Assembly: GCA_036874045.1 (NCBI GenBank) | Contig: CM072341.1 | Span: 4,972,501-5,036,500, forward strand | Direction of reading: 5' to 3' | Length of the DNA: 64,000 nt | Source of the DNA: Cymodocea nodosa | Lineage: Eukaryota; Streptophyta; Magnoliopsida; Alismatales; Cymodoceaceae | Shown here: positions 1 to 64,000 of the stretch, one piece after another | Position numbering within the stretch: the stretch's first letter is position 1 | How the letters are laid out: each line of letters begins with the position of its first letter | The notes under the pieces: generated by a model | What the model saw: the letters and a program-made list of their open reading frames with translations, nothing else | Database searches by the model: none | Told to the model about the DNA's origin: nothing | Translations under genes and position numbers: made by a program

Positions 1-680
1 CCATGTTCATATTAAAACAAAAAGACCAAAAACAATTTATCTATGTTTGTATGTTGTATTTGAGTGTTGTATTGTTTGTGTTGTATTGTGATTAATGTTA
101 TCTTTGTTAGTGTTGTGATTGTTTTATGTTTATTTTAGTTTTACAGTTTACTGAAATTAATTCATTCAAAAGACTTAAAGATTTTAATGGTTACTGTTTG
201 AATTATTTGAATGTTAGTATTGCTTAATGATAAATCCAATGTTAACTAACATTAAAGAGCTTAATTGACGTTATTTACAATCTGTGGAATCGCCCAATGG
301 TTGGTCGAATTCCTCTCTAAATAGTAGTATTAAAAAGAAAAGACAGGCTCATGGAGTTAACTTAAGTCCACGAGGTTAGTCCGTTGAGTTAACTGTAATT
401 CAACGGAGAGCTTATTAAATATATAAATTTGATTACTAACAAACGAATAGTTCTCAAGTTCTTCAGCAATTCCCTATGGGATCGACCTGTACTTGCACAC
501 TGATACAATAGACACTATGCACTTGCAATTAAAGTACAAATTGGAATTAATATCTAAATTATATTAAAGGTTGTTTGTTTACTTCTAAAAGAAAGAATAG
601 GCATAAGGATAAATTAACTAAGTAAAAACAGAAGTAACAAATCCAAGTTTTTCTAGTGTAGTGTTGGGAAAACGCAAACA
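1..680 (+). mobile_element. 3' part of a Ty3/gypsy LTR; element continues left of the window
   Basis: Matches 60321-60994 and the reverse complements of 23464-24000 and 45190-45850, so it is the R/U5 end of the gypsy LTR. It ends with ACA at 680, directly followed by copia gag sequence with no primer site, so this is the outer 3' end of an element or solo LTR lying to the left. It carries the conserved 27-bp palindrome at 348-374. The possible target duplication is TGCAT at 681-685; its partner is outside the window. Confidence 0.85.
348..374. repeat. Conserved 27-bp palindrome of the gypsy LTR
   Basis: Near-perfect inverted repeat with arms CTCGTGGA/TCCACGAG around TTAA-rich centres. The same unit is at 23606-23632, 38810-38836, 45528-45554, 47088-47114, 60666-60692 and 63391-63417, always 250-350 bp before the LTR 3' end and next to a second hairpin of the GTTGAGTTA/TAACTCAAC type. 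Confidence 0.85.
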
Positions 681-2206
681 TGCATCGTGTAAACCAATAC
701 CATGTTTTTCTACATTTGATATTTTACTACTAAGTTCATTTGTTATAGACTGACTATTATTCCATTTACTTAAGATAGCCTTTTGATCGCAAACCTTAAT
801 CTTTAACATATCAATTTCTACATTTAAATTAGTAATAATCAGTTTCAGTTTTTCAATTTCACCGATCATATCCTTTTTATCAACAATTAAGTTTTCACAA
901 TTAGCATGCATTTTTCTTTCTATTACAGTAAACTTTAAAATTTCCTATGCATGCTTTTGATTTTCTTTTTTAAATTTATTCAATGTAGAGTTCAGAAAAT
1001 CAATCTTATTTTCAGATTCATCTAGCATTTTCCTAGTGTTTTTTCCTTCTATTTTTACTTTCTTATATTTTCAAGCTAGTTTATTGTATTCAACAAGTAA
1101 TCTATCAAAATTAGCATTTGGATCAAAAGATACCTCACTAGATTTTGCCATGAAGCATATGTTTGCTAGATTTTCTTCTGAATCTGATTTTGATGAGGAT
1201 TCATTATTTGATGTTGAATCCTTTGTTTCTTCACTTTGTGAAGTTGAAGAGTCATCCCATGTCACTTTAAGTGCCCTTCTCTTTTTGAATTTCTTATTCT
1301 TGAAATTCCTCCTTGAATTCTTCTTATCTTTGTTGAGAGATAATCAGTTTGAAAGTGACTCAGCCTATTGCACTTGTAGCATATGATTTTGTCTTTCATG
1401 AATGAATTCTTCTTCATATCTCCAGATGTCTTTGCTGACCTGAAGTTTCTGCGTTTCTTCAACAGATTTCTAAATTTTTTGGTCAACAACAGTAAATCAT
1501 TGCTAGAATCACTAGTGACTTCTGAGACTTTATCAGCCTCAAAAACCAGATTCCTTCTATGATTCTTCCCTTTTGGATCTAAATGTTGTACTTCATAGGC
1601 TGTCAAATTGCTTATGAGATCATTGAGAGTATATGTATTTAAATCTTTGGACTCTTCAATTGATGTTGTCTTTTGAGCCCAAATTTTAGTTAAAGATCTA
1701 AGGATCTTTCTTAGCAAGTCTTTTTCCTCAAATTTCTTGCCTAAAGATTTTAATGAATTTACAATCTCAAGAAAACGAGAAAACATATCAAAGATACATT
1801 CATTTTCGTGCATTTTAAAAAGCTCATATTTATGTACTAACATATTAATCTTAGATTCCTTAACCTGGTTAGTACATTCGTTGGCAACTTCTAATGCATG
1901 TCATATCTCATATGCAGTTTGATATGCAGAAATTTTGTTAAATTGATCATGAGATAAAGCACAGAACAAGATGTTTAAACCTTTAGCATTCAGTGTCATT
2001 CGCTCCTTTTCATCAAAAGTCCAAGTATCATATGGAGTCGTAACTAACACTATAGGATTGCTAATTATATCCCATAATTTGAAATCAATTGACTGAAAGA
2101 ATACTTTCATCCTATATTTTTAGTAACCATAATTGCTACCTTCGAACATAGGAGGACGATTAGTGGTCTGTCCTTCAGTCATAACTAAGATTTCAGTATT
2201 ATCCAT
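681..2206 (-). pseudogene. gag: C2: Ty1/copia gag, truncated and broken
   Basis: Copia-type Gag (UBN2/gag-2 class), the nucleocapsid precursor. The start at 2206 gives MDNTEILVMTEG, then the hallmark region where an expected Trp before KYRM is a stop. A helical core follows (NAKGLNILFCALS, INMLVHKYELFKMHE). The zinc knuckle near 1340-1390 reads CYKC, H, then Tyr where the last Cys should be, so the CCHC box is broken. An acidic Ser/Glu stretch (1071-1265) and a coiled-coil tail (700-911) complete it. Stops and at least one frameshift interrupt the frame. It is clearly homologous to the Gag of C1 (19350-21617). It is cut at 681 by a gypsy LTR, and protease and polymerase are absent. Confidence 0.85.
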
Positions 2207-2279
2207 TTTAAACAGATAATTCTAAGTAAATGACAAGAAAAATCGATTCCTAAATAGAGAAATGAAAGCTCTTAATTAA

Positions 2280-2291
2280 GCTCTGATATCA
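2280..2291 (-). other. C2 primer binding site (initiator tRNA-Met type)
   Basis: On the minus strand this reads TGATATCAGAGC, one base from the standard plant copia site TGGTATCAGAGC. It lies two bases inside the LTR that starts at 2294 and upstream of the C2 gag start. Confidence 0.85.
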
Positions 2292-2293
2292 GT

Positions 2294-3104
2294 TGTGGGA
2301 TCATTGTATCACAAGAGGGGAGGTGAATTATGTCTTTAGTAATTAAAATTACCAATAGATAAAACAAGAGCACAAAACACTCGTAAATAAAATTCTATTC
2401 TTTATAAACTTTAAAGAAAGAATTTACAATATCTTTTCAGCTCAATTCCCTTCTTATCGGTTTTGATAAGTAATGTTCGATATATAATTCAAATAGAAAA
2501 TGAAGTCCTTATTCAAAGCTAATTTCAAATTGTATGAAACCTAATCTTTATGCACGTAGCTCATTTTCCTTCTTTTCGCTCACCTTCTGTATCTCTTCTC
2601 TAGTTATCGAATTTCCAGACTTCTAGCGTTTTCAGCTCCTTTTCTAAAATTACTTGGAATTCTGAACTTCTTCTGATGTTGGAGAATTTTTCTAAATTTG
2701 ATATGCAGTAGAATAATTAGATTTGATATTTGAGATTTAGGATTGAATATTTAGACTTAATCTTTCAATTTGTGATTAGGGATTGAGATCGGGATCATCG
2801 TAATGCAGCTCGTATCCTCTATTTTTAGTAGTCAAACTCTGACTTCACGTTCAACATGTTCATCCACTTAATCCATAATCCATGTACTAACTTCGAATTC
2901 AAATTGTCCATGATTTCCACTATCTTTTTAAATTTCCACTATGTCCACTATCATTTTGAAATTTCCACTTTCTCCACTATCATTTTGAATTTCCATGATT
3001 TCCACTCATAGATTCACCGAAACTTTATCTTCCTAGAGATTTGTAGAATATCTTCTAAGTCACCACTTTAGTCAAACACTTATACTTTAAGTCCACTAAG
3101 TCCA
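2294..3104 (-). mobile_element. C2 5' LTR, about 0.81 kb
   Basis: Bounded by TGTGGGATC at 2294 and CCA at 3104 (TGG...CACA on the minus strand), adjoining the primer site at 2280-2291. At 3105 the sequence changes abruptly to the gypsy capsid C-terminal region, so C2 inserted into G0. The LTR is shorter than the 1.6-kb LTR of C1, so it is a related but separate copia family. The partner LTR is lost, so the exact edge at 3104 is inferred. Confidence 0.7.
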
Positions 3105-3259
3105 TTCAAAATCAAAATATCAATAGAAATATATCCCCTAAATAGAACAAATCAATAGAAGTTAGACCTACTAAAGGATTGCCAATGCAAGTAGTGCCTA
3201 ACCCTATCAATAGAACTGTTAATGAAATTGATACCTCCTATGGGAGCGAAGCTGAATGA
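3105..3259 (+). pseudogene. G0: tail of the gypsy capsid ORF
   Basis: Matches the last 150 bp of the capsid ORFs at 54833-54987 and 28470-28620, including the conserved IPNLVNRTINEID-type end and the GCTGAATGA stop at 3257-3259. The rest of the ORF is cut off by C2. It shows that G0 has the same capsid then F-box order as G2 and G3. Confidence 0.8.
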
Positions 3260-3474
3260 GGTAGTATAATTGTTAGCAACTATGTATAATATAGTAAGTA
3301 GAAAAATATAAAAAGAAAATGAAAGTTTAATTATAGTTAGAGATATTGTAGAGTTATTACTTAACTCAACGAACTTAGTCCATCGAGTTATGACCTAACT
3401 CCACAAAGGTATGTAAGTAGTTATGTTAATTTTATCTCTATTTAAATTTTGTTTATGTTATAGAATCACAATAG

Positions 3475-4607
3475 ATGGAATTGATGGAATTACCATTGGA
3501 TGCACTAAGGTAAGTACTAAGTAACTTATCAACTAAAGATCTGTACAGATTGCATTGTGTGTCAAGACAAATTAAAGAATGTGTCAAAGAAAAATATTTT
3601 CATGGACTATAAGATGCAAAGATAAATAATACTAGAGATAGATTTTTATGGAAGTCATTTAATCGTAGTTCAATCAACTATGAATATCTGAATATGAAAG
3701 AAAATGCTAGAATTCCACCAAATACATTAGAAGGAATAGATCATATTATGGGGATAGACAAAGGATTGATTATTTACAAAACCAGACCAAGGTATGCAAT
3801 TCTGTTTCCCAATATTTTGATTAGAAATCCTATCACTAGAGAAGAATGGAATATAGGAAGGCCTAATAGATTTGAAGTACCAACTAGAAATTGTGGGTCA
3901 ACTTTAACATTTTCTGATAAAAATTTGACCATTCTTGAAAAAATTTATTACTAAAGACCAACTAGAAATTGGGATGAGGATCTATGTTTAAGTGTGTATA
4001 ATTTTCTAAATAGACTGAAAATACTGTGATATATCTAGGAGAGAAAGCATTAATTAACAACATATATGCCATACTTGATGGATATATATATCTAGTCACA
4101 AATATATCAATTGCATTTAGATCTAATTTATATATAGTAAGCATAGATAATTATGATGATGACTTTATAGAAATATTGCCTATACCTAATGATATAGTTG
4201 AACCACCATCAGCAAAACATGATAAAATTCAATTAAGAGTGTGGTATAATGAATATGATGATTCTACTTTATATTTAGTAAGATGGTGGGATGAATTGAT
4301 GAAATTTCAAATATAGATTATGAAAGGCTTAAATGAATGGAAGTGGAAAGGGGAATATATTAAAATATATGTAGCAATAGAAACAACTACATTATCTTGG
4401 AACAGAAGAGGATCCCTTTCTACATTTCAATTCATTAATGGTAATACACTTGTATTTAGCATTGATAACATATTGCAAGTTTACACGTTAAAAAGGGAAG
4501 CAAATTCCATTAAAATAGAATTAAGAGCAAGAAGAATGATGCCTAAAGGTTTTGCTTGGACTGACATGTTTATTCCATTTGTCACTACTTTTCAATCATG
4601 TTCTTAA
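3475..4607 (+). pseudogene. F1: F-box/F-box-associated protein carried by gypsy G0 (broken)
   Basis: Starts MELMELPLDALR and has a plant F-box at residues 5-40 (LPLDALR.VLSNLSTKDL, then RLHCVS), followed by an F-box-associated type domain. F-box proteins are substrate-choosing subunits of SCF ubiquitin ligases: the F-box binds SKP1 and the C-terminal part binds the target. The end is IPFVTTFQSCS plus stop at 4607, giving about 375 codons. The copy has stops at the Glu of LREVL, in the YFHGLQ region, after LEKIYY and at IWIMK, plus a frameshift near 4015. It lies about 215 bp after the capsid stop, preceded by a palindrome cluster (3360-3410) and a possible acceptor-like TATAGAATCACAATAG. The same gene occurs at 9231-9698, 27127-28265 and 55174-56310. 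Confidence 0.85.
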
Positions 4608-6417
4608 ATTGTGATTTTGTATTTTTTTATATTGTGTGTATTTTGCATTTATTTTTGAAAAAGAAAGAAAAAAAAAAAACTTTTAGTTTATGTTTTATTT
4701 ATTTTTAGAAAAGAAAAAAATAAACAAAATATCAATCCAATTTGTTGGTATTTATTCTAGGAAACCAACTTGCTTGCTCGTGAGCCACCAATGGTATAGG
4801 AGCCTAGGTTTCACACAAGACACTAATTTAACAATTTATATTTTGTTGTTAAGTTATTATTTTGTTATATATTTTACTTTTATTTGTGAATGAAAAGTTT
4901 TTCAGAATCAAAAGTCGAAAGATATTGAAGGAGATACAAAGAATAATGTATGTAATTGATTACTTATCTTGAATTTACATTCAATTACAGTTCATGGAGT
5001 TATTCATTAACTCAACAAATTAAGTTTGTTGAGTTAGGTGCTAAGTCAATAGAACATTATTCATGCCTGCTAACATTTTCTATATTTACTATAAATCTTT
5101 TACATTAGAGACAATGCAAAATGTAGGTATGGGAGGGAGGTAATTAGATTAAAATCCAAGTAACCTTGTTAATTAGAGGAATTAGGATTGTGCTGCAAAT
5201 TTTTGTGGAAACTGAAAATCATTTTATGAATTTGCTGTAACTAACTGAAATTTCCTATAACTATCCGATAATTGAAACTGTGAAATTTTTTTTTGAGAAT
5301 TATAACTAATTGAATGTTATATTTAGAATCTTATATAAGATGCTACAACATTTTACTATTAATACAAATCTGGATATAGTATCTTATGTTTTTAGTGAAT
5401 TTTATGAGTTTAACAGTTTCACGATTTTAAAAAGAAATCAAAATGCTTAACTGAAACTAAGAAAATGATTTGAAATCCTGAAAGAGCTAAAATGTTGATT
5501 TTTGGATTAAATGAGATACATATGATCAAGGATACATTTAATTTGATTGATTAAACTTGTAGAATGATTTACGTGTAAATCTTATTAAACTACAGAAAAA
5601 GTATGGGCTTATTGATATGGATTCATGTTTTTTGTAAATTATAGAAGTAGGATTATATGAGATTTGTGTTTTATTGCATCTATATTAATGAAATACATAT
5701 ATATATTGTGTTGAAAAGAAAAAAAAGAGAAAAACTTTGAGAGTTTATTAATTTGTTTGATCATGAGCCTTTTGTACTTGAGTAGATAGGTATGTAAGGA
5801 TTGTTGACCAAAAAAATGACTCTTTAAATCTGGCAACCTAAGATCTTGATCAGATATGGGATTGTTGACTAAAAGCTCAATACATTGGTACACTAGAAAG
5901 CTCTTATATGATTCAAGCTCTTCAAATTAACTTTTAAAGTAAAAATATGCATATACTGTTATGAAAAGATAAAAGTATTTTGTGAAGATACAAATATCTT
6001 TTGAATCGAGTATATTTTCTGTTATCTATGATTACTAAAGTATGAATCTAGAATTAGACTTTTAAAGTTGCTTATTTGAGATACAATTCATTATTCTTCT
6101 TGTTTTAATCATATTGAGTTGAATTGCGTTTTGATTCATATGTAGCTGAAATTTATTTTAGAAATCATATTAAGAAATTCAGGATAGCAGATGTTTGAAA
6201 AGAAAAAAATGATAATATAATTACCACTTATGTGATGCTAGTATATTTTGTATGTAATTTACATATGTTTTAAATATATTTACAGGTTGGAGAGGAGAAA
6301 ACAATGTTAAATTAGATTACTAAATTAATACAGAATATTTTACATTAATCTAATCTATGCATTCTAAAGATACAAAATGAAGAATTAGTTCTAGCACTTT
6401 ATAAAAACCTAGTTATT
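4608..6417 (+). other. G0 3' non-coding region
   Basis: No gene. It holds a conserved structured-looking block at 4760-4812 (GGCTTGCTTGTGAGCC in other copies), palindrome motifs at 4990-5040, a G-tract resembling a polypurine tract near 5128-5142, and the 200-bp block at 5740-5930 seen in every gypsy copy and in C1. The region matches 56311-58060 of G3. It ends near 6417 where the sequence turns into its own inverted copy; the PPT and 3' LTR are missing. Confidence 0.8.
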
Positions 6418-7277
6418 CAAAAGATATCTGTATTTCACAAAACACTTTTATCTTTTTAGAACAGTATATGCATATTTGTACTTTAAAAGTTAATTTGACA
6501 AGCTTGAATCATATAAGAGCTTTTTAGTGTACCCATGTATTGAGCTTTCAGTCAACAATCCCAAATCTGATCAAGATCTTAGGTTGCCAGATTTAAAGAG
6601 TCCTTTTCAAGTCAATAATCCTTACATACCTATCTACTCAAGTATAAAAGGCTCGTGATCAAACAAGTCAATAAACTCTCAAAGCTTTTCTCTTTTTTTT
6701 TTCTTTTTTCTTTTCAACACAGTATATATACATATTTTTTTTCATACAGATGCAATAAAACACAAATATCATATAGTCCTGCTTCAATTATTTACTAAAA
6801 ATATGAATCCATATCAATAAGCTCATACTTTTTCTATAGTTTAATAAGATCTACACATAAATCATTCTACAAGTTTAATCACTCAAATTAAATGTATCCT
6901 TGATCATATGTATTTCATTTAATCCAAAAATCAACATTTCAGCTCTTCTTGGATTTCAGATAATTTACTAAGTTTTAGTTAAGCATTCTAATTTCTTTTT
7001 AAAATCATGAAATTGTTAAACTCATAAAATTCAACAAAAACATAAGATACTATATCTAGATTTGTATGAATAGTAAAATTTTGTAGCATCTTATATAATA
7101 TTCAAGTAGTTACAGTTCTTAAAAATTTTATAGTTTTAATTATCGAATAGTTATAGCAAATTCATAAATAAAAAAATTTTCAATTTCCACAAAACTTTTG
7201 CAGTACCATTCTAATTCCTCTAATTAACAAAATTACATGGCTGTTACTTTAATTACCTCCCCCCCATACCTACATTT

Positions 7278-8633
7278 TGTTAGGATCGATAGGCTTACCA
7301 GAGGGGGGGGTGAATGGTGCTAGTGTATAAATTTTACTTCTTTATAAACTTGATTGATTGATTGTATAAAATGAAATCAAAACAATAGAAAGAAATGCAC
7401 ACAAGAGGATTTTTAGGTGGTTCACCAACTTGGTTAGTCCACCCCCAAAATTCACTTGGTCTTCACTAAGTATACAAGTACTTACAACACTTGCTTTCAA
7501 GTTGAAGTAAGAACCAACACTTAGAGCTTTCAGGTACATGCTCAACAACCAACCTTTCTTTGAGCTTTCAGGTTGAAGCTCTCAACCAATAGAGAGTTTT
7601 CAGGTTGAAACTCACAAACAAATACTTTGAACTTTTAACATAGAGTTTAAGCGTAGGGAGCTTTTGTGATGTAGAAGACTTGAGATTGTTTCTAAATGAT
7701 GTAGACTTGAGTGTATCTCTGAATGTGTTTGTAGCTCACAATATATGATAATCATTATCTTAGCTTTTCCTTTTCTTCTCATATTTATACCAAGAGGTAT
7801 AACGATCATATTTTCTTTCAACAGATGTATTTTATTGTACTTGCTAAGAAATCAGACCTAAATATGGTAAGTTACCGTTCAAGGAGGTATTTTCAAGATA
7901 CCCTTCTGATTTCCTAGGTTTTCAGAGGCTTAGCCATGTAACTCTCTGAAAATCAATAGTAACCTACCGAAAAGTCACTTAAGTCTTTCTGCCATGTAGG
8001 ATTTCAAATCGTACATATGAGTTGTCATTCGATCGGATACTTGCAGTTGTAACTTACCGAATTATTCTTTGACTATCAGATAGTTAGCGACAGTAACCCT
8101 CCGAAATCCTTCTTTAAGTTTCCAACTGCTTTCTTATTTCAACACATACATTATAGAATAACTTAAGTTTTGGATGGTTATAACTGTAACTCACCGAGAC
8201 TCTTCAAATTTCGGATAGTTAGCTTTCTACCTTTCCAAAAAGCCTTTTAAACTTTTGTTCTGGATTTCTACACGTGGGAAATTCACTAACTTAAGTTTCA
8301 GATAGTTGGCTTCCCTAACCTTCCGAAATTCTTGACCTTTCAGATAGTTAGTGTCTTAACTCTCTGATCATTCAGTCAACTTCTTTTAAAACTCTCTAAA
8401 GACTTTTTATATCCAAATAGTTACTCTTCTAACTATCTGATAGTGCTTTGGCTGCTTTGAACTGATTATTCGGATACTTAAACCTGTAACTATCCGATTT
8501 TCTTGTGGCTCTATAGTAGCAATTTCTAAACCATCTGTATCGACTTCTGCTCTTTTGCTGAACTATCTACACTATGAAATATAATTTATTATCACACAGG
8601 TTTTTGTATTATCGAAACACAAGGGTCCTAACA
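7278..8633 (-). mobile_element. Copia solo LTR with 5-bp target duplication
   Basis: Begins TGTTAGGATC and ends GGTCCTAACA, flanked by CATTT at 7273-7277 and 8634-8638. The intact target is visible in G2 near 26625 (CATTTTGCATTGTCC). On the minus strand it is homologous to the C3 LTR at 61601-62930, sharing the start around TTTCGATAATA and GCAGAAGT. A TATAAATA box lies near 7785 on the minus strand. No internal copia sequence is present, so LTR-LTR recombination removed it. It holds many copies of the AACTATCCGA / GTGAGTTAC motif pair. Confidence 0.93.
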
Positions 8634-8911
8634 CATTTTTTATTGTCCTCAATGTAAAAGATTTTATGATAAATACAGTAATTGTAGCAGGCATGAATAT
8701 TGTTTCGTTGACTTAGCACCTAACTCAACCAACTTAATTCATTGAGTTAATGAATAACTCCATGAACTGAGTTTAAATGTAAATTCAGGATAAGTAATTA
8801 ATTACATACCTTGTCCTTTTGTATCTCCTTCAATATCTTCCGATTTTTGATTCTGAAAAACTTTTCATTCAAAAATAAAAGCAGAATATATAACATAACA
8901 AAACATAACTT

Positions 8912-9020
8912 GCTTTTGCATCTCCTCTGCTTTTGCCTTTTCCTCTGCCACGACCCTTGTAGAACTTGGAGACCATTGTCGTCGATTGTAACAACAACAA
9001 CTGGGAAAGATTTTCAGACA
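8912..9020 (-). mobile_element. 110-bp piece of a copia accessory ORF inserted in gypsy non-coding DNA
   Basis: The gypsy sequence at 26900-26925 runs AAACATAACTTG straight into TGTCTTGTGTGG. Here about 109 bp is added. It matches C1 14092-14203 at roughly 85% by eye and encodes, in the same sense as the host element, MVSKFYKGRGRGKGKSRGDA, the basic N-terminus of the C1 plant transposon ORF. No target duplication or terminal repeats are seen, so template switching or filler repair is more likely than transposition. Confidence 0.75.
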
Positions 9021-9230
9021 AATTGTCTTGTGTGGAACCTAGGCTCCTATGCCTTTGGTGGCTCACAAGCAAGCCAGTTGGTTTCCCAAAAGAGATACCA
9101 ATAAACTGGATTAATATTTTGTTTTTCTTTTCTTATAGAATAAAACTAAAACTAAAAATTTTTCTCTTCCTTTTCTTTTTCTAAAAAAAAATGCAGAATA
9201 CACACAACATTAAAAGCACAGAATCATAGT

Positions 9231-9698
9231 TTAAAAACATGATTGAAAAGTAGTAACAAATGGAATAAACGTGTTAGTCCATGCAAACTTTTTAGGCATA
9301 ATTCTTTTTGCTATTAATTCTATTTTAATGCAGTTTGCTTTTCTTTTTAGCTTGTAAACTTACAGTATGTTATCAGTACTAAATATAAGTGTATTACCAT
9401 TAATGAAATGAAATGTAGAAAGGGATCCTCTTTTGTTCCAAGATAATGTAGTTGTTTCTATTTCTACATCTATTTCAATATATTCTTCTTCCCACTTCCA
9501 TTCATTTAGGTCTTTCATAATCCATATTTAAAATTTCCTCAATTCATCCCACCATCTTATCAGACATAAAGTAGGATTATCATATTCATTATACCACATT
9601 CCTAATTGAATTTAATCATATTCTGAAGACGGTGGTTTAGCTATATCACTCGGTATAGGTAATATTTCTATAAAATCATCATAACTATCTATGCTTAC
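9231..9698 (-). pseudogene. F2: C-terminal fragment of the gypsy F-box gene
   Basis: Reads on the minus strand from the SIDSYDDFIEILPIPSDIA region to IPFVTTFQSCF plus stop (9231-9233). The upstream half is cut off at 9698 where the 3' LTR of G2 begins, so G2 inserted here; the target flank is CTTAC at 9694-9698. Several Trp and Gln codons are stops. It forms the outer end of the right arm of the inverted repeat. Confidence 0.85.
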
Positions 9699-9817
9699 TG
9701 TTTATTGGTTTGTGAAAGGTTAGATCAAACAATTGGTTTAATTTGTCTTTAGGCTTAAATCAATAATTACTTTTAGAAGTAATCTAACAAACTTTCACAC
9801 AAATTAGATATTAATTC
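9699..9817 (-). mobile_element. G2 3' LTR, terminal 119 bp
   Basis: Matches 38524-38642 of the 5' LTR from TGTTTATTGG onward and stops at AATTC (9813-9817), the target duplication of C1. Continues at 23464. Confidence 0.92.
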
Positions 9818-11400
9818 TATAGGATTGTATGGCTACACAAGAGGGGGGTGAATTGTGTTTTTCAATATTTTCGAATATAATTGAAACTTTAAAACTCAAA
9901 AACAAGTCGAGACACAGTTTTCATAAAATCATTTTTATTCAAGGTTTCAATTACAATATACAATTCAATTCTCCTTAGAAATTGTAGATGTAATTAAATA
10001 TCGATACCATGTTTCATCTATACAATTTCATAACTACAAACAGAGAAAACTAATTTACGGAATTTAAAACATTTCTCCCTATTTGAAATCTTTCTTCTTC
10101 TTCTTCTCTTTCTTCTTCAGCAATTCTTCAGTGACGAATATCTTGTCTTTTTATGCTTCACCGAATTTTCTTTCTTCTGATACTTTAAATCTTCAGTGAC
10201 GTAAATCTGATCTTTTCTACTTCACTGAATTTTCTTCCATCTGATACTTCAAATCTTCAGTGACATATATCTTACCTTTTTATGCTTCACTAAACTTTCT
10301 TCCACTTGAGAGCTTTTCCCTGAAGAGGTTTTTGATCCCTGAAAAGATTTTTCTTTTAGTGTGTAGGGATAGTTTGATCCCTAAAAAGATTTTTCGTTTG
10401 ATGTGTAGGGATAACTAATCAACGAGAATTCTATGCCTTTTATACTGTATCTTCATTTCATGCTTATCCTCTACATTTAATCATTACCAGTTTTCCACTT
10501 CTTCACGTCTTTTCTTTTTCCTTCATCGAAATACACACGTTCTAACCCACGTTTACATTTCAAATTTTCTTTAATTATCAATCCTGGATCTCTGAAAAAT
10601 TTCCTGCAAAATAAACTTTCTCTTCCAAAATTTTTCATCAAGTATAATAAGAAGTCGTTACTTTAATGTTAACTAAACAAGTAACACAAGTATATATATA
10701 ACTTAACGTTTCTAACTTAACGAGTTCCTCATGTGCCAACTCACGTGACAAGTATTGTAGCTAACTCAACGAACTATCTCCATGGTGTTATGGATAACTC
10801 AACGAACTAGTAATAAACAAATGTTTTTATAATAAGAATTTTAACATGTGCAAAAATAACAACTTAAGTTTATAATGCTAACCTAACGCGTTGCCTTAGT
10901 GTTTAATATAGCAACTCAACGCGTTTAGTTATGTTAACTTAATGAGTTAAAAATGTGCACCTCACGTGATACAACACTAACTTAAGGAGTTTGTCTCTTC
11001 TTTTACTCACTAACTCAACGAGTTCTCACGTGACCTATTTTAACCTTTAAGCCTCTAACTTAACGAGTTCTCACGTAATCTCTATACAAATAAAACTCTA
11101 ACTTAACGAGTTGTTTAAACATGCACTATTTATGATACAAAAAATATAACTTTAAAACATATCATGCTTTTCAATAGAAACACATGTTAACTTAACGTTT
11201 AGTTAAATGAGAAATTAATACAACGAAACGACTAGTTATTATCTTAGTATAATTTCAGACCCAATACAGACAAGTATTTATATTAGTAAGCTTTTTCTGT
11301 ATTAATTGATATACTTTAATTTCCTTTCACAAGCAATAGTAATTGAGCAAATATGATTATTTTTCATTCAGCACACATCATCAAAACAAAATACTCAACA
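9818..11400 (-). mobile_element. C1 3' LTR
   Basis: Runs from TATAGGATTG (a mutated TGTAGGATCG) to CTCAACA and aligns along its length with 21816-23463. It contains a TATA box read on the minus strand at 10436-10444 and, at 10700-11140, an array of AACTTAACGAGTT units joined to CACGTG boxes. The array lies upstream of the TATA box in sense direction, so it is U3. Confidence 0.93.
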
Positions 11401-11420
11401 ATCTCCCCCTTTTTGATGAT
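11401..11420 (-). other. C1 polypurine tract
   Basis: Minus strand reads AAAAAGGGGGAGAT directly before the 3' LTR start TGTTGAG. It primes plus-strand synthesis; the form is the one typical of Sireviruses. Confidence 0.9.
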
Positions 11421-11903
11421 GACAAAACCATATTAAATCAATTATGAAATATATTTAACTTAACAAAGCAACTTTGTTGGGTTAACTTTTAATTCAACAA
11501 ACAAGTTTGTTGACTTAAGTTCACTTAAGCTTATTTCTATTGTTTGTGTAAATTTCACCTCTCAGAAATAAAACTTCGAGATGTTAATAGTTATATAAGT
11601 ATCATTTCTCTACCTTTCAGATTACATTATCATTTGTTAGATTACAATAACCATAAATATCATCTCCCTTTATATTATATGCAATTTAAATCATAAACAT
11701 CTTTTTTATAGCATTTCTCCCCCTTTTTTTCATTAATCAAAAAGATAATTACATAGAATATATAGTAAGAGATATATTTACAACTATGCTTTCTGTAAAC
11801 AATAATAAGAATGGTAAACATTTACAGAAAAATGTATTGTTCAATGAATCAAACAATGAATACAAACATTACATTTTGTATTCAGATACAAGCAAACAAA
11901 CAA
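11421..11903 (-). other. C1 spacer between accessory ORF and PPT
   Basis: AT-rich. No ORF or RNA gene seen. A second CCCCCTTTTT tract (a possible extra polypurine tract in sense) is near 11720-11730. Confidence 0.6.
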
Positions 11904-14180
11904 TTATCTATTCCTCCTAAGTATATCACTTATAGCATTACATATTTTATCTCCTAAATGCCTAATATCATTTCTGATGTCGTTAAGCACATCATCTAGG
12001 TCAGGAGGTACCTAGGTTTGTTGTTCTGCTTGAACTGAATAACTTGGTTGTTGTTGTATATGGTCTATACAATCAGGTTGTTGTTGTTGTCGTTGAGGTT
12101 GACGCATGGCCTAGAATTTTTGCAAATCGTTTATACTAAAAGCTCTCATGCCTTTAGTTTCAGAGGGCCAGTCGAATAAATTCAATTGGCTTGTAAGTAG
12201 TCTACATATAGCATCACCATAAAATAACTTTGAACTCATATGCTATAGTTGAGAAGTAAAAACATCAAACCAATTGATTTGAATTCTATTCAACAGACCA
12301 TAAGTGGCATGTAAACAGCTTCTACTGACTTCCATATTGTGTCCAACTCTCTAAAATAAATTGGCATGCAATATATTTGCAATAAACCTTACCTCTGCAT
12401 TCAGATTTTCCATTAATCTCATTTTAGAATATACATCTAGAATATTTGATAAAGACTGAATGTTCCATTCTAGTTGTCTAACCATGTCAAATCTATTTGT
12501 AACAACATCTTTATTCTTTAATCCCAAAATTTCAAAAATTAATTCAGGAGACAATATTAACTCCTATTTATTTATTTGAGTTTTCAGTATATTTTCATTC
12601 TTGACCAGATTGCTATAAAAAGCTGTAATAAGCTCTTTGTACTACTTCTATTTCGTTCCAACTGGCAAGAATTGAATGAGGCCTTGATACTCAAATAAAT
12701 CTCTCATATCAATTAAATTTCTGAATTTTAGTGGTCTAGCATGTAGAATCTGACATGTAATCAGATTATTGTATTTCTGTAATGCTTCCTCAGATCTAAA
12801 ATAAATTGAATTTCCTTGAATTTGTAATATTGTACAGAAAGAAGGTGATATTTGAAGCCGTGATTCAGAGTTTAATTCATCTTCAGGAACTTCTTCAAAA
12901 TGAATGTCATGTTGTTCCTCTGTCAAAATATTTTCTTGAAGCTACATATGTACACTTGATTCTTCAGCTTCAATAGTGTAAGGAACATTTTCAATATCTA
13001 CCACATTCATTTGTTCAGTTTCTATAGAAAATATAGAGTTCAAATTTTGCACAAATTCATCAGCTAATGTATCTGTTTGTAATTTTTCAATTTCTACAAT
13101 AGATAGTTCCATTTGTACATGCTGTGAATTCTCAGACTCCACTTCTATAGATTCTGAAGAATGCTAGTTGACGTTTAACTCTTCTAGAGTCTTAACGTTT
13201 TCAATATCTGCTACTCTAGACAATTCAGCCTGTGAACTAGTTACTACCTCAACATCGTTAATTATATCTGCAATAACTTGTTCAATGTCAAGTGCCTGAT
13301 GCTCTAATTTTTCAATTTTTGCATCATCAGGACTTGTAGTTATAGAAAAACTTGAGCTCATATTTGACTTTCATTTCTTCTCAAGTTTTCTAGCAAGAGA
13401 AAATAAAGTCTCATTATCATCATCAGTTTCAATATGCTCGGAACTAATGAGTTTATCAGATGCACTAAAAGGTACAATGTCTAGACATACATTGTCCTTT
13501 GGAAATAAATGTTCATCGAATTATCCTTTTCCAATAGACTTTGTTTCTGTAGACATAATTTTTCTAACTTTTCTTCTTCTATAACATTTCTGTTACTCCT
13601 CTTCAAGTATTGCTGTTTTCTTTTCAAATTGCTCCATAAAAGTTTTCTGCTTTAATTCTTCAAAAACACTTTCTATTGCTATAGCCTTTTGAAGACTATC
13701 AACTTTTCTTTTATCTACAACAATATGTAATTCTACTTGTTTTGAATATAAAGGGGTAGGGATAGTTGATTCATGCTCTTCCTCAAATGCATGTAGTCTT
13801 GTACCATTTATAGGTATTTGAGGAATTCTATTTGATATACCTACACCTTTTTCCAAATAGTTTGCATACTACTCGAGAAATATAATTTCAGCACATTTCA
13901 TTCTGTATTCATATTTACTTCAAATACCCATATATATAATATTTTCATTAGTATTTTAAAGCTCTTGTCTAACTTCATCTAGTATACCTTGAAGAAAGAA
14001 GTAATCTCTATAAATTTCTACTAACCTGTTGTTCACTCGAAGTATTTTCTTGAACCAAGTGCATGGAACTTCATCAGTATCTATTTCTTTTCCTTTTGCA
14101 TCTCCTTTGCTTTTGCCTTTTCCTCTGCTACAACCTTTGTAGAACTTGGAGACCACCATCATAGGTTGTAATAGCAACAA
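11904..14180 (-). pseudogene. C1 accessory ORF: 'putative plant transposon protein' type
   Basis: About 759 codons on the minus strand, broken by many stops. The N-terminus (either Met at 14180 or, more likely, the MVVSKFYKG start near 14159) is basic, rich in Arg/Gly/Lys (SRGKGKSKGDAKGK), and may bind nucleic acid or enter the nucleus. The middle (13000-13860) is acidic and rich in Glu/Ile/Val. The C-terminal core (12150-12930) has DLFEYQGLIQFLP, ILGLKNKDVV, RFIANILHANLF and NRIQINWFDVF. These blocks match the gypsy ORF at 30803-33052 in order and spacing. The tail is Gln-rich. I recognise the class from plant retroelement annotations; its biochemical role is unknown. Its position after RNase H is where Sireviruses often carry an env-like ORF. 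Confidence 0.72.
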
Positions 14181-15471
14181 GCAGGAAAGATTTTCTTGAC
14201 AAAGTTTATTAATAACCTAAGTGCCCGTGTAATAAGTGTATAAATAGGGTTTTAGGCGAATAACTCAACGTATATAGAAGTCGGGTTTGGATTTTAAATG
14301 AATATTGAATAAAGTTTATTCAATCAAGGTACCCGAAATATTCAAGTATAACTTGTTGAGTTAACTAACCTAACGAGTAAAACACTGTCTAGAGGCAGTT
14401 TTATACGTTACCTTATATAACATAACATTCAGTTAGTACACTTAACAAAAATTCGGATGCTTTCAACTGAAACCTTCCAAAGACAACACATATGCTATAC
14501 TTAACATTATCTTGAGAACATTGTAAACTATTCTAACATTCTCTTCTTATGAATCTAAAATAGTTTGTTTGTCTTTTTAAATTGTTTCATCAAGATCTTA
14601 AGAGGACTTTAATTCAGATTAACCAAGATTTGTATTCTGAATTATATTAATCTGTTTTGGACATTGTTAATCCTCCCCCTACAAATGTACTTCTTATATA
14701 TTCAATAACATACAAAATATACTTGTATAACAATAGATATTAAGTATAACTAGACTTTTAAATTTTCTTTTCAGAAACTTTTGTTATTCTGAATTCATCA
14801 AAAATGATTTCTTGAATCAATTCCTACTATATATGAATCAAAACACAACTTTGAACTCAATATGATTAATTCAAGGAGAATAAAAAAATGTATCTCAAAT
14901 AAACATTTTCAAAAGTACTAATGTTGATTCAATAAATCAATAGTCATATTGGTAGAAACTATATTCGATTCAAAGATATCTGTAATTAATGAAACAACTT
15001 TTTCTTTTCAAAATAGTAACTATTGATAATTTTCTTTAAAAGTTAGTTTGAAAAGCTTGAATCATACAAGAGCTTTCTAATATACCCGTGTAATGATCTT
15101 TCAGTCAACAATCCCAGATCTGATCAGGACCTTAGGTTGCCAGATTTAAAAAATCCTTTTTCAGGACAACAATCCTTACATACCTATCTACTCAAGTACA
15201 AAAGGCTCATGATCAAACTAATCAATAAACTCTCAAAGATTTTCACTTTGTAAGAACTTTTCATTTTAAGCACAATATATATGTATTCCATTAATACAAA
15301 TGCAATAAAACAAAAATCTCATACAATTTTTACTTCTACGATTTTACTAAAAATATAAATCAGTTTCAACAAGCTTATACTTTTGATTAACAGTTTAAGA
15401 TGAGTTACATATAAATTATTCTACAAGTTTAATCAATTAAGTCAAATTTATGCATGATCATATTCACTTTC

Positions 15472-15994
15472 TGTTAGGACTGAGCTACCATTATGCCAAA
15501 AGCTCGAGCTGATAGCAAAGGCGTTACCAATCCTTTTAAGTAAGCCCAGAAACTCTCACAAGTCCGAGTTCGTGGGAGGAACCATTAGGATTAACCCCCT
15601 TCTCCCATAGGTCCCTAAGGCCTTCTCCCTTCACCATCCAAGTCCTTCAGGTCCCTCAACCCGTCACCCCTCGAGTCCCTTAGCAAGTTCCTCAACAATC
15701 CCCCCCTCGAAAAATGTATCCCATACTGCATTCTTGGGTATTCAAACCCACATCTATGAGTACGCTTTGATACCACTTGTTAGGACTGAGCTACCATTAT
15801 GCCAAAAGCTCGAGCTAATAGCAAAGGCATTACCAATCCTTTTAAGTAAGCCTAGAAACTCTCACAAGTCTGAGTTTGTGGGAGGAACCATTAGGATTAA
15901 CCCCCTTCCCCTATAGGTCCCTAAGGCCTTCTCCCTTCACCCTCCAAGTCCCTCAGCCTGTCACCCCTTGAGTCCCTCAACAGGTTCCTTAACA
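15472..15994 (-). mobile_element. TRIM (terminal-repeat retrotransposon in miniature), 523 bp
   Basis: Two direct LTRs, 15472-15697 and 15778-15994, both TGTTAGGACTGAGC...ACA, surround an 80-bp interior. The target duplication CTTTC is at 15467-15471 and 15995-15999. On the minus strand the interior begins with TGGTATCAAAGC (15764-15775, initiator tRNA-Met primer site) and ends with a purine tract (15698-15710). No protein is encoded. It is richer in G+C than its surroundings. Confidence 0.95.
15764..15775 (-). other. TRIM primer binding site
   Basis: Minus strand TGGTATCAAAGC, one mismatch to the plant initiator tRNA-Met site; two bases from the LTR at 15778. Confidence 0.9.
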
Positions 15995-16256
15995 CTTTCC
16001 TCGATTCAAAGAAAACATTTAATCAAAATTTCATAATTTCAGAAGTATTTAATGTTTTTCATTTACAGTTCCACTTAAAATCGTGAAAACCATTAAAATT
16101 GATAACTTACTTAAAATCAATAAGATACTACTATGATTTTACAATAAATACATAGTATCTTAAGCAGTAGTTAGATATTACTTAGATATTTATGATAAGT
16201 ATATAATATCTATAAGGTAACCAACATCATCAATAATATTTATCTTTTTGTGGAGT

Positions 16257-17904
16257 TTAAGCATCATATAGCCCACAAATACCCAAATTTAATCTTATGT
16301 TGCAGAATGTTTTTTCATCTAGAGGTTTTGTAAATATATCAGTTAATTGATTTTTACTAGACACAAATTCTAATTTAATTTTTCCTTTAATTACGTTCTC
16401 TTAAAAAATGATGTCTAACCTCTATATGCTTTGCTCTAGAATGTAATACAGGATTTTTGGAAAGATTTATTGCAGAATTACTGTCACAATAAATCTCAAT
16501 TGTATCATAAGATAATCCAAAATCTTCTAAAGTTTGCCTTATCCACAAAATTTGAGTGCAACATAGTGCAGTAGCAACATATTCAACTTCTATAGTAGAA
16601 AGTGCTACACAGTTTTGCTTTCTACTAAACCATGACACCAAATTATTTCCCAATAATTGACATGTGCCACTGGTACTCTTTTTGTTAGATTTAGATCCTA
16701 CATAATCAACATCAATATATCCTATAAGATATATTGAACTATCCTTAGAATAATACCGTCTGAAATTTTTAGTTCCTTGTATATATCTAAATATTCTTTT
16801 AATTGCAATTGAGTGTGATTCTTTAGGATTAGATTGAAATCTAGCACAAACACACATAACAAACATAATATCAGGTCTACTAGCAGTCAAATAAAGTAAA
16901 GAACCAATCATACTTCTGTATTTTCTTTGATCTATTGAGTTTCCTATGTCATCAATATCTAACTTTAAAGAAGTACTTATAGGAGTTCCTCGAATCCTTG
17001 TATCAATAAAATTAAATTTCTTAAGCATTTCATCTACATATTTTTCCTAATTTAAAAATATACCTTTATCTATTTGCTTACTTTGAAGTCCTAGAAAATA
17101 TGAAAGTTCTCCTATCATACTCATTTCAAACTGACTAGTCATCTCTTTAGAAAATATTTTTATCAGTTTATCAGAAGTTGCTCCAAAGATTATATCATCC
17201 ACATATATTTCAACAACAATCTAATCTTTACCATCTCTCTTGATAAATAGAGTATGATCCACTTTTCCCATAATATAACCTTGTTCTATTAAAAAAGTAG
17301 ATAATCTTTCATACCATGATCTAGGTGCTTGCTTCAAACCATATAAGGCTTTCTTCAATTTATACACAAAGTCAGGATTTTTAATATCTTCAAATCTAGG
17401 TGGTTGTTTTACATAGACTTCTTCATTAATTAAACCATTTAGAAATGCACTCTTTACATCCATTTGATATAATTTAAAATCCATATAACAAGCATAGGCC
17501 AATAATATTCTAATACTTTCTAACCTAGCCATAGGAGCAAATGTTTCATCATAATCTAGTCCTTCCTGTGTATACCCTTGTGCAACTAATCTAGCTTTGT
17601 TCCTTATAACTTGATTAGTTTCGTTAGTTTTGTTTCTAAAGATCCACTTTGTACCTATTATGGACTGATTTTCTAGTGGAAAGACTAATTCCCAAACATC
17701 ATTTCTAATGAATTGATTTAGTTCTTCTTGCATTGCCACTATCCAATTTTCATCAAATAATGCTTCCTCTATATTCCTTGGTTCCACCATAGAAACAAAC
17801 ATACACATACTATTTAAATTTACTGAATCTCTAGTTTTAACTCCCTCATTAATATTACCAATGACTTGAGTAATGGGATGTGATGAAGAATAATGCCAAT
17901 TTCT
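16257..17904 (-). pseudogene. pol: C1 reverse transcriptase and RNase H
   Basis: Copia RT: ENWIVAMQEELNQF, GTKWIFRNK, KARLVAQGYTQ, DETFAPMARLESIRILLA, QMDVKSAFLNG, ALYGLKQAPRSWY and the catalytic YVDD near 17195-17210, just after an in-frame stop at 17221. RNase H: GSLLYLTASRPDIMF, the DVDYVGS segment, STSGTCQLLG, ALSTIEVEYVA and HIEVRHHFLRE. RT copies the genomic RNA into DNA; RNase H removes the RNA. The end (GLYDA, stop at 16257-16259) is reached only across a frameshift after HHFLRE, with several stops. A stop also lies before EKYVDEML (about 17047). Confidence 0.92.
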
Positions 17905-19349
17905 CTAATTTTCCTCAATATTCTCTTCAACATTTGAAGGTCCATCACTTTCATCATCTATTTGATCATTTAAGTTTATTTTTTTGATTTTCTCAAATAA
18001 ATCTTCAATCTCTCTATTGATCTCTAACTCTTTTAGGAAATTGATCATATCATCATTATCAGCTTTAAATTGAAATTCTCTAAAAGAATTTTCATTGAAG
18101 CTTACATGGAGAGCTTCTTCAATAGTCCTAGAAGTCTTGTTATATACTCTATAGGCTTTACTTCTAGTAGAGTAACCTACAAAAATTCCTTCATCCACTT
18201 TGGCTTGAAATTTATCCCTTTTATCTTTAGTATTAAGAATAAAACACTTGCAGCCAAATGGTTTCATATAGGAAATTTTTGGAACCCTATTAAACATAAT
18301 TTCAAAAGGAGTTTTATTAACATGAGGTCTTAAGTGACTTTTGTTAATAACATAACAAGATGTATTCACTGCTTCTGCCCAAAGATTTTGAGGTAACTTA
18401 TGTTCATTTAACTTTGTTCTAGCCATTTCTTGAAGTGATCTATTCTTTCTCTCAACAACACCATTTTGAGACGGTGCTCTTGGAAAAGAAAATCTGTGAT
18501 CAATGCCATACTTATTACAACAATTATCCATTTGATCATTATCAAATTTTGTACCATGATCACTCCTAAGTTTTTGAATAGAGACATTTTGTTCATTTTG
18601 AACAAAATTGCAAAACATTTTAAACTTTTCAAAAACTTTTGTCTTAGATGCTAGAAAATATACCCAAGTGTATCTAGAGAAGTCATCTACTAAAATAAAT
18701 ACATACCGTTTACCACCAAGACTCATGATTCTTGTTGGTCCAAATAGATCCATATGTATATGTTCTAAGACTCTCTTGCTTGAAATATCAGTTTTGGATT
18801 TAAAAGAGTTTTTATGAAGTTTACCTAACTTGCATGCATCACACATAAAGTCCTTTGAGTATTTAATCTTTGGTAAACCTCTCACTAAATGTTTTCTAGA
18901 TAGTTTATGTAATAGTTTCATATTTATATGCCCAATCCTTGTATGCCACAGATATGCATCACTAGTTTCAGCTAGCAAACATGAATTTAAATCAACTGCA
19001 CTAGAAGGTAAAGATAAAATACATATAGAACCTTTTCTTTTAGCAATAAACTTAATTTCATATGTATTTTTATCAATAATTTTGCATACATTATTTTCAA
19101 ACACTATATAATATTCATTCTTAGTTAGTTTTATAACACTTAGTAAATTAAATCCTAGGTTTTCTACATATAGTACATTCAAAATAACACAAGTCGGAGT
19201 TATTTGAGCATTACCCATACCTATGATTTTATCCTTGCTTTTGTTTCCAAATGTTACACTTCCTTTCATGGTATTTGTAAAATTTTATAGTAGACTTTTT
19301 TATCCAGTCATGTGACTTGATGCTCCACTATCCAAGATCCATTTTGATG
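17905..19349 (-). pseudogene. pol: C1 protease and integrase
   Basis: Aspartic protease motif ILDSGASSHMTG near 19300-19345, followed by a stop. After it comes a 454-residue open stretch with the GAG-pre-integrase zinc-binding region (LWHTRIGHINMKLL ... FMCDACKLGKLHK). The integrase core has the DDE triad: Asp in HMDLFGP, Asp in LRSDHG, Glu in GVVERKNRS. The C-terminal part has FGCKCFILNTKD and VGYSTRSKAYRVYN, typical of the Sirevirus side of copia. Integrase joins the cDNA ends to host DNA. This is the longest undamaged stretch of C1. Confidence 0.93.
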
Positions 19350-21617
19350 TTGTTTCCTCTTGCAAAATAAATTAAGAAAAACTTTTTCTTGGTACCCAAT
19401 ATTGTTGAGGACCAAGTTCATTAAACAAATATTTCTTCTTTTTGTTTAAAAACAGTTTAACATTTTCATTTACATTCTTATTAGTTGTAAGTACTATTGA
19501 CTTATCATTAGTATCATACTTATAGCATTATTGCTCTTATAATCATTCTTTTTGTTTTCAGATGTAGTATAACCAAGACCAAATCGATTTTTATCAGATG
19601 TTAATTTATTTTGGTCATGCTCATACATTTAAGTAAGTTCATACCAAGATTTTGTACATGTATTTGAATTTTCAGTACATACAAAATCTTTTTCTACACA
19701 CGAATTTTCAGATTTATCACATGTAGAATGAGTAATTGGTCTAACACTAGTGTTTTGAATTACATGCTCGAGTTTCTGAATTTTCAGTTTACTACAATTG
19801 TCTAAAATTTTAGAAACATTAGAAACTAAATTTCCAGAATAAGAAACAAGATTTTTAGAAACATTAATAGTCATGTTAGAAGTACATTTAGACAAATCAC
19901 ATTGATTTATATTGTTACTACATGATTCATCCCTTGAAGTACCTACTTCTACATATTTATTACCTTGTTTCCTGATAAAAGGAATTTTAGTCTTAGATTT
20001 ACTTGAATTGCAACTAATAAATCCTTTATTGGCTTGAGATTCAGGATAATCAAATCCTAAGCCAAATTTATATGACACCACAGGGGTACTAGTTAGTTTG
20101 TCTAACTTAGTTTGACCTAAATTCCATTTCTCAATGGTAGAATTTAAATCTAGCTCTTTTAGTTTTAATTTATCAATCTCTAATTTGAGATCATTTATAT
20201 TTTTTCTCAACATTTCATTTTCAGATTCTATTTTTAATTTTTCAGCATTTGTATTCTGTATTTGTTCATGCAAGACACATTCATTAAATCTAAATTTATG
20301 CAAATCTCTAGCATGATTTTCATTATTACATTTAAAATTTTCTAAAGTAGTAGACAAGAAACAATTTTCTTCTTCCACAATGGATAAAGAGTTTCTAATA
20401 TTCTTATTTTCTAGTTTACAAACTTTAAGTTTTTGTAATAATGCATGATAAGCACATAATAATTCATCAAAGTTAAAATCTAAATAACTTTCAGGATCAG
20501 ATATTATCTCAGACTCATCTGCCATGAAGCACACATGAGCAACGTCTTCTAACTCTGATTCTCCTTCTGAATGTGGAGATTTTGATGATGATTCCTCAGA
20601 TTTAGACTCTTCAGACGTGTCATCCCAAGTGACCTTCAAAGCCTTTTTCTTGTAAAACTTTTTTTAAGTTTTTTGAGCCGTCTTCTTTTGATTTGTCCTA
20701 CCATACTTTTCATTTTTCCTTATAAGACAATCTGGAGAAAGATGTCTAGGTTTCTTACAATTGTAACATACATACTTTCTGGATGAAGAATTCTTGTCAT
20801 TTAGTGATTTTGATGTTGGGTGTTTATCATTTTTGTTCCTTTTCTGTTTCCTAGCTTTCTATGCTTTCTTGAATTTCCTAGTCAGCAAAATCAAATCCTT
20901 GTTAGAATTAGTAGATATATCAAAATCTGAATTAATTTCGAAGGCTATTTCTTTCTTCATTTTTTGTTTGTTGTGACTTACTGATTCATTTAATTGAACT
21001 TCATAAGTAGTTAAGTTTCGTATAAGTTCATTTATGGTATAAACATTTAAATCTCGTGATTCCTCAATTGATATCACTTTTTGAGACCATTTAGAACTTA
21101 AGGATTTGAGAATTTTCCTCACCAAATTCTTCTATTCAAAATTCTTTCCTAAGCATTTTAAAGAGTTTATAATATCAAGGAATTTGGAAAACATCTTAGA
21201 AATACTTTTGTCTTCATGCATCTTAAAGAGTTCATACTTATGAATTAACATGTTAATCTTAGTCTCTTTAACTTGAGAAGTACCTTCATGTGAAACTTCT
21301 AATGCATGCCACACCTCATAATCAAATTTATATGCCAACACTTTACTGAACTGTTCATAACTCAATACACAAAATAAAATATTTAAGCCTTTAGCATTCA
21401 GAGTTTCATTTTCTTTTTCAATAATTGTCCAAGTATTATAAGGGGTAGATAATGGAGTATATGGTTTAGAAATCATGAACCACAACTTGTGATCTATACT
21501 TTGAAGAAAGATTGTCATCCTATATTTTCAATATTCAAAATGTATTCCATCAAATAAAGGAGGACGATTAAGATTTTGGCCTTCATACAAAGAAAAGTTA
21601 CCATTTCCAGTAGCCAT
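19350..21617 (-). pseudogene. gag: C1 Gag
   Basis: Starts MATGNGNFSLYEGQ at 21617, then PLFDGIHFEY with the expected Trp changed to a stop. The UBN2-type Gag core runs 21132-21518 (INMLIHKYELFKMHEDKS). A CCHC zinc knuckle is complete near 20730-20775 (CYNC, H, C). It is followed by a long acidic and coiled-coil tail (19629-20639). Stops lie after KNFE (21132), after RKFKKA (20859) and after the KKTAQKT region. Gag packages the genomic RNA into particles. The extended coiled-coil C-terminus is longer than in most copia Gags. Confidence 0.88.
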
Positions 21618-21801
21618 CTTACCTTAGATTTTTCAACCTATTTGATTTTAAACAGTATAAAACTTTAAAACAACTTGAGCCTTAAATCAAGAAAGTTAAA
21701 CGTATGCTTAGATATTAATTTATGTTTAAAAATAAGAAAGGAGAATAAGCAATGATATTAAATAAGTTAGTATCGATTTTATATCAAAGATTATTAACAA
21801 A

Positions 21802-21813
21802 GCTCTAATACCA
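21802..21813 (-). other. C1 primer binding site
   Basis: Minus strand TGGTATTAGAGC, one mismatch to the initiator tRNA-Met site, two bases from the 5' LTR. Confidence 0.92.
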
Positions 21814-21815
21814 CT

Positions 21816-23463
21816 TGTAGGATCGTATGACTACACAAGAGGAGGGTGAATTGTGTTTTTCAATATTTTTGAATATAATTGAAACTTTAAAACTCAAAAA
21901 CAAGTCGAGACACTGTTTTCATAAAATCATTTTTATTCAAGATTTCAATTACAATATATAATTCAATTCTCCTTAGAAATTGTAGATGTAATTATATATC
22001 GATACCATGTTTCATCTATACAATTTCATAACTACAAACAGAGAAAACTAATTTATGGAATTTAAAACATTTCTCCCTATTTGAGATCCTTTCTTCTTCT
22101 TCTCTTTCTTCTTCAACAATTCTTCAATGACGAATATCTTGTCTTTTTATGCTTCACCGAATTTGCTTTCTTCTGATACTTTAAATCTTCAATGATGTAA
22201 ATCTGACCTTTTCTGCTTCACTGAATTTTCTTCCATTTGATACTTCAAATCTTTAGTGACATATATCTTTCCTTTTTATGTTTCATTGAACTTTCTTCAA
22301 CCTGAGAGCTTTTCCCCGAAGAGGTGTTTTTGATCCCTGAAAGATTTTTCTTTTGGTGTGCAAGGATAGTTTGATCCTTGAAAAGATTTTCCTTTGATGT
22401 GCAGGGATAACTGATCAACGAGAATTCTATACCTTTTATACTGTATCTTCATTTCATGCATATCCTCCACGTTTAATCACTACTAGTTTTCCACTTCTTC
22501 ACATCTTTTATTTTTCCTTCATCGAAATACACATGTTCTGACCCACGTTTACATTTCGAATTTTCTTTAATTATCAATCTTGGATCACTGAAAAATTTCC
22601 TGCAAAATAAATTTTCTCTTCCAAAATTTTTCATCAAGTATAACAAGAAGTCGTTACTTTAATGTTAACTAAACGAGTAACATAAGTATATATATAACTT
22701 AACATTTCTAACTTAATGAGTTCCTCATGTGTCAACTCACGTGACAAGTACTATAGCTAACTCAACGAACTATCTTCGTGGTGTTACAGATAACTCAACA
22801 AACTATCTCCATTGTGTTACGATAACTCAACGAACTAGTAATAAACAAATGTTTTTATAATAAGAATTTTACCATGTGCAAAAATAACTTAATTTTATAA
22901 CACTAACCTAATGCATTGCCTTAGTGTTCAATATAGCAACTCAACACGTTTAGTTATGTTAACTTAATGAGTTAAACATGTGCACCTCATGTGATACAAT
23001 ATAACATTCATAACTTCTAATTTCACCACGTGTACAACACTAACTTAACGAGTTCGTCTCTTCTTTTACTCACTAACTCAACGAGTTCTCACATTACCTA
23101 TTTTAACCTTTAAGCTTCTAACTTAATGAGTTCTCACGTGATCTCTATACAAATAAAACTCTAACTTAACGAGTTGTCTAAATGTGCACTATTCATGATA
23201 CAAAAAATATAACTTTAAAATATATCATGCTTTTTAATAGAAACACACGTTAGCTTAATGTTTAGTTAAATGAGAAATTAATGCAACGAAACGACTAGTT
23301 ATTAACTTAATATAATTTCAGATCCAATACAAACAAGTATTTATATTAGTAAGCTTTTTCTGTATTAATTGATATACTTTAATTTCCTTTCACAAGTAAT
23401 AGTAATTGAGCAAATATGATTATTTTTCATTCAACACACATCATCAAAACAAAATACTCAACA
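21816..23463 (-). mobile_element. C1 5' LTR, 1.65 kb
   Basis: TG...CA bounded (TGTTGAG...GATCCTACA on the minus strand), flanked by AATTC. The U3 array of AACTTAACGAGTT and CACGTG-like boxes at 22660-23180 resembles gypsy LTR 40660-41000. It contains a short duplication of AACTCAACGAACTATCT (22757-22830) not present in the 3' LTR. Confidence 0.93.
22432..22440 (-). promoter_or_regulatory. C1 LTR TATA box
   Basis: Minus strand TATAAAAGG, conserved in the 3' LTR at 10436-10444. It lies downstream in sense of the palindrome/CACGTG array, as a U3 core promoter should. Confidence 0.7.
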
Positions 23464-25293
23464 AATTCCAATTTGTATTTTAATTACAAGTACAAGTCGA
23501 TCCCATAGAGATTGAGCAAGAATTGTGTACTATTCCAGTTTTAATAATGAAATTTATGTGTTCAGTAAGCACTCCATTAAGTTATGGCTAACTCAACGGA
23601 CTAACCTCGTGGACTTGAGTTAACTCCACTAGCCTATCTTTCTAGTTTAATACTGCTATGTATAAAGGAATTTGTCCAACCATTGGGTGATTCCACAAAT
23701 TGTAAATAACATCAATTAAGCTCTTTAATGCTAGTTAATATTAGATTTATCATTAAGCAACACTAACATTCAGATATTTAAAATAGTAACTATTAAAATC
23801 TTTAAGTATCTGGAATGAATCAATTTCAATAAATTGTAAAACTATTTTCTATTTTCTGAATCAAGCAAACATAAAACACTCACAATACTAACAATGATAA
23901 CATTAATCACGATACAAAACAAACAATACAACACTTAAATACGAAATGTAAACACAAATAAGTTGTTGTTTTTGGTATTTTTGTTTTCATATGTTCATGA
24001 AAATGGGCGAAAGGTGAAATGTAAAAATCTCTATTGATAGTAAATACTTCTGTCACTACATGCGATGCGATTACACCACTAAAAACTTAATCGCTTACAA
24101 TCCTGCCTCCTCTCCCTTAGAATTGTGAGTCCAGAATTGCAAGATGATCTCCTCTTTAGCATACTGGCATCAACCCGAAACCAAGGCTAGAAGCTTTATG
24201 ATCTCTTGAGATATGAGTCTGTGCTTGGTGAAAATGGCTTCCCTTCCCGCGACGCGATCACTCCTCACAGTGGTTGTCAGGCACCGTGTTTGGCTCGGAA
24301 TCGACCCGACATCAAGAAAGTATCCTCATAGACCTCCGATGGTTGGTGATTATGGTGATGTTGGTGATGGTGTGGATGCTTTTGTGAACTTTCGACGCTG
24401 TCTGCAATTAGCGTGGTCCTCCACCTCTACACACATTGCCACCTACCACCAACCACACTTTCTTCATTTTTTCTCCTCTTCTTTTATATTTCTTCAGTAG
24501 TAACTGCTTCTGCTTAGATGATCAGTTTGATTTCCTTCATTCATATCAACGATGGTGATTTCTTCTTCCTTCCACGAGCGAATTCCTGCGTGATACATGT
24601 AATTGTGGTTTTCCTTCGAATGTCTTGTTTCTATAACCGCTACAGTGGCATATTAGAAAATAAATGGTCTGTGGAGCTACACGAACTTACTTCGTTGATT
24701 TAACTATAAAACACGTGCAATAAAGAAATAAGCTGCTAACATAACACATTACCTTAGTGTATATTCATGTAACTCAACGCATACAGTTATGCTAACTTAA
24801 CGAGTTAAACATGTGCATCTCATGTGATATACTAAAGCATTTAAATTCAACACGTGCATAATTCTAACTTAACAGGTTCAGATATTTCAAACACTTAAGA
24901 ACCTAACTATCCAATGCCCAAATGCATTTCGGATAGTTAACAGATAACTTACAGAAAATTTACTTAAGTCATGCATTATGGTTTCAACACGTGTACTTGA
25001 GGAGCTAATAAAATATTCTTCTATCGTTAAAAACATAACTTTCCGGTACATGCAATATAACTCTCTGAAATAACAAAAAATTTGGATACTTAAGAATTTC
25101 ACAGCTTATAATTTACCGACAGTTCAGAAATGTACTAAATTAACATTAATTCCCTAAAATTATGTAGATTCCTTCATTAAAGCATATAACAGTGCAATTA
25201 TAACATAATGGCTTAATTCTCATATGATAAGCTAATATTATGCAATTAACCATCATTTAACCGTTAATATTATACACTTTTTCATTCTAAACA
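23464..25293 (-). mobile_element. G2 3' LTR, main part
   Basis: Ends CATTCTAAACA (TGTTTAGAATG on the minus strand), next to a polypurine tract. Aligns with 38638-40510. It holds the 27-bp palindrome at 23606-23632, CACGTGT at 24990-25000 and the G+C-richer leader block at 24100-24500. The open frame on the opposite strand at 24213-24500 is discussed in the findings. Confidence 0.93.
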
Positions 25294-25306
25294 CTTCCCC
25301 TATATT
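25294..25306 (-). other. G2 polypurine tract
   Basis: Minus strand ATATAGGGGAAG directly before TGTTTAGAATG. G3 has GGTATGGGGGGAG in the same place. Confidence 0.8.
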
Positions 25307-27126
25307 TAAATTTTGCTAGTCCATTAGCAAACTAAGATCTAATTAGTTGGTCTTTCTAAAGTGCTATAATTAATTCTTCACTTTGTTCTTCTTCAGAATA
25401 CATAATTTAGATTACTATATAGATATTCTGTATATTTCAGTAATTTGTTTTAACTTTGTTTTCTCCTCTTCAACCTGCAAATATATTTAGAACATACGTA
25501 AATTACATACAAAATACATTAGCATCACATAGGTGTTAATTATATTATCATTTTTTTTCTTCTTTTCAGCATCTGTCATCTTAAATTTTCCAATATGATT
25601 TCTAGAATAAATTTCAACTACATACGAATCAAAACACAATCCAATTCAATATGATTAAGACAAGTAGAATAAAGAATTGTATCTTAAATAAACGACTTCA
25701 AAAGTCTATTCTAGATTCATACTTCATCAATTTTAGATAACAGAAAATATACTCGATTCAAAAGATATCTGTATTTCACAAAACACTTTTATCTTTTCAA
25801 AACAGTATATGCATATTTGTACTTTAAAAGTTAATTTGACAAGCTTGAATCATACAAGAGTTTTCTAGTATACCCATGTATCGAACTTTCAATCAACAAT
25901 CCCAGATCTGATCAAGATCTTAGGTTGTCAGATTTAAAGAGTCTTTTTCAGGTCAACAATCCTTACATACCTATCTGCTCAAGTACATAAGGCTCGTGAT
26001 CAAACAAGTCAATAAACTCTCAAAGTTTTTCTCTTTTTTTCCTTCTTTTTTTTTTAAACATTCATAGTATATATATGTATTTCATTAATACAGATGCAAT
26101 AAAACACAAATCTCATATAGTCATTCTTCTATTATTTTCTGAAAATATGAATCTGTATCAATAAGCTCATACTTTTTCTGTAGTTTAATAAGATCTACAC
26201 ATAAATCATTCTATAAGTTTAATCAATCAAATTAAATGTATCATTTATCATATGTATTCCATTTAATCTAGAAATCAACATTTCAGCTCTTCCAGGATTT
26301 CAGATAATTTACTGAGTTTCAGTTAGGCATTCTGATTTCTTTTTAAAATCGTGAAACTATTAAACTCATAAAATTCAGCAAAAACATAAGATACTATATC
26401 TAGATTTGTATGAATAGTAAAATTCTGTAGCATCTTATATAACATTCAAGCAGTTACAATTCTTAAAAATTTTACAGTTTCAATTATCGGATAGTTACAA
26501 CAAATTCATAAAATAAAATAAAAATTTTTCAATTTCCATAGAACTTTTGCAATACCATTCTAATTCTTCTAATTAACAAAATTACATGGCTATTACTTTA
26601 ATTACCTCCCCCCATACCTACATTTTGCATTGTCCTCAATGTAAAAGATTTTACAATAAATACAGTAATTGTAGCAGGCATGAATATTGTTTCGTTGACT
26701 TAGCACCTAACTCAACGAACTTAATTCGTAGAGTTAATGAATAACTTCATGAACTGAGTTTAAATGTAAATTCAGGATAAGTAATTAATTACATACCTTG
26801 TCCTTTTGTATCTCCTTCAATATCTTCCATTTTATTTTTTTTTTCTAAAAAACTTTTCATTCACAAATAAAAGTAGAATATATAACAACATAACAAAACA
26901 TAACTTGTTAAATCAATGTCTTGTGTGGAACCCAGGCTCCTATGCCTTTGGTGGCTCACAAGCAAGCCAGTTGGTTTTCTAGAATAGATACCAACAAACT
27001 AGATAGATATTTTGTTTTTCTTTTCTTATAGAATAAAACTAAAACTAAAAATTTTTCTCTTCTTTTACTTTTTCTAAAAAAAATAAATGCAGAATACACA
27101 CAACATTAAAAGCACAGAATCATAGT
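25307..27126 (-). other. G2 3' non-coding region
   Basis: No gene. Contains the 1.3-kb block shared with C1 (25400-26470, including the 200-bp unit at 25830-26030), a G-rich purine tract in sense at 26605-26616, palindrome motifs at 26700-26750 and the conserved 55-bp block at 26925-26981. Matches the G0 and G3 3' regions. Confidence 0.8.
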
Positions 27127-28265
27127 TTAAAAACATGATTGAAAAGTAGTAACAAATGGAATAAACATGTTAGTCCATGCAAACTTTTTAGGCATAATTC
27201 TTCTTGCTATTAATTCTGTTTTAATGCAGTTTGCTTTCCTTTTTAGCTTGTAAACTTGCAATTTGTTATCAATACTAAATATAAGTGTATTAGCATTAAT
27301 GAAATGAAATGCAGAAAGGGATCCTCTTCTGTTCCAAGATAATGTAGCTATTTCTATTTCAACATCTATTTCAATATATTCTTCTTCTCACTTCCATTCA
27401 TTTAGTTCTTTCATAATCCATATTTGAAATTTCCTCGATTCATCCCACCATCTTATCAAACATAAAGTAGGATCATCATATTCATTATACCACATTCCTA
27501 ATTGAATTTGATCATATTCTGAAGACGGTGGTTTAGCTATATCACTTGGTATAGGTAATATTTCTATCAAATCATCATAACTGTCTATGCTTACTATGTA
27601 TAAATCATATCTAAATGCAACTGATATATCTCTAACTAGATATATATATATTCATCAAGTATGACATGTATGCTGTTAATTAATGCTTTCTGTCCTAGAT
27701 ATATCATAATATTTTCAGTCCAAGATCTACTCAGAAAATTAGACACACTTAAGCATAAATCTTCATCCCAATTTCCAGTTGGTCTCCAATAATATAATTT
27801 TTCAAGAATGGTCGAATTTTTATTAGAAAATATTAAAGCTGACCCACAATTTTTAGTTGGTACTTCATATCTATTAGGCCTTCCTATATTCCATTCTTCT
27901 CTTGTGATAGGATTTCTAGTCAAAATGTCGGGTAACAGAATTGCATACCTTGGTTTGGTTCTATATATAATTAATCCTTCATCCATCCCCATAATATGAT
28001 CTATTCCTTCTAATGTATTAGGTGGAATTCCAGTAGTTTCTTCCATATTCAGATATTCAAAGTTGATTGAACTACGATTAAATGATTTCCATAAAAATTC
28101 ATCTCTACTTTTAGTCATTTTTGCAGCTTGTAGTCCATGAAAATATTTTTCTCTAACACAATCTTTGATTTCCTTTGATATACAACACAATCTACACAGA
28201 TCTTTAGTTGACAGGTTACTCAATACTTCCCTCAGTGCATCCAGTGGTAATTTCATCAATTCCAT
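27127..28265 (-). pseudogene. F3: F-box/F-box-associated protein of G2
   Basis: The best-preserved N-terminal half: 209 open codons from MELMKLPLDALREVLSNL. The F-box is at residues 5-42, followed by GLQAAKMTKSRDEFLWKSF, GIDHIMGMDEGLIIYRTKP, NPITREEWNIGRPNRYEV and ENIMIYLGQKALINS. This matches a plant F-box with an F-box-associated (beta-propeller-like) C-terminus, presumed to bind a target for SCF ubiquitination. A frameshift near 27640 and a Trp-to-stop change (27388) break the second half. The end is IPFVTTFQSCF, stop 27127-27129. It starts about 200 bp after the capsid ORF and follows a palindrome cluster (28310-28370). No retroelement family I know carries this gene as a standard part, so capture from the host is inferred. 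Confidence 0.88.
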
Positions 28266-28309
28266 CTGTTGTGATTCTATATAACATAAACAAAAATTAA
28301 CATAGCTAC

Positions 28310-28375
28310 TTCACACCCTCGTGGAGTTAGGTCACAACTCAACGGACTAAGTTCGTTGAGTTAAGTAATAACTCT
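28310..28375. repeat. Palindrome cluster upstream of the F-box gene
   Basis: AACTCAACGGACT...GTTCGTTGAGTT pair plus CTCGTGGAGTTAGG. The equivalent clusters are at 3360-3410 and 55040-55110. Confidence 0.75.
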
Positions 28376-28469
28376 ATGATACTACTAACTATAATTAAAC
28401 TTACATTTTTTTCTTTTTCTTTTTTTATATATTTACTATATTATATATAGTTACTTTAGTTATACTATT

Positions 28470-29722
28470 TCATTCAGCTACCCTCCCAAAGGAGGTATCA
28501 ATTTCATTAATAGTTTTGTTGACAAGGTTAGGTACTACTTGCATTGGCAATCCTCCAGTAGGTCTAACTTCTATTGATTCCTTCTATCTAAGGGGTATAT
28601 TTTTATTCATATTTTGATTTTGAATTGCAGCATTTCCAAATACAAGATCTAGACGATTGTTTAATTGTTGGATTATCTTTTTTAATTTCTCTATTCTAGA
28701 TCCTTGTTCAATTAAAGCTTCATAACTTATATTTTTGTCATTTATATTTTCTCCTCCCTAGAAATTGTTGTTTCTCCAAGATAAATTCGAGTGATTTCTC
28801 CAATTAAGGTTAGAAGAATTTCCAAAGTTATCTTTCTGGTTTCTAGCATAAATAATATCTAGATCATTAACGTTTGCATTCTTTTCTACTAGCCTCTGAT
28901 TTAATGATAACTCTTCTATTTTCTTTGTTAATTCAATTAATTTAACTTCAAGCATAGTACTTGAATCTATTTCATGCATTCCCCTTAGCAATATTCTTTT
29001 ATCTATAATAACTTCAATCAAGTTTTCCAACTATGCAGTTCTTTTTGCAAAGTTTTCTAAATATGCCCATTCTTCTTCACTACATAGTTTTAAAAATCCA
29101 TTCTAACAAGTAGATTCTAATAAAGATTTTGTTGAAACATCTATCCTTCATAAATTATACATATTAATTGTGTTTTACTCATTGCATGATGTGGACATTG
29201 AGTTAGTAAATCTTTAAATCTTTCAAAATATTTCTAAAATGATTCTCCCTGTTTTTGGCTACACATTAATATTTCCTTTTTCTTTTTAATTGTTTGATGT
29301 GTTGGATAATATTTTTCCAGAAAAATAGAGCAAAATTCAGTCTATGTAGAAATTGAATCAAGTGACAAAGTATATAACCATCTCTTAGCTGTGTCTTTTA
29401 AAGCAAAAGGGATATATCTAAGTTTAATAGCATCTATACTCATGTTCGACATTTTCATCATTTGACAAACTTCGTTAAATTCTCTAAGGAAATAATAGGC
29501 ATCCTCTCTTTCTAATCCATGAAAATGTGGCAATTGACTAATATAATTAGATTTCAATTCAAACCTATCTCCCTCAAAGTTTGGCAATCGAATACATGAA
29601 GGTTCATCAACTAATTCAGGATACAGAATTTCCCCTAATAGTTTCTCTACTAGAGTAGTCATATCTTCGTTCTCTTTTAAAGAAAGGTTAGCTACACCCT
29701 TAAGGATTTCGTTAAAGTCCAA
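28470..29722 (-). pseudogene. gag: G2 capsid (retrotransposon gag domain) displaced downstream
   Basis: Contains the Ty3/gypsy capsid domain: FELKSNYISQLPHFHGLE, DAYYFLREFNEVCQMMKM, IKLRYIPFALKDTAKRWLY, then, after a Trp-to-stop change at 29342, TEFCSIFLEKYYPTHQTIK, GESFWKYFERFKDLLTQCPH. This forms the particle shell. A coiled-coil and an Asn/Trp-rich stretch follow (SNLNWRNHSNLSWRNNNF) and the ORF ends VAE, stop 28470-28472. No zinc knuckle follows; that lies at the start of pol about 9 kb upstream. The open frame begins at 29722 with TTG. A conserved stop precedes it in G2 and G3, so the likely start is the Met of DMTTLVEKLLGEIL. Several other stops and frameshifts occur. Confidence 0.87.
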
Positions 29723-29761
29723 TTCAGAAAATATTTCAGTACGTCTTTATGTTGAATAATC

Positions 29762-29862
29762 CTGTGTAGGTGTTGTTACTAATCATTTAATGCTAGGAGA
29801 ATGAATCCATGTACTCATAAACTCTTAACATAAAGTAAAATAGCAGAAGATTAATTACATAC
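29762..29862 (-). other. Predicted GT-AG intron in the leader of the capsid transcript
   Basis: Minus strand reads AGACTG/GTATGTAATTAATC at 29862 and CCTACACAG/G at 29762. In G3 the matching sites are GTATGTAATTAATC at 53614 and CCTACCTAG at 53700. The 5' splice site is fully conserved and the 3' AG is kept despite other changes. Plant-like, U-rich, 87-101 nt. RNA data would be needed to prove it. Confidence 0.6.
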
Positions 29863-29992
29863 CAGTCTAAAGCTTTATATTCAGTAAACAGTTGTTGACG
29901 GATGAAGTTGAATCAGCTGCTTCTCCTTCCAGTTCCCCAACGAATTTCCTTTTCTTCCACAAGTGCTGGTAACTCGTAAATAACATTCTGTT

Positions 29993-30003
29993 CTATATTT
30001 ATA
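29993..30003 (-). promoter_or_regulatory. Internal TATA box for the capsid/F-box unit
   Basis: Minus strand TATAAATATAG, conserved in G3 (53472-53484, TATATATATAAAA). It lies between a dense palindrome cluster upstream and the short intron downstream. The arrangement is that of a second promoter inside the element. Confidence 0.55.
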
Positions 30004-30174
30004 ATGCATGTCCATAAAGTAAATGAATCTCGTTGTAAGAACGTGTCTTGTAACGTGTAGTGTGGTTCCTATTTTTATGGGTACGTGTGCCACTTCTAAT
30101 TTCAAATTTTCAGTAACCGCTAAACCCACAAAGTTTCATTTGTGGCTAAAAGAATAACTGTTTAGCTTAATCCA

Positions 30175-30350
30175 CGAACTAACCTCGTTGAGTTACAGTT
30201 AACTCAACGAACTAGTTTCGGTTATTATTACTAACTCCACGAACTAACTTCGTTGAATTACAAATAACTCAACAGAGTGACCTTATATTATATTATTGAC
30301 CTCGTGAAGTTAAGGTTAACTCAAAGAACTTACTTCGTTGAGTTAACACT
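30175..30350. repeat. Palindrome cluster upstream of the capsid promoter
   Basis: About seven half-sites of AACTCAACGAACT / AGTTCGTTGAGTT and CTCCACGAACT within 175 bp, several paired as hairpins. The homologous G3 cluster is 53120-53310. Confidence 0.85.
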
Positions 30351-30802
30351 TAGCAAATTTCTAAAACTTACTCCTCGTATTAACTTCTATATTTTTTTTT
30401 CTCCTGCATTTTGTCAACTTAAATAAAGTTAAATACATGTCATTAATGAAGTGTTCTAATTAAAACACATTTAAATCTAAACATTATATGAATATTTAAC
30501 TTGTAGTTCATTTCATGTTATGTAGAATTTACATTTCACTTTACATCATGCAAATATTTTCAAGCATTAACCAATTATCTTGCATTTAATCCTGTCATTC
30601 AGCAAATTTGTATATCTTTTAAACAATCTTGCATCTTGTTCAAACAATTATATAATATTCAAGGTAGTTCATCCATTACATCATTTTCAAACATAAATGC
30701 AAACACATCTGAAAAACATATATTCATTTATATGAATAGTTTACATTACAATCAATTAGATATTTTTCATACAAATATATACAAGTAGACGAAAAATATA
30801 AT

Positions 30803-33052
30803 TTAATCTTTTCTCCTAAGTTCATCTACTTCCTTCTAGAGTTTTTCTAATTGTTGCTCTAATTGGTTTATCCTTTCTACGGCTCCTATAATTCCTCCAA
30901 AAGGTTCAGCAATCTCTACAACAGCATAATTTCTATATTCTTTCACTGAAATGGTTCTTGATCTTATCCTTTTGGATGCCCATTTCGTGAAATCAATACT
31001 ATCCACCATCAACAGTGGAATCAGATCTCCATAAAATAATTTCTTCTTTACTGCTCTTAGCTTGGAGATAAAAATAGCAAACCAATTAATCTGAATTCTA
31101 TTCACAATTGCATATGTAGCCCATTTGACAAATTGACTCAGTTCTATATCATGGCCTTGTCGTTGGTAGACATTCTTAATCAAAATGTTAGCTATCATGT
31201 GTGCTTTACCATTTAAGTGCTTTAGTCTATTTAATAATGGCACACCAGGATTGATAGCTAAACAATCCTTTATGATCTGTTCTATCCACTCGACTGCAGT
31301 TGTGCTTTTCAGAATTTCTAGTCCTTCATTCTTCAATCCTAAAATGTTATGGAGAAGCTTTGGTGTTATTTGTACATCAGCTTGCTCCACGTTGGAAATT
31401 AATCCTCTTTCTCCTTCTCTTAAGTTTGCATAAAAGCAAGACACTAGATTCTCATATACTGCACGCCCTCTTTGTTGAGAAATAAACTGTAGTAGACCTT
31501 GGAACTCAAATGAATCCTTAATTTCTAGCATCTCGTCCCAATTTATTGGTCTACTGTATATGATATCATAACCCCTAATCTCTTGGTATTTATTATATGC
31601 TTCTTAACTTCAAAAGTGTACTTCATTCAAAATTGTTGCTTCAGTTGGGTTAGGAATGTGAATTTGTTGCTCTAGAGGGGTTTGTTCTTGAACTTCCACT
31701 TCCATGTGTTGAACTTGAATTGACTGAAAATGCTCTGAAGAATCTTACATTTTTGCTTCTGCTTCTGTCAATGGTGGAGAGCCAGCAGAACTCTTCACTC
31801 TATCTTGAATGCTTTCTAAAATTTGCTGAAGAGTTCTTTGCTCTTTAGTGGAATCTGTCGAGTCATTTCTTTCTATATGTACTTGTTCAGCTTCTTGTTC
31901 AGTTTCTTCTTTTTCTTCTTCCTCCTGACTACCAATCTGCATTGTCACTATTCTTTCTGATTTTGTGGTAGATTAGGATGGAGTTCCGAGCACATCAGCT
32001 TCTGCCCTAATTTATGTTTCTTCTACTTATACGGGCTGTAGATTAGTTTCAACCTGATTTTCTTCTTCTCTTTGCTCTTGTTGTTGCTGCTCCAACTCAT
32101 CCTCAGAATCGGATAGCAGGTTTACAAAAATCGACTTCACAGGCCCTACTGATATTTGCATCTCAAATTTAATCTCTTCTTGATGTTCAAGCACTATCTC
32201 TTTTCCTTTCCTTCTTTTGATTAATTGTGTCTAGTCTTCCTCTTCTTCTTTTGAGATTAAATCTACAAAAATAGGCTCTGTAGGCTTTTGAGCCACAAGT
32301 ATTGGCTCTTCCTGTTTAACTTTTTCTATAATTGCTAGTCTCAAAGGACCAACTTTAGCTCCTCTTGTAGTAGTCTGGCAGTGGTTTCTTGATGTTATTC
32401 AACTTTAATTTTGTATTGGGTTTTCAACTTTTCTACAGCCCTCTTTTTGCACCGTGCATCAAACACCAGATGTGCTATATCTTCTACCAACTCTTCTGGT
32501 TCTCCTTGGTCTTTACTAATTTGAATCAGTTCTTGAAATTCTCTTATTTCTTCCTCAATAGAAGGCCCCAAAATTGCTGCTCTTTCTAACGGCCTTGGTG
32601 GTGGAACTGAAGGTCCAGGTTGTTGTTCCTTAGAGATAGGTCTTTTGGCAGTCGGCTCCTCTTATTCTTTAGTTGCCTGTTCTTCATTTTCTTTCCTTTG
32701 TTGCTCCTAGATTGCCCACTAAGCCCGTCTACCTATGCGTCTTTTGAACCAAAGCTGAGACTTATGTTGGATCAATTCTAGGGCAACTTCGTTATTTGGC
32801 CCGATTCTTCTCTCTACTTACAACAACTTCCGTAGCAACTTTTATTCTTGTTTCCATATTCTGAGGTATTTGTATAACCAAATCTACTAACACTTTCCTC
32901 CAATAGAAAAGGTCAGATTCTACCTTTTGTAGTTTTTTTTCCCTTGTTGTATTCTTGATTTTCTGCCTTGTGTGCCATTCCACCAAATCTTTAAGAAATT
33001 CTAACGTGTCAACTGCATTTTCCTAGAACTCAGGTGTCATCTTCCTCATCAT
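30803..33052 (-). pseudogene. G2 accessory ORF: 'putative plant transposon protein' type
   Basis: About 749 codons, starting MMRKMTPEF at 33052 (stop after F), with a basic N-terminal part (YWRKVLVDLVIQIPQNM). A Pro/Gln/Glu-rich middle (31700-32700) includes the acidic GSQEEEEKEETEQEAEQ stretch. The folded C-terminal core (30836-31531) is open for 231 codons: FEFQGLLQFISQQRGRAVY, FYANLREGERGLI, ITPKLLHNILGLKNE, LNGKAHMIANILIKN, NRIQINWFAIFISKL, KKKLFYGDLIP, ending in a coiled coil (RINQLEQQLEKL). It sits between integrase and capsid, preceded by its own palindrome cluster. The core is homologous to the C1 ORF at 11904-14180. Function unknown; Athila relatives carry an env-like ORF after integrase, but I see no signal peptide or membrane segment here. 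Confidence 0.75.
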
Positions 33053-33209
33053 GGAGTTACGCAACGGAACGAAATCGCTCTGATATCTACTGGTCTAAGT
33101 TCTAAATGATTCTATGGATAATGCCCCCAAACCAAAAGTTTAGTATAAATAAGCCCTAAGTTTAGGCAGGTAATCGGGTCATTTCCCACACAAACTCTCG
33201 TTCTCTCAT

Positions 33210-33370
33210 CTGTGGAATTACGGTTAACTCCACGGACTAAGTCTGTGGACTTAACTATAGTACTCTGTTGAGTTATAGTTAACTCAATGGGGTAAGTTCG
33301 TTAACTTAACGTAGACTCAACGGAGTAAGTTTGTTGAGTTAAGTGTAACTCAATAGACTTTCTGTAAAGT
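33210..33370. repeat. Palindrome cluster upstream of the G2 accessory ORF
   Basis: Alternating AACTCCACGGACT/AGTCTGTGGACTTAA and GTTGAGTTATAGTTAACTC units. Ends about 160 bp before the ORF start at 33052. Confidence 0.85.
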
Positions 33371-33409
33371 TATATCTAATATAAATACATATAATAATAC
33401 TTTTTACCT

Positions 33410-33509
33410 CAGTCAAGACCAAAGAATTTTCGATCTAACCGATTCTTAATTTTTCAACATTTTAAAATTTTTTCGGTCAGACCCTTCTATTCCTTGGTTG
33501 AACCGAAAT

Positions 33510-33544
<35 letters not shown>

Positions 33545-33780
33545 CTCTATCGGTTGAACCAATACTATACTTCGGTAACACCAACATTAAACTAAATATA
33601 ATATATAGATTTTTTTATTTTTTTGTGTTTCGGTCAAATCGATGGATCCTATTAGTTGAACCGCAATGATTTTTTTCTTTTAAAATATGTTTCAGTAAAA
33701 TCGATAATTCCTTTCGATTGAACCATGACTATGTTTTAAATAATTTTATATATATATATATATATTTAGAAAATTTCTTA
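33410..33780. repeat. AT microsatellites with repeated CGGTTGAACCGA-type palindromes
   Basis: TA repeats at about 33513-33542 and 33748-33767. Around them are at least six half-sites of CGGTTGAACC / CGGTCAAATCGAT. Part of the motif survives in G3 at 51910-51985. Confidence 0.8.
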
Positions 33781-35109
33781 CTAAGTAAAGCTCAGGTTGT
33801 CCTCTACTCTTACTTCTTCTATAATTCCAAAGAACTTTTGGTATTTTCAAAATAGGTCTAAGTCTTTGTCCATTTAATTTAAATATGTTCTGATTTTTAG
33901 GATTTTCAATTTCAATAGCTCTATAGGGATAAATATTTCAAATTATGAAAGGTCCTGCCCATCTAGATCTTAATTTTCCTAGATGGTTATGGAGTCTAGT
34001 CATGTAAAGATATACTTCTTATCCTATTTCAAAGGTTTTTGGAATAATTTTCCTATCATGCCATAACTTCATTTTTTCTTTTTCTCTTACAGTTTTCGAA
34101 TAAGCTTCATTCCTAAATTCTTCTAATCCAATCAATTGTATTTTTCTATTCTCAACAGCTTGATTTAAATTAGTGTTCAGAGTTTTTAATGCCCAATAAG
34201 CTTTATGTTCAATTTCAGTTGGTAAATGACAACTTTTTCCATATACTAGCCTAAAAGGTGACATACCTAAGCTTGTCTTATAAGCAGTTCTATAAGCCCA
34301 AAGTACATCTATCAATCTATTAGCCCAATTTGTTCTAGTAGGATTTACTACTTTTTCTAAGATTAACTTAATTTGTTTGTTTGCACTTTCTACTTGTCCA
34401 CTTGTTTGCGGATGATATGATGTTGCAATTTTGTGATTTACTCTATATTTCTTCATTAAGGCTTCAAAACTTCTATTATAGAAATGAGTTCCTCTATCAC
34501 TGATAATAGCTTTAAGTATCCCAAATGTAGCAATTATATTTGTTCTTATAAATTATATTACTACTTTGTTGTCATTAGTTTTTGTAGGAATAGCTTCTAT
34601 CCATTTAGATACATAATCCACCCCCAACAATATATAATTAAATTGATTAGACATAGGAAATTGACCCATAAAATCTATTCCCCACACATCAAAGATTTCA
34701 ACCTCAACAATAGGATTAAGAGGCATCATATTTCTCTTTGATATTCTTCCGATTTGTTGACATTTTAAACAGCTTAAGCAATATTTATGAGCATCTTTGA
34801 ATAGTGTTGGCCAATAAAATCTACATTGTAGAATTTTAGCAATAGTTTTCCCTGAACCAAAATGCCCTCCACATGCTTGGTCATGGTAGAAAGACAATAT
34901 GCTTTGATATTCAGTTTCTGGAACACACCTCCTTAAAACTAGATTAGGACATTTCTTAAATAAGTATGGGTCTTTCCAACAATAATATTTTACTCTTGAA
35001 AAGAACAATTTCTTATCTTGTCTATTCCAATCCTTAGGTGTTAAACTAGTAACTAAGTAATTAACTATGTCTACATACCAATGCATTGTGTTGATGGTCA
35101 TTAATTGTT
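33780..35109 (-). pseudogene. pol: G2 integrase
   Basis: HHCC zinc-binding part (HDQACGGHFG ... CLSCLKCQQIG, about 34745-34890). The DDE core has Asp in WGIDFMGQFP (near 34680), Asp in SDRGTHF (34481-34504) and Glu in GQVESANKQ (34383-34403). The C-terminal part RSRWAGPFII / NGQRLRPI carries no chromodomain, which argues against the chromovirus lineage. Stops: TAA at 34553-34555, shared with G3, and another after KTFEIG (34019). Integrase inserts the cDNA into the genome. Confidence 0.92.
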
Positions 35110-36782
35110 CATCAAGAAAATTATCCTTAATTTCAATATTTGATTTTTCTATTTGTAATCTTGATAAATGATCTGCTACTACTTTCTCACAACCTTTTTT
35201 ATCTTTAATTTCTAAATCAAATTCTTACAATAATAATATTCATCAGATTAATCTAGGTTTGGTCTCTTTCTTTGCTATTAGGTGTTTTAAAGCTGAATGA
35301 TCCATGTATACTATCAATTTAGCTCCAACCAAATATGATCTAAACTTTTCTAAGGCAAACACAGCAGCTAATAGCTCTTTTTTAGTAGTTATGTAATTAA
35401 CTTGAGCATTATTTAAGGTTTTGCTTACATAATAAATCACTCTAAGAGATTTTTCTATCTTCTGTCCCAACACTGCTCCTACAGCAAAATTAGATGCATC
35501 ACACATTAATTCAAATGGATGGCTCCAATCAGGTGCTTGAATTATAGGAGTTGAAATTAAGCTAGTTTTAAGCTTGCAAAATGCTTCTTTGCAATTTTTA
35601 TCAAAGTTGAATGGGACACCTTTTAATAGATTAGTTAAAGGTCTAGCTATTTTGCTAAAATCTTTAATAAATCTTCTATAAAATCTAGCATGTCCTAGAA
35701 ATGATCTAATATCTTTTACTGATTTAGGTTCTAGTAGATTAGAAATTACTTCTATTTTAACTTTATCTACTTCCAACCCCTTCTTTGAAATAACATGTCC
35801 CAAGACTATTCCTTGTTTAACCATGAAGTGACATTTTTCCCAATTTAGAACCAAACTTTTTTCCACACAGTGTTTTAATACATGGTCTAAATTGTTTAAA
35901 CACACTTCGTATGAAGTTCCATAAACAGTAAAATCATCCATAAATATTTCTAAAAAATCTTTAGTCATTTCAGTGAACTACATACACCTTTGAAAGCTGG
36001 CTAGTGCATTGCATAATCCGAATGGCATTCTCTTAAAAGCATAAGTTCCATTAGGACAGGTGAAAGTTGTTTTCTCTTGATCCTCTAATGCTATTGGGAC
36101 TTGGTTATATCCTAAATACCCATCTAGGAAACAAAAATATTTTTGCCCTACTAATTTTTTTAGCATTTGATCTATGAAAAGTAAGGGAAAATGATCTTTC
36201 CTAGTCACTACATTCAGCTTTCTATAGTCTATACACACTCTCCAGCCTCATTGAATTCTAGTAGGTATCAAGTCTTGACTTTAATTTCTAATATCTATTA
36301 ATCTTGATTTCTTGGGAACTACATGGATTGGATTAACCCATGAGCTATCAAAAATCGGATAAATTATGTCATTATCTAACCATTTCACTATTTCCTTCCT
36401 GACTACTTCTTTAAGATTTGGATTTAATCTCCTCTCAGGAATTCTAATAGGTTTAGCATTCTCTTCTAAATATATGTGGTGACAGCATAAAGTTGCACTT
36501 AACCCTTTTATATCAGTCATAGTCCATCCTATTGCTTCTTTATAAGTTTTTACTACATCTTTTAATTTGATCCTCTTTTAAATCTGAAGCAATAATGATT
36601 GGACATGTTCATTTTTCTTCCAGAAATATATAGGTTAATTCAGGAGGTAAAGGTTTTAATTCTAACTGTTGCCCATCAGAAGCTAAAGCTCCTAATTGAA
36701 CATCATCCTTTTCTAAATTAATTTCTTCCTAATCTCCTTCTATATTTATGCTTTCACTTTCTTCTAAAGTTTTAGAATTGAG
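35110..36782 (-). pseudogene. pol: G2 reverse transcriptase and RNase H
   Basis: RT with KEVVRKEIVKWLDNDIIYP, CIDYRKLNVVTRKDHFPL, FLDGYLGYNQV, PNGTYAFKRMPFGLCNA, and the catalytic FMDDFTVYG (MDD codons at 35933-35941). This Athila/Tat-type sequence replaces the more common YIDD. RNase H follows: [46 protein letters not shown], and [10 protein letters not shown] in the damaged end. Stops lie at 35969, 36239 and near 35230. Confidence 0.93.
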
Positions 36783-37418
36783 TTACCTATTTAATTCTTC
36801 TTGAATCACATCATCTAGCATATCTCCTTCATCCTCTAAAAAGTCTATAGTATGTAAGGACATTTCTAACTCCTCAAACTTTTCTAGTTTGAAAATGTTT
36901 AATTGAGTATCCTCATTACCATATGCTAACTTCATTACTCTAGTTTTACGATTAATAACAGCCCCTGATGTTGCTAAAAATAGTCTTCCCAAAATTAAAG
37001 ATGTATCACTATTTTTATGCTTAATTTGTTGGGAATCCAAAATTACAATATCAATAGGATATATAAAGTTTTTGATTTTAATTAAAACATCCTCTATTTT
37101 TCCTCTAAGGTATCTTATATTTATGTTAGCTAATTGAATAATAGTCCTAGTAGGGATTAAGCCTTCTAATCCTAAGGATGCAAATATATCACTTGGCATA
37201 ACATTTATACCTACACCTAGGTCTATTAAGGTTCTTTCTAAAATGGTATTTCCTATGGTGCATGATATAACAGGAATTCCAAGATCAGATAACTTTTTAG
37301 GAATTTGTGGCAGAAATAGGGAACTACTTTGCTCAGCTATAAAGACTTTCCTTAAAACTTTTCGCTCTCTTTCCTTAGTACACTAATCCTTAAGAAATTT
37401 AGCACAAGGTGGCATTTT
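36783..37418 (-). pseudogene. pol: G2 aspartic protease
   Basis: Active-site segment DLGVGIN at 37202-37230, followed by NVMPSDIFASLGLEGL, IQLANINIRYLRGKIEDVL and SLILGRLFLATSGAVI. Pepsin-like retroelement protease that cuts the polyprotein. The Ala after DLG seen in G1 and G3 (DLGAGIN) is Val here. A stop lies upstream near 37383. Confidence 0.9.
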
Positions 37419-38417
37419 CTACAATAAGTCTAACAAAGGAATGTTAACTTGTACTTTTTCAAAAATTTCTCTAAATTTTTCTTGTTTTTCAAGAAATATT
37501 TGTTGTAATCTTTCAAGATAGGGTGCTAATGATTGTGATGTAAAAGCTTCTTTTCCTTTCATTTGATTAGTTTGATTACTTTTAGTCTCATTTTCAGATT
37601 TAGATTTTTCTTCATTGATTTCTATATTTTCAGATATTACATTTTCATTATCATTTTGATTTTTGTTCTTATCCACCTTCATATTATTTTCGTTTTGAAT
37701 TCTTGATGGTATATCAGTTCCATATCTTAATGTTATACATACATCTTCCAGATTTTCGTTACTTTCTTGATGTTCTTGTATATCATTTTCGTGATTATGA
37801 TCTTCAACTGTTTTTAGTTTTAAATTGCATTCTTTAAATTCTATTGCATTGGTATTTTCTTTTGTTTGTATGTCTTGCAAATTATGCAAATCTATAATAT
37901 TAAAGTTTTCATTTGTGTTTTCCTGTTGCATAACTTGTAATTTCATTGTAAACTCATCCAATGCTTTTAGTTTTTTTTCCAGATCATCTAATCTCATTGC
38001 ATTCAATTTTTGATCAATTTTCATTATGGTTTTTTCAGTTTCGTAAATGATATCAATTTTAGGTTCTGAATATACTTCTTTATAGTTTAATTCGTTGACT
38101 TCTTGTTGCTAACACATAAATTGTTCTAGTTTGTCCATGTTTTGTTCTAAGTTACGCTCTAGTCTATCATACCTATGCCAAACTTCCTTATCTCTCAACA
38201 TATTACACATTCTAAGTTGACCATTGGTTGGGTAAATCATAGGATTCTCATACTCAAATCTATTATAGTGAAGATGATTCATTTGTTGTTTATGTGATCT
38301 AACCATCTACAATCGTCTCAGTTTCAAACAATCAGAAATGTCATGACCTTCCAAATTACAGAATTCACATATGCTAACTACAGGTTTCAGAAATCTTTGA
38401 GCATAACCATATGCCAT
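37419..38417 (-). pseudogene. G2 zinc knuckle and linker at the pol N-terminus
   Basis: Starts MAYGYAQRFLKP at 38417, about 80 bp inside the primer site. A CCHC knuckle (CEFC, H, C) lies at about 38329-38369. Then comes a Tyr/Asn/Gln-rich segment, a coiled coil (LDDLEKKLKALDEFTMKLQ) and an acidic linker, leading into PLLDLL before the protease. This is the nucleocapsid half of Gag; the capsid half that should precede it is absent and lies at 28470-29722. Stops after LRRL (about 38307) and FMC (38109). Confidence 0.88.
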
Positions 38418-38498
38418 ATTCTCAATTATAGAAGAAAACACACAACACTCATCTTGCTATTAAAACAAAATAGCACTTACAGTTGCTTAGCTACTCAA

Positions 38499-38516
38499 TC
38501 ACCAGCAATGGCGCTA
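38499..38516 (-). other. G2 primer binding site
   Basis: Minus strand TAGCGCCATTGCTGGTGA, a decayed form of TGGCGCCGTTGCCGGGGA, complementary to the 3' end of plant tRNA-Asp as in many Athila-type elements. Seven bases from the LTR end at 38524. Confidence 0.85.
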
Positions 38517-38523
38517 GAAAACT

Positions 38524-40510
38524 TGTTTATTGGCTTGTAAAAGGTTAGATCAGACAACTAGTTTAATTTATCTTTAGGCTTAAATCAATAATTACTTTTA
38601 GAAGTAATCTAACAAACTTTCACAAAAATTAGATATTAATTCCAATTTGTATTTTAACTGCAAGTGTATAATGTATATTATATTTGTGTGCAAGTACAGG
38701 TCGATCCCATAGAGATTGAGTAAGAATTGTATACTATTTTGGTTTTAATAATGAAATTTATGTGTTCAGTAAGCACTCTGTTGAGTTATGGCTAACTCAA
38801 CGAACTAACCTCATGGACTTGAGTTAACTCCACGAGCCTATCTTTCCAATTTAATACTGCTATTTACAAAGGAATTCGGCCAACCATTGTGCGGTTCCAC
38901 AGATTGTAAATAACATCAATTAAGCTCTTTAATGCTAGTTAATATTAGATTTATCATTAAGCAACACTAACATTCAGATATTTCAAACAGTAACGATTCA
39001 AACAATATTTGGAACGAATCAATTTCAATAAATTGTAAAACTATTTTCTATTCTCTAAATTAAACAAACATAAAACACTCACAATACTGACAATGATAAC
39101 ATTAATCATGATACAAAACAAACAATACAACACTTAAATACAAAATGTAAATGCAGATAAGTTGTTGTTTTTGGTATTTTTGTTTTCATATGTTCATGAA
39201 AATGGGCGAAAGGTGAAATGTAAAAATCTATATCAGCAGTAAATACTTCCGTCACTACATGCGACGCGATTACACCACTAAAAACTTAATCACTTACAAT
39301 CCTGCCTCCTCTCCCTATAGAATCGCGAGTCTAAAATTGCAAGATGATCTCCTCTTCAGCATACTGGCATCAACCTGAAACCAAGGCTAGAAGCTTTACG
39401 ATCTCTTGAGATATGAGTCGGTGCTTGGTGAAAATGGCTTCCTTTCCCCCAATGCGATCACTCCTCATAGTAGTTGTTAGGCACCATGTTTGGCTTGGAA
39501 TCGACCCGACATCAGGAAAGTATCCTCACAGACCTCCGATGGTTGGTGATTATGGTGATGTTGGTGAATTGTTGGTGATGGTGTGGATGCTTCAGTGAAC
39601 TTCTAACGTTGCCTGCAGTTAGCGTGGTCCTCCACCTCTACACACTACCACCCACCGCCAACCACACTTTCTTCGTTTTTTCTCTTCTTTTATATTTCTT
39701 CAATAGTAACTGCTTCTACTTAGATGATCAGTTAGATTTCCTTCATTCATATCAACGATGGTGATTTCTTCTTCCATCCATAAGCGAATTCCTACGTGAT
39801 ACGTGCAATTGTGGTTTTCCTTCGAATGTCTTGTTTCTGTAACCGCTATAGTGGCATATTAGAAAATAAATGGTTCGTGGAGTTACAAATAACTCAACGG
39901 ACTTACTTCGTTGATTTAACTATAAAACACGTGCAACAAAGAAATAAGTTGCTAACATAATGTGTTACCTTAGTGTATATTCATGTAGCTCAATGCGTAC
40001 AGTTATGCTAACTTAACGAGTTAAACATGTGCATCTTACATGATATACTAAAGCATTTAAATTCAACGCGTGCATAATTCTAACTTAACAAGTTCAGATA
40101 TTTCAGATACTTAAGAACCTAACTATCTGATGCCTAGATGCATTTCGGATAGTTAACAGATAACTTACCGAAAGTCCACTTAAGTCGTACATTATGGTTC
40201 CAACATGTGTACTCTAGGAAATAATAAAATATTCTTCTATCGTTAAAAACATAACTGTCCAGTACTTGCAATATAACTCTCCAAAATAACAAAAAATTTG
40301 GATACTTAAGAATTTCACAGCCTGCAATTTACCGACAGTTCAAAAATGTACTAAATTTACATTAATTCCTTGAAATTATGTAGATTCCTTCATTAAAGCA
40401 TATAATAGTGCAATTATAAGATAATAACTTAATTCTCATACGATAAGCTAAATATTATGCAATTAACCATCATTTAACCGTTAATATTATGCACTTTTTC
40501 ACTCTAAACA
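38524..40510 (-). mobile_element. G2 5' LTR, 1.99 kb
   Basis: TGTTTAGAGTG...AATAAACA on the minus strand. Aligns with 23464-25293 plus 9699-9817. Carries the 27-bp palindrome at 38810-38836 and the leader block at 39230-39600. Confidence 0.93.
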
Positions 40511-41775
40511 TGTGCTAACTATCTGAAATGCGTTTAAGCATTGGATAGTTAAGTTTGCAAGTATCTGAAATATCTTTTTGTCATAAAACTTACTGAGGAC
40601 ACATGTCGTGATTTGAAAACCTAATTTAAGTGTGGTTTTATAGTATTAAGCATGATCTATTTTATTTGCACATATTTATATCATGTACAGGTGCACAGTA
40701 ACAACTCGTTGAGTTAGTGTTCTTTTTGTTGAAAGATCATGTGTCAACTCATTAAGTTACAAGTTTAAAGGTGTAAAAACATCACGTGAGAACTCATTGA
40801 GTTAGCAAGTAATAATTGTAAGTTGTATATCTGAACTCATTAAGTTAGAATTATGCACGTGTTGAATTTAAATGCTTTATTATGTCACGTGAGCTGCACA
40901 TGTTTAACTCGTTAAGTTAGCATAACTATACGTGTTGAGTTACTTGAATGTACACTAAGGTAACACGTTGTGTTAGTGTTGTGTAGAAATAGGAAATGTA
41001 AACTTTTGGATAGTTAACATTTCAATTTAGTTGAAGAGTTATGTTAAAAACTCGTATAGTTAAGTTATTTGCACGTGTTTTAATGTTTTAAGTTTTCACA
41101 TGTTTTCCATGTGCATTCGGTAATGAAAAATCGAAGAGTTACATAACTGTTCGAGTTTTTATTCGCATGGATGGATAACTGTTCGAGTTTTATAAAATGA
41201 CTAACGAAAAAATAAGTTTTCTTGTTCAGTCATTTGTTTTGCAGGTTCAAGAAATAGAAGAGTTACAAGAAGACAAAGTTTTAGTGGATCTACGATATGA
41301 AGGAAAACCACGATTGCACATATCACGTAGGAATTAACTCATGGAATGAAGAAGAAATCATCATCGTTGATATGAATGAAGGAAATCAAATTGATCATTT
41401 AAGCAGAAGTAGTTACTACTAAAAGAAATATAAAAGAAGAGGAGAAAAATTGTGTGTGTGTGAGTGGAGGACAGCACTAACTATAGGAAGTATCAGAAGT
41501 TCCCTGAAGCTCCACAATACCACCAAAATCACCAACCATCGGAGGTCTGTGAGGATACTTTCCAAATGTCGAGTCGGTTCTAAGCCAAACATAGTGATTG
41601 ACAACCACTATGAGAAGTGATCGTGTCGTAGGAAGGGAAGCCATTTTCACCAAGCAACGATTCATATCTCAAGAGATCGTAAAGCTTCTAGCCTTAGTTT
41701 CAAGTTGATGCTAGTATACTGAAGAGGAGATCAACTTACAAGTCTTGGTTTGCGATTCTATAGAGAGAGGAGGTA
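40511..41775 (+). mobile_element. Gypsy LTR fragment in opposite orientation
   Basis: Matches the U3 and leader parts of the G3 LTR (about 59000-60190) in the + direction, starting abruptly at 40511 and ending abruptly at 41775 inside the leader, where G1 polymerase sequence follows. The part 40660-41000 (TCACGTGAGAACTC and TTAAGTTAG units) is the segment shared with the C1 LTR. No target duplication seen. Confidence 0.85.
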
Positions 41776-43239
41776 AGATTAACTATGTCTGCATACCAAG
41801 GCATTGTGTTGATGGTCATTAATTGTTCATCAGGAAAATTATCCTTAATTTCAATATTTGATTTTTCTATTTGTAATCTTGATAAATGATCTGCTACTAC
41901 ATTCTCACAACCTTTTTTATCTTTAATTTCTAGATTGAATTCTTGCAATAATAATATCCATCGGATCAAACTAGGTTTAGTCTCTTTTTTCTTTATTAGA
42001 TGTTTTAGAGCTGAATGATCCATGTATACTATTACTTTAGCTCCAATCAAATATGATCTAAACTTTTCTAAAGCAAACACAACAGCTAATAATTCTTTTT
42101 CAGTAGTTGTGTAATTAACTTGAGCATCATTTAAGGTTTTGCTTGCATAATGAATCACTCTAGGAGATTTTTCTATTTTCTGTCCTAACACTGCTCCTAC
42201 AGCAAAATCAGAAGCATCGCACATTAATTCAAATGGATGGTTCCAATTAGGTGCTTGAATTATAGGAGTTGAAATTAAGCTACTAGCTATCTTGCTAAAG
42301 TCTTTAATAAATCTTCTATAAAAACCAGCATGTCCTAGAAATGATCTAATATTTTTTACTGATTTAGGTTCTAGTAGATTAGAAATTACTTATATTTTAG
42401 CTTTATCTACTTCCAACCCCTTTTTAGAAACAACATGCCCTAAAACTATTCCTTGTTTAACCATGAAGTGACATTTTTCCCAATTTAAAATCAGATTTTT
42501 TTCCACACAGCGTTTTAATATTTGGTCTAAATTGCTTAAACACACTTCATATGAGTTGCCATATACAGTAAAATCATCCATAAATATTTCTAAAAATTCA
42601 TCAATCATTCCAGTAAATATGCCCTGCACACACCTTTGAAAGGTAGCTAGTGCATTGCATAATTTGAATGGCATTCTTTTAAAAGCATAAGTTCCATTAG
42701 GACAGGTGAAAGTTGTTTTCTCTTGATCCTCTAATGCTATTGGAATTTGATTATACCCTGAATACCCGTCTAGGAAACAAAAATATTCTTGCCCTGCTAA
42801 TCTTTCTAGCATTTGATCTATTAAAGGTAAGGGAAAATGATCTTTCCTAGTCATAGCATTCAGCTTTCTGTAGTCTATACATACTCTCCAGCCAGATTGA
42901 ATTCTAGTAGGTATCAAGTCTTGACTTTCATTCCTAATAACTGTTAATCCTGATTTCTTGGGAACTACATGGATTGGACTAACCCACGAGGTATCAGAAA
43001 TCGAATATATTATATCATTATCTAACCATTTAACTATTTCCTTCCTGACTACTTCCTTAAGGTTTGGATTTAATCTCCTCTTAGGAATTCTAACAGGTTT
43101 AGCATTCTCTTCTAAATATATGTGGTGACAGCATAAAATTGAACTTAACCCTTTTATATCAGTCATAGTCCATCCTATTGCTTCTTTATAACTTTTTATT
43201 ACCTCTTTTAATTTAGCTATTTGATCCTCTTTCAAATTT
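41776..43239 (-). pseudogene. pol: G1 reverse transcriptase and RNase H, truncated
   Basis: RT is open for 281 codons at 42390-43235, with CIDYRKLNAMTRKDHFPLP, FLDGYSGYNQI and catalytic FMDDFTVYG (MDD codons 42573-42581). RNase H at 41790-42224: [50 protein letters not shown]. About 85 bp present in G2 (35560-35645) is deleted at about 42280, shifting the frame. Integrase and everything downstream are lost at 41776, where an LTR fragment abuts. Confidence 0.92.
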
Positions 43240-44090
43240 GAAGCAATAATGATTGGACAGGTTCGTTTATCTTCTAGAAATATATAGGTTAATTTAGGAG
43301 GTAAAGGTTTTAATTCTAAATGCTGCCCATTAGAAGCTAGAGCTCCTAATTGAACATCATCATTTTTTAAATTAATTTCTTCGTGATCTCCTTCTATATT
43401 TATGCTTTCACTTTATTCTAAAGTTTCAAAATTGATTTGCCTATTTAATTCTTCTTCAATCAAATCATCTAACATATCTCCTTCATCCTCTAAAAAGTCT
43501 ATGGTATGTAATGACATTTTTAACTCCTCAAACCTTTCTGGTTTAAAAATATTTAATTGAGTATCTTCATTACCATATGCTAATTTCATTACTCCAGTTT
43601 TACAATTTATAACAGCCCCTGATGTTGCTAAAAATGGCCTTCCCAAAATTAAAGATGTATCACTATTTTTATGCTTAATTTGTTGGGAATCTAGAATTAC
43701 AATATCAATAGGATATATAAAATTCTTGATTTTAATTAAGACATCCTCTATTTTTCCTCTAGGGTATCTTATACTTCTATCAGCCAATTGAATAACCGTA
43801 CTAGTAGAAGTGAAGCCTTCTAATCCTAAGGATGCAAATATATCACTTGGCATAACATTTATACCTGCACCTAAGTCTATTAAGGTTCTTTCTAGAATGG
43901 TATTTCCTATGGTGCATGATATAATAGGGATTCTAGGATCAGATAACTTTTTAGGAATTTGTGGTAGAAATAGGCAACTACTTTGCTCAACTAAAAAGAC
44001 CTTTTTAAGAACTTTTCGCAATCTTTTCTTAGTACACCAATCCTTCAGAAATTTAGCACAAGGTGGCATATTCTGCAATAGATCTAGCAA
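43240..44090 (-). pseudogene. pol: G1 aspartic protease
   Basis: Open for 225 codons (43413-44090): CAKFLKDWCTKK, TLIDLGAGINVMPSDIF (active-site DLGAG at 43857-43885), IQLADRSIRYPRGKIEDVL and LGRPFLATSGAVINC. The best-preserved protease in the window; no change is visible in the active-site motif. Confidence 0.92.
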
Positions 44091-45065
44091 AGGAATGTTA
44101 ACTTATACTTTTTCAAAAATTTCTCTGATTTTTTCTTGTTTTTCAGGAATTGTTTGTTGTAATCTTTCAGGATAGGGTGCTAAAGATTTTGATTTCAAAG
44201 ACTCTTTTTCTTTCAGTTGATTTGTTTGATCATTTTTAGCTTCAATTGCAGATTCAGATTGTTTTTTAGTAATTTCTAGATTTTCAACTATTACATTTTC
44301 ATTATCATTTTGATTTTTACTCTTGTCCACCTTCATATCATTTTCATTTTGAGTTCTTGGTGGTATATCTGTTCCAGATCTTAATGTTACACATACATCT
44401 TCCAGATTTTCGTTACTTTCATGATGTTTTTGTATATCATTTTCGTGATTATGATCTTCAATTGTTTTTAGTTTTAAAGTGCATTCTTTAAATTCTCTTA
44501 CATTTGTGTTTTTTGTTTGTTGTATATTTTGCAAGTTGTGCAGGTTTATAACATTATAATTTTCATTGTCTTGTTGCAAAACTTGTATTTTCATTGCATT
44601 TTTATCTAATGCTTTTAATTTTTTTTCCAAATCATTTAATTTCATTGCATTCAATTTTTGATTAATTTTCTTTATGGCTTTTTCAGTTTCGTAAATTATA
44701 TGATGTTTAGGTTCTGAATATGCCTCCTTATAGTTTAGTTGGTTGACTTCTTGTTGTTGACACACAAAGTATTCCAGTTTGTCCAGATTTTGCTCTATAC
44801 TATGCTCCAGTCTGTCATAGCTATCCCAAACTTCAGTGTCTCTCATCATATTACACATTCTATACTGACCATCAGTTGGGTGAACTATAGGATTCTCATA
44901 CTCAACTCTATTATATTGAGGATAATTCATTTGTTGTTCATGGGATCTATCAATCTGTAAATGTCTCAATTTCAAACAATCAGAAATGTCGTGTCCTTCA
45001 GAATTGCAGAATTCACATATGCTAATTAAAGGTTTCAGAAATCTTTGAGCATAAACATATGCCAT
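44091..45065 (-). pseudogene. G1 zinc knuckle and linker at the pol N-terminus
   Basis: MAYVYAQRFLKP start at 45065. The frame is open further up to 45143, ending only 18 bp inside the primer site. CCHC knuckle CEFCNSEGHDISDC at about 44978-45017, then the coiled coil LNDLEKKLKALDKNAMKIQ and an acidic linker. Open for 346 codons to a stop at 44103 (Gln or similar lost). With no room for a capsid domain between primer site and knuckle, G1 confirms the unusual order. Confidence 0.9.
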
Positions 45066-45163
45066 ATTCTCAATTACAGAAGAAAACACACAACTCTGAC
45101 TATTAAAATGAAATAGCTCTAACAGTTGCTTATATCTATTCAATTCAGTTCAATTCAATTCAA

Positions 45164-45182
45164 TTCCCCGGCAACGGCGCCA
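45164..45182 (-). other. G1 primer binding site (tRNA-Asp)
   Basis: Minus strand TGGCGCCGTTGCCGGGGAA, a perfect form of the plant tRNA-Asp site, seven bases from the LTR end at 45190. A CAATT pentamer run (45139-45166) lies beside it. Confidence 0.95.
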
Positions 45183-45189
45183 TAAAACT

Positions 45190-47040
45190 TGTTCGCGTCT
45201 TCCCAGCACTACACTAGAAAGACTTGGATTTGTTACTTCTATTTTTACTTAGTTAATTTATCTTTATGCCTATTCTTTCTTTTAGAAGTAAACAAACAAC
45301 CTTTAATACAATTTAGATATTAATTCCAACTTCTGCTTTAACTACAAGTGCATAGTGTCTATTGTGTCAATGTACAAGTACAGGTCGATCCCACAAGGAA
45401 TTGCTGACGAACTTAAGAAATGTTTGATTGTGAACAATTCAAATTTATATTCAATAAGCACTCCGTTGAGTTACAGTTAACTCAACGGACTAAGTTCGTT
45501 GAGTTATTGATAACTCAACGGACTATCCTCGTGGACTTAAGTTAACTCCACGAGCCTGTCTCTTCTTTATAATACTACTAATTACAGAGGAATTCAGCCA
45601 TCCATTGGGCGATTCCACAGATTGTAAATAACATCAATTAAGCTTTTTAATGCTAGTTAACATTGGATTTATCATTATGCAATACTAACATTCAGATGAT
45701 TCAAACAGTAACCATTAAAATCTTTAAGTTGTTTTGTACGAACCAATTTAGTAAACTGCAAAATTAAAACTAACATAAAACAATCAAAAAATTGATACAG
45801 ATAACATTAATCACGATACAACACAAACAATACAACACTCAAATACAACATACAAACAAAGATAAATTGTTTTTGGTATTTTTGTTTTGATGTGATGGGC
45901 GAAATGTGAAATGTAAAGTAATTTCTCTTGACAGTAAATACTTCTGACACTACTTGCAACGCGATTACACCACTGAAAATTGAACCACTTACAATTCTGT
46001 CTCCTCTCCCTATAGAATCGCGAGTCCAGAATTGCAAGATGATCTCCTCTTCAGCATACAGGCATCAACCCGAAGCCAAGGCTAAAAGCTTTATGATCTT
46101 CTGAAATATGAATCCGCGCTTGGTGAAAATGTCTTCCCTTCCCGCGACGCGATTACTCCTCACAGTAGTTGTCAGGCACTGTGTTTGGCTCGAAATCGAC
46201 CCGACATCAGGCAAGTGTCCTCACAGACCTTCGATGATTGGTGATTATGGTGGTGATACGATGGTTGGTGTGATACTTCAGAGAATCACCAGTATTGTCT
46301 GCAAAAAGCTTGGTGCTCCTCCTCTATATACACTGGCCGTCCATCGATCACACTCTTTTTTTTTTCTTCTTTTCTTTTATATTTCTTCAGTGGTAATTGC
46401 TTCTGCTTGAATGGTCGGTTGGGTTTCCTTCCTTCAGATCAACGGCGATGATTTCTTTCACCCTACACGATTGAATTCCTGCGTGATACGTGCAAACGTG
46501 GTTTTTCCTTCCAACTGTCTGTTCCTGCAACTACTACAGTGGCATATTAGAAAATATATAGTCCGTGGAGTTATAGATAACTCAACGGACTTCCTTCGTT
46601 GATTTAACTATAAAACACGTGCAAAAATAACAACTTAAGTTTATAACACTAACCTAACGCGTTGCCTTAGTGTATTTTCATGTAACACAACGCGTGTAGT
46701 TATACTAACTTAACGAGTTATAACGTAAGTAAATCTACCAACTCTCAACATGTGTCAGCAGCAGTTTAAACATAAAATAACATTCCGGAGGGTTACAGGT
46801 ATAACTATCCGATGCTCAGATGCATTTTCGGATACTTAAGAATTTCACAGCCTGTAATTTACCAACAGTTCATAAATGTACTAAATTAACATTAATTCCC
46901 CAAAATTAAGCAGATTCTTCAATTAAAGTATATAACAGTGCAATTATAACATAATAGCTTAATTCTCATATGATAAGCTAAATATTATGCAATTAACCAT
47001 CATTTAACCGTTAATAATATGCACTTTTTCATTCTAAACA
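45190..47040 (-). mobile_element. G1 5' LTR, 1.85 kb
   Basis: TGTTTAGAATG (at 47040) to CGAACA (at 45190) on the minus strand. It is inserted in the LTR of G3: the sequence at 47041 resumes as TTGGCCGAATTCC, which in intact LTRs follows AATGG. 27-bp palindrome at 45528-45554. Confidence 0.92.
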
Positions 47041-47449
47041 TTGGCCGAATTCCTCTATAAATAGCAGTATTAAATAGGAAAGGTAGGCTCGTGGAGTTAA
47101 CTTAAGTCCACGAGGTTAGTCCATTGAGTTAGACATAACTCAACGAACTTTGTCCGTTGAGTTAACTATAACTCAACAGAGAGCTTATTGAATATATAAA
47201 TTTGATTGTTAAAAATGGAACAATTTGCAATTCTTAAGCAATTCCCTGTGGGAGTGACCTGTACTTGCACACTAATACAATAGACACTGTGCACTTGTAG
47301 TTAAAATACAAATTGGAATTAATATCTAATTTGTGTGAAAAGTTTTTTGTTTACTTCTAAAAAGGAATAGGCATAAAGACAAATTAACTAAGTAAAAATA
47401 GAAGTTAACAAGTCCAAGTTTTTTTGGCACGTTGCTGGGTAACCAAACA
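47041..47449 (+). mobile_element. G3 5' LTR remnant
   Basis: R/U5 end only, with the 27-bp palindrome at 47088-47114 and a second hairpin at 47130-47180. Ends ACA at 47449. Confidence 0.88.
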
Positions 47450-47508
47450 AGTTTTCTAGCGCCGTTGCCAGGGAACCAATCAAATTTCCTAGCGTCGTTG
47501 CCTGGGAA
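47425..47508 (+). repeat. Three tandem primer-site-like repeats at the LTR/interior junction
   Basis: Units start at 47425 (TGGCACGTTGCTGGGTAA, inside the LTR end), 47457 (TAGCGCCGTTGCCAGGGAA, the expected primer site after a 7-base spacer) and 47490 (TAGCGTCGTTGCCTGGGAA), each within an AAGTTTTC...CCAA frame of about 33 bp. G4 at 60968-61020 shows two copies; G1 has a decayed first copy inside its LTR end. Confidence 0.85.
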
Positions 47509-47583
47509 TTCATATAAGCAACTGTTAGAGCTATTTTGTTTTAATAGCCTAAGTGTTGTGTATTTTCTTCTGTAATTGAGAAT

Positions 47584-48540
47584 ATGGCATATGCTTATGC
47601 TCAAAGATTTCTGAAACCTGTAGTTAGCATATGTGAATTCTGCAATTCTAAAGGACACGGCATTTCTGATTGTTTGAAACTGAGACATTTGTAGATGGTT
47701 AGATCACATGAACAACAAATGAATTATCCTCAATATAATAGAGCCAAGTATGAGAATCCTATGGTTTACCCAACTGATGGTCAGTATAGAATGTGTAATA
47801 TGTTGAGAGACACGGAAGTTTGGGATAGGTATGACAAACTAGAGCGTAGTATAGAGCAAAACCTACACAAACTAGAATACTTCATGTGTCAGCAACAAGA
47901 AATCAACCAATTAAACTATAAGGAAGCATATTCAGAACCTAAAATGGATATAATTTACGAAACTGAAAAAACCATAATGAAAATTGATCAAAAATTGAAT
48001 GCAATGAGATTAGATGATTTGGAAAGAAAACTAAAAGCATTGGACGAATATACAATGAAAATACAAGTTATGCAACAGGACAATGGAAATTATAATGTTA
48101 TAGATCTGCATAATTTGCAAAATACACAGCCAAAAGAAAATACTAATGTAAGAGAATTTAAAGAATGCACTTTAAAACTAAAAACAATTGAAGATCATAA
48201 TCACAAAAATGATATACAAAAACATCATGAGAGTAACGAAAATCTGGAAGATGTATGCGTAACATTAAAATCTGGAACTGATATACCATCAAGAACTCAA
48301 AATGAAAATAATATGAAGGTGGATAAGAGTAAAAATCAAAATGATAATGAAAATGTAATAGTTGAAAATCTAGAAATCACTGAAGGATAATTTGAATCTG
48401 CTAATGAGGCTAAAAATGATCAAACAAATCAAATGAAAGAAAAAGAATCTTTTAAATCACAATCTTTAGCACCCTATCTTGAAATATTACAACAAACAAT
48501 ACCTGAAAAACAAGAAAAAATTAGAGAAATTTTTGAAAAA
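47584..48540 (+). pseudogene. G3 zinc knuckle and linker at the pol N-terminus
   Basis: ATG at 47584 (MAYAYAQRFLKPVVS), CCHC knuckle at 47632-47673 (CEFC, H, C), a stop before MVRSHEQQM (47692), a Tyr/Asn-rich segment, coiled coil LDDLERKLKALDEYTMKIQ and an acidic linker with a stop at 48388. Only about 75 bp separate it from the last primer-site repeat, so the capsid domain is not upstream. Confidence 0.9.
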
Positions 48541-49350
48541 GTACAAGTTAACATTCCTTTGTTAGATCTATTGCAGAAAATGCCACCTTGTGCTAAATTT
48601 CTGAAGGATTGGTGTACTAAGAAAAGAGAGCGAAAAGTTCTTAGAAAGGTCTTTTTAGTTGAGCAAAGTAGTTCCCTATTTCTACTACAAATTCCTAAAA
48701 AGTTATATGATCTTGGAATCCCTATTATATCATGCACTATAGAAAATACTATTCTAGAAAGAACCTTCATAGACTTAGGTGCAGGTATAAATGTTATGCC
48801 AAGTGATATATTTGCATCCTTAGAATTAGAAGGCTTAACTCCTACTAGTACGGTTATTTAATTAGCTGATAGAAGTATAAGATACCCTAGAGGAAAAATA
48901 GAGGATGTCTTAATTAAAATCAAAAACTTTATATATCCTATTGATATTGTAATTTTGGATTCCCAACAAATTAAGCATAAAAATAGTGATACATCTTTAA
49001 TTTTGGGAAGACCATTTTTAGCAACATCAGGGGCTGTTATAAATTGTAAAACTGGAGTAATGAAGTTAGCATATGGTAATGAGGATACTCAATTAAATAT
49101 TTTCAAACCGGAAAGGTTTGAGGAGTTAGAAATGTCCTTACATACCATAGGCTTTTTAGAGGATGAAGGAGATACATTAGAGGATGTGATTTAAGAAGAA
49201 TTAAATAGGCAAATCAATCCTGAAACTTTAGAGGAAAGTGAAAGCATAAATATAGAAGGAGATCTGGAAGAAATTAATTTAGAAAATGATGATGTTCAAT
49301 TAGGATCTCTAGCTTCTGATGGGCAACATTTAGAATTAAAACCTTTACCT
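48541..49350 (+). pseudogene. pol: G3 aspartic protease
   Basis: CAKFLKDWCTKK, then TFIDLGAGINVMPSDIF (active site about 48771-48790), a stop at 48859 in place of Gln in VIQLAD, then YPRGKIEDVL and LGRPFLATSGAVINC. A stop follows LEDVI (49192). Confidence 0.9.
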
Positions 49351-50950
49351 CCTGAATTGCCCTATATATTTTTGGAAGAGAAAAGAACCTGTCCAATCAT
49401 TATTGCTTCAGATTTAAAAGAGGATCAAATAGCTAAATTAAAAGATGTAGTGAAAAGTTATAAAGAAGCAATAGGATGGACTATGACTGATATAAAAGAA
49501 TTAAGTTCAACTTTATGTTGTCACCACATATATTTAGAAGAGAATGCTAAACCTGTTAGAATTCCTGAGAGGAGATTAAATCCAAACCTTAAAGAAGTAG
49601 TCAGGAAGGAAATAGTGAAATTGTTAGATAATGACATAATTTATCCGATTTCTAATAGCTCATGGGTTAGCAATCCACGTAATTCCCAAGAAATCAGGAT
49701 TAACAGTTATTAGGAATGAAAGTCAAGACTTGATACCTACTAGAATTCAATTAGGCTGGAGAGTATGTATAGATTATAGAAAGCTGAATGCTGTGACTAG
49801 GAAAGATCATTTTCCCTTACCTTTTATAGATCAAATGCTAGAAAGACTAGCAGGGCTAGAATATTTTTGTTTCCTAGACGGGTATTCAGGTTATAATCAA
49901 ATTCCAGTAGTATTAGAGGATCAAGAGAAAACAACTTTCACCTGTCCTAATGGAACTTATTAAGAGAATGCCATTCGGATTATGCAATGCACCAGCAACC
50001 TTTAAAAGATGTATGCAAGGCATATTTACTGGAATGACTGAAGATTTTTTAGAAATATTCATGGATGATTTTACTATATATGGCAACTCATATGAAGTTT
50101 GTTTAAAAAATTTAGACCAAATATTAAAATGCTGTGTAGAAAAAAATTTGGTTCTAAATTGGGAAAAATGTCACTTCATGGTTAAACAAGGAATAGTCTT
50201 AGGGCATGTTGTTTCTAAGAAAGGGTTGGAAGTAGATAAAGCTAAAATAGAAGTAATTTCTAATCTACCAGAACCTAAATCAGTAAAAGGTATTAGATCA
50301 TTTCTAGGACATGCTAGATTTTATAGAAGATTTATTAAAGATTTTAGCAAAATAGCTAGACCTTTAACTAATCTATTAAAAGATGTCCCATTCAATTTGA
50401 TAAAAATTGCAAAGAAGCATTTTTCAAGCTTAAAACTAGCTTAATTTTAACTCCTATAATTCAAGCACCTGTTTGGAGCCATCCATTTGAATTAATGTGC
50501 GATGCATTTGATTTTGCTATAGGAGCAGTGTTGGGACAGAAGATAGAAAAATCTCCTAGAGTGATTCATTATGCAAGCAAAAACCTTAAATGATGCTCAA
50601 GTTAATTACACAACTACTGAAAAAGAGCTATTAGCTATTGTGTTTGCCTTAGAAAAGTTTAGATCATATTTGATTGGAGCTAAAGTGATAATATACACAG
50701 ATCATTCAGCTTTAAAACACCTAATAGCAAAAAAAAGACTAAGCCTTGATTGATCCGATGGATATTATTATTACAAGAATTTGATCTAGAAATTAAAAAT
50801 AAAAAGGTTGTGAGAATGTAGTAGCAGATCATTTATCAAGATTACAAATAGAAAAATCAAATATTGAAATTAAGGATAATTTTCCTGATGAACAATTAAT
50901 GACCATCAATACAATACCTTGGTATGCAGACATAGTTAATTACTTAGTTA
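49351..50950 (+). pseudogene. pol: G3 reverse transcriptase and RNase H
   Basis: RT N-part 49357-49670; a frameshift near 49670, where the SWVSPIHVVPKK region is damaged. Then CIDYRKLNAVTRKDHFPLP, FLDGYSGYNQI, a second frameshift at PNGTY/KRMPFGLC (about 49960), and catalytic FMDDFTIYG (MDD codons 50061-50069). RNase H has a frameshift at about 50400; the catalytic DAS reads DAF, and [19 protein letters not shown] and DHSALKHLI follow. Not functional. Confidence 0.92.
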
Positions 50951-51911
50951 CTAGTTTAACACCTAAGGATTGGAATAGATAGGATAAGAAATTGTTTTTC
51001 TCAAGAGTAAAATATTACTATTGGGAAGACCCATACTTATTTAAGAAATGTCCTGATCTGGTTTTAAGGAGGTGTGTTCCAGAAACTAAATATCAGAGTA
51101 TATTGTCTTTCTATCATGACCAAGCTTGTGGAAGGCATTTTGGCTCAGGAAAAACTAGTGCAAAAGTCTGCAATGTGGATTTTATTGGCCAACACTATTC
51201 AAAGATGCTCATAAATATTGCTTAAGTTGTTTAAGATGTCAACAAATAGGAAGAATATCAAAGAGGAATATGATGCCTCTTAATCCTATTGTTGAAGTTG
51301 AAATCTTTGATGTGTGGGGAATAGATTTTATAGGTCCATTTCCTATGTCTAATCAATTTAATTACATATTGTTGGGGGAAGATTATATGTATCTAAATGG
51401 ATAGAAGTTATTCCTACAAAAATTAATGACAACAAAGTGGTAATATAATTTATAAGAACCAATATATTTGCTAGATTTGGAATACCTAAATCTATTATCA
51501 ATGATAGAGGAACTCATTTCTGTAATAGAAGTTTTGAAGCCTTAATGAAGAAATATGGAGTAAACCACAAAATTGCAACATCATATCATCCGCAAATAAG
51601 TGGACAAGTAGAAAGTACAAACAAACAAATTAAGTTAATCTTAGAAAAAGTAGTAAATCCTACTAGAACAAATTGGGCTAATAGATTGATAGATGCACTT
51701 TGGGCTTATAGAACTACTTATAAGACATGCTTAGGTATGTCACCTTTTAAGCTAGTATATGGAAAAAGTTGTCATTTACCAGCTGAAATAGAACATAAAG
51801 CTTATTGGGCATTAAAAACTCTGAACACTAATTTAAATCAAGCTGCTGAAAATAGGAAAATGCAATTAATTGAATTAGAAGAATTTAGGAATAAAGCTTA
51901 TTCGAAGACTA
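50951..51911 (+). pseudogene. pol: G3 integrase, C-terminus deleted
   Basis: Zinc-binding region with CLRCQQIG, then the core: GIDFIGPFP (about 51319), NDRGTHF (51499), GQVESTNKQ (51603) and the open stretch [14 protein letters not shown] onward. Stops and a frameshift near 51180. TAA at 51446-51448 is at the same codon as in G2. At about 51911 (after AYSKT) a deletion joins the frame to unrelated downstream sequence with CGGTT-type motifs. Confidence 0.9.
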
Positions 51912-52129
51912 AAAACTTAGTATCGGTTCAATTGGAAAAAAATTCGGTCTGATTGAAACATAGTATTAGTTAAACTGGTAAAAACCGAAGAAAAAAAAAA
52001 CTATTATCTTAAGTATTTTTTTATTATTTTTATATATCTGTTTGTATGGGAGGTCCATTGAGTTATGCTTAACTCAACGAACTTACTCCGTTGAGTCTTA
52101 AGTTATAGATTCCTAAGTTATATTGAAAA
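51912..52129 (+). other. G3 junction spacer
   Basis: Remnant of the CGGTTNAACC motif zone (51915-51985), an A/T run and one palindrome pair (52045-52110). No gene. Confidence 0.6.
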
Positions 52130-52708
52130 AATTAAATAGGAAGAGCCAGTACCTGTGGCTCAAAGGCGTGTAAAGCCTATGTTTATAGATTTAATCTCAG
52201 AAGAAGAAGAGGAAGACTAGGCATAATTAACAAGAAGAAGAAACAGAAATTAGGGCAAAAGCTAATTTGCCCATGACTCCATCCCAATCTACCACAGAAT
52301 CAAAAAGAACAGTGACAATGCAGATTGGTAGTCAAGAGGAAGAAGAAAGAACAGATAATGAACAAGAAGCTGAACAAAGCCATATAAAAAAAAATGACTT
52401 TACAAATTCGACTGAATTTAATGAAACAATTCAAGACAGAGTGGAGAGTTCTGCCGGCTCACCACCACAAACAAAAGCAGAAGTAAATGTTCAGGAATCT
52501 GTAGAACATTTTTAGCAAGTTCAAGTTCAGCTTATCCAAAAGGATAAGATCAAGAATCATTTCAATGAAAGAATACAAAAATTATGCTGCAGCTGAAGTA
52601 TCTGTACCTTCTGGAGGCATTATTGGAGTTGTAAAAAGGATAGAATAATTAGAGCAACAATTAGAAAAACTCTAGAAGGAAGTAGATGAACTTAGGAATA
52701 GAGGTTAA
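52130..52708 (+). pseudogene. G3 remnant of the accessory plant transposon ORF
   Basis: Keeps the acidic middle (VKPMFIDLISEEEEED, then MQIGSQEEEERTDNEQEAEQ at about 52318) and the last 55 or so codons (DKIKNHFNERIQ ... LEQQLEKL, stop at 52673-52675 shared with G2, ending RNRG). About 750 bp of folded core found in G2 (30950-31700) is deleted near 52520, and the 5' part is missing. Confidence 0.8.
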
Positions 52709-53119
52709 TTGTATAGTTTGTCTACTTGTACTTATATATTTGTATGAAAAATATCTGATTTGATTGTACTGTAATTAATTCATATGAATGAATATATGTT
52801 TTTCAGATATATTTTTCATGCGTGTTTAGAATGATGAAATGGATGAACTATATTGAATGTTATATAATTTGTGGAATAGTTTACTGAATGACAAGATTAA
52901 ATAATAGATGCTTGAAAATATCTACATGCTGCAAGGTAAAATGTAAATTCTACATAACATGAAATGAACTGCAAGTTAAATATTTATATAATGTTCAGAT
53001 TTAAATGAATTTTGATTAGAATGCTGCATTAATGACATATATTTAACTTTATTTCAGTTAACAAAATTCATAGGAGAAAAAAAAAAACATAGAGGTACTT
53101 ACGAGGAGTAAACTTAGAG
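52709..53119 (+). other. G3 spacer before the capsid promoter
   Basis: AT-rich, colinear with 30360-30800 of G2; no ORF or motif recognised apart from an A-run at 53079-53090. Confidence 0.6.
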
Positions 53120-53310
53120 GTTGTAAGTGTTAACTCAACGAAGTAAGTTCATTGAGTTAAACTTAACTCCACAAGGTCAGTAATATAATATAAGGTCACT
53201 TCGTTGAGTTATCTGTAACTCAACGAAGTTAGTCTGTGGAGTTAGCAATAGTAACCGACATTGTTCCTTTGAGTTATCTGTAACTCAACGAGGTTAGTTC
53301 GTGGATTAAG
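53120..53310. repeat. G3 palindrome cluster upstream of the capsid promoter
   Basis: Same series of AACTCAACGAAG / GTTGAGTTA and GTCTGTGGAGTTAG units as 30175-30350, kept in number and order. Confidence 0.85.
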
Positions 53311-53471
53311 CAGAATAGTTATTCTTTTAACCACGAATGAAACTTCGTCGGCCTAGTGGTTACCAAAATTTGAAATTAGTAGTGGTAAACGTACCCAAAA
53401 AAACAGGAACCACGCTGCACGTTGCAAGACACGTTTTTGCAACGAGATTTATTTACTTTATGGATGTGCAT

Positions 53472-53484
53472 TATATATATAAAA
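53472..53484 (+). promoter_or_regulatory. G3 internal TATA box
   Basis: TATATATATAAAA, at the position of TATAAATATAG in G2 and about 130 bp before the conserved splice donor at 53614. Confidence 0.5.
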
Positions 53485-53613
53485 TAGAATGTTATTTACG
53501 AATTACCAGCACTTTTAAAAGAAAGGAGAATGCATTGGGGGAACTGGAAGGAGAAGTAGCTGATTCGACTTCATCTGTCAACAAATATTTACTGAATGGA
53601 AAACTTCAGACTG

Positions 53614-53700
53614 GTATGTAATTAATCTTCTACTATTTTATTTATGAGCACATGGACTCATTCTCTGAGCACTAAACGATTAGTAAGAACACCTACCTAG
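53614..53700 (+). other. G3 predicted GT-AG intron in the capsid leader
   Basis: GTATGTAATTAATC donor identical to G2 and acceptor CCTACCTAG at 53700. The upstream exon contains a 94-codon open frame (53337-53621) that is not kept in G2, so I treat it as untranslated leader. Confidence 0.58.
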
Positions 53701-53739
53701 GAATATTCAACATAAAGGCGTACTGAAACATTTTCTGAA

Positions 53740-54987
53740 CTAGACTTTAATGAAATCCTTTAGGGTGTAGCTAACCTTTCTTTAAAAGAGAACATAGAGA
53801 TGGCTACTCTAGTAGAAAAACCATTAGGAGAAATTCTGTACCCTGAATTAGTTGATAAACCTTAATGTATTCGATTGCTAAACTTTGAGGGAGATAGATT
53901 TGAACTAAAATCTAATTCTATTAGTCAATCGCCACATTTTCATAGATTAGAAAGAGAGGATGCCTATTATTTCCTTAGAGAATTTAACGAAGTTTGTCAA
54001 ATGATGAAAATGCTGAACATGAGTATAGATGCTATTAAACTTAGATATATCCCTTTTGCTTTAAAAGACACAGCTAAGAGATGGTTATATACTCTATCGC
54101 CTGATTCAATTTCTGCATGGACTGAATTTTGCTCTATTTTTCTAGAAAAATATTATCCAACACATCAAACGATTAAAAAGAAAAAAGAAATATTAATGTG
54201 TAGCCAAAAACAGGGTGAATCATTTTGGAAATATTTTGAAAGATTTAAAGATTTACTGACTCAATGTCCACATCATGCAATGAGTAAAGCACAATTAATA
54301 GGTATAATTTACGAAGGCATAGATGTTTCAACGAAATCTTTATTAGAATCTACTGGTCAAAATGGATTTCTAAAACTATGTAGTGAAGAAGTATGGGCAT
54401 ATTTAGAAAACTTTGCAAAAAGAACTACACAATGGGAAAACTCGACTGAAGCTATTACAGATAAAAGAATATTGCTAAGAGGAATGCATGAAATAGATTC
54501 AAGTACTATGCTTCAAGTGAAATTAACTGAATTAATAAAGAAAATAGAAGAGTTATCATTAAATCAAAAGCTAGCAGAAAAGAATGTAAACATTAATGAT
54601 TTAGATATTATTTATGCTAGAAACTAGAAAGATAACTTTGGAAATTCTGATAATCCTAATTGGAGAAATCACTCAAATTTATCTTGGAGAAACAACAATT
54701 TCCAGGGAGGAGAAAATATAAATGAGAAGAATATAAGTTACGAAGTATTACATGAACAAGGATCTAGAATAGAGAAATTAGAAAAGATAATCCAACAATT
54801 AAACAATCGTCTAGATTTTGTATTTGGAAATGCTGTAATTCAAAATCAGAATAGAAACATACCACTTAGACAGAAGGAATCAATGGAAGTTAGACCTACT
54901 GGAGGATTGCCAATACAAGTAATACCTAACCTTGTCAATAGAACTATTAATGAAATTGATACATCTTCTGGGAGGATAGCTGAATGA
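53740..54987 (+). pseudogene. gag: G3 capsid (retrotransposon gag domain), displaced downstream
   Basis: Open for 250 codons at 53875-54627: FELKSNSISQSPHFHRLER, DAYYFLREFNEVCQMMKM, ALKDTAKRWLYTLSPDSIS, FCSIFLEKYYPTHQTI, GESFWKYFERFKDLLTQCPH, then a coiled coil. The Trp lost in G2 (29342) is intact here. Stops: within EILKG (53761), at DKP/CIRL (53863) and after YARN (54625). It ends RIAE, stop 54985-54987. The capsid core itself looks intact, so it decayed late or was under constraint. Confidence 0.9.
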
Positions 54988-55039
54988 AGCAGTATAACTG
55001 AAGTAACTATATATATATATAAGTTTATTTATAGTTAAT

Positions 55040-55110
55040 AGTATCGTAGAGTTAGTCCTTAACTCAACGAACTTAGTCTGTTGAGTTATGCCCTAACTCC
55101 ACGAGGGTGT
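55040..55110. repeat. Palindrome cluster upstream of the G3 F-box gene
   Basis: AACTCAACGAACTTAGTCTG TTGAGTT pair plus a CTCCACGAGG half-site. Confidence 0.75.
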
Positions 55111-55173
55111 GCAGTAGTTATGTTAATTTTTTTCTCTGCTAAAATTTTTGTTTGTGTTATACAGAATCAACAA

Positions 55174-56310
55174 ATGGAATTGATGCAATTACCATTGGAT
55201 GCACTAAGGGAAGTACTGAGTAACTTGTCAACTAAAGATCTGTGCAGGCTGTGTTGGGTATCAAAGGAAATTAAAGACTATGTTGGAGAAAAATATTTTC
55301 AGGGACTACAAGCTGCAAAAATGACTAAGACTAGAGATGGATTCATATGGAAGTCATTTAATCATAGTTCAATTAGCCATGAATATCTGAATATGGAAGA
55401 AACTACTAGAATTCCACCCAATACATTAGAAGGAATAGATCATATTATGGGAATGGATGAAGGATTAATTATATACAGGACCAAACCAAGGTATGCAATT
55501 CTATTACCTGATATTTTGATCAGAAATCCTATCACAAGAGAAGAATGGAATATAGGAAGACCTGATAGATATGAAGTACCAATGGAAAATTGTGGGTCGG
55601 CTTTAATATTTTCTGGTAAAAATTTGACCATTCCTAAAAATTATATTACTGGAGACCTACAAGAAATTAGGATGAAGATTTATGCTTAAGTGTGTATAAT
55701 TTTCTGAATAGATCTTGGATTGAAAACACTATGATATACCTAGGACAGAAATCATTAATTAACAACATGTATGTCATACTTGATGGATATATATATCTAG
55801 TCACAAATATATCAGTTGCATTTAGATTTGATTTATACATAGTAAGCATAGATAGTTATGATGAATATATAGAAATTTTGCCTATATTGAGAAAAATAGC
55901 TAAACCACCATCTACAGAATTTGATAAAATTCAAATAGGGATGTGGTATAATGAATATGATGATCCTCCTTTATGTTTGATAAGATGGTGGGATGAATTG
56001 ATGAAATTTCAAATATGGATTATGAAAGACATAAATGAATGGAAGTGGGAAGAGGAATATATTGAAATAGATGTAGAATTTGAAACTACTACATTATTCT
56101 GGAATCGAAAAAGATCCCTTTCTGCATTTCATTTCATTAATGGTAATACACTTGTATTTAGCATTCATAATATACTACAAGTCTACAAATTAAGAAGGAA
56201 CACGAACAACATTAAAACAGAATTAATAGCAAGAAGAATTATGCCTAAAAAAGTTTGTTTGGATTGACACGTTTATTCCATTTGTTTCTACTTTTCAATC
56301 ATGTTCTTAA
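55174..56310 (+). pseudogene. F4: F-box/F-box-associated protein of G3
   Basis: ATG at 55174 (MELMQLPLDALREVLSNL), chosen because all copies begin at this Met; the frame is open upstream to 55081 but that part is non-coding in the others. F-box at residues 5-42, then DHIMGMDEGLIIYRTKP, NPITREEWNIGRPDRYEV, with a frameshift near 55640 (KNYITGDLQEI). The second half is open at 55692-56267: IENTMIYLGQKSLINN, CLIRWWDELMKFQIWIMK, AFHFINGNTLVFSIHN. A further frameshift at an A-run (about 56250) precedes the ancestral stop at 56308-56310. It probably acted as an SCF adaptor before capture or in the active master element. A splice-acceptor-like TGTTATACAG lies just upstream. Confidence 0.88.
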
Positions 56311-58098
56311 GCTATGATTTTGTGCTTTTAATGTTGTGTGTTTTCTGCATTTACTTTTAGAAAAATTTTAGTTTTAGTTTATTTTATAATAAAAAAACAA
56401 AAACAAAATATCAATCTAGTTTGTTGGTATATATTCTGGGAAACCAACTGGCTTGCTTGTGAGCCACCAAATGCATAGGAGCCTGGGTTCCAAACAACAC
56501 ACTGATTTATCAATATCTGTTAAATGTTATTTTGTTATATATTCTACTTTTATCTGTCAATGAAAAGTTTTTCAAAATCAAAAATCGGAATATGCAGAAG
56601 GAGATACAAATGAAACAATGTATGTAACTGATTACTTATCCTGAATTTAGATTTAAACTCATTCGTTGAGTTAGGTGCTAAATCAACGAAACTGTATTCA
56701 TGCCTACTACAATTACCATATTTATTGTCAAATCTTTTACATTGAGGACAATGCAAAATGTAGGTATGAAGGAGAGGTAATTAAAGTAACAGCCATGTAA
56801 GTTTGTTAATTAAAAGAATTAAAATGGTACTACAAAGTTTTGTGGAAATTGAAAATTTTTATGAACTTGCTATAACTATCTGATAATTGAGATTGTAAAA
56901 TTTTTATAAATTGTAACTACTTGAATGTTATATTTAGAAGGCTATATAAGATGCTATAGAATTTACTATTTATGCAAATCTAGATATAGTATCTTATGTT
57001 TTTTCTGAATTTCATGAGTTTAACAGTTTCACGATTTTAAAATGAAATCAGAATGCTTAATGAAAAATCAATAAATTATCTAAAGTCCTGAAAGAGCTGA
57101 GATGTGAATTCTAAATTAAATGAAACACATATGATTAAAGATACATTTAATTTGACTGATTAAACTTGTAGAATGATTTATGTGTAGATCTTATTAAACT
57201 ATAGAAAAAGTATGAGCTTATTGTTATGGATTCATATTTTCAGTAAATGATAGAAGCAGGACTATATGAGATTAGTGTTTTATTGCATCTCTATTAATGA
57301 AATATGTACATATACAGTATGTGATTAATATTTTTTGTTTTGAGAAAAAAAAAAAAAGAGAGAAAAGAAAAAAAAAAACTTTGAGAGTTTATTGACTTGT
57401 TTGATTACGAGCCTTTTGTACTTGAGCAAATAGGTATGTAAGGATTGTTGACCTGAAAAAGGACTCTTGAAATCTGGCAACCTAAGATCTTGATTAGATC
57501 TGGGATTGTTGATTGAAAGCTCATTACATGGGTACATTAGAAAGCTCTTGTATGATTCAAGCTTATCAAATTAACTTTTAAAGTACAAAAATACATATAC
57601 TATTTTGAAAAGATACAAGTGTTTTGTGAAATACAGATATCTTTTGAATCGAGTATATTTTCTATTATCTAGAATTGCTGAAATATGAATCTAGAATTGA
57701 CTTCTGAAGTTGTTTCATGGAGATACAATTTTTTATTCTACTTGTCTTAATCAGATTGAATTGGATTGTACTTTGATCCATATGTTGTTGAAATTTCTTC
57801 TAGAAATCTTATTGGAAAATTCAAGGTGACAGATGATGAAAAGAAGAACAAATGATAATATAATTAACATCTGTGTGATGATGATATACTTTGTATGTAA
57901 TTTGCATATATTCCAAGTATATTTGCAGATTGAAGAGGAGAAAACAATGTTAAAACAGATTACTGAAACATACAAAATATCTATATAATAATACAAGTTC
58001 TTATGTTGAACATAAGAAAAAAAAGAAGAGTTAATTCTAGCACTTTTAGAAAGACCCATTAATTAGATCTTAGTTTGCTAAGGGACTAGCAAAATTTA
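56311..58098 (+). other. G3 3' non-coding region
   Basis: Conserved 55-bp block at 56438-56490, palindrome motifs at 56655-56690, G/A tract near 56765-56780, the 200-bp block at 57380-57560 and the rest of the 1.3-kb module shared with C1. No gene; the antisense frames at 57325-57537 and 57751-58059 are not supported as genes. Confidence 0.75.
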
Positions 58099-58111
58099 GG
58101 TATGGGGGGAG
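58099..58111 (+). other. G3 polypurine tract
   Basis: GGTATGGGGGGAG directly before the LTR start TGTTTAGAATG at 58112. Confidence 0.88.
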
Positions 58112-58270
58112 TGTTTAGAATGAAAAAGTGTATAATATTAATGGTTAAATGATGGTTAATTGCATAATATTTAGCTTATGATTTGAGAATTAAGCCATTA
58201 TGTTATAATTGCACTGTTATATGCTTTAATGAAAGAATCTGCATAATTCTAGGGAATTAATGTTAATTTA

Positions 58271-58900
58271 GGGGGTATTTGTGCACCTAGAAAATGGCAG
58301 AAAATTTTCTACCATTTTCTAGGTGTTTGTGCACCAAATGATTTTCCGCCATTTTCCCTTAGTATATAAGAAAAATTTTGTTTCGTTTTCCTACCTTCTG
58401 ATCTCTAAAACTGATGGAAAATGAAGGAAAAAAAAATATGAATTATCACAGAATATATTAACAATATGCAATTTTAATATAGAAATTATTTATGTCTTTA
58501 ATAGATGAAAATTGATATTATGAGAGATATGTGGAATAATAAAGATGTGTAAAATATATTTTATATTGTAACAATTATTATAAATGACTTTATCTTATAT
58601 TATCTATAATAAATTTTGTTATTTTCTATCTTATAGATAAATACAAAAAATATTTAATTTATTAATTTTAATATTTTTATTTTGTAAATAAACATATATA
58701 TTTTATATTTTATGATTTTTCGTCATTTTCTATTCTATACACAAATACATGTATTTCAAATTCCATCATTTTCTGTTCTGTGCACAAATACCTTGATTTT
58801 CTACTGATTTTTCGTTACTTTCTATCATTTTCCTTTCCATCATTTTTTGTGATATTCCATCATTTTCTTTCCGCCATTTTCTAGGTGCACAAACACCGCC
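58271..58900. mobile_element. Harbinger/Tourist-like MITE, 630 bp
   Basis: Terminal inverted repeats of about 27 bp: GGGGGTATTTGTGCACC... against GGCGGTGTTTGTGCACC.... The 3-bp duplication TTA is at 58268-58270 and 58901-58903. The empty site AATTTAGTAC is seen in the other LTRs (for example the complement near 40355). No transposase frame. The left end has an added inverted copy of its terminus (58285-58335), and several CCATTTTC units lie at the right. Confidence 0.93.
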
Positions 58901-59094
58901 TTAGTACATTTCTGAACTATCGGTAAATTGCAGGCTATGAAATTCTTAAGTATCCAAATTTTCTGTTATTTCGGACAATTATGTTTAACGTACTGAACAT
59001 GTATTGGACAGTTATATTTAAATTGCCGAACAGTTATGTTTTAAAAGAATATTTTATTATTTCCTGAAGTACACGTGTCGAAATCATAATGCAT

Positions 59095-59450
59095 GACTTA
59101 AGTGAACTTTCGGTGAGTTATCTCTAAGTATCCGAAATTGCAGCTGGGCATCAGATAGTTATATGTGTAACTCTCCGAAATCTCTTTTTATTATAAAATA
59201 GCTGTGGACACGTGTCATGTTCTAGGAGAATGACTTAAGTGGATTTTCGGTGAGTTATCTGTAACTATCCGAAATGCATCTAGGCATCGGATAGTTAGAC
59301 TTGTAACTCTCCGAAATATTTCTTTATTATAAAACTACTACTGACACGTGTTGTGATCTAGAAGATTGACTTAAGTTATATATCGGTGAGTTATCTATAA
59401 CTATCCGAAATGCACCTGAGCATCGGATAGTTAAATTTATGCACGTGTTG
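59095..59450. repeat. Tandem U3 repeat, about 2.7 units of 136 bp
   Basis: Units begin GACTTAAGT at 59095, 59232 and 59368. Each has CGGTGAGTTATC, AACTATCCGAAATGC, CGGATAGTTA and GTAACTCTCCGAAAT; the first two also end in a GACACGTGT box. G2 LTRs carry a single or partial unit. Confidence 0.85.
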
Positions 59451-59819
59451 AATTTAAATGCTTTAGTATATCATGTGAGATGCACATGTTTAACTCATTA
59501 AGTTAGCATAACTATACGTGTTGAGTTACATGAATACACACTAAGGTAACGTGATATGTTAGCAGCTTATTTCTTTATTACACATGTTTTATAGTTAAAT
59601 CAACGAAGCAAGTTCGTTGAGTTATCTGTAACTCTACGGACTATTTATTTTCTAATATGCCACTATAGCGGTTGCAGGAATAAAACAGTTAGAAGAAAAA
59701 ACCATGATCGCACGTATCACGTAGGAATTCACTTGTCGAAGGGAGAAGAAATCATCGTCGTTGATATGAATGAAGGAAATCTAACCGACCATTCAAGTAG
59801 AAGCAGTTACCATTGAAGA

Positions 59820-59828
59820 AATATAAAA
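59820..59828 (+). promoter_or_regulatory. Possible gypsy LTR TATA box
   Basis: ATATAAAAG, conserved in the other LTRs (for example 41430 in the + fragment, and as CTTTTATAT on the opposite strand near 24480, 39690 and 46372). It lies after the U3 repeats and before the G+C-richer leader. Confidence 0.5.
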
Positions 59829-61001
59829 GAAAAGAAGAAAAAGAAGTAAAGTGTGTGTGATCGATGGGTGTGGCTAGTGTGTGCAGAGAAGGATCACCGA
59901 GCTTTCTACAGGTAGCATCGGCAATTCTCTGAAGTACCACACCAACCATCATCACCACCACCATAATCACCAACCATCGGAGGTCTGTGAGGATATTTTC
60001 CTGATGTCGGGTCGATTCCAAGCAAAACATAGTGCCTGACAACCACTGTGAGGAGTGATCGCATCGTGGGAAGGGAAGCCATTTTCTCCAAGCACTGATT
60101 CATATCTCAAGAGATTGTAAAGCTTCTAGCCTTAGCTTCGGGTTGATGCCTGTATGATGAAGAGGAGATCATTTTGCAATTCTAGACTCGCAATTCTATA
60201 GGGAGAGGAGACAGAATTGTAAGTGGTTTAATTTTCAGTGGTGTAATCACGTCGCATGTAGTGATGGAAGTATTTACTATCGACTGAGATTACTTTACAT
60301 TTCACCTTTCGCCCATTTCCATGCTCATATCAAAACAAAAATACCAAAAACAACTTATCTATGTTTATATTTTGTATTTGAGTGTTGTATTGTTTATTTT
60401 GTATCATGATTAATGTTATCTTTGTTAGTGTTGTGAATGTTTTATGTTTGTTTTAGTTTTACAGTTTATTGAAATTGGTTCGTTCAAAGGACTTAAAGAT
60501 TTTAATGGTTATTGTTTGAATTATCTGAATGTTAGTATTACCTAATGATAAATCCAGTGTTTACTAACATTAAAGAGCTTAATTGATGTTATTTACAATC
60601 TATGGAACTGCCCAATGGTTGGTCAAATTCCTCTGTAAATAGTAGTATTAAATAGGAAAGGTAGGCTCGTGGAGTTAACTTAAGTCCATAAGGTTAGTCT
60701 ATTGAGTTAACTGTAACTCAATGGAGAGCTTATTGAATATATAAATTTGATTGTTAAAAATGGAACAATTCACAATTCTTAAGCAATTCCCTCTAGGATC
60801 GACTTGTACTTGCACACTAATACAATAGACACTGTGTACTTGCAGTTAAAATATAAATTGGAATTAATATCTAATTTGTGTGAAAGGTTGTTTGTTTACT
60901 TTTAAAAAGGAATAGGCATAAAGATAAATTAACTAAGTAAAAACAGAAGTTAATAAATCCAAGTTTTTCTAGCGCATTGCTAGGTAACCAAACAAGTTTT
61001 C

Positions 61002-61020
61002 TGGCACCGTTGCTGGGGAA
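61002..61020 (+). other. G4 primer binding site
   Basis: TGGCACCGTTGCTGGGGAA, two mismatches to the tRNA-Asp site, after the spacer AGTTTTC. It shows a second gypsy interior once began here. Confidence 0.85.
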
Positions 61021-61026
61021 ACAATC

Positions 61027-61254
61027 AGTAGCAGTGCCATCAATCTCTGCAAAGATACAGTTCTACACTCTAGAGCAAAATATATCGAGATTAGGCACCA
61101 CTTTCTAAGAGACCATGTTGAAAAAGGTCATATTTCCTTAGAATATGTCTTTACTAAAGAACAACTTGCAGGTATCTTCACCAAACCATTATCTGAAGCT
61201 GCATTTAATCATATTAGACGAAATTTAAGGATTTGCTCTTTATATGATTTATAA
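61027..61254 (+). pseudogene. pol: C3: C-terminal end of copia RNase H
   Basis: About 75 codons: SSAINLCKDTVLHSRAKYIE, IRHHFLRDHVEKGHISLEYV, FTKEQLAGIFTKPLSEAAF, ICSLYDL, stop 61252-61254. The end of RNase H in a Sirevirus-like copia. It is undamaged over this short stretch. Cut at its 5' end where gypsy leader sequence abuts. Confidence 0.9.
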
Positions 61255-61600
61255 TCTCATATCTCTACTCTCCAAGCTCACAACTAGGAGCTTGTTCTAC
61301 TAACATCTCTGTTTTGCAGCAACTTAGCCATTTTTTGATACCTAGCTATAATTGCTCCACCAACTCAGTATCTGACTTCTCACTTCTTTTTGACAATCGG
61401 CAAAAAAGGGGGAGAAATATCATATTTTGGTAAGCAAAGCTGTAGTAAAGTAGGGGGAGAAATTCAGGGGGAGTAATTTTAGAAAAACAGGGGGAGTTTC
61501 TAAATTTAATTATTCTGTATTCTTCGTGTGCTTTTCTATATAGATATATAGGGAGAGAAATACATTGTAAGGTTTTTGCCATTATCAAAAAGGGGGAGAT
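61255..61600 (+). other. C3 3' linker with multiple polypurine tracts
   Basis: AAAAAGGGGGAGA at about 61404, AGTAGGGGGAGA at 61450, CAGGGGGAG at 61467 and 61490, and AAAAAGGGGGAGAT at 61589-61600 next to the LTR. Repeated tracts of this form are a known Sirevirus trait. Confidence 0.85.
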
Positions 61601-62930
61601 TGAAAGGACCTCTAGATTTCGATAATGCAAAAATCAATGTGAGGTTTTAAATTGTATTTCTCAGGTTTAGCAGTCAGCAAGAGAGCAGAAGTTGATAGAG
61701 ACAGTTCAAAGTATACTGCGAGTGATAAGAAGGTTTTCAGAAGGTTACCAAGCTTAACTATCTGAAAGAGAAATATTTTCGGTGAGTTAACAGTCCAAGT
61801 ATCCGAAAGGTAGTATAAAGTAGTAGCAATACAATCAAACAGTTAGAAGGTTTTTAGAGAGTTAGAAAAATGGATGTATGAAGAATCGAAAAGTTATTGG
61901 AGTTAACTATTCAAAATCTTGAAGAATTTCGGTGAGTTACTAGAATAACCATCTGAAGCTTAAGTTATTGAATTTCCCACGTGTAGAAATCCAAACAGAA
62001 GCTTAAAAGGAAAATCAGAAAGTTACTAGAGATAACTATCTGAAATCTTGAAGCGTTTTGGTGAGTTACAGGTATAACCATTCGAAACTTAAGTCAGTCC
62101 TTTATGCAAGTGCTGAATTAAATAAAGCAATCAGAAACTTAATGGAGGGTTACTGTAGCTAACTATCCGATAGTTAAATAACAATTTGGTTAGTTACAAC
62201 TACAAGTATCCGATTGAATGATAGCTCTCATTGTACGATCTGAAATCCTACATGGTAGAAAAACTTAAGTGATTTTTCAATGAGTTACAAACATTCTTTG
62301 GAGAGTTACATAGCTAACTTTCCGAAAGGTTGAGAAAATCAGAAGGATATCTTGAAATATCTTCCTGAATGGTAACTTACCATATTTGGGTCTGAAATTT
62401 GATCAAGTACAGCAGAATCCATCCATTGGATGAAAGATATGATCGTTACATAGGTTTAGTATATATACAAGATACAGACAACAGAATTAGCTTAGCTTTT
62501 GCTCATACACATACTTACACCAAGCTCAACAGAAGAAAGCTTTAGAGATCAAATCATCTTCAACATTTACAAACTCAATTTCAGAGGCTCATCACGCACT
62601 CAACTTTGATACTTACATGCTAGTGTTTACTGAAGTGCATGGATCAAAACTTCAGAGAAAGGATTGGTTGGAGCTTCAACCAGGAAGCTCAAGTGAATGG
62701 TTGGTTCTTGCTTAAACCTTAAAGCAAGTGATTGTAAGTTTTGTGAAAGTTTAGTGAAGCCCAAGTATCCCTTGGGGGTGGACTAGCCATTAGTGGTGAA
62801 CCACCTAAAATCTTTGTGTGTATTCTTTTATCGTGTGTTTGTTACTTCCTTATATCAATCTACCATTAAAAGGTTAAGAAATAAATTATTACCATTCACC
62901 CCCCCTCTGGTAAGCCATAAGGTCCTAACA
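61601..62930 (+). mobile_element. C3 3' LTR, 1.33 kb
   Basis: TGAAAGGACC...GGTCCTAACA. Homologous to the solo LTR at 7278-8633. TATA box TATATATAC near 62460. The U3 (61740-62340) is packed with pairs of TGAGTTAC and AACTATCCGA-type motifs. Confidence 0.92.
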
Positions 62931-63100
62931 ACATCTTCTATTGGAGGAAAGTTTTAGTAGATTTAGATATTACCATTCCTCAAATTGTGGAGACGAGGAT
63001 TAAAGTAGCAACAAAAGTTGTTGTGAACAAAGAAAGGAAAATCAGGTCAAGAATTGATCCAACGCAAGTCTAGATTATGGTTCATATGATGTTTAGGTTT
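62931..63100 (+). pseudogene. G4: fragment of the gypsy accessory ORF
   Basis: Encodes YWRKVLVDLDI, ETRIKVATKVVVN and RIDPTQV, matching the N-terminal part of the G2 accessory ORF (complement of about 32750-32930). Its start coincides with the end of the C3 LTR and its end with a gypsy LTR at 63101. Confidence 0.8.
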
Positions 63101-64000
63101 TGTTAACTTCTGCTTTTAAACTTGCTTATATCAATAATTTCTTTTAGAAGTAAACAAACAACCTTTCACATAAATTTGATATTAATTCTAATTTATATTT
63201 TAACTACAAGTGCATAGTGTATATTGTATTTGTGTGCAAGTACAAGTCGATCCCATAGAGATTGAGTAAGAATTGTGTATTGTTTCAATTTTTATATTGA
63301 AGTATAAATATGTTTAGTAAGCATTCCATTGAGTTACAATTAACACAACAAACTTAGTTCGTGGAGTTATGGCTAATTCAATGGACTAACCTCATGGACT
63401 TAAGTTAACTCCACGAGCCTAATTCTTCCAATTGAATATTATTAATTACAAAGGAATTCGACCAACCATTGGGTAGTTCCACAGATTGTAAATAACATCA
63501 ATTAAGCTCTTTAATGTTAATTAATATTAGATTTATCATTAAGCACTACTAACATTCAGATATTTCAAACAGTAACCATTAAAATTTTTAAGTATCTAGA
63601 ACGAATCAATTTCAGTAAGCCGTTAAACTATTTTCTATTTTCTACATCAAACAAACATAAAACATTCACAATACTGATAATGATAACATTAATCATGATA
63701 TAAAACAAATAATACAACACTTAAATGCTAAATGTAAACATAGATAATTTGTTGTTTTTGGTATTTTTTGTTTTGATATGTTCCTGAAGATGAATGAAAG
63801 GTGAAATGTAAAAATCTCTATCGATAGTAAAAACTTCTATCACTACATGTGACTAGATTACACCATTGAAAACTTAATCACTTACAATCCTACCTCCTCT
63901 CCCTATAGAATCACAAGTCCAGAATTGTAAGATGATCTCCTCTTCAACATACTGGCATCAACCTGAAACCAAGGCTAGAAGCTTTATGATCTCCTGAGAT
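63101..64000 (-). mobile_element. Gypsy LTR (3' end of sense strand), running out of the window
   Basis: Begins TGTTAACTTCTG and matches the complement of 60050-60950, with the 27-bp palindrome at 63391-63417 and the leader block from about 63830. It lacks the primer-site-like duplication seen at other LTR ends. Confidence 0.88.

What the first reader, a model, noticed from the sequence alone, without database searches (positions are those of the whole stretch)
28470..54987. Rearranged gypsy gene order: capsid split from nucleocapsid-pol and moved downstream
In G1, G2 and G3 the primer site (45164, 38499, 47457) is followed within about 140 bp by an ORF starting MAYxYAQRFL with a CCHC knuckle, then protease and polymerase. 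There is no room for a capsid. The gypsy capsid domain lies about 9 kb (G2) or 6 kb (G3) downstream, after the accessory ORF. Normal gypsy elements encode CA-NC-PR-RT-RH-IN in that order. Two independent full copies on opposite strands share the arrangement, so it is not a local assembly or recombination effect.
Basis: partly seen in the sequence, partly recalled or inferred. Interest (0 to 1): 0.88.

Follow-up and report, generated by a model that had tools for sequence, protein, structure and literature searches.

The report
Retrotransposons with polymerase before capsid gene
In this genome, likely a flowering plant's, a group of jumping genes related to retroviruses carries its shell (capsid) gene behind the copying-enzyme genes instead of in front of them, so shell and enzymes are likely made separately and would have to find each other on the element's RNA, an arrangement not found in the relatives compared here.

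Summary
The window's elements are Ty3/gypsy retrotransposons, likely of the Athila lineage. They read LTR, primer site, a CCHC knuckle (NC'), PR-RT-RH-IN, accessory ORF, capsid, F-box, polypurine tract, LTR. Six of 6 further copies fetched from elsewhere in the genome have pol before capsid, and 0 of 5 checked 5' ends hold a capsid between LTR and knuckle. Six more families of the same genome show IN then gag; one copy has paired LTRs (95%), primer site, PPT and a perfect 5-bp target duplication around IN-then-gag. By coordinates, 14 protease-gag pairs have gag downstream and 0 upstream. Downstream gags end where gag of gag-first relatives runs into protease. Five families keep a knuckle in gag, and both of those whose pol start was read carry another one there; the window family has lost the gag knuckle. 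Likely mechanism (inferred): Gag from its own mRNA, Pol packaged through NC' on the RNA, somewhat like foamy viruses. No report of this order was found in the held literature. The evolutionary route (permutation, or duplication plus loss) is open.

The parts
38524..40510 (-). G2 5' LTR (starts TGTTTAG, ends ..AAACA)
   Evidence: 90.3% to 3' LTR
38501..38517 (-). G2 primer-site-like sequence (degenerate)
   Evidence: by eye
38253..38417 (-). G2 NC': start of pol ORF with CCHC knuckle CEFCNLEGHDISDC
34022..38252 (-). G2 linker-PR-RT-RH-IN
30839..31603 (-). G2 accessory ORF, weak PF20167 (E 3.9e-6, below the curated cut-off)
29993..30003 (-). predicted TATA box of an internal promoter before gag
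   Evidence: TATA-like site in 32 of 32 aligned rows; prediction
29762..29862 (-). predicted 5'UTR intron before gag (GTATGT..CAG)
   Evidence: GT in 32 of 32 rows; AG in that column in 29 of the 31 rows with letters there; prediction
28470..29662 (-). G2 gag gene (capsid plus gag C-terminal part, no knuckle; degraded)
27190..28265 (-). G2 F-box gene inside the element (degraded)
   Evidence: Pfam on the G3 copy
25294..25304 (-). G2 polypurine tract
   Evidence: by eye
23487..25293 (-). G2 3' LTR, cut off at 23487
45190..47040 (-). G1 5' LTR
45166..45182 (-). G1 primer site TGGCGCCGTTGCCGGGG
44901..45065 (-). G1 NC' knuckle CEFCNSEGHDISDC
41763..44900 (-). G1 linker-PR-RT-RH and start of IN; truncated
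47041..47449 (+). G3 5' LTR fragment, abutting the start of the G1 LTR
47456..47473 (+). G3 primer-site-like sequence; further PBS-like repeats on both sides
   Evidence: by eye
47584..47748 (+). G3 NC' knuckle CEFCNSKGHGISDC
47749..51910 (+). G3 linker-PR-RT-RH-IN (frameshifted, degraded)
52511..52672 (+). G3 remnant of the accessory ORF
53800..54987 (+). G3 gag gene: capsid (PF03732) and gag C-terminal part, no knuckle; in-frame stops
55174..56266 (+). G3 F-box gene (PF00646)
58099..58111 (+). G3 polypurine tract (ends GGTATGGGGGGAG)
   Evidence: by eye
58112..60994 (+). LTR downstream of G3, carrying an insertion and itself followed by a PBS-like stretch (61000-61018)
3104..6417 (+). third, truncated copy: end of gag, F-box, 3' non-coding

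Best explanation
These are LTR retrotransposons, likely of the Athila lineage, whose gag gene sits behind integrase as its own gene, so that the shell protein is likely made from a separate mRNA, while the polymerase, which begins with its own zinc knuckle (NC'), would reach the particle by binding the element's RNA. Shown here: the order LTR-PBS-NC'-PR-RT-RH-IN-(accessory ORF)-gag-(F-box)-PPT-LTR in the window family; IN followed by gag in six further families; gag ending at the gag/protease junction of gag-first relatives (A, B1, B2, C); NC' on pol in all four families whose pol start was read; no knuckle in gag of two families. Inferred: one ancestral rearrangement (protease tree of three families); uncoupled expression of Gag from an internal promoter or a spliced RNA; packaging of Pol through NC'. 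The likely origin is either a circular permutation, with the LTR ending up between gag and protease after passage through a tandem or nested arrangement, or gag duplication followed by loss of the front copy.
For: Pol before capsid in 6 of 6 fetched family-A copies. LTR followed by NC', no capsid between, in 5 of 5 family-A 5' ends: G1, G2, G3, L044, L047. 30 family-A capsid loci (one is the window's own G3): F-box downstream 29 of 30, accessory ORF upstream 26 of 30, NC', PR or RT downstream 0 of 30, gag knuckle 0 of 30. B1/B2: IN upstream of gag 8 of 8; loci L054-L061: 7 of 8, the eighth (L058) showing neither neighbour. Between families capsids are 40-65% identical. B2 copy on C9: TSD CTACA, LTRs 95.2%, PBS, PPT. 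Coordinate test, 91 protease and 175 gag entries: gag within 10 kb downstream in 14 pairs, upstream in 0; 78 of the 91 protease places have no listed gag near. Gag-first Vitis NC-PR protein against the genome: 0 of 91 scored matches reach its first 25 residues, 86 of 91 start at residue 92 or later; 16 of 16 chosen gag-first proteins of other plants do match its gag part. Gag ends at the junction. Permuted proteases group 100/99 apart from 25 others. Capsid dN/dS 0.196 over 37 rows.
Against: No RNA, protein or particle data, so expression and packaging are untested. The TATA box and intron signals are conserved among copies that are about 90% alike anyway. dN/dS rows were chosen by capsid protein similarity, which favours a low ratio for capsid. 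Searches score only the best candidates (150 of 6721, 118 of 5982, 91 of 9290), so gag-first copies could be missed. Pol starts were read in four families only; in D, E and F only IN and gag were seen. The search anchored on the window's NC' did not complete. In the C9 copy only LTRs, leader, IN and gag were read. One fetched copy (L040) lacks a recognisable NC', one locus (L058) shows neither IN nor PR near gag, and NC' has lost a ligand in 3 of 9 copies. The window copies are degraded. No LTR remnant that would prove the permutation route was found between IN and gag.
Confidence: 0.62

Rival explanations
1. The order is a local product of nested insertion, inverted duplication or misassembly.
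For: G1, G2 and G3 lie head to head, G1 abuts the G3 LTR, and the window is rich in fragments.
Against: Pol before capsid in 6 of 6 copies elsewhere, IN before gag in other families, and IN-then-gag inside one clean insertion with a 5-bp TSD.
Confidence: 0.02
2. Gag and Pol come from one full-length RNA, the downstream gag being reached by reinitiation, an internal ribosome entry or readthrough, with no separate mRNA.
For: In the B and C families the gap between IN and gag is only about 0.2-0.5 kb; plant pararetroviruses translate polycistronic RNAs (PMC5902531, title and abstract start seen).
Against: In family A the gap holds a TATA-like box and a splice-donor GT in 32 of 32 rows, and stops separate IN and gag.
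Confidence: 0.25
3. The elements are non-autonomous: the downstream capsid is a passenger and a gag-first helper supplies particles.
For: The window copies are degraded.
Against: No gag-first copy among 91 scored matches; capsid has the lowest dN/dS of the 11 segments measured, with a selection bias in that direction; capsid is kept behind IN in seven families.
Confidence: 0.06
4. Origin by duplication: gag was copied to the 3' side, then the front copy shrank to a knuckle (NC') and in some families the rear copy lost its knuckle.
For: Both knuckles coexist in B2 and C; A and B1 keep only the front one.
Against: NC' of B2 shows little similarity to gag knuckles beyond the CCHC spacing (best E 0.010, 20% identity); no capsid match was found between PBS and NC' in the B2 and C leaders read.
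Confidence: 0.35

Closest known systems
Athila / Calypso / Diaspora (plant Ty3/gypsy, OTA superclade)
   Same: Primer site just after a long LTR, CX2CX4HX4C knuckle, PR-RT-RH-IN, extra ORF after IN in most members; PF03732 capsid, NPxWRNHPNFSW and LRSG motifs as in the gag-first plant proteins (calling those Athila is my recall; their records do not use the name)
   [quoted passage not shown] passages). Here gag is a separate gene behind IN and pol starts with its own knuckle.
Foamy viruses (Spumaretrovirinae)
   Same: Pol made without Gag sequences, so it has to be packaged by another route; genomic RNA is required for foamy Pol encapsidation (PMC3705302, passages)
   Different: Foamy order is gag-pol-env (recalled) and Pol comes from a spliced mRNA; here pol is first and the separately made protein would be Gag. 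Functional likeness only.
Bdelloid rotifer LTR retrotransposons (Juno, Vesta)
   Same: Extra ORFs after IN; an additional knuckle in the pol of Juno1 and Juno2 (PMC5408684, passages)
   Different: Gag is ORF1, in front of pol; one circularly permuted scaffold was ascribed to a possible 1-LTR circle.
Tat/Ogre elements
   Same: Same OTA superclade (PMC6317226, passages); Ogre has an extra ORF between LTR and gag (PMC1142308)
   Different: No gag behind IN is described in the passages read.

Membership tests
Athila lineage | PBS complementary to tRNA-Asp just after the 5' LTR | tested here: inconclusive
   TGGCGCCGTTGCCGGGG in G1, L045, L064, a few bases after the LTR end. That Diaspora and Calypso use tRNA-Asp was read; that this sequence matches the tRNA-Asp 3' end is recalled, not computed
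Athila lineage | pol nested in the Athila clade of a pol tree | not tested
   only a protease tree against 25 unnamed or generically named plant proteins was made
Athila lineage | gag with PF03732 capsid, CX2CX4HX4C knuckle, then the LRSG linker to protease | tested here: met
   capsid; parts found but relocated; the window family's gag lacks the knuckle
Athila lineage | single gag-PR-RT-RH-IN ORF, gag first | tested here: not met
   gag behind IN as a separate ORF; so it is filed as a permuted relative, not a canonical member
Ty3/gypsy LTR retrotransposon | paired LTRs, PBS, PPT, TSD, order PR-RT-RH-IN | tested here: met
   C9 copy for LTRs, PBS, PPT and TSD; PR-RT-RH-IN in L039-L045; LTR pair in L044/L051
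Ty3/gypsy LTR retrotransposon | GAG-PROT-RT-RH-INT domain order | tested here: not met
   gag last; REXdb used this order to class 8453 elements, GAG being unidentified in 159, and dropped elements with unexpected order
Foamy-like uncoupling of Gag and Pol | Pol made without Gag and packaged through RNA | not testable with these tools
   gene layout compatible; no RNA or particle data

The most novel reading that the evidence does not exclude
A whole radiation of LTR retroelements has a circularly permuted genome, pol first and gag last. Gag and Pol are uncoupled at the gene level, the polymerase carries its own nucleocapsid knuckle, and in the window family all zinc-knuckle RNA binding has passed from Gag to Pol.
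Probability: 0.6. Interest if true: 0.92.

Novelty: new variant of a known kind. Interest (0 to 1): 0.86.

Why it matters
LTR retroelements are classified and detected on the assumption that gag comes first and that Pol reaches the particle as a Gag-Pol fusion. A large reference survey (REXdb) removed elements with domains in an unexpected order as likely mispredictions (PMC6317226, passages), so such elements may be overlooked elsewhere. A natural, abundant and diverse group with pol in front makes an old question testable: must Gag and Pol be joined to assemble, and can a polymerase bring its own RNA-binding domain instead? It also shows two states, with a knuckle on both proteins or only on Pol.

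Tried and rejected
Local artefact: rejected. Two independent copies in the window as proof: not relied on, since G2 and G3 are neighbours. Capsid alone moved: rejected after finding CA-NC gags behind IN. A leftover LTR between IN and gag as proof of permutation: low-stringency comparison gave only short dispersed repeats, so undecided. IMG/VR scan with capsid: 6 stretches matched a pattern, none encoded a relative. Protein database with capsid: 5 hits; with the window NC'-linker: none of 796 candidates. Capsid structure: model of low confidence (mean pLDDT 62); best structural matches are Arc and retroviral capsids but none reaches E 0.001 (best 0.024); a sequence profile reaches retroviral capsid C-terminal domains at E 8e-4. 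F-box dN/dS used a wrong frame and was discarded; corrected. Host species: not identified; 'plant' is inferred from relatives.
Full report
What was checked. The window is a 64 kb piece (contig C13) of a 374.6 Mb genome in 28 contigs. Its elements have the primer site TGGCGCCGTTGCCGGGG (G1; [quoted passage not shown] Diaspora and Calypso use tRNA-Asp (PMC1142308, passages; discussion section). I therefore take the elements to be Ty3/gypsy retrotransposons, likely of the Athila lineage; no pol tree with named Athila elements was made. The host is likely a flowering plant because the named relatives among the 120 listed are from Vitis, Populus, Rhododendron, Malania and Cinnamomum; the species is unknown.

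The arrangement in the window. In G1, G2 and G3 the distance from LTR end to the ATG of MAYxYAQRFL is 106-134 bp (coordinates read). The pol ORF runs NC' (CX2CX4HX4C)-linker-PR-RT-RH-IN. In G2 and G3 an accessory ORF (weak PF20167; only a remnant in G3), then gag, then an F-box gene, then the purine tract and an LTR follow. G2 has both LTRs, 90.3% alike over 1830 columns; its 3' LTR is cut off at 23487. G1 is a 5' fragment abutting the G3 LTR fragment.

It is a family trait. Searching the genome with the capsid gave 6721 first-look candidates, of which 150 were scored. Six 10-kb stretches upstream of capsid copies were read: 6 of 6 show linker-PR-RT-RH-IN upstream of capsid in the same direction; NC' is recognised in 5 of the 6, the sixth (L040) having an LTR followed by the linker. 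Five family-A 5' ends with NC' were seen (G1, G2, G3, L044, L047): no capsid between LTR and NC' in 5 of 5. Of 30 capsid loci with 1.5 kb on each side (one of them the window's own G3), 29 have the F-box downstream, 26 the accessory ORF upstream, 1 IN upstream, and none has NC', PR or RT downstream; L033 showed no neighbour. L044 and L051 show a 5' LTR and a purine tract plus 3' LTR start, 95% alike over 721 bp, after which the 3' LTR is interrupted.

It is wider than the family. The eight best PF03732 loci of the genome belong to other families, B1 and B2 (capsid 44-48% identical to the window's); 8 of 8 have IN upstream of capsid. One B2 copy on C9 was examined at its ends in separate pieces. 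Its 5' flank ends CTACA and its 3' flank begins CTACA; LTRs are 95.2% alike over 2506 columns; LTR end ..CGTACA, AGTTTTTGGCGCCGTTGCC primer site, purine tract GTGTGGGGGTATT. Locus L007, inside it, shows IN then gag. The stretch between its leader and IN was not read. The pol start of another B2 copy, L045, was: LTR, PBS at 2630, an ORF with knuckle CTKCMLFDHENDEC, PR, RT, RH, IN, gag. The C9 copy rules out nesting and assembly error for IN-then-gag. A CA-NC protein from the database (P0001) as query (5982 candidates, 118 scored, 119 matches listed) found families C to F; I read 10 of the listed matches, two of them family A. Of the other eight, capsid 42-64% identical to the window's, 7 have IN just upstream of gag, none has protease downstream within 1.5 kb, and L058 shows neither. 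By pairwise capsid identity there are seven families with IN before gag (A, B1, B2, C, D, E, F), 40-65% identical to each other.

Tests by position alone. A gag-first Vitis protein (P0073: gag end, LRSG, protease) was searched in the genome: 9290 candidates, 91 scored. No match reaches its first 25 residues; 5 start at residues 26-28, two of which are the B2 copies L045 and that of L008, where the query knuckle meets NC'; 48 start at 107-113, the gag/protease junction, 17 at 92-106, 21 at 152 or later. As control, 16 of 16 gag-first proteins from other plants match the gag part of P0073. These 16 were chosen because they hold gag end and protease in one ORF, and the control is a protein comparison, not a genome scan. 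Pairing the 91 protease places with 175 gag entries (all 150 plus 25 of the 119, chosen as those reaching beyond capsid; at least one gene is in both lists) gave 14 same-strand pairs with gag within 10 kb downstream (13 protease places), and 0 upstream; 78 of the 91 places have no listed gag near.

What moved. The alignment of gag proteins shows that downstream gags of A, B1 and B2 run through capsid, the NPxWRNHPNFSW motif and the LPSQPxPNP end or a variant, and stop where gag-first proteins continue into ITTLRSGK and protease. Family C gag ends the same way. The LRSG motif or a variant stays on pol. So the break lies between gag and protease, and the whole gag gene is behind IN. B2, C, D, E and F hold a CCHC knuckle in gag (intact in 2 of 3 B2 loci). 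A (0 of 30) and B1 (0 of 5) have none. Pol starts were read in four families: A, B1 (CFSCFASDHATSEC, L052), B2 and C (two knuckles, L064); each begins with at least one knuckle. NC' is intact in 6 of 9 family-A copies.

One origin. In a protease tree with 25 rows of other plants the four permuted rows (two A, B1, B2) lie on one side of a branch with support 100/99. The B1 row is long and was joined from two pieces. The root is drawn at the midpoint, so this is consistent with one origin but does not prove it. Of the 120 listed database relatives, 17 hold gag end and protease in one ORF; for the other 103 I cannot tell.

Is the displaced gene alive? Nei-Gojobori dN/dS among family-A copies: capsid 0.196 (37 rows), gag C-terminal part 0.49, accessory ORF 0.21, IN 0.32 and 0.26, RH 0.33, RT 0.45, protease 0.51, linker 0.37, NC' 0.36, F-box 0.53; row numbers other than capsid, gag end and F-box are 6-9. 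Rows were picked by capsid similarity, so the capsid value is biased downward; decay after insertion biases all upward. Conservation of capsid across families at the same place is the stronger argument.

How it probably works (inferred). Genomic RNA starts in the LTR; its first ORF is NC'-Pol. Gag, being distal, needs its own mRNA or internal initiation. In family A the gap before gag holds a TATA-like box and a GT splice donor in 32 of 32 rows, and an AG acceptor in that column in 29 of the 31 rows with letters there; in B1 and B2 the gap holds acceptor-like sites by eye. These are predictions. Without Gag sequences, Pol must be packaged otherwise. Foamy viruses make Pol from a spliced mRNA lacking Gag sequences and need genomic RNA to take Pol in (PMC3705302, passages). 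Here the knuckle on Pol would play that part. In the window family and B1, where gag has no knuckle, RNA selection would rest on NC' or on other gag residues.

Origin. A move of the LTR boundary from before gag to between gag and protease is a circular permutation of the coding map and could arise through a tandem or nested copy. Duplication of gag with loss of the front copy is the alternative. I found no LTR remnant between IN and gag beyond short dispersed repeats, so this stays open.

Literature. Full-text searches brought up, in the listings seen, no report of an LTR retrotransposon with gag behind IN; most subscription papers are not held. The REXdb survey classed 8453 elements as Ty3/gypsy with the order GAG-PROT-RT-RH-INT, could not identify GAG in 159 of them, and says that elements with domains in unexpected order were in every case removed (PMC6317226, passages).

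Limits. No expression data; species unknown; searches score only the best candidates; the NC'-anchored search did not complete; pol starts known in four families only.

Noticed in passing
window 27190-28265, 55174-56266, 3475-3933; L054:3207-3641: An F-box gene is carried between gag and PPT in family A (29 of 30 loci), and a distant F-box (36% identity) lies behind gag in family D: capture of a host-type gene, perhaps old. dN/dS 0.53.
   Followed up: partly
window 33210-33360, 30160-30350, 28320-28380, 26690-26760 and in the LTRs: A dispersed palindromic motif (about AACTCAACGAA..TTCGTTGAGTT) recurs before the accessory ORF, before gag, before the F-box gene and in the LTRs; a shared regulatory or structural element is possible.
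   Followed up: partly
window 58271-58901: About 0.6 kb insertion with inverted ends (GGGGGTATTTGTGCACCTAGAAAATGG and its near complement) inside the LTR downstream of G3; looks like a small DNA transposon (read by eye).
   Followed up: no
window 60994-61027: The LTR downstream of G3 is followed by PBS-like sequence, as if a second, deleted internal region had started there.
   Followed up: no
window 47410-47500: Two to three PBS-like repeats in tandem at the G3 LTR end, possibly from aberrant priming.
   Followed up: no
L043 (C14:12141321): The capsid hit lies in a 677-aa open frame, and an F-box match (with the wrong-frame probe of that call) begins within the gag end (again): a possible gag/F-box fusion.
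   Followed up: no
L064 (reverse complement) 1-900: A family-A gag in opposite orientation lies beside the family-C LTR region.
   Followed up: no
L046: Two adjacent 470-bp units, 99.6% alike, in a stretch that matches parts of the family-A LTR twice; a recent duplication inside the LTR.
   Followed up: no
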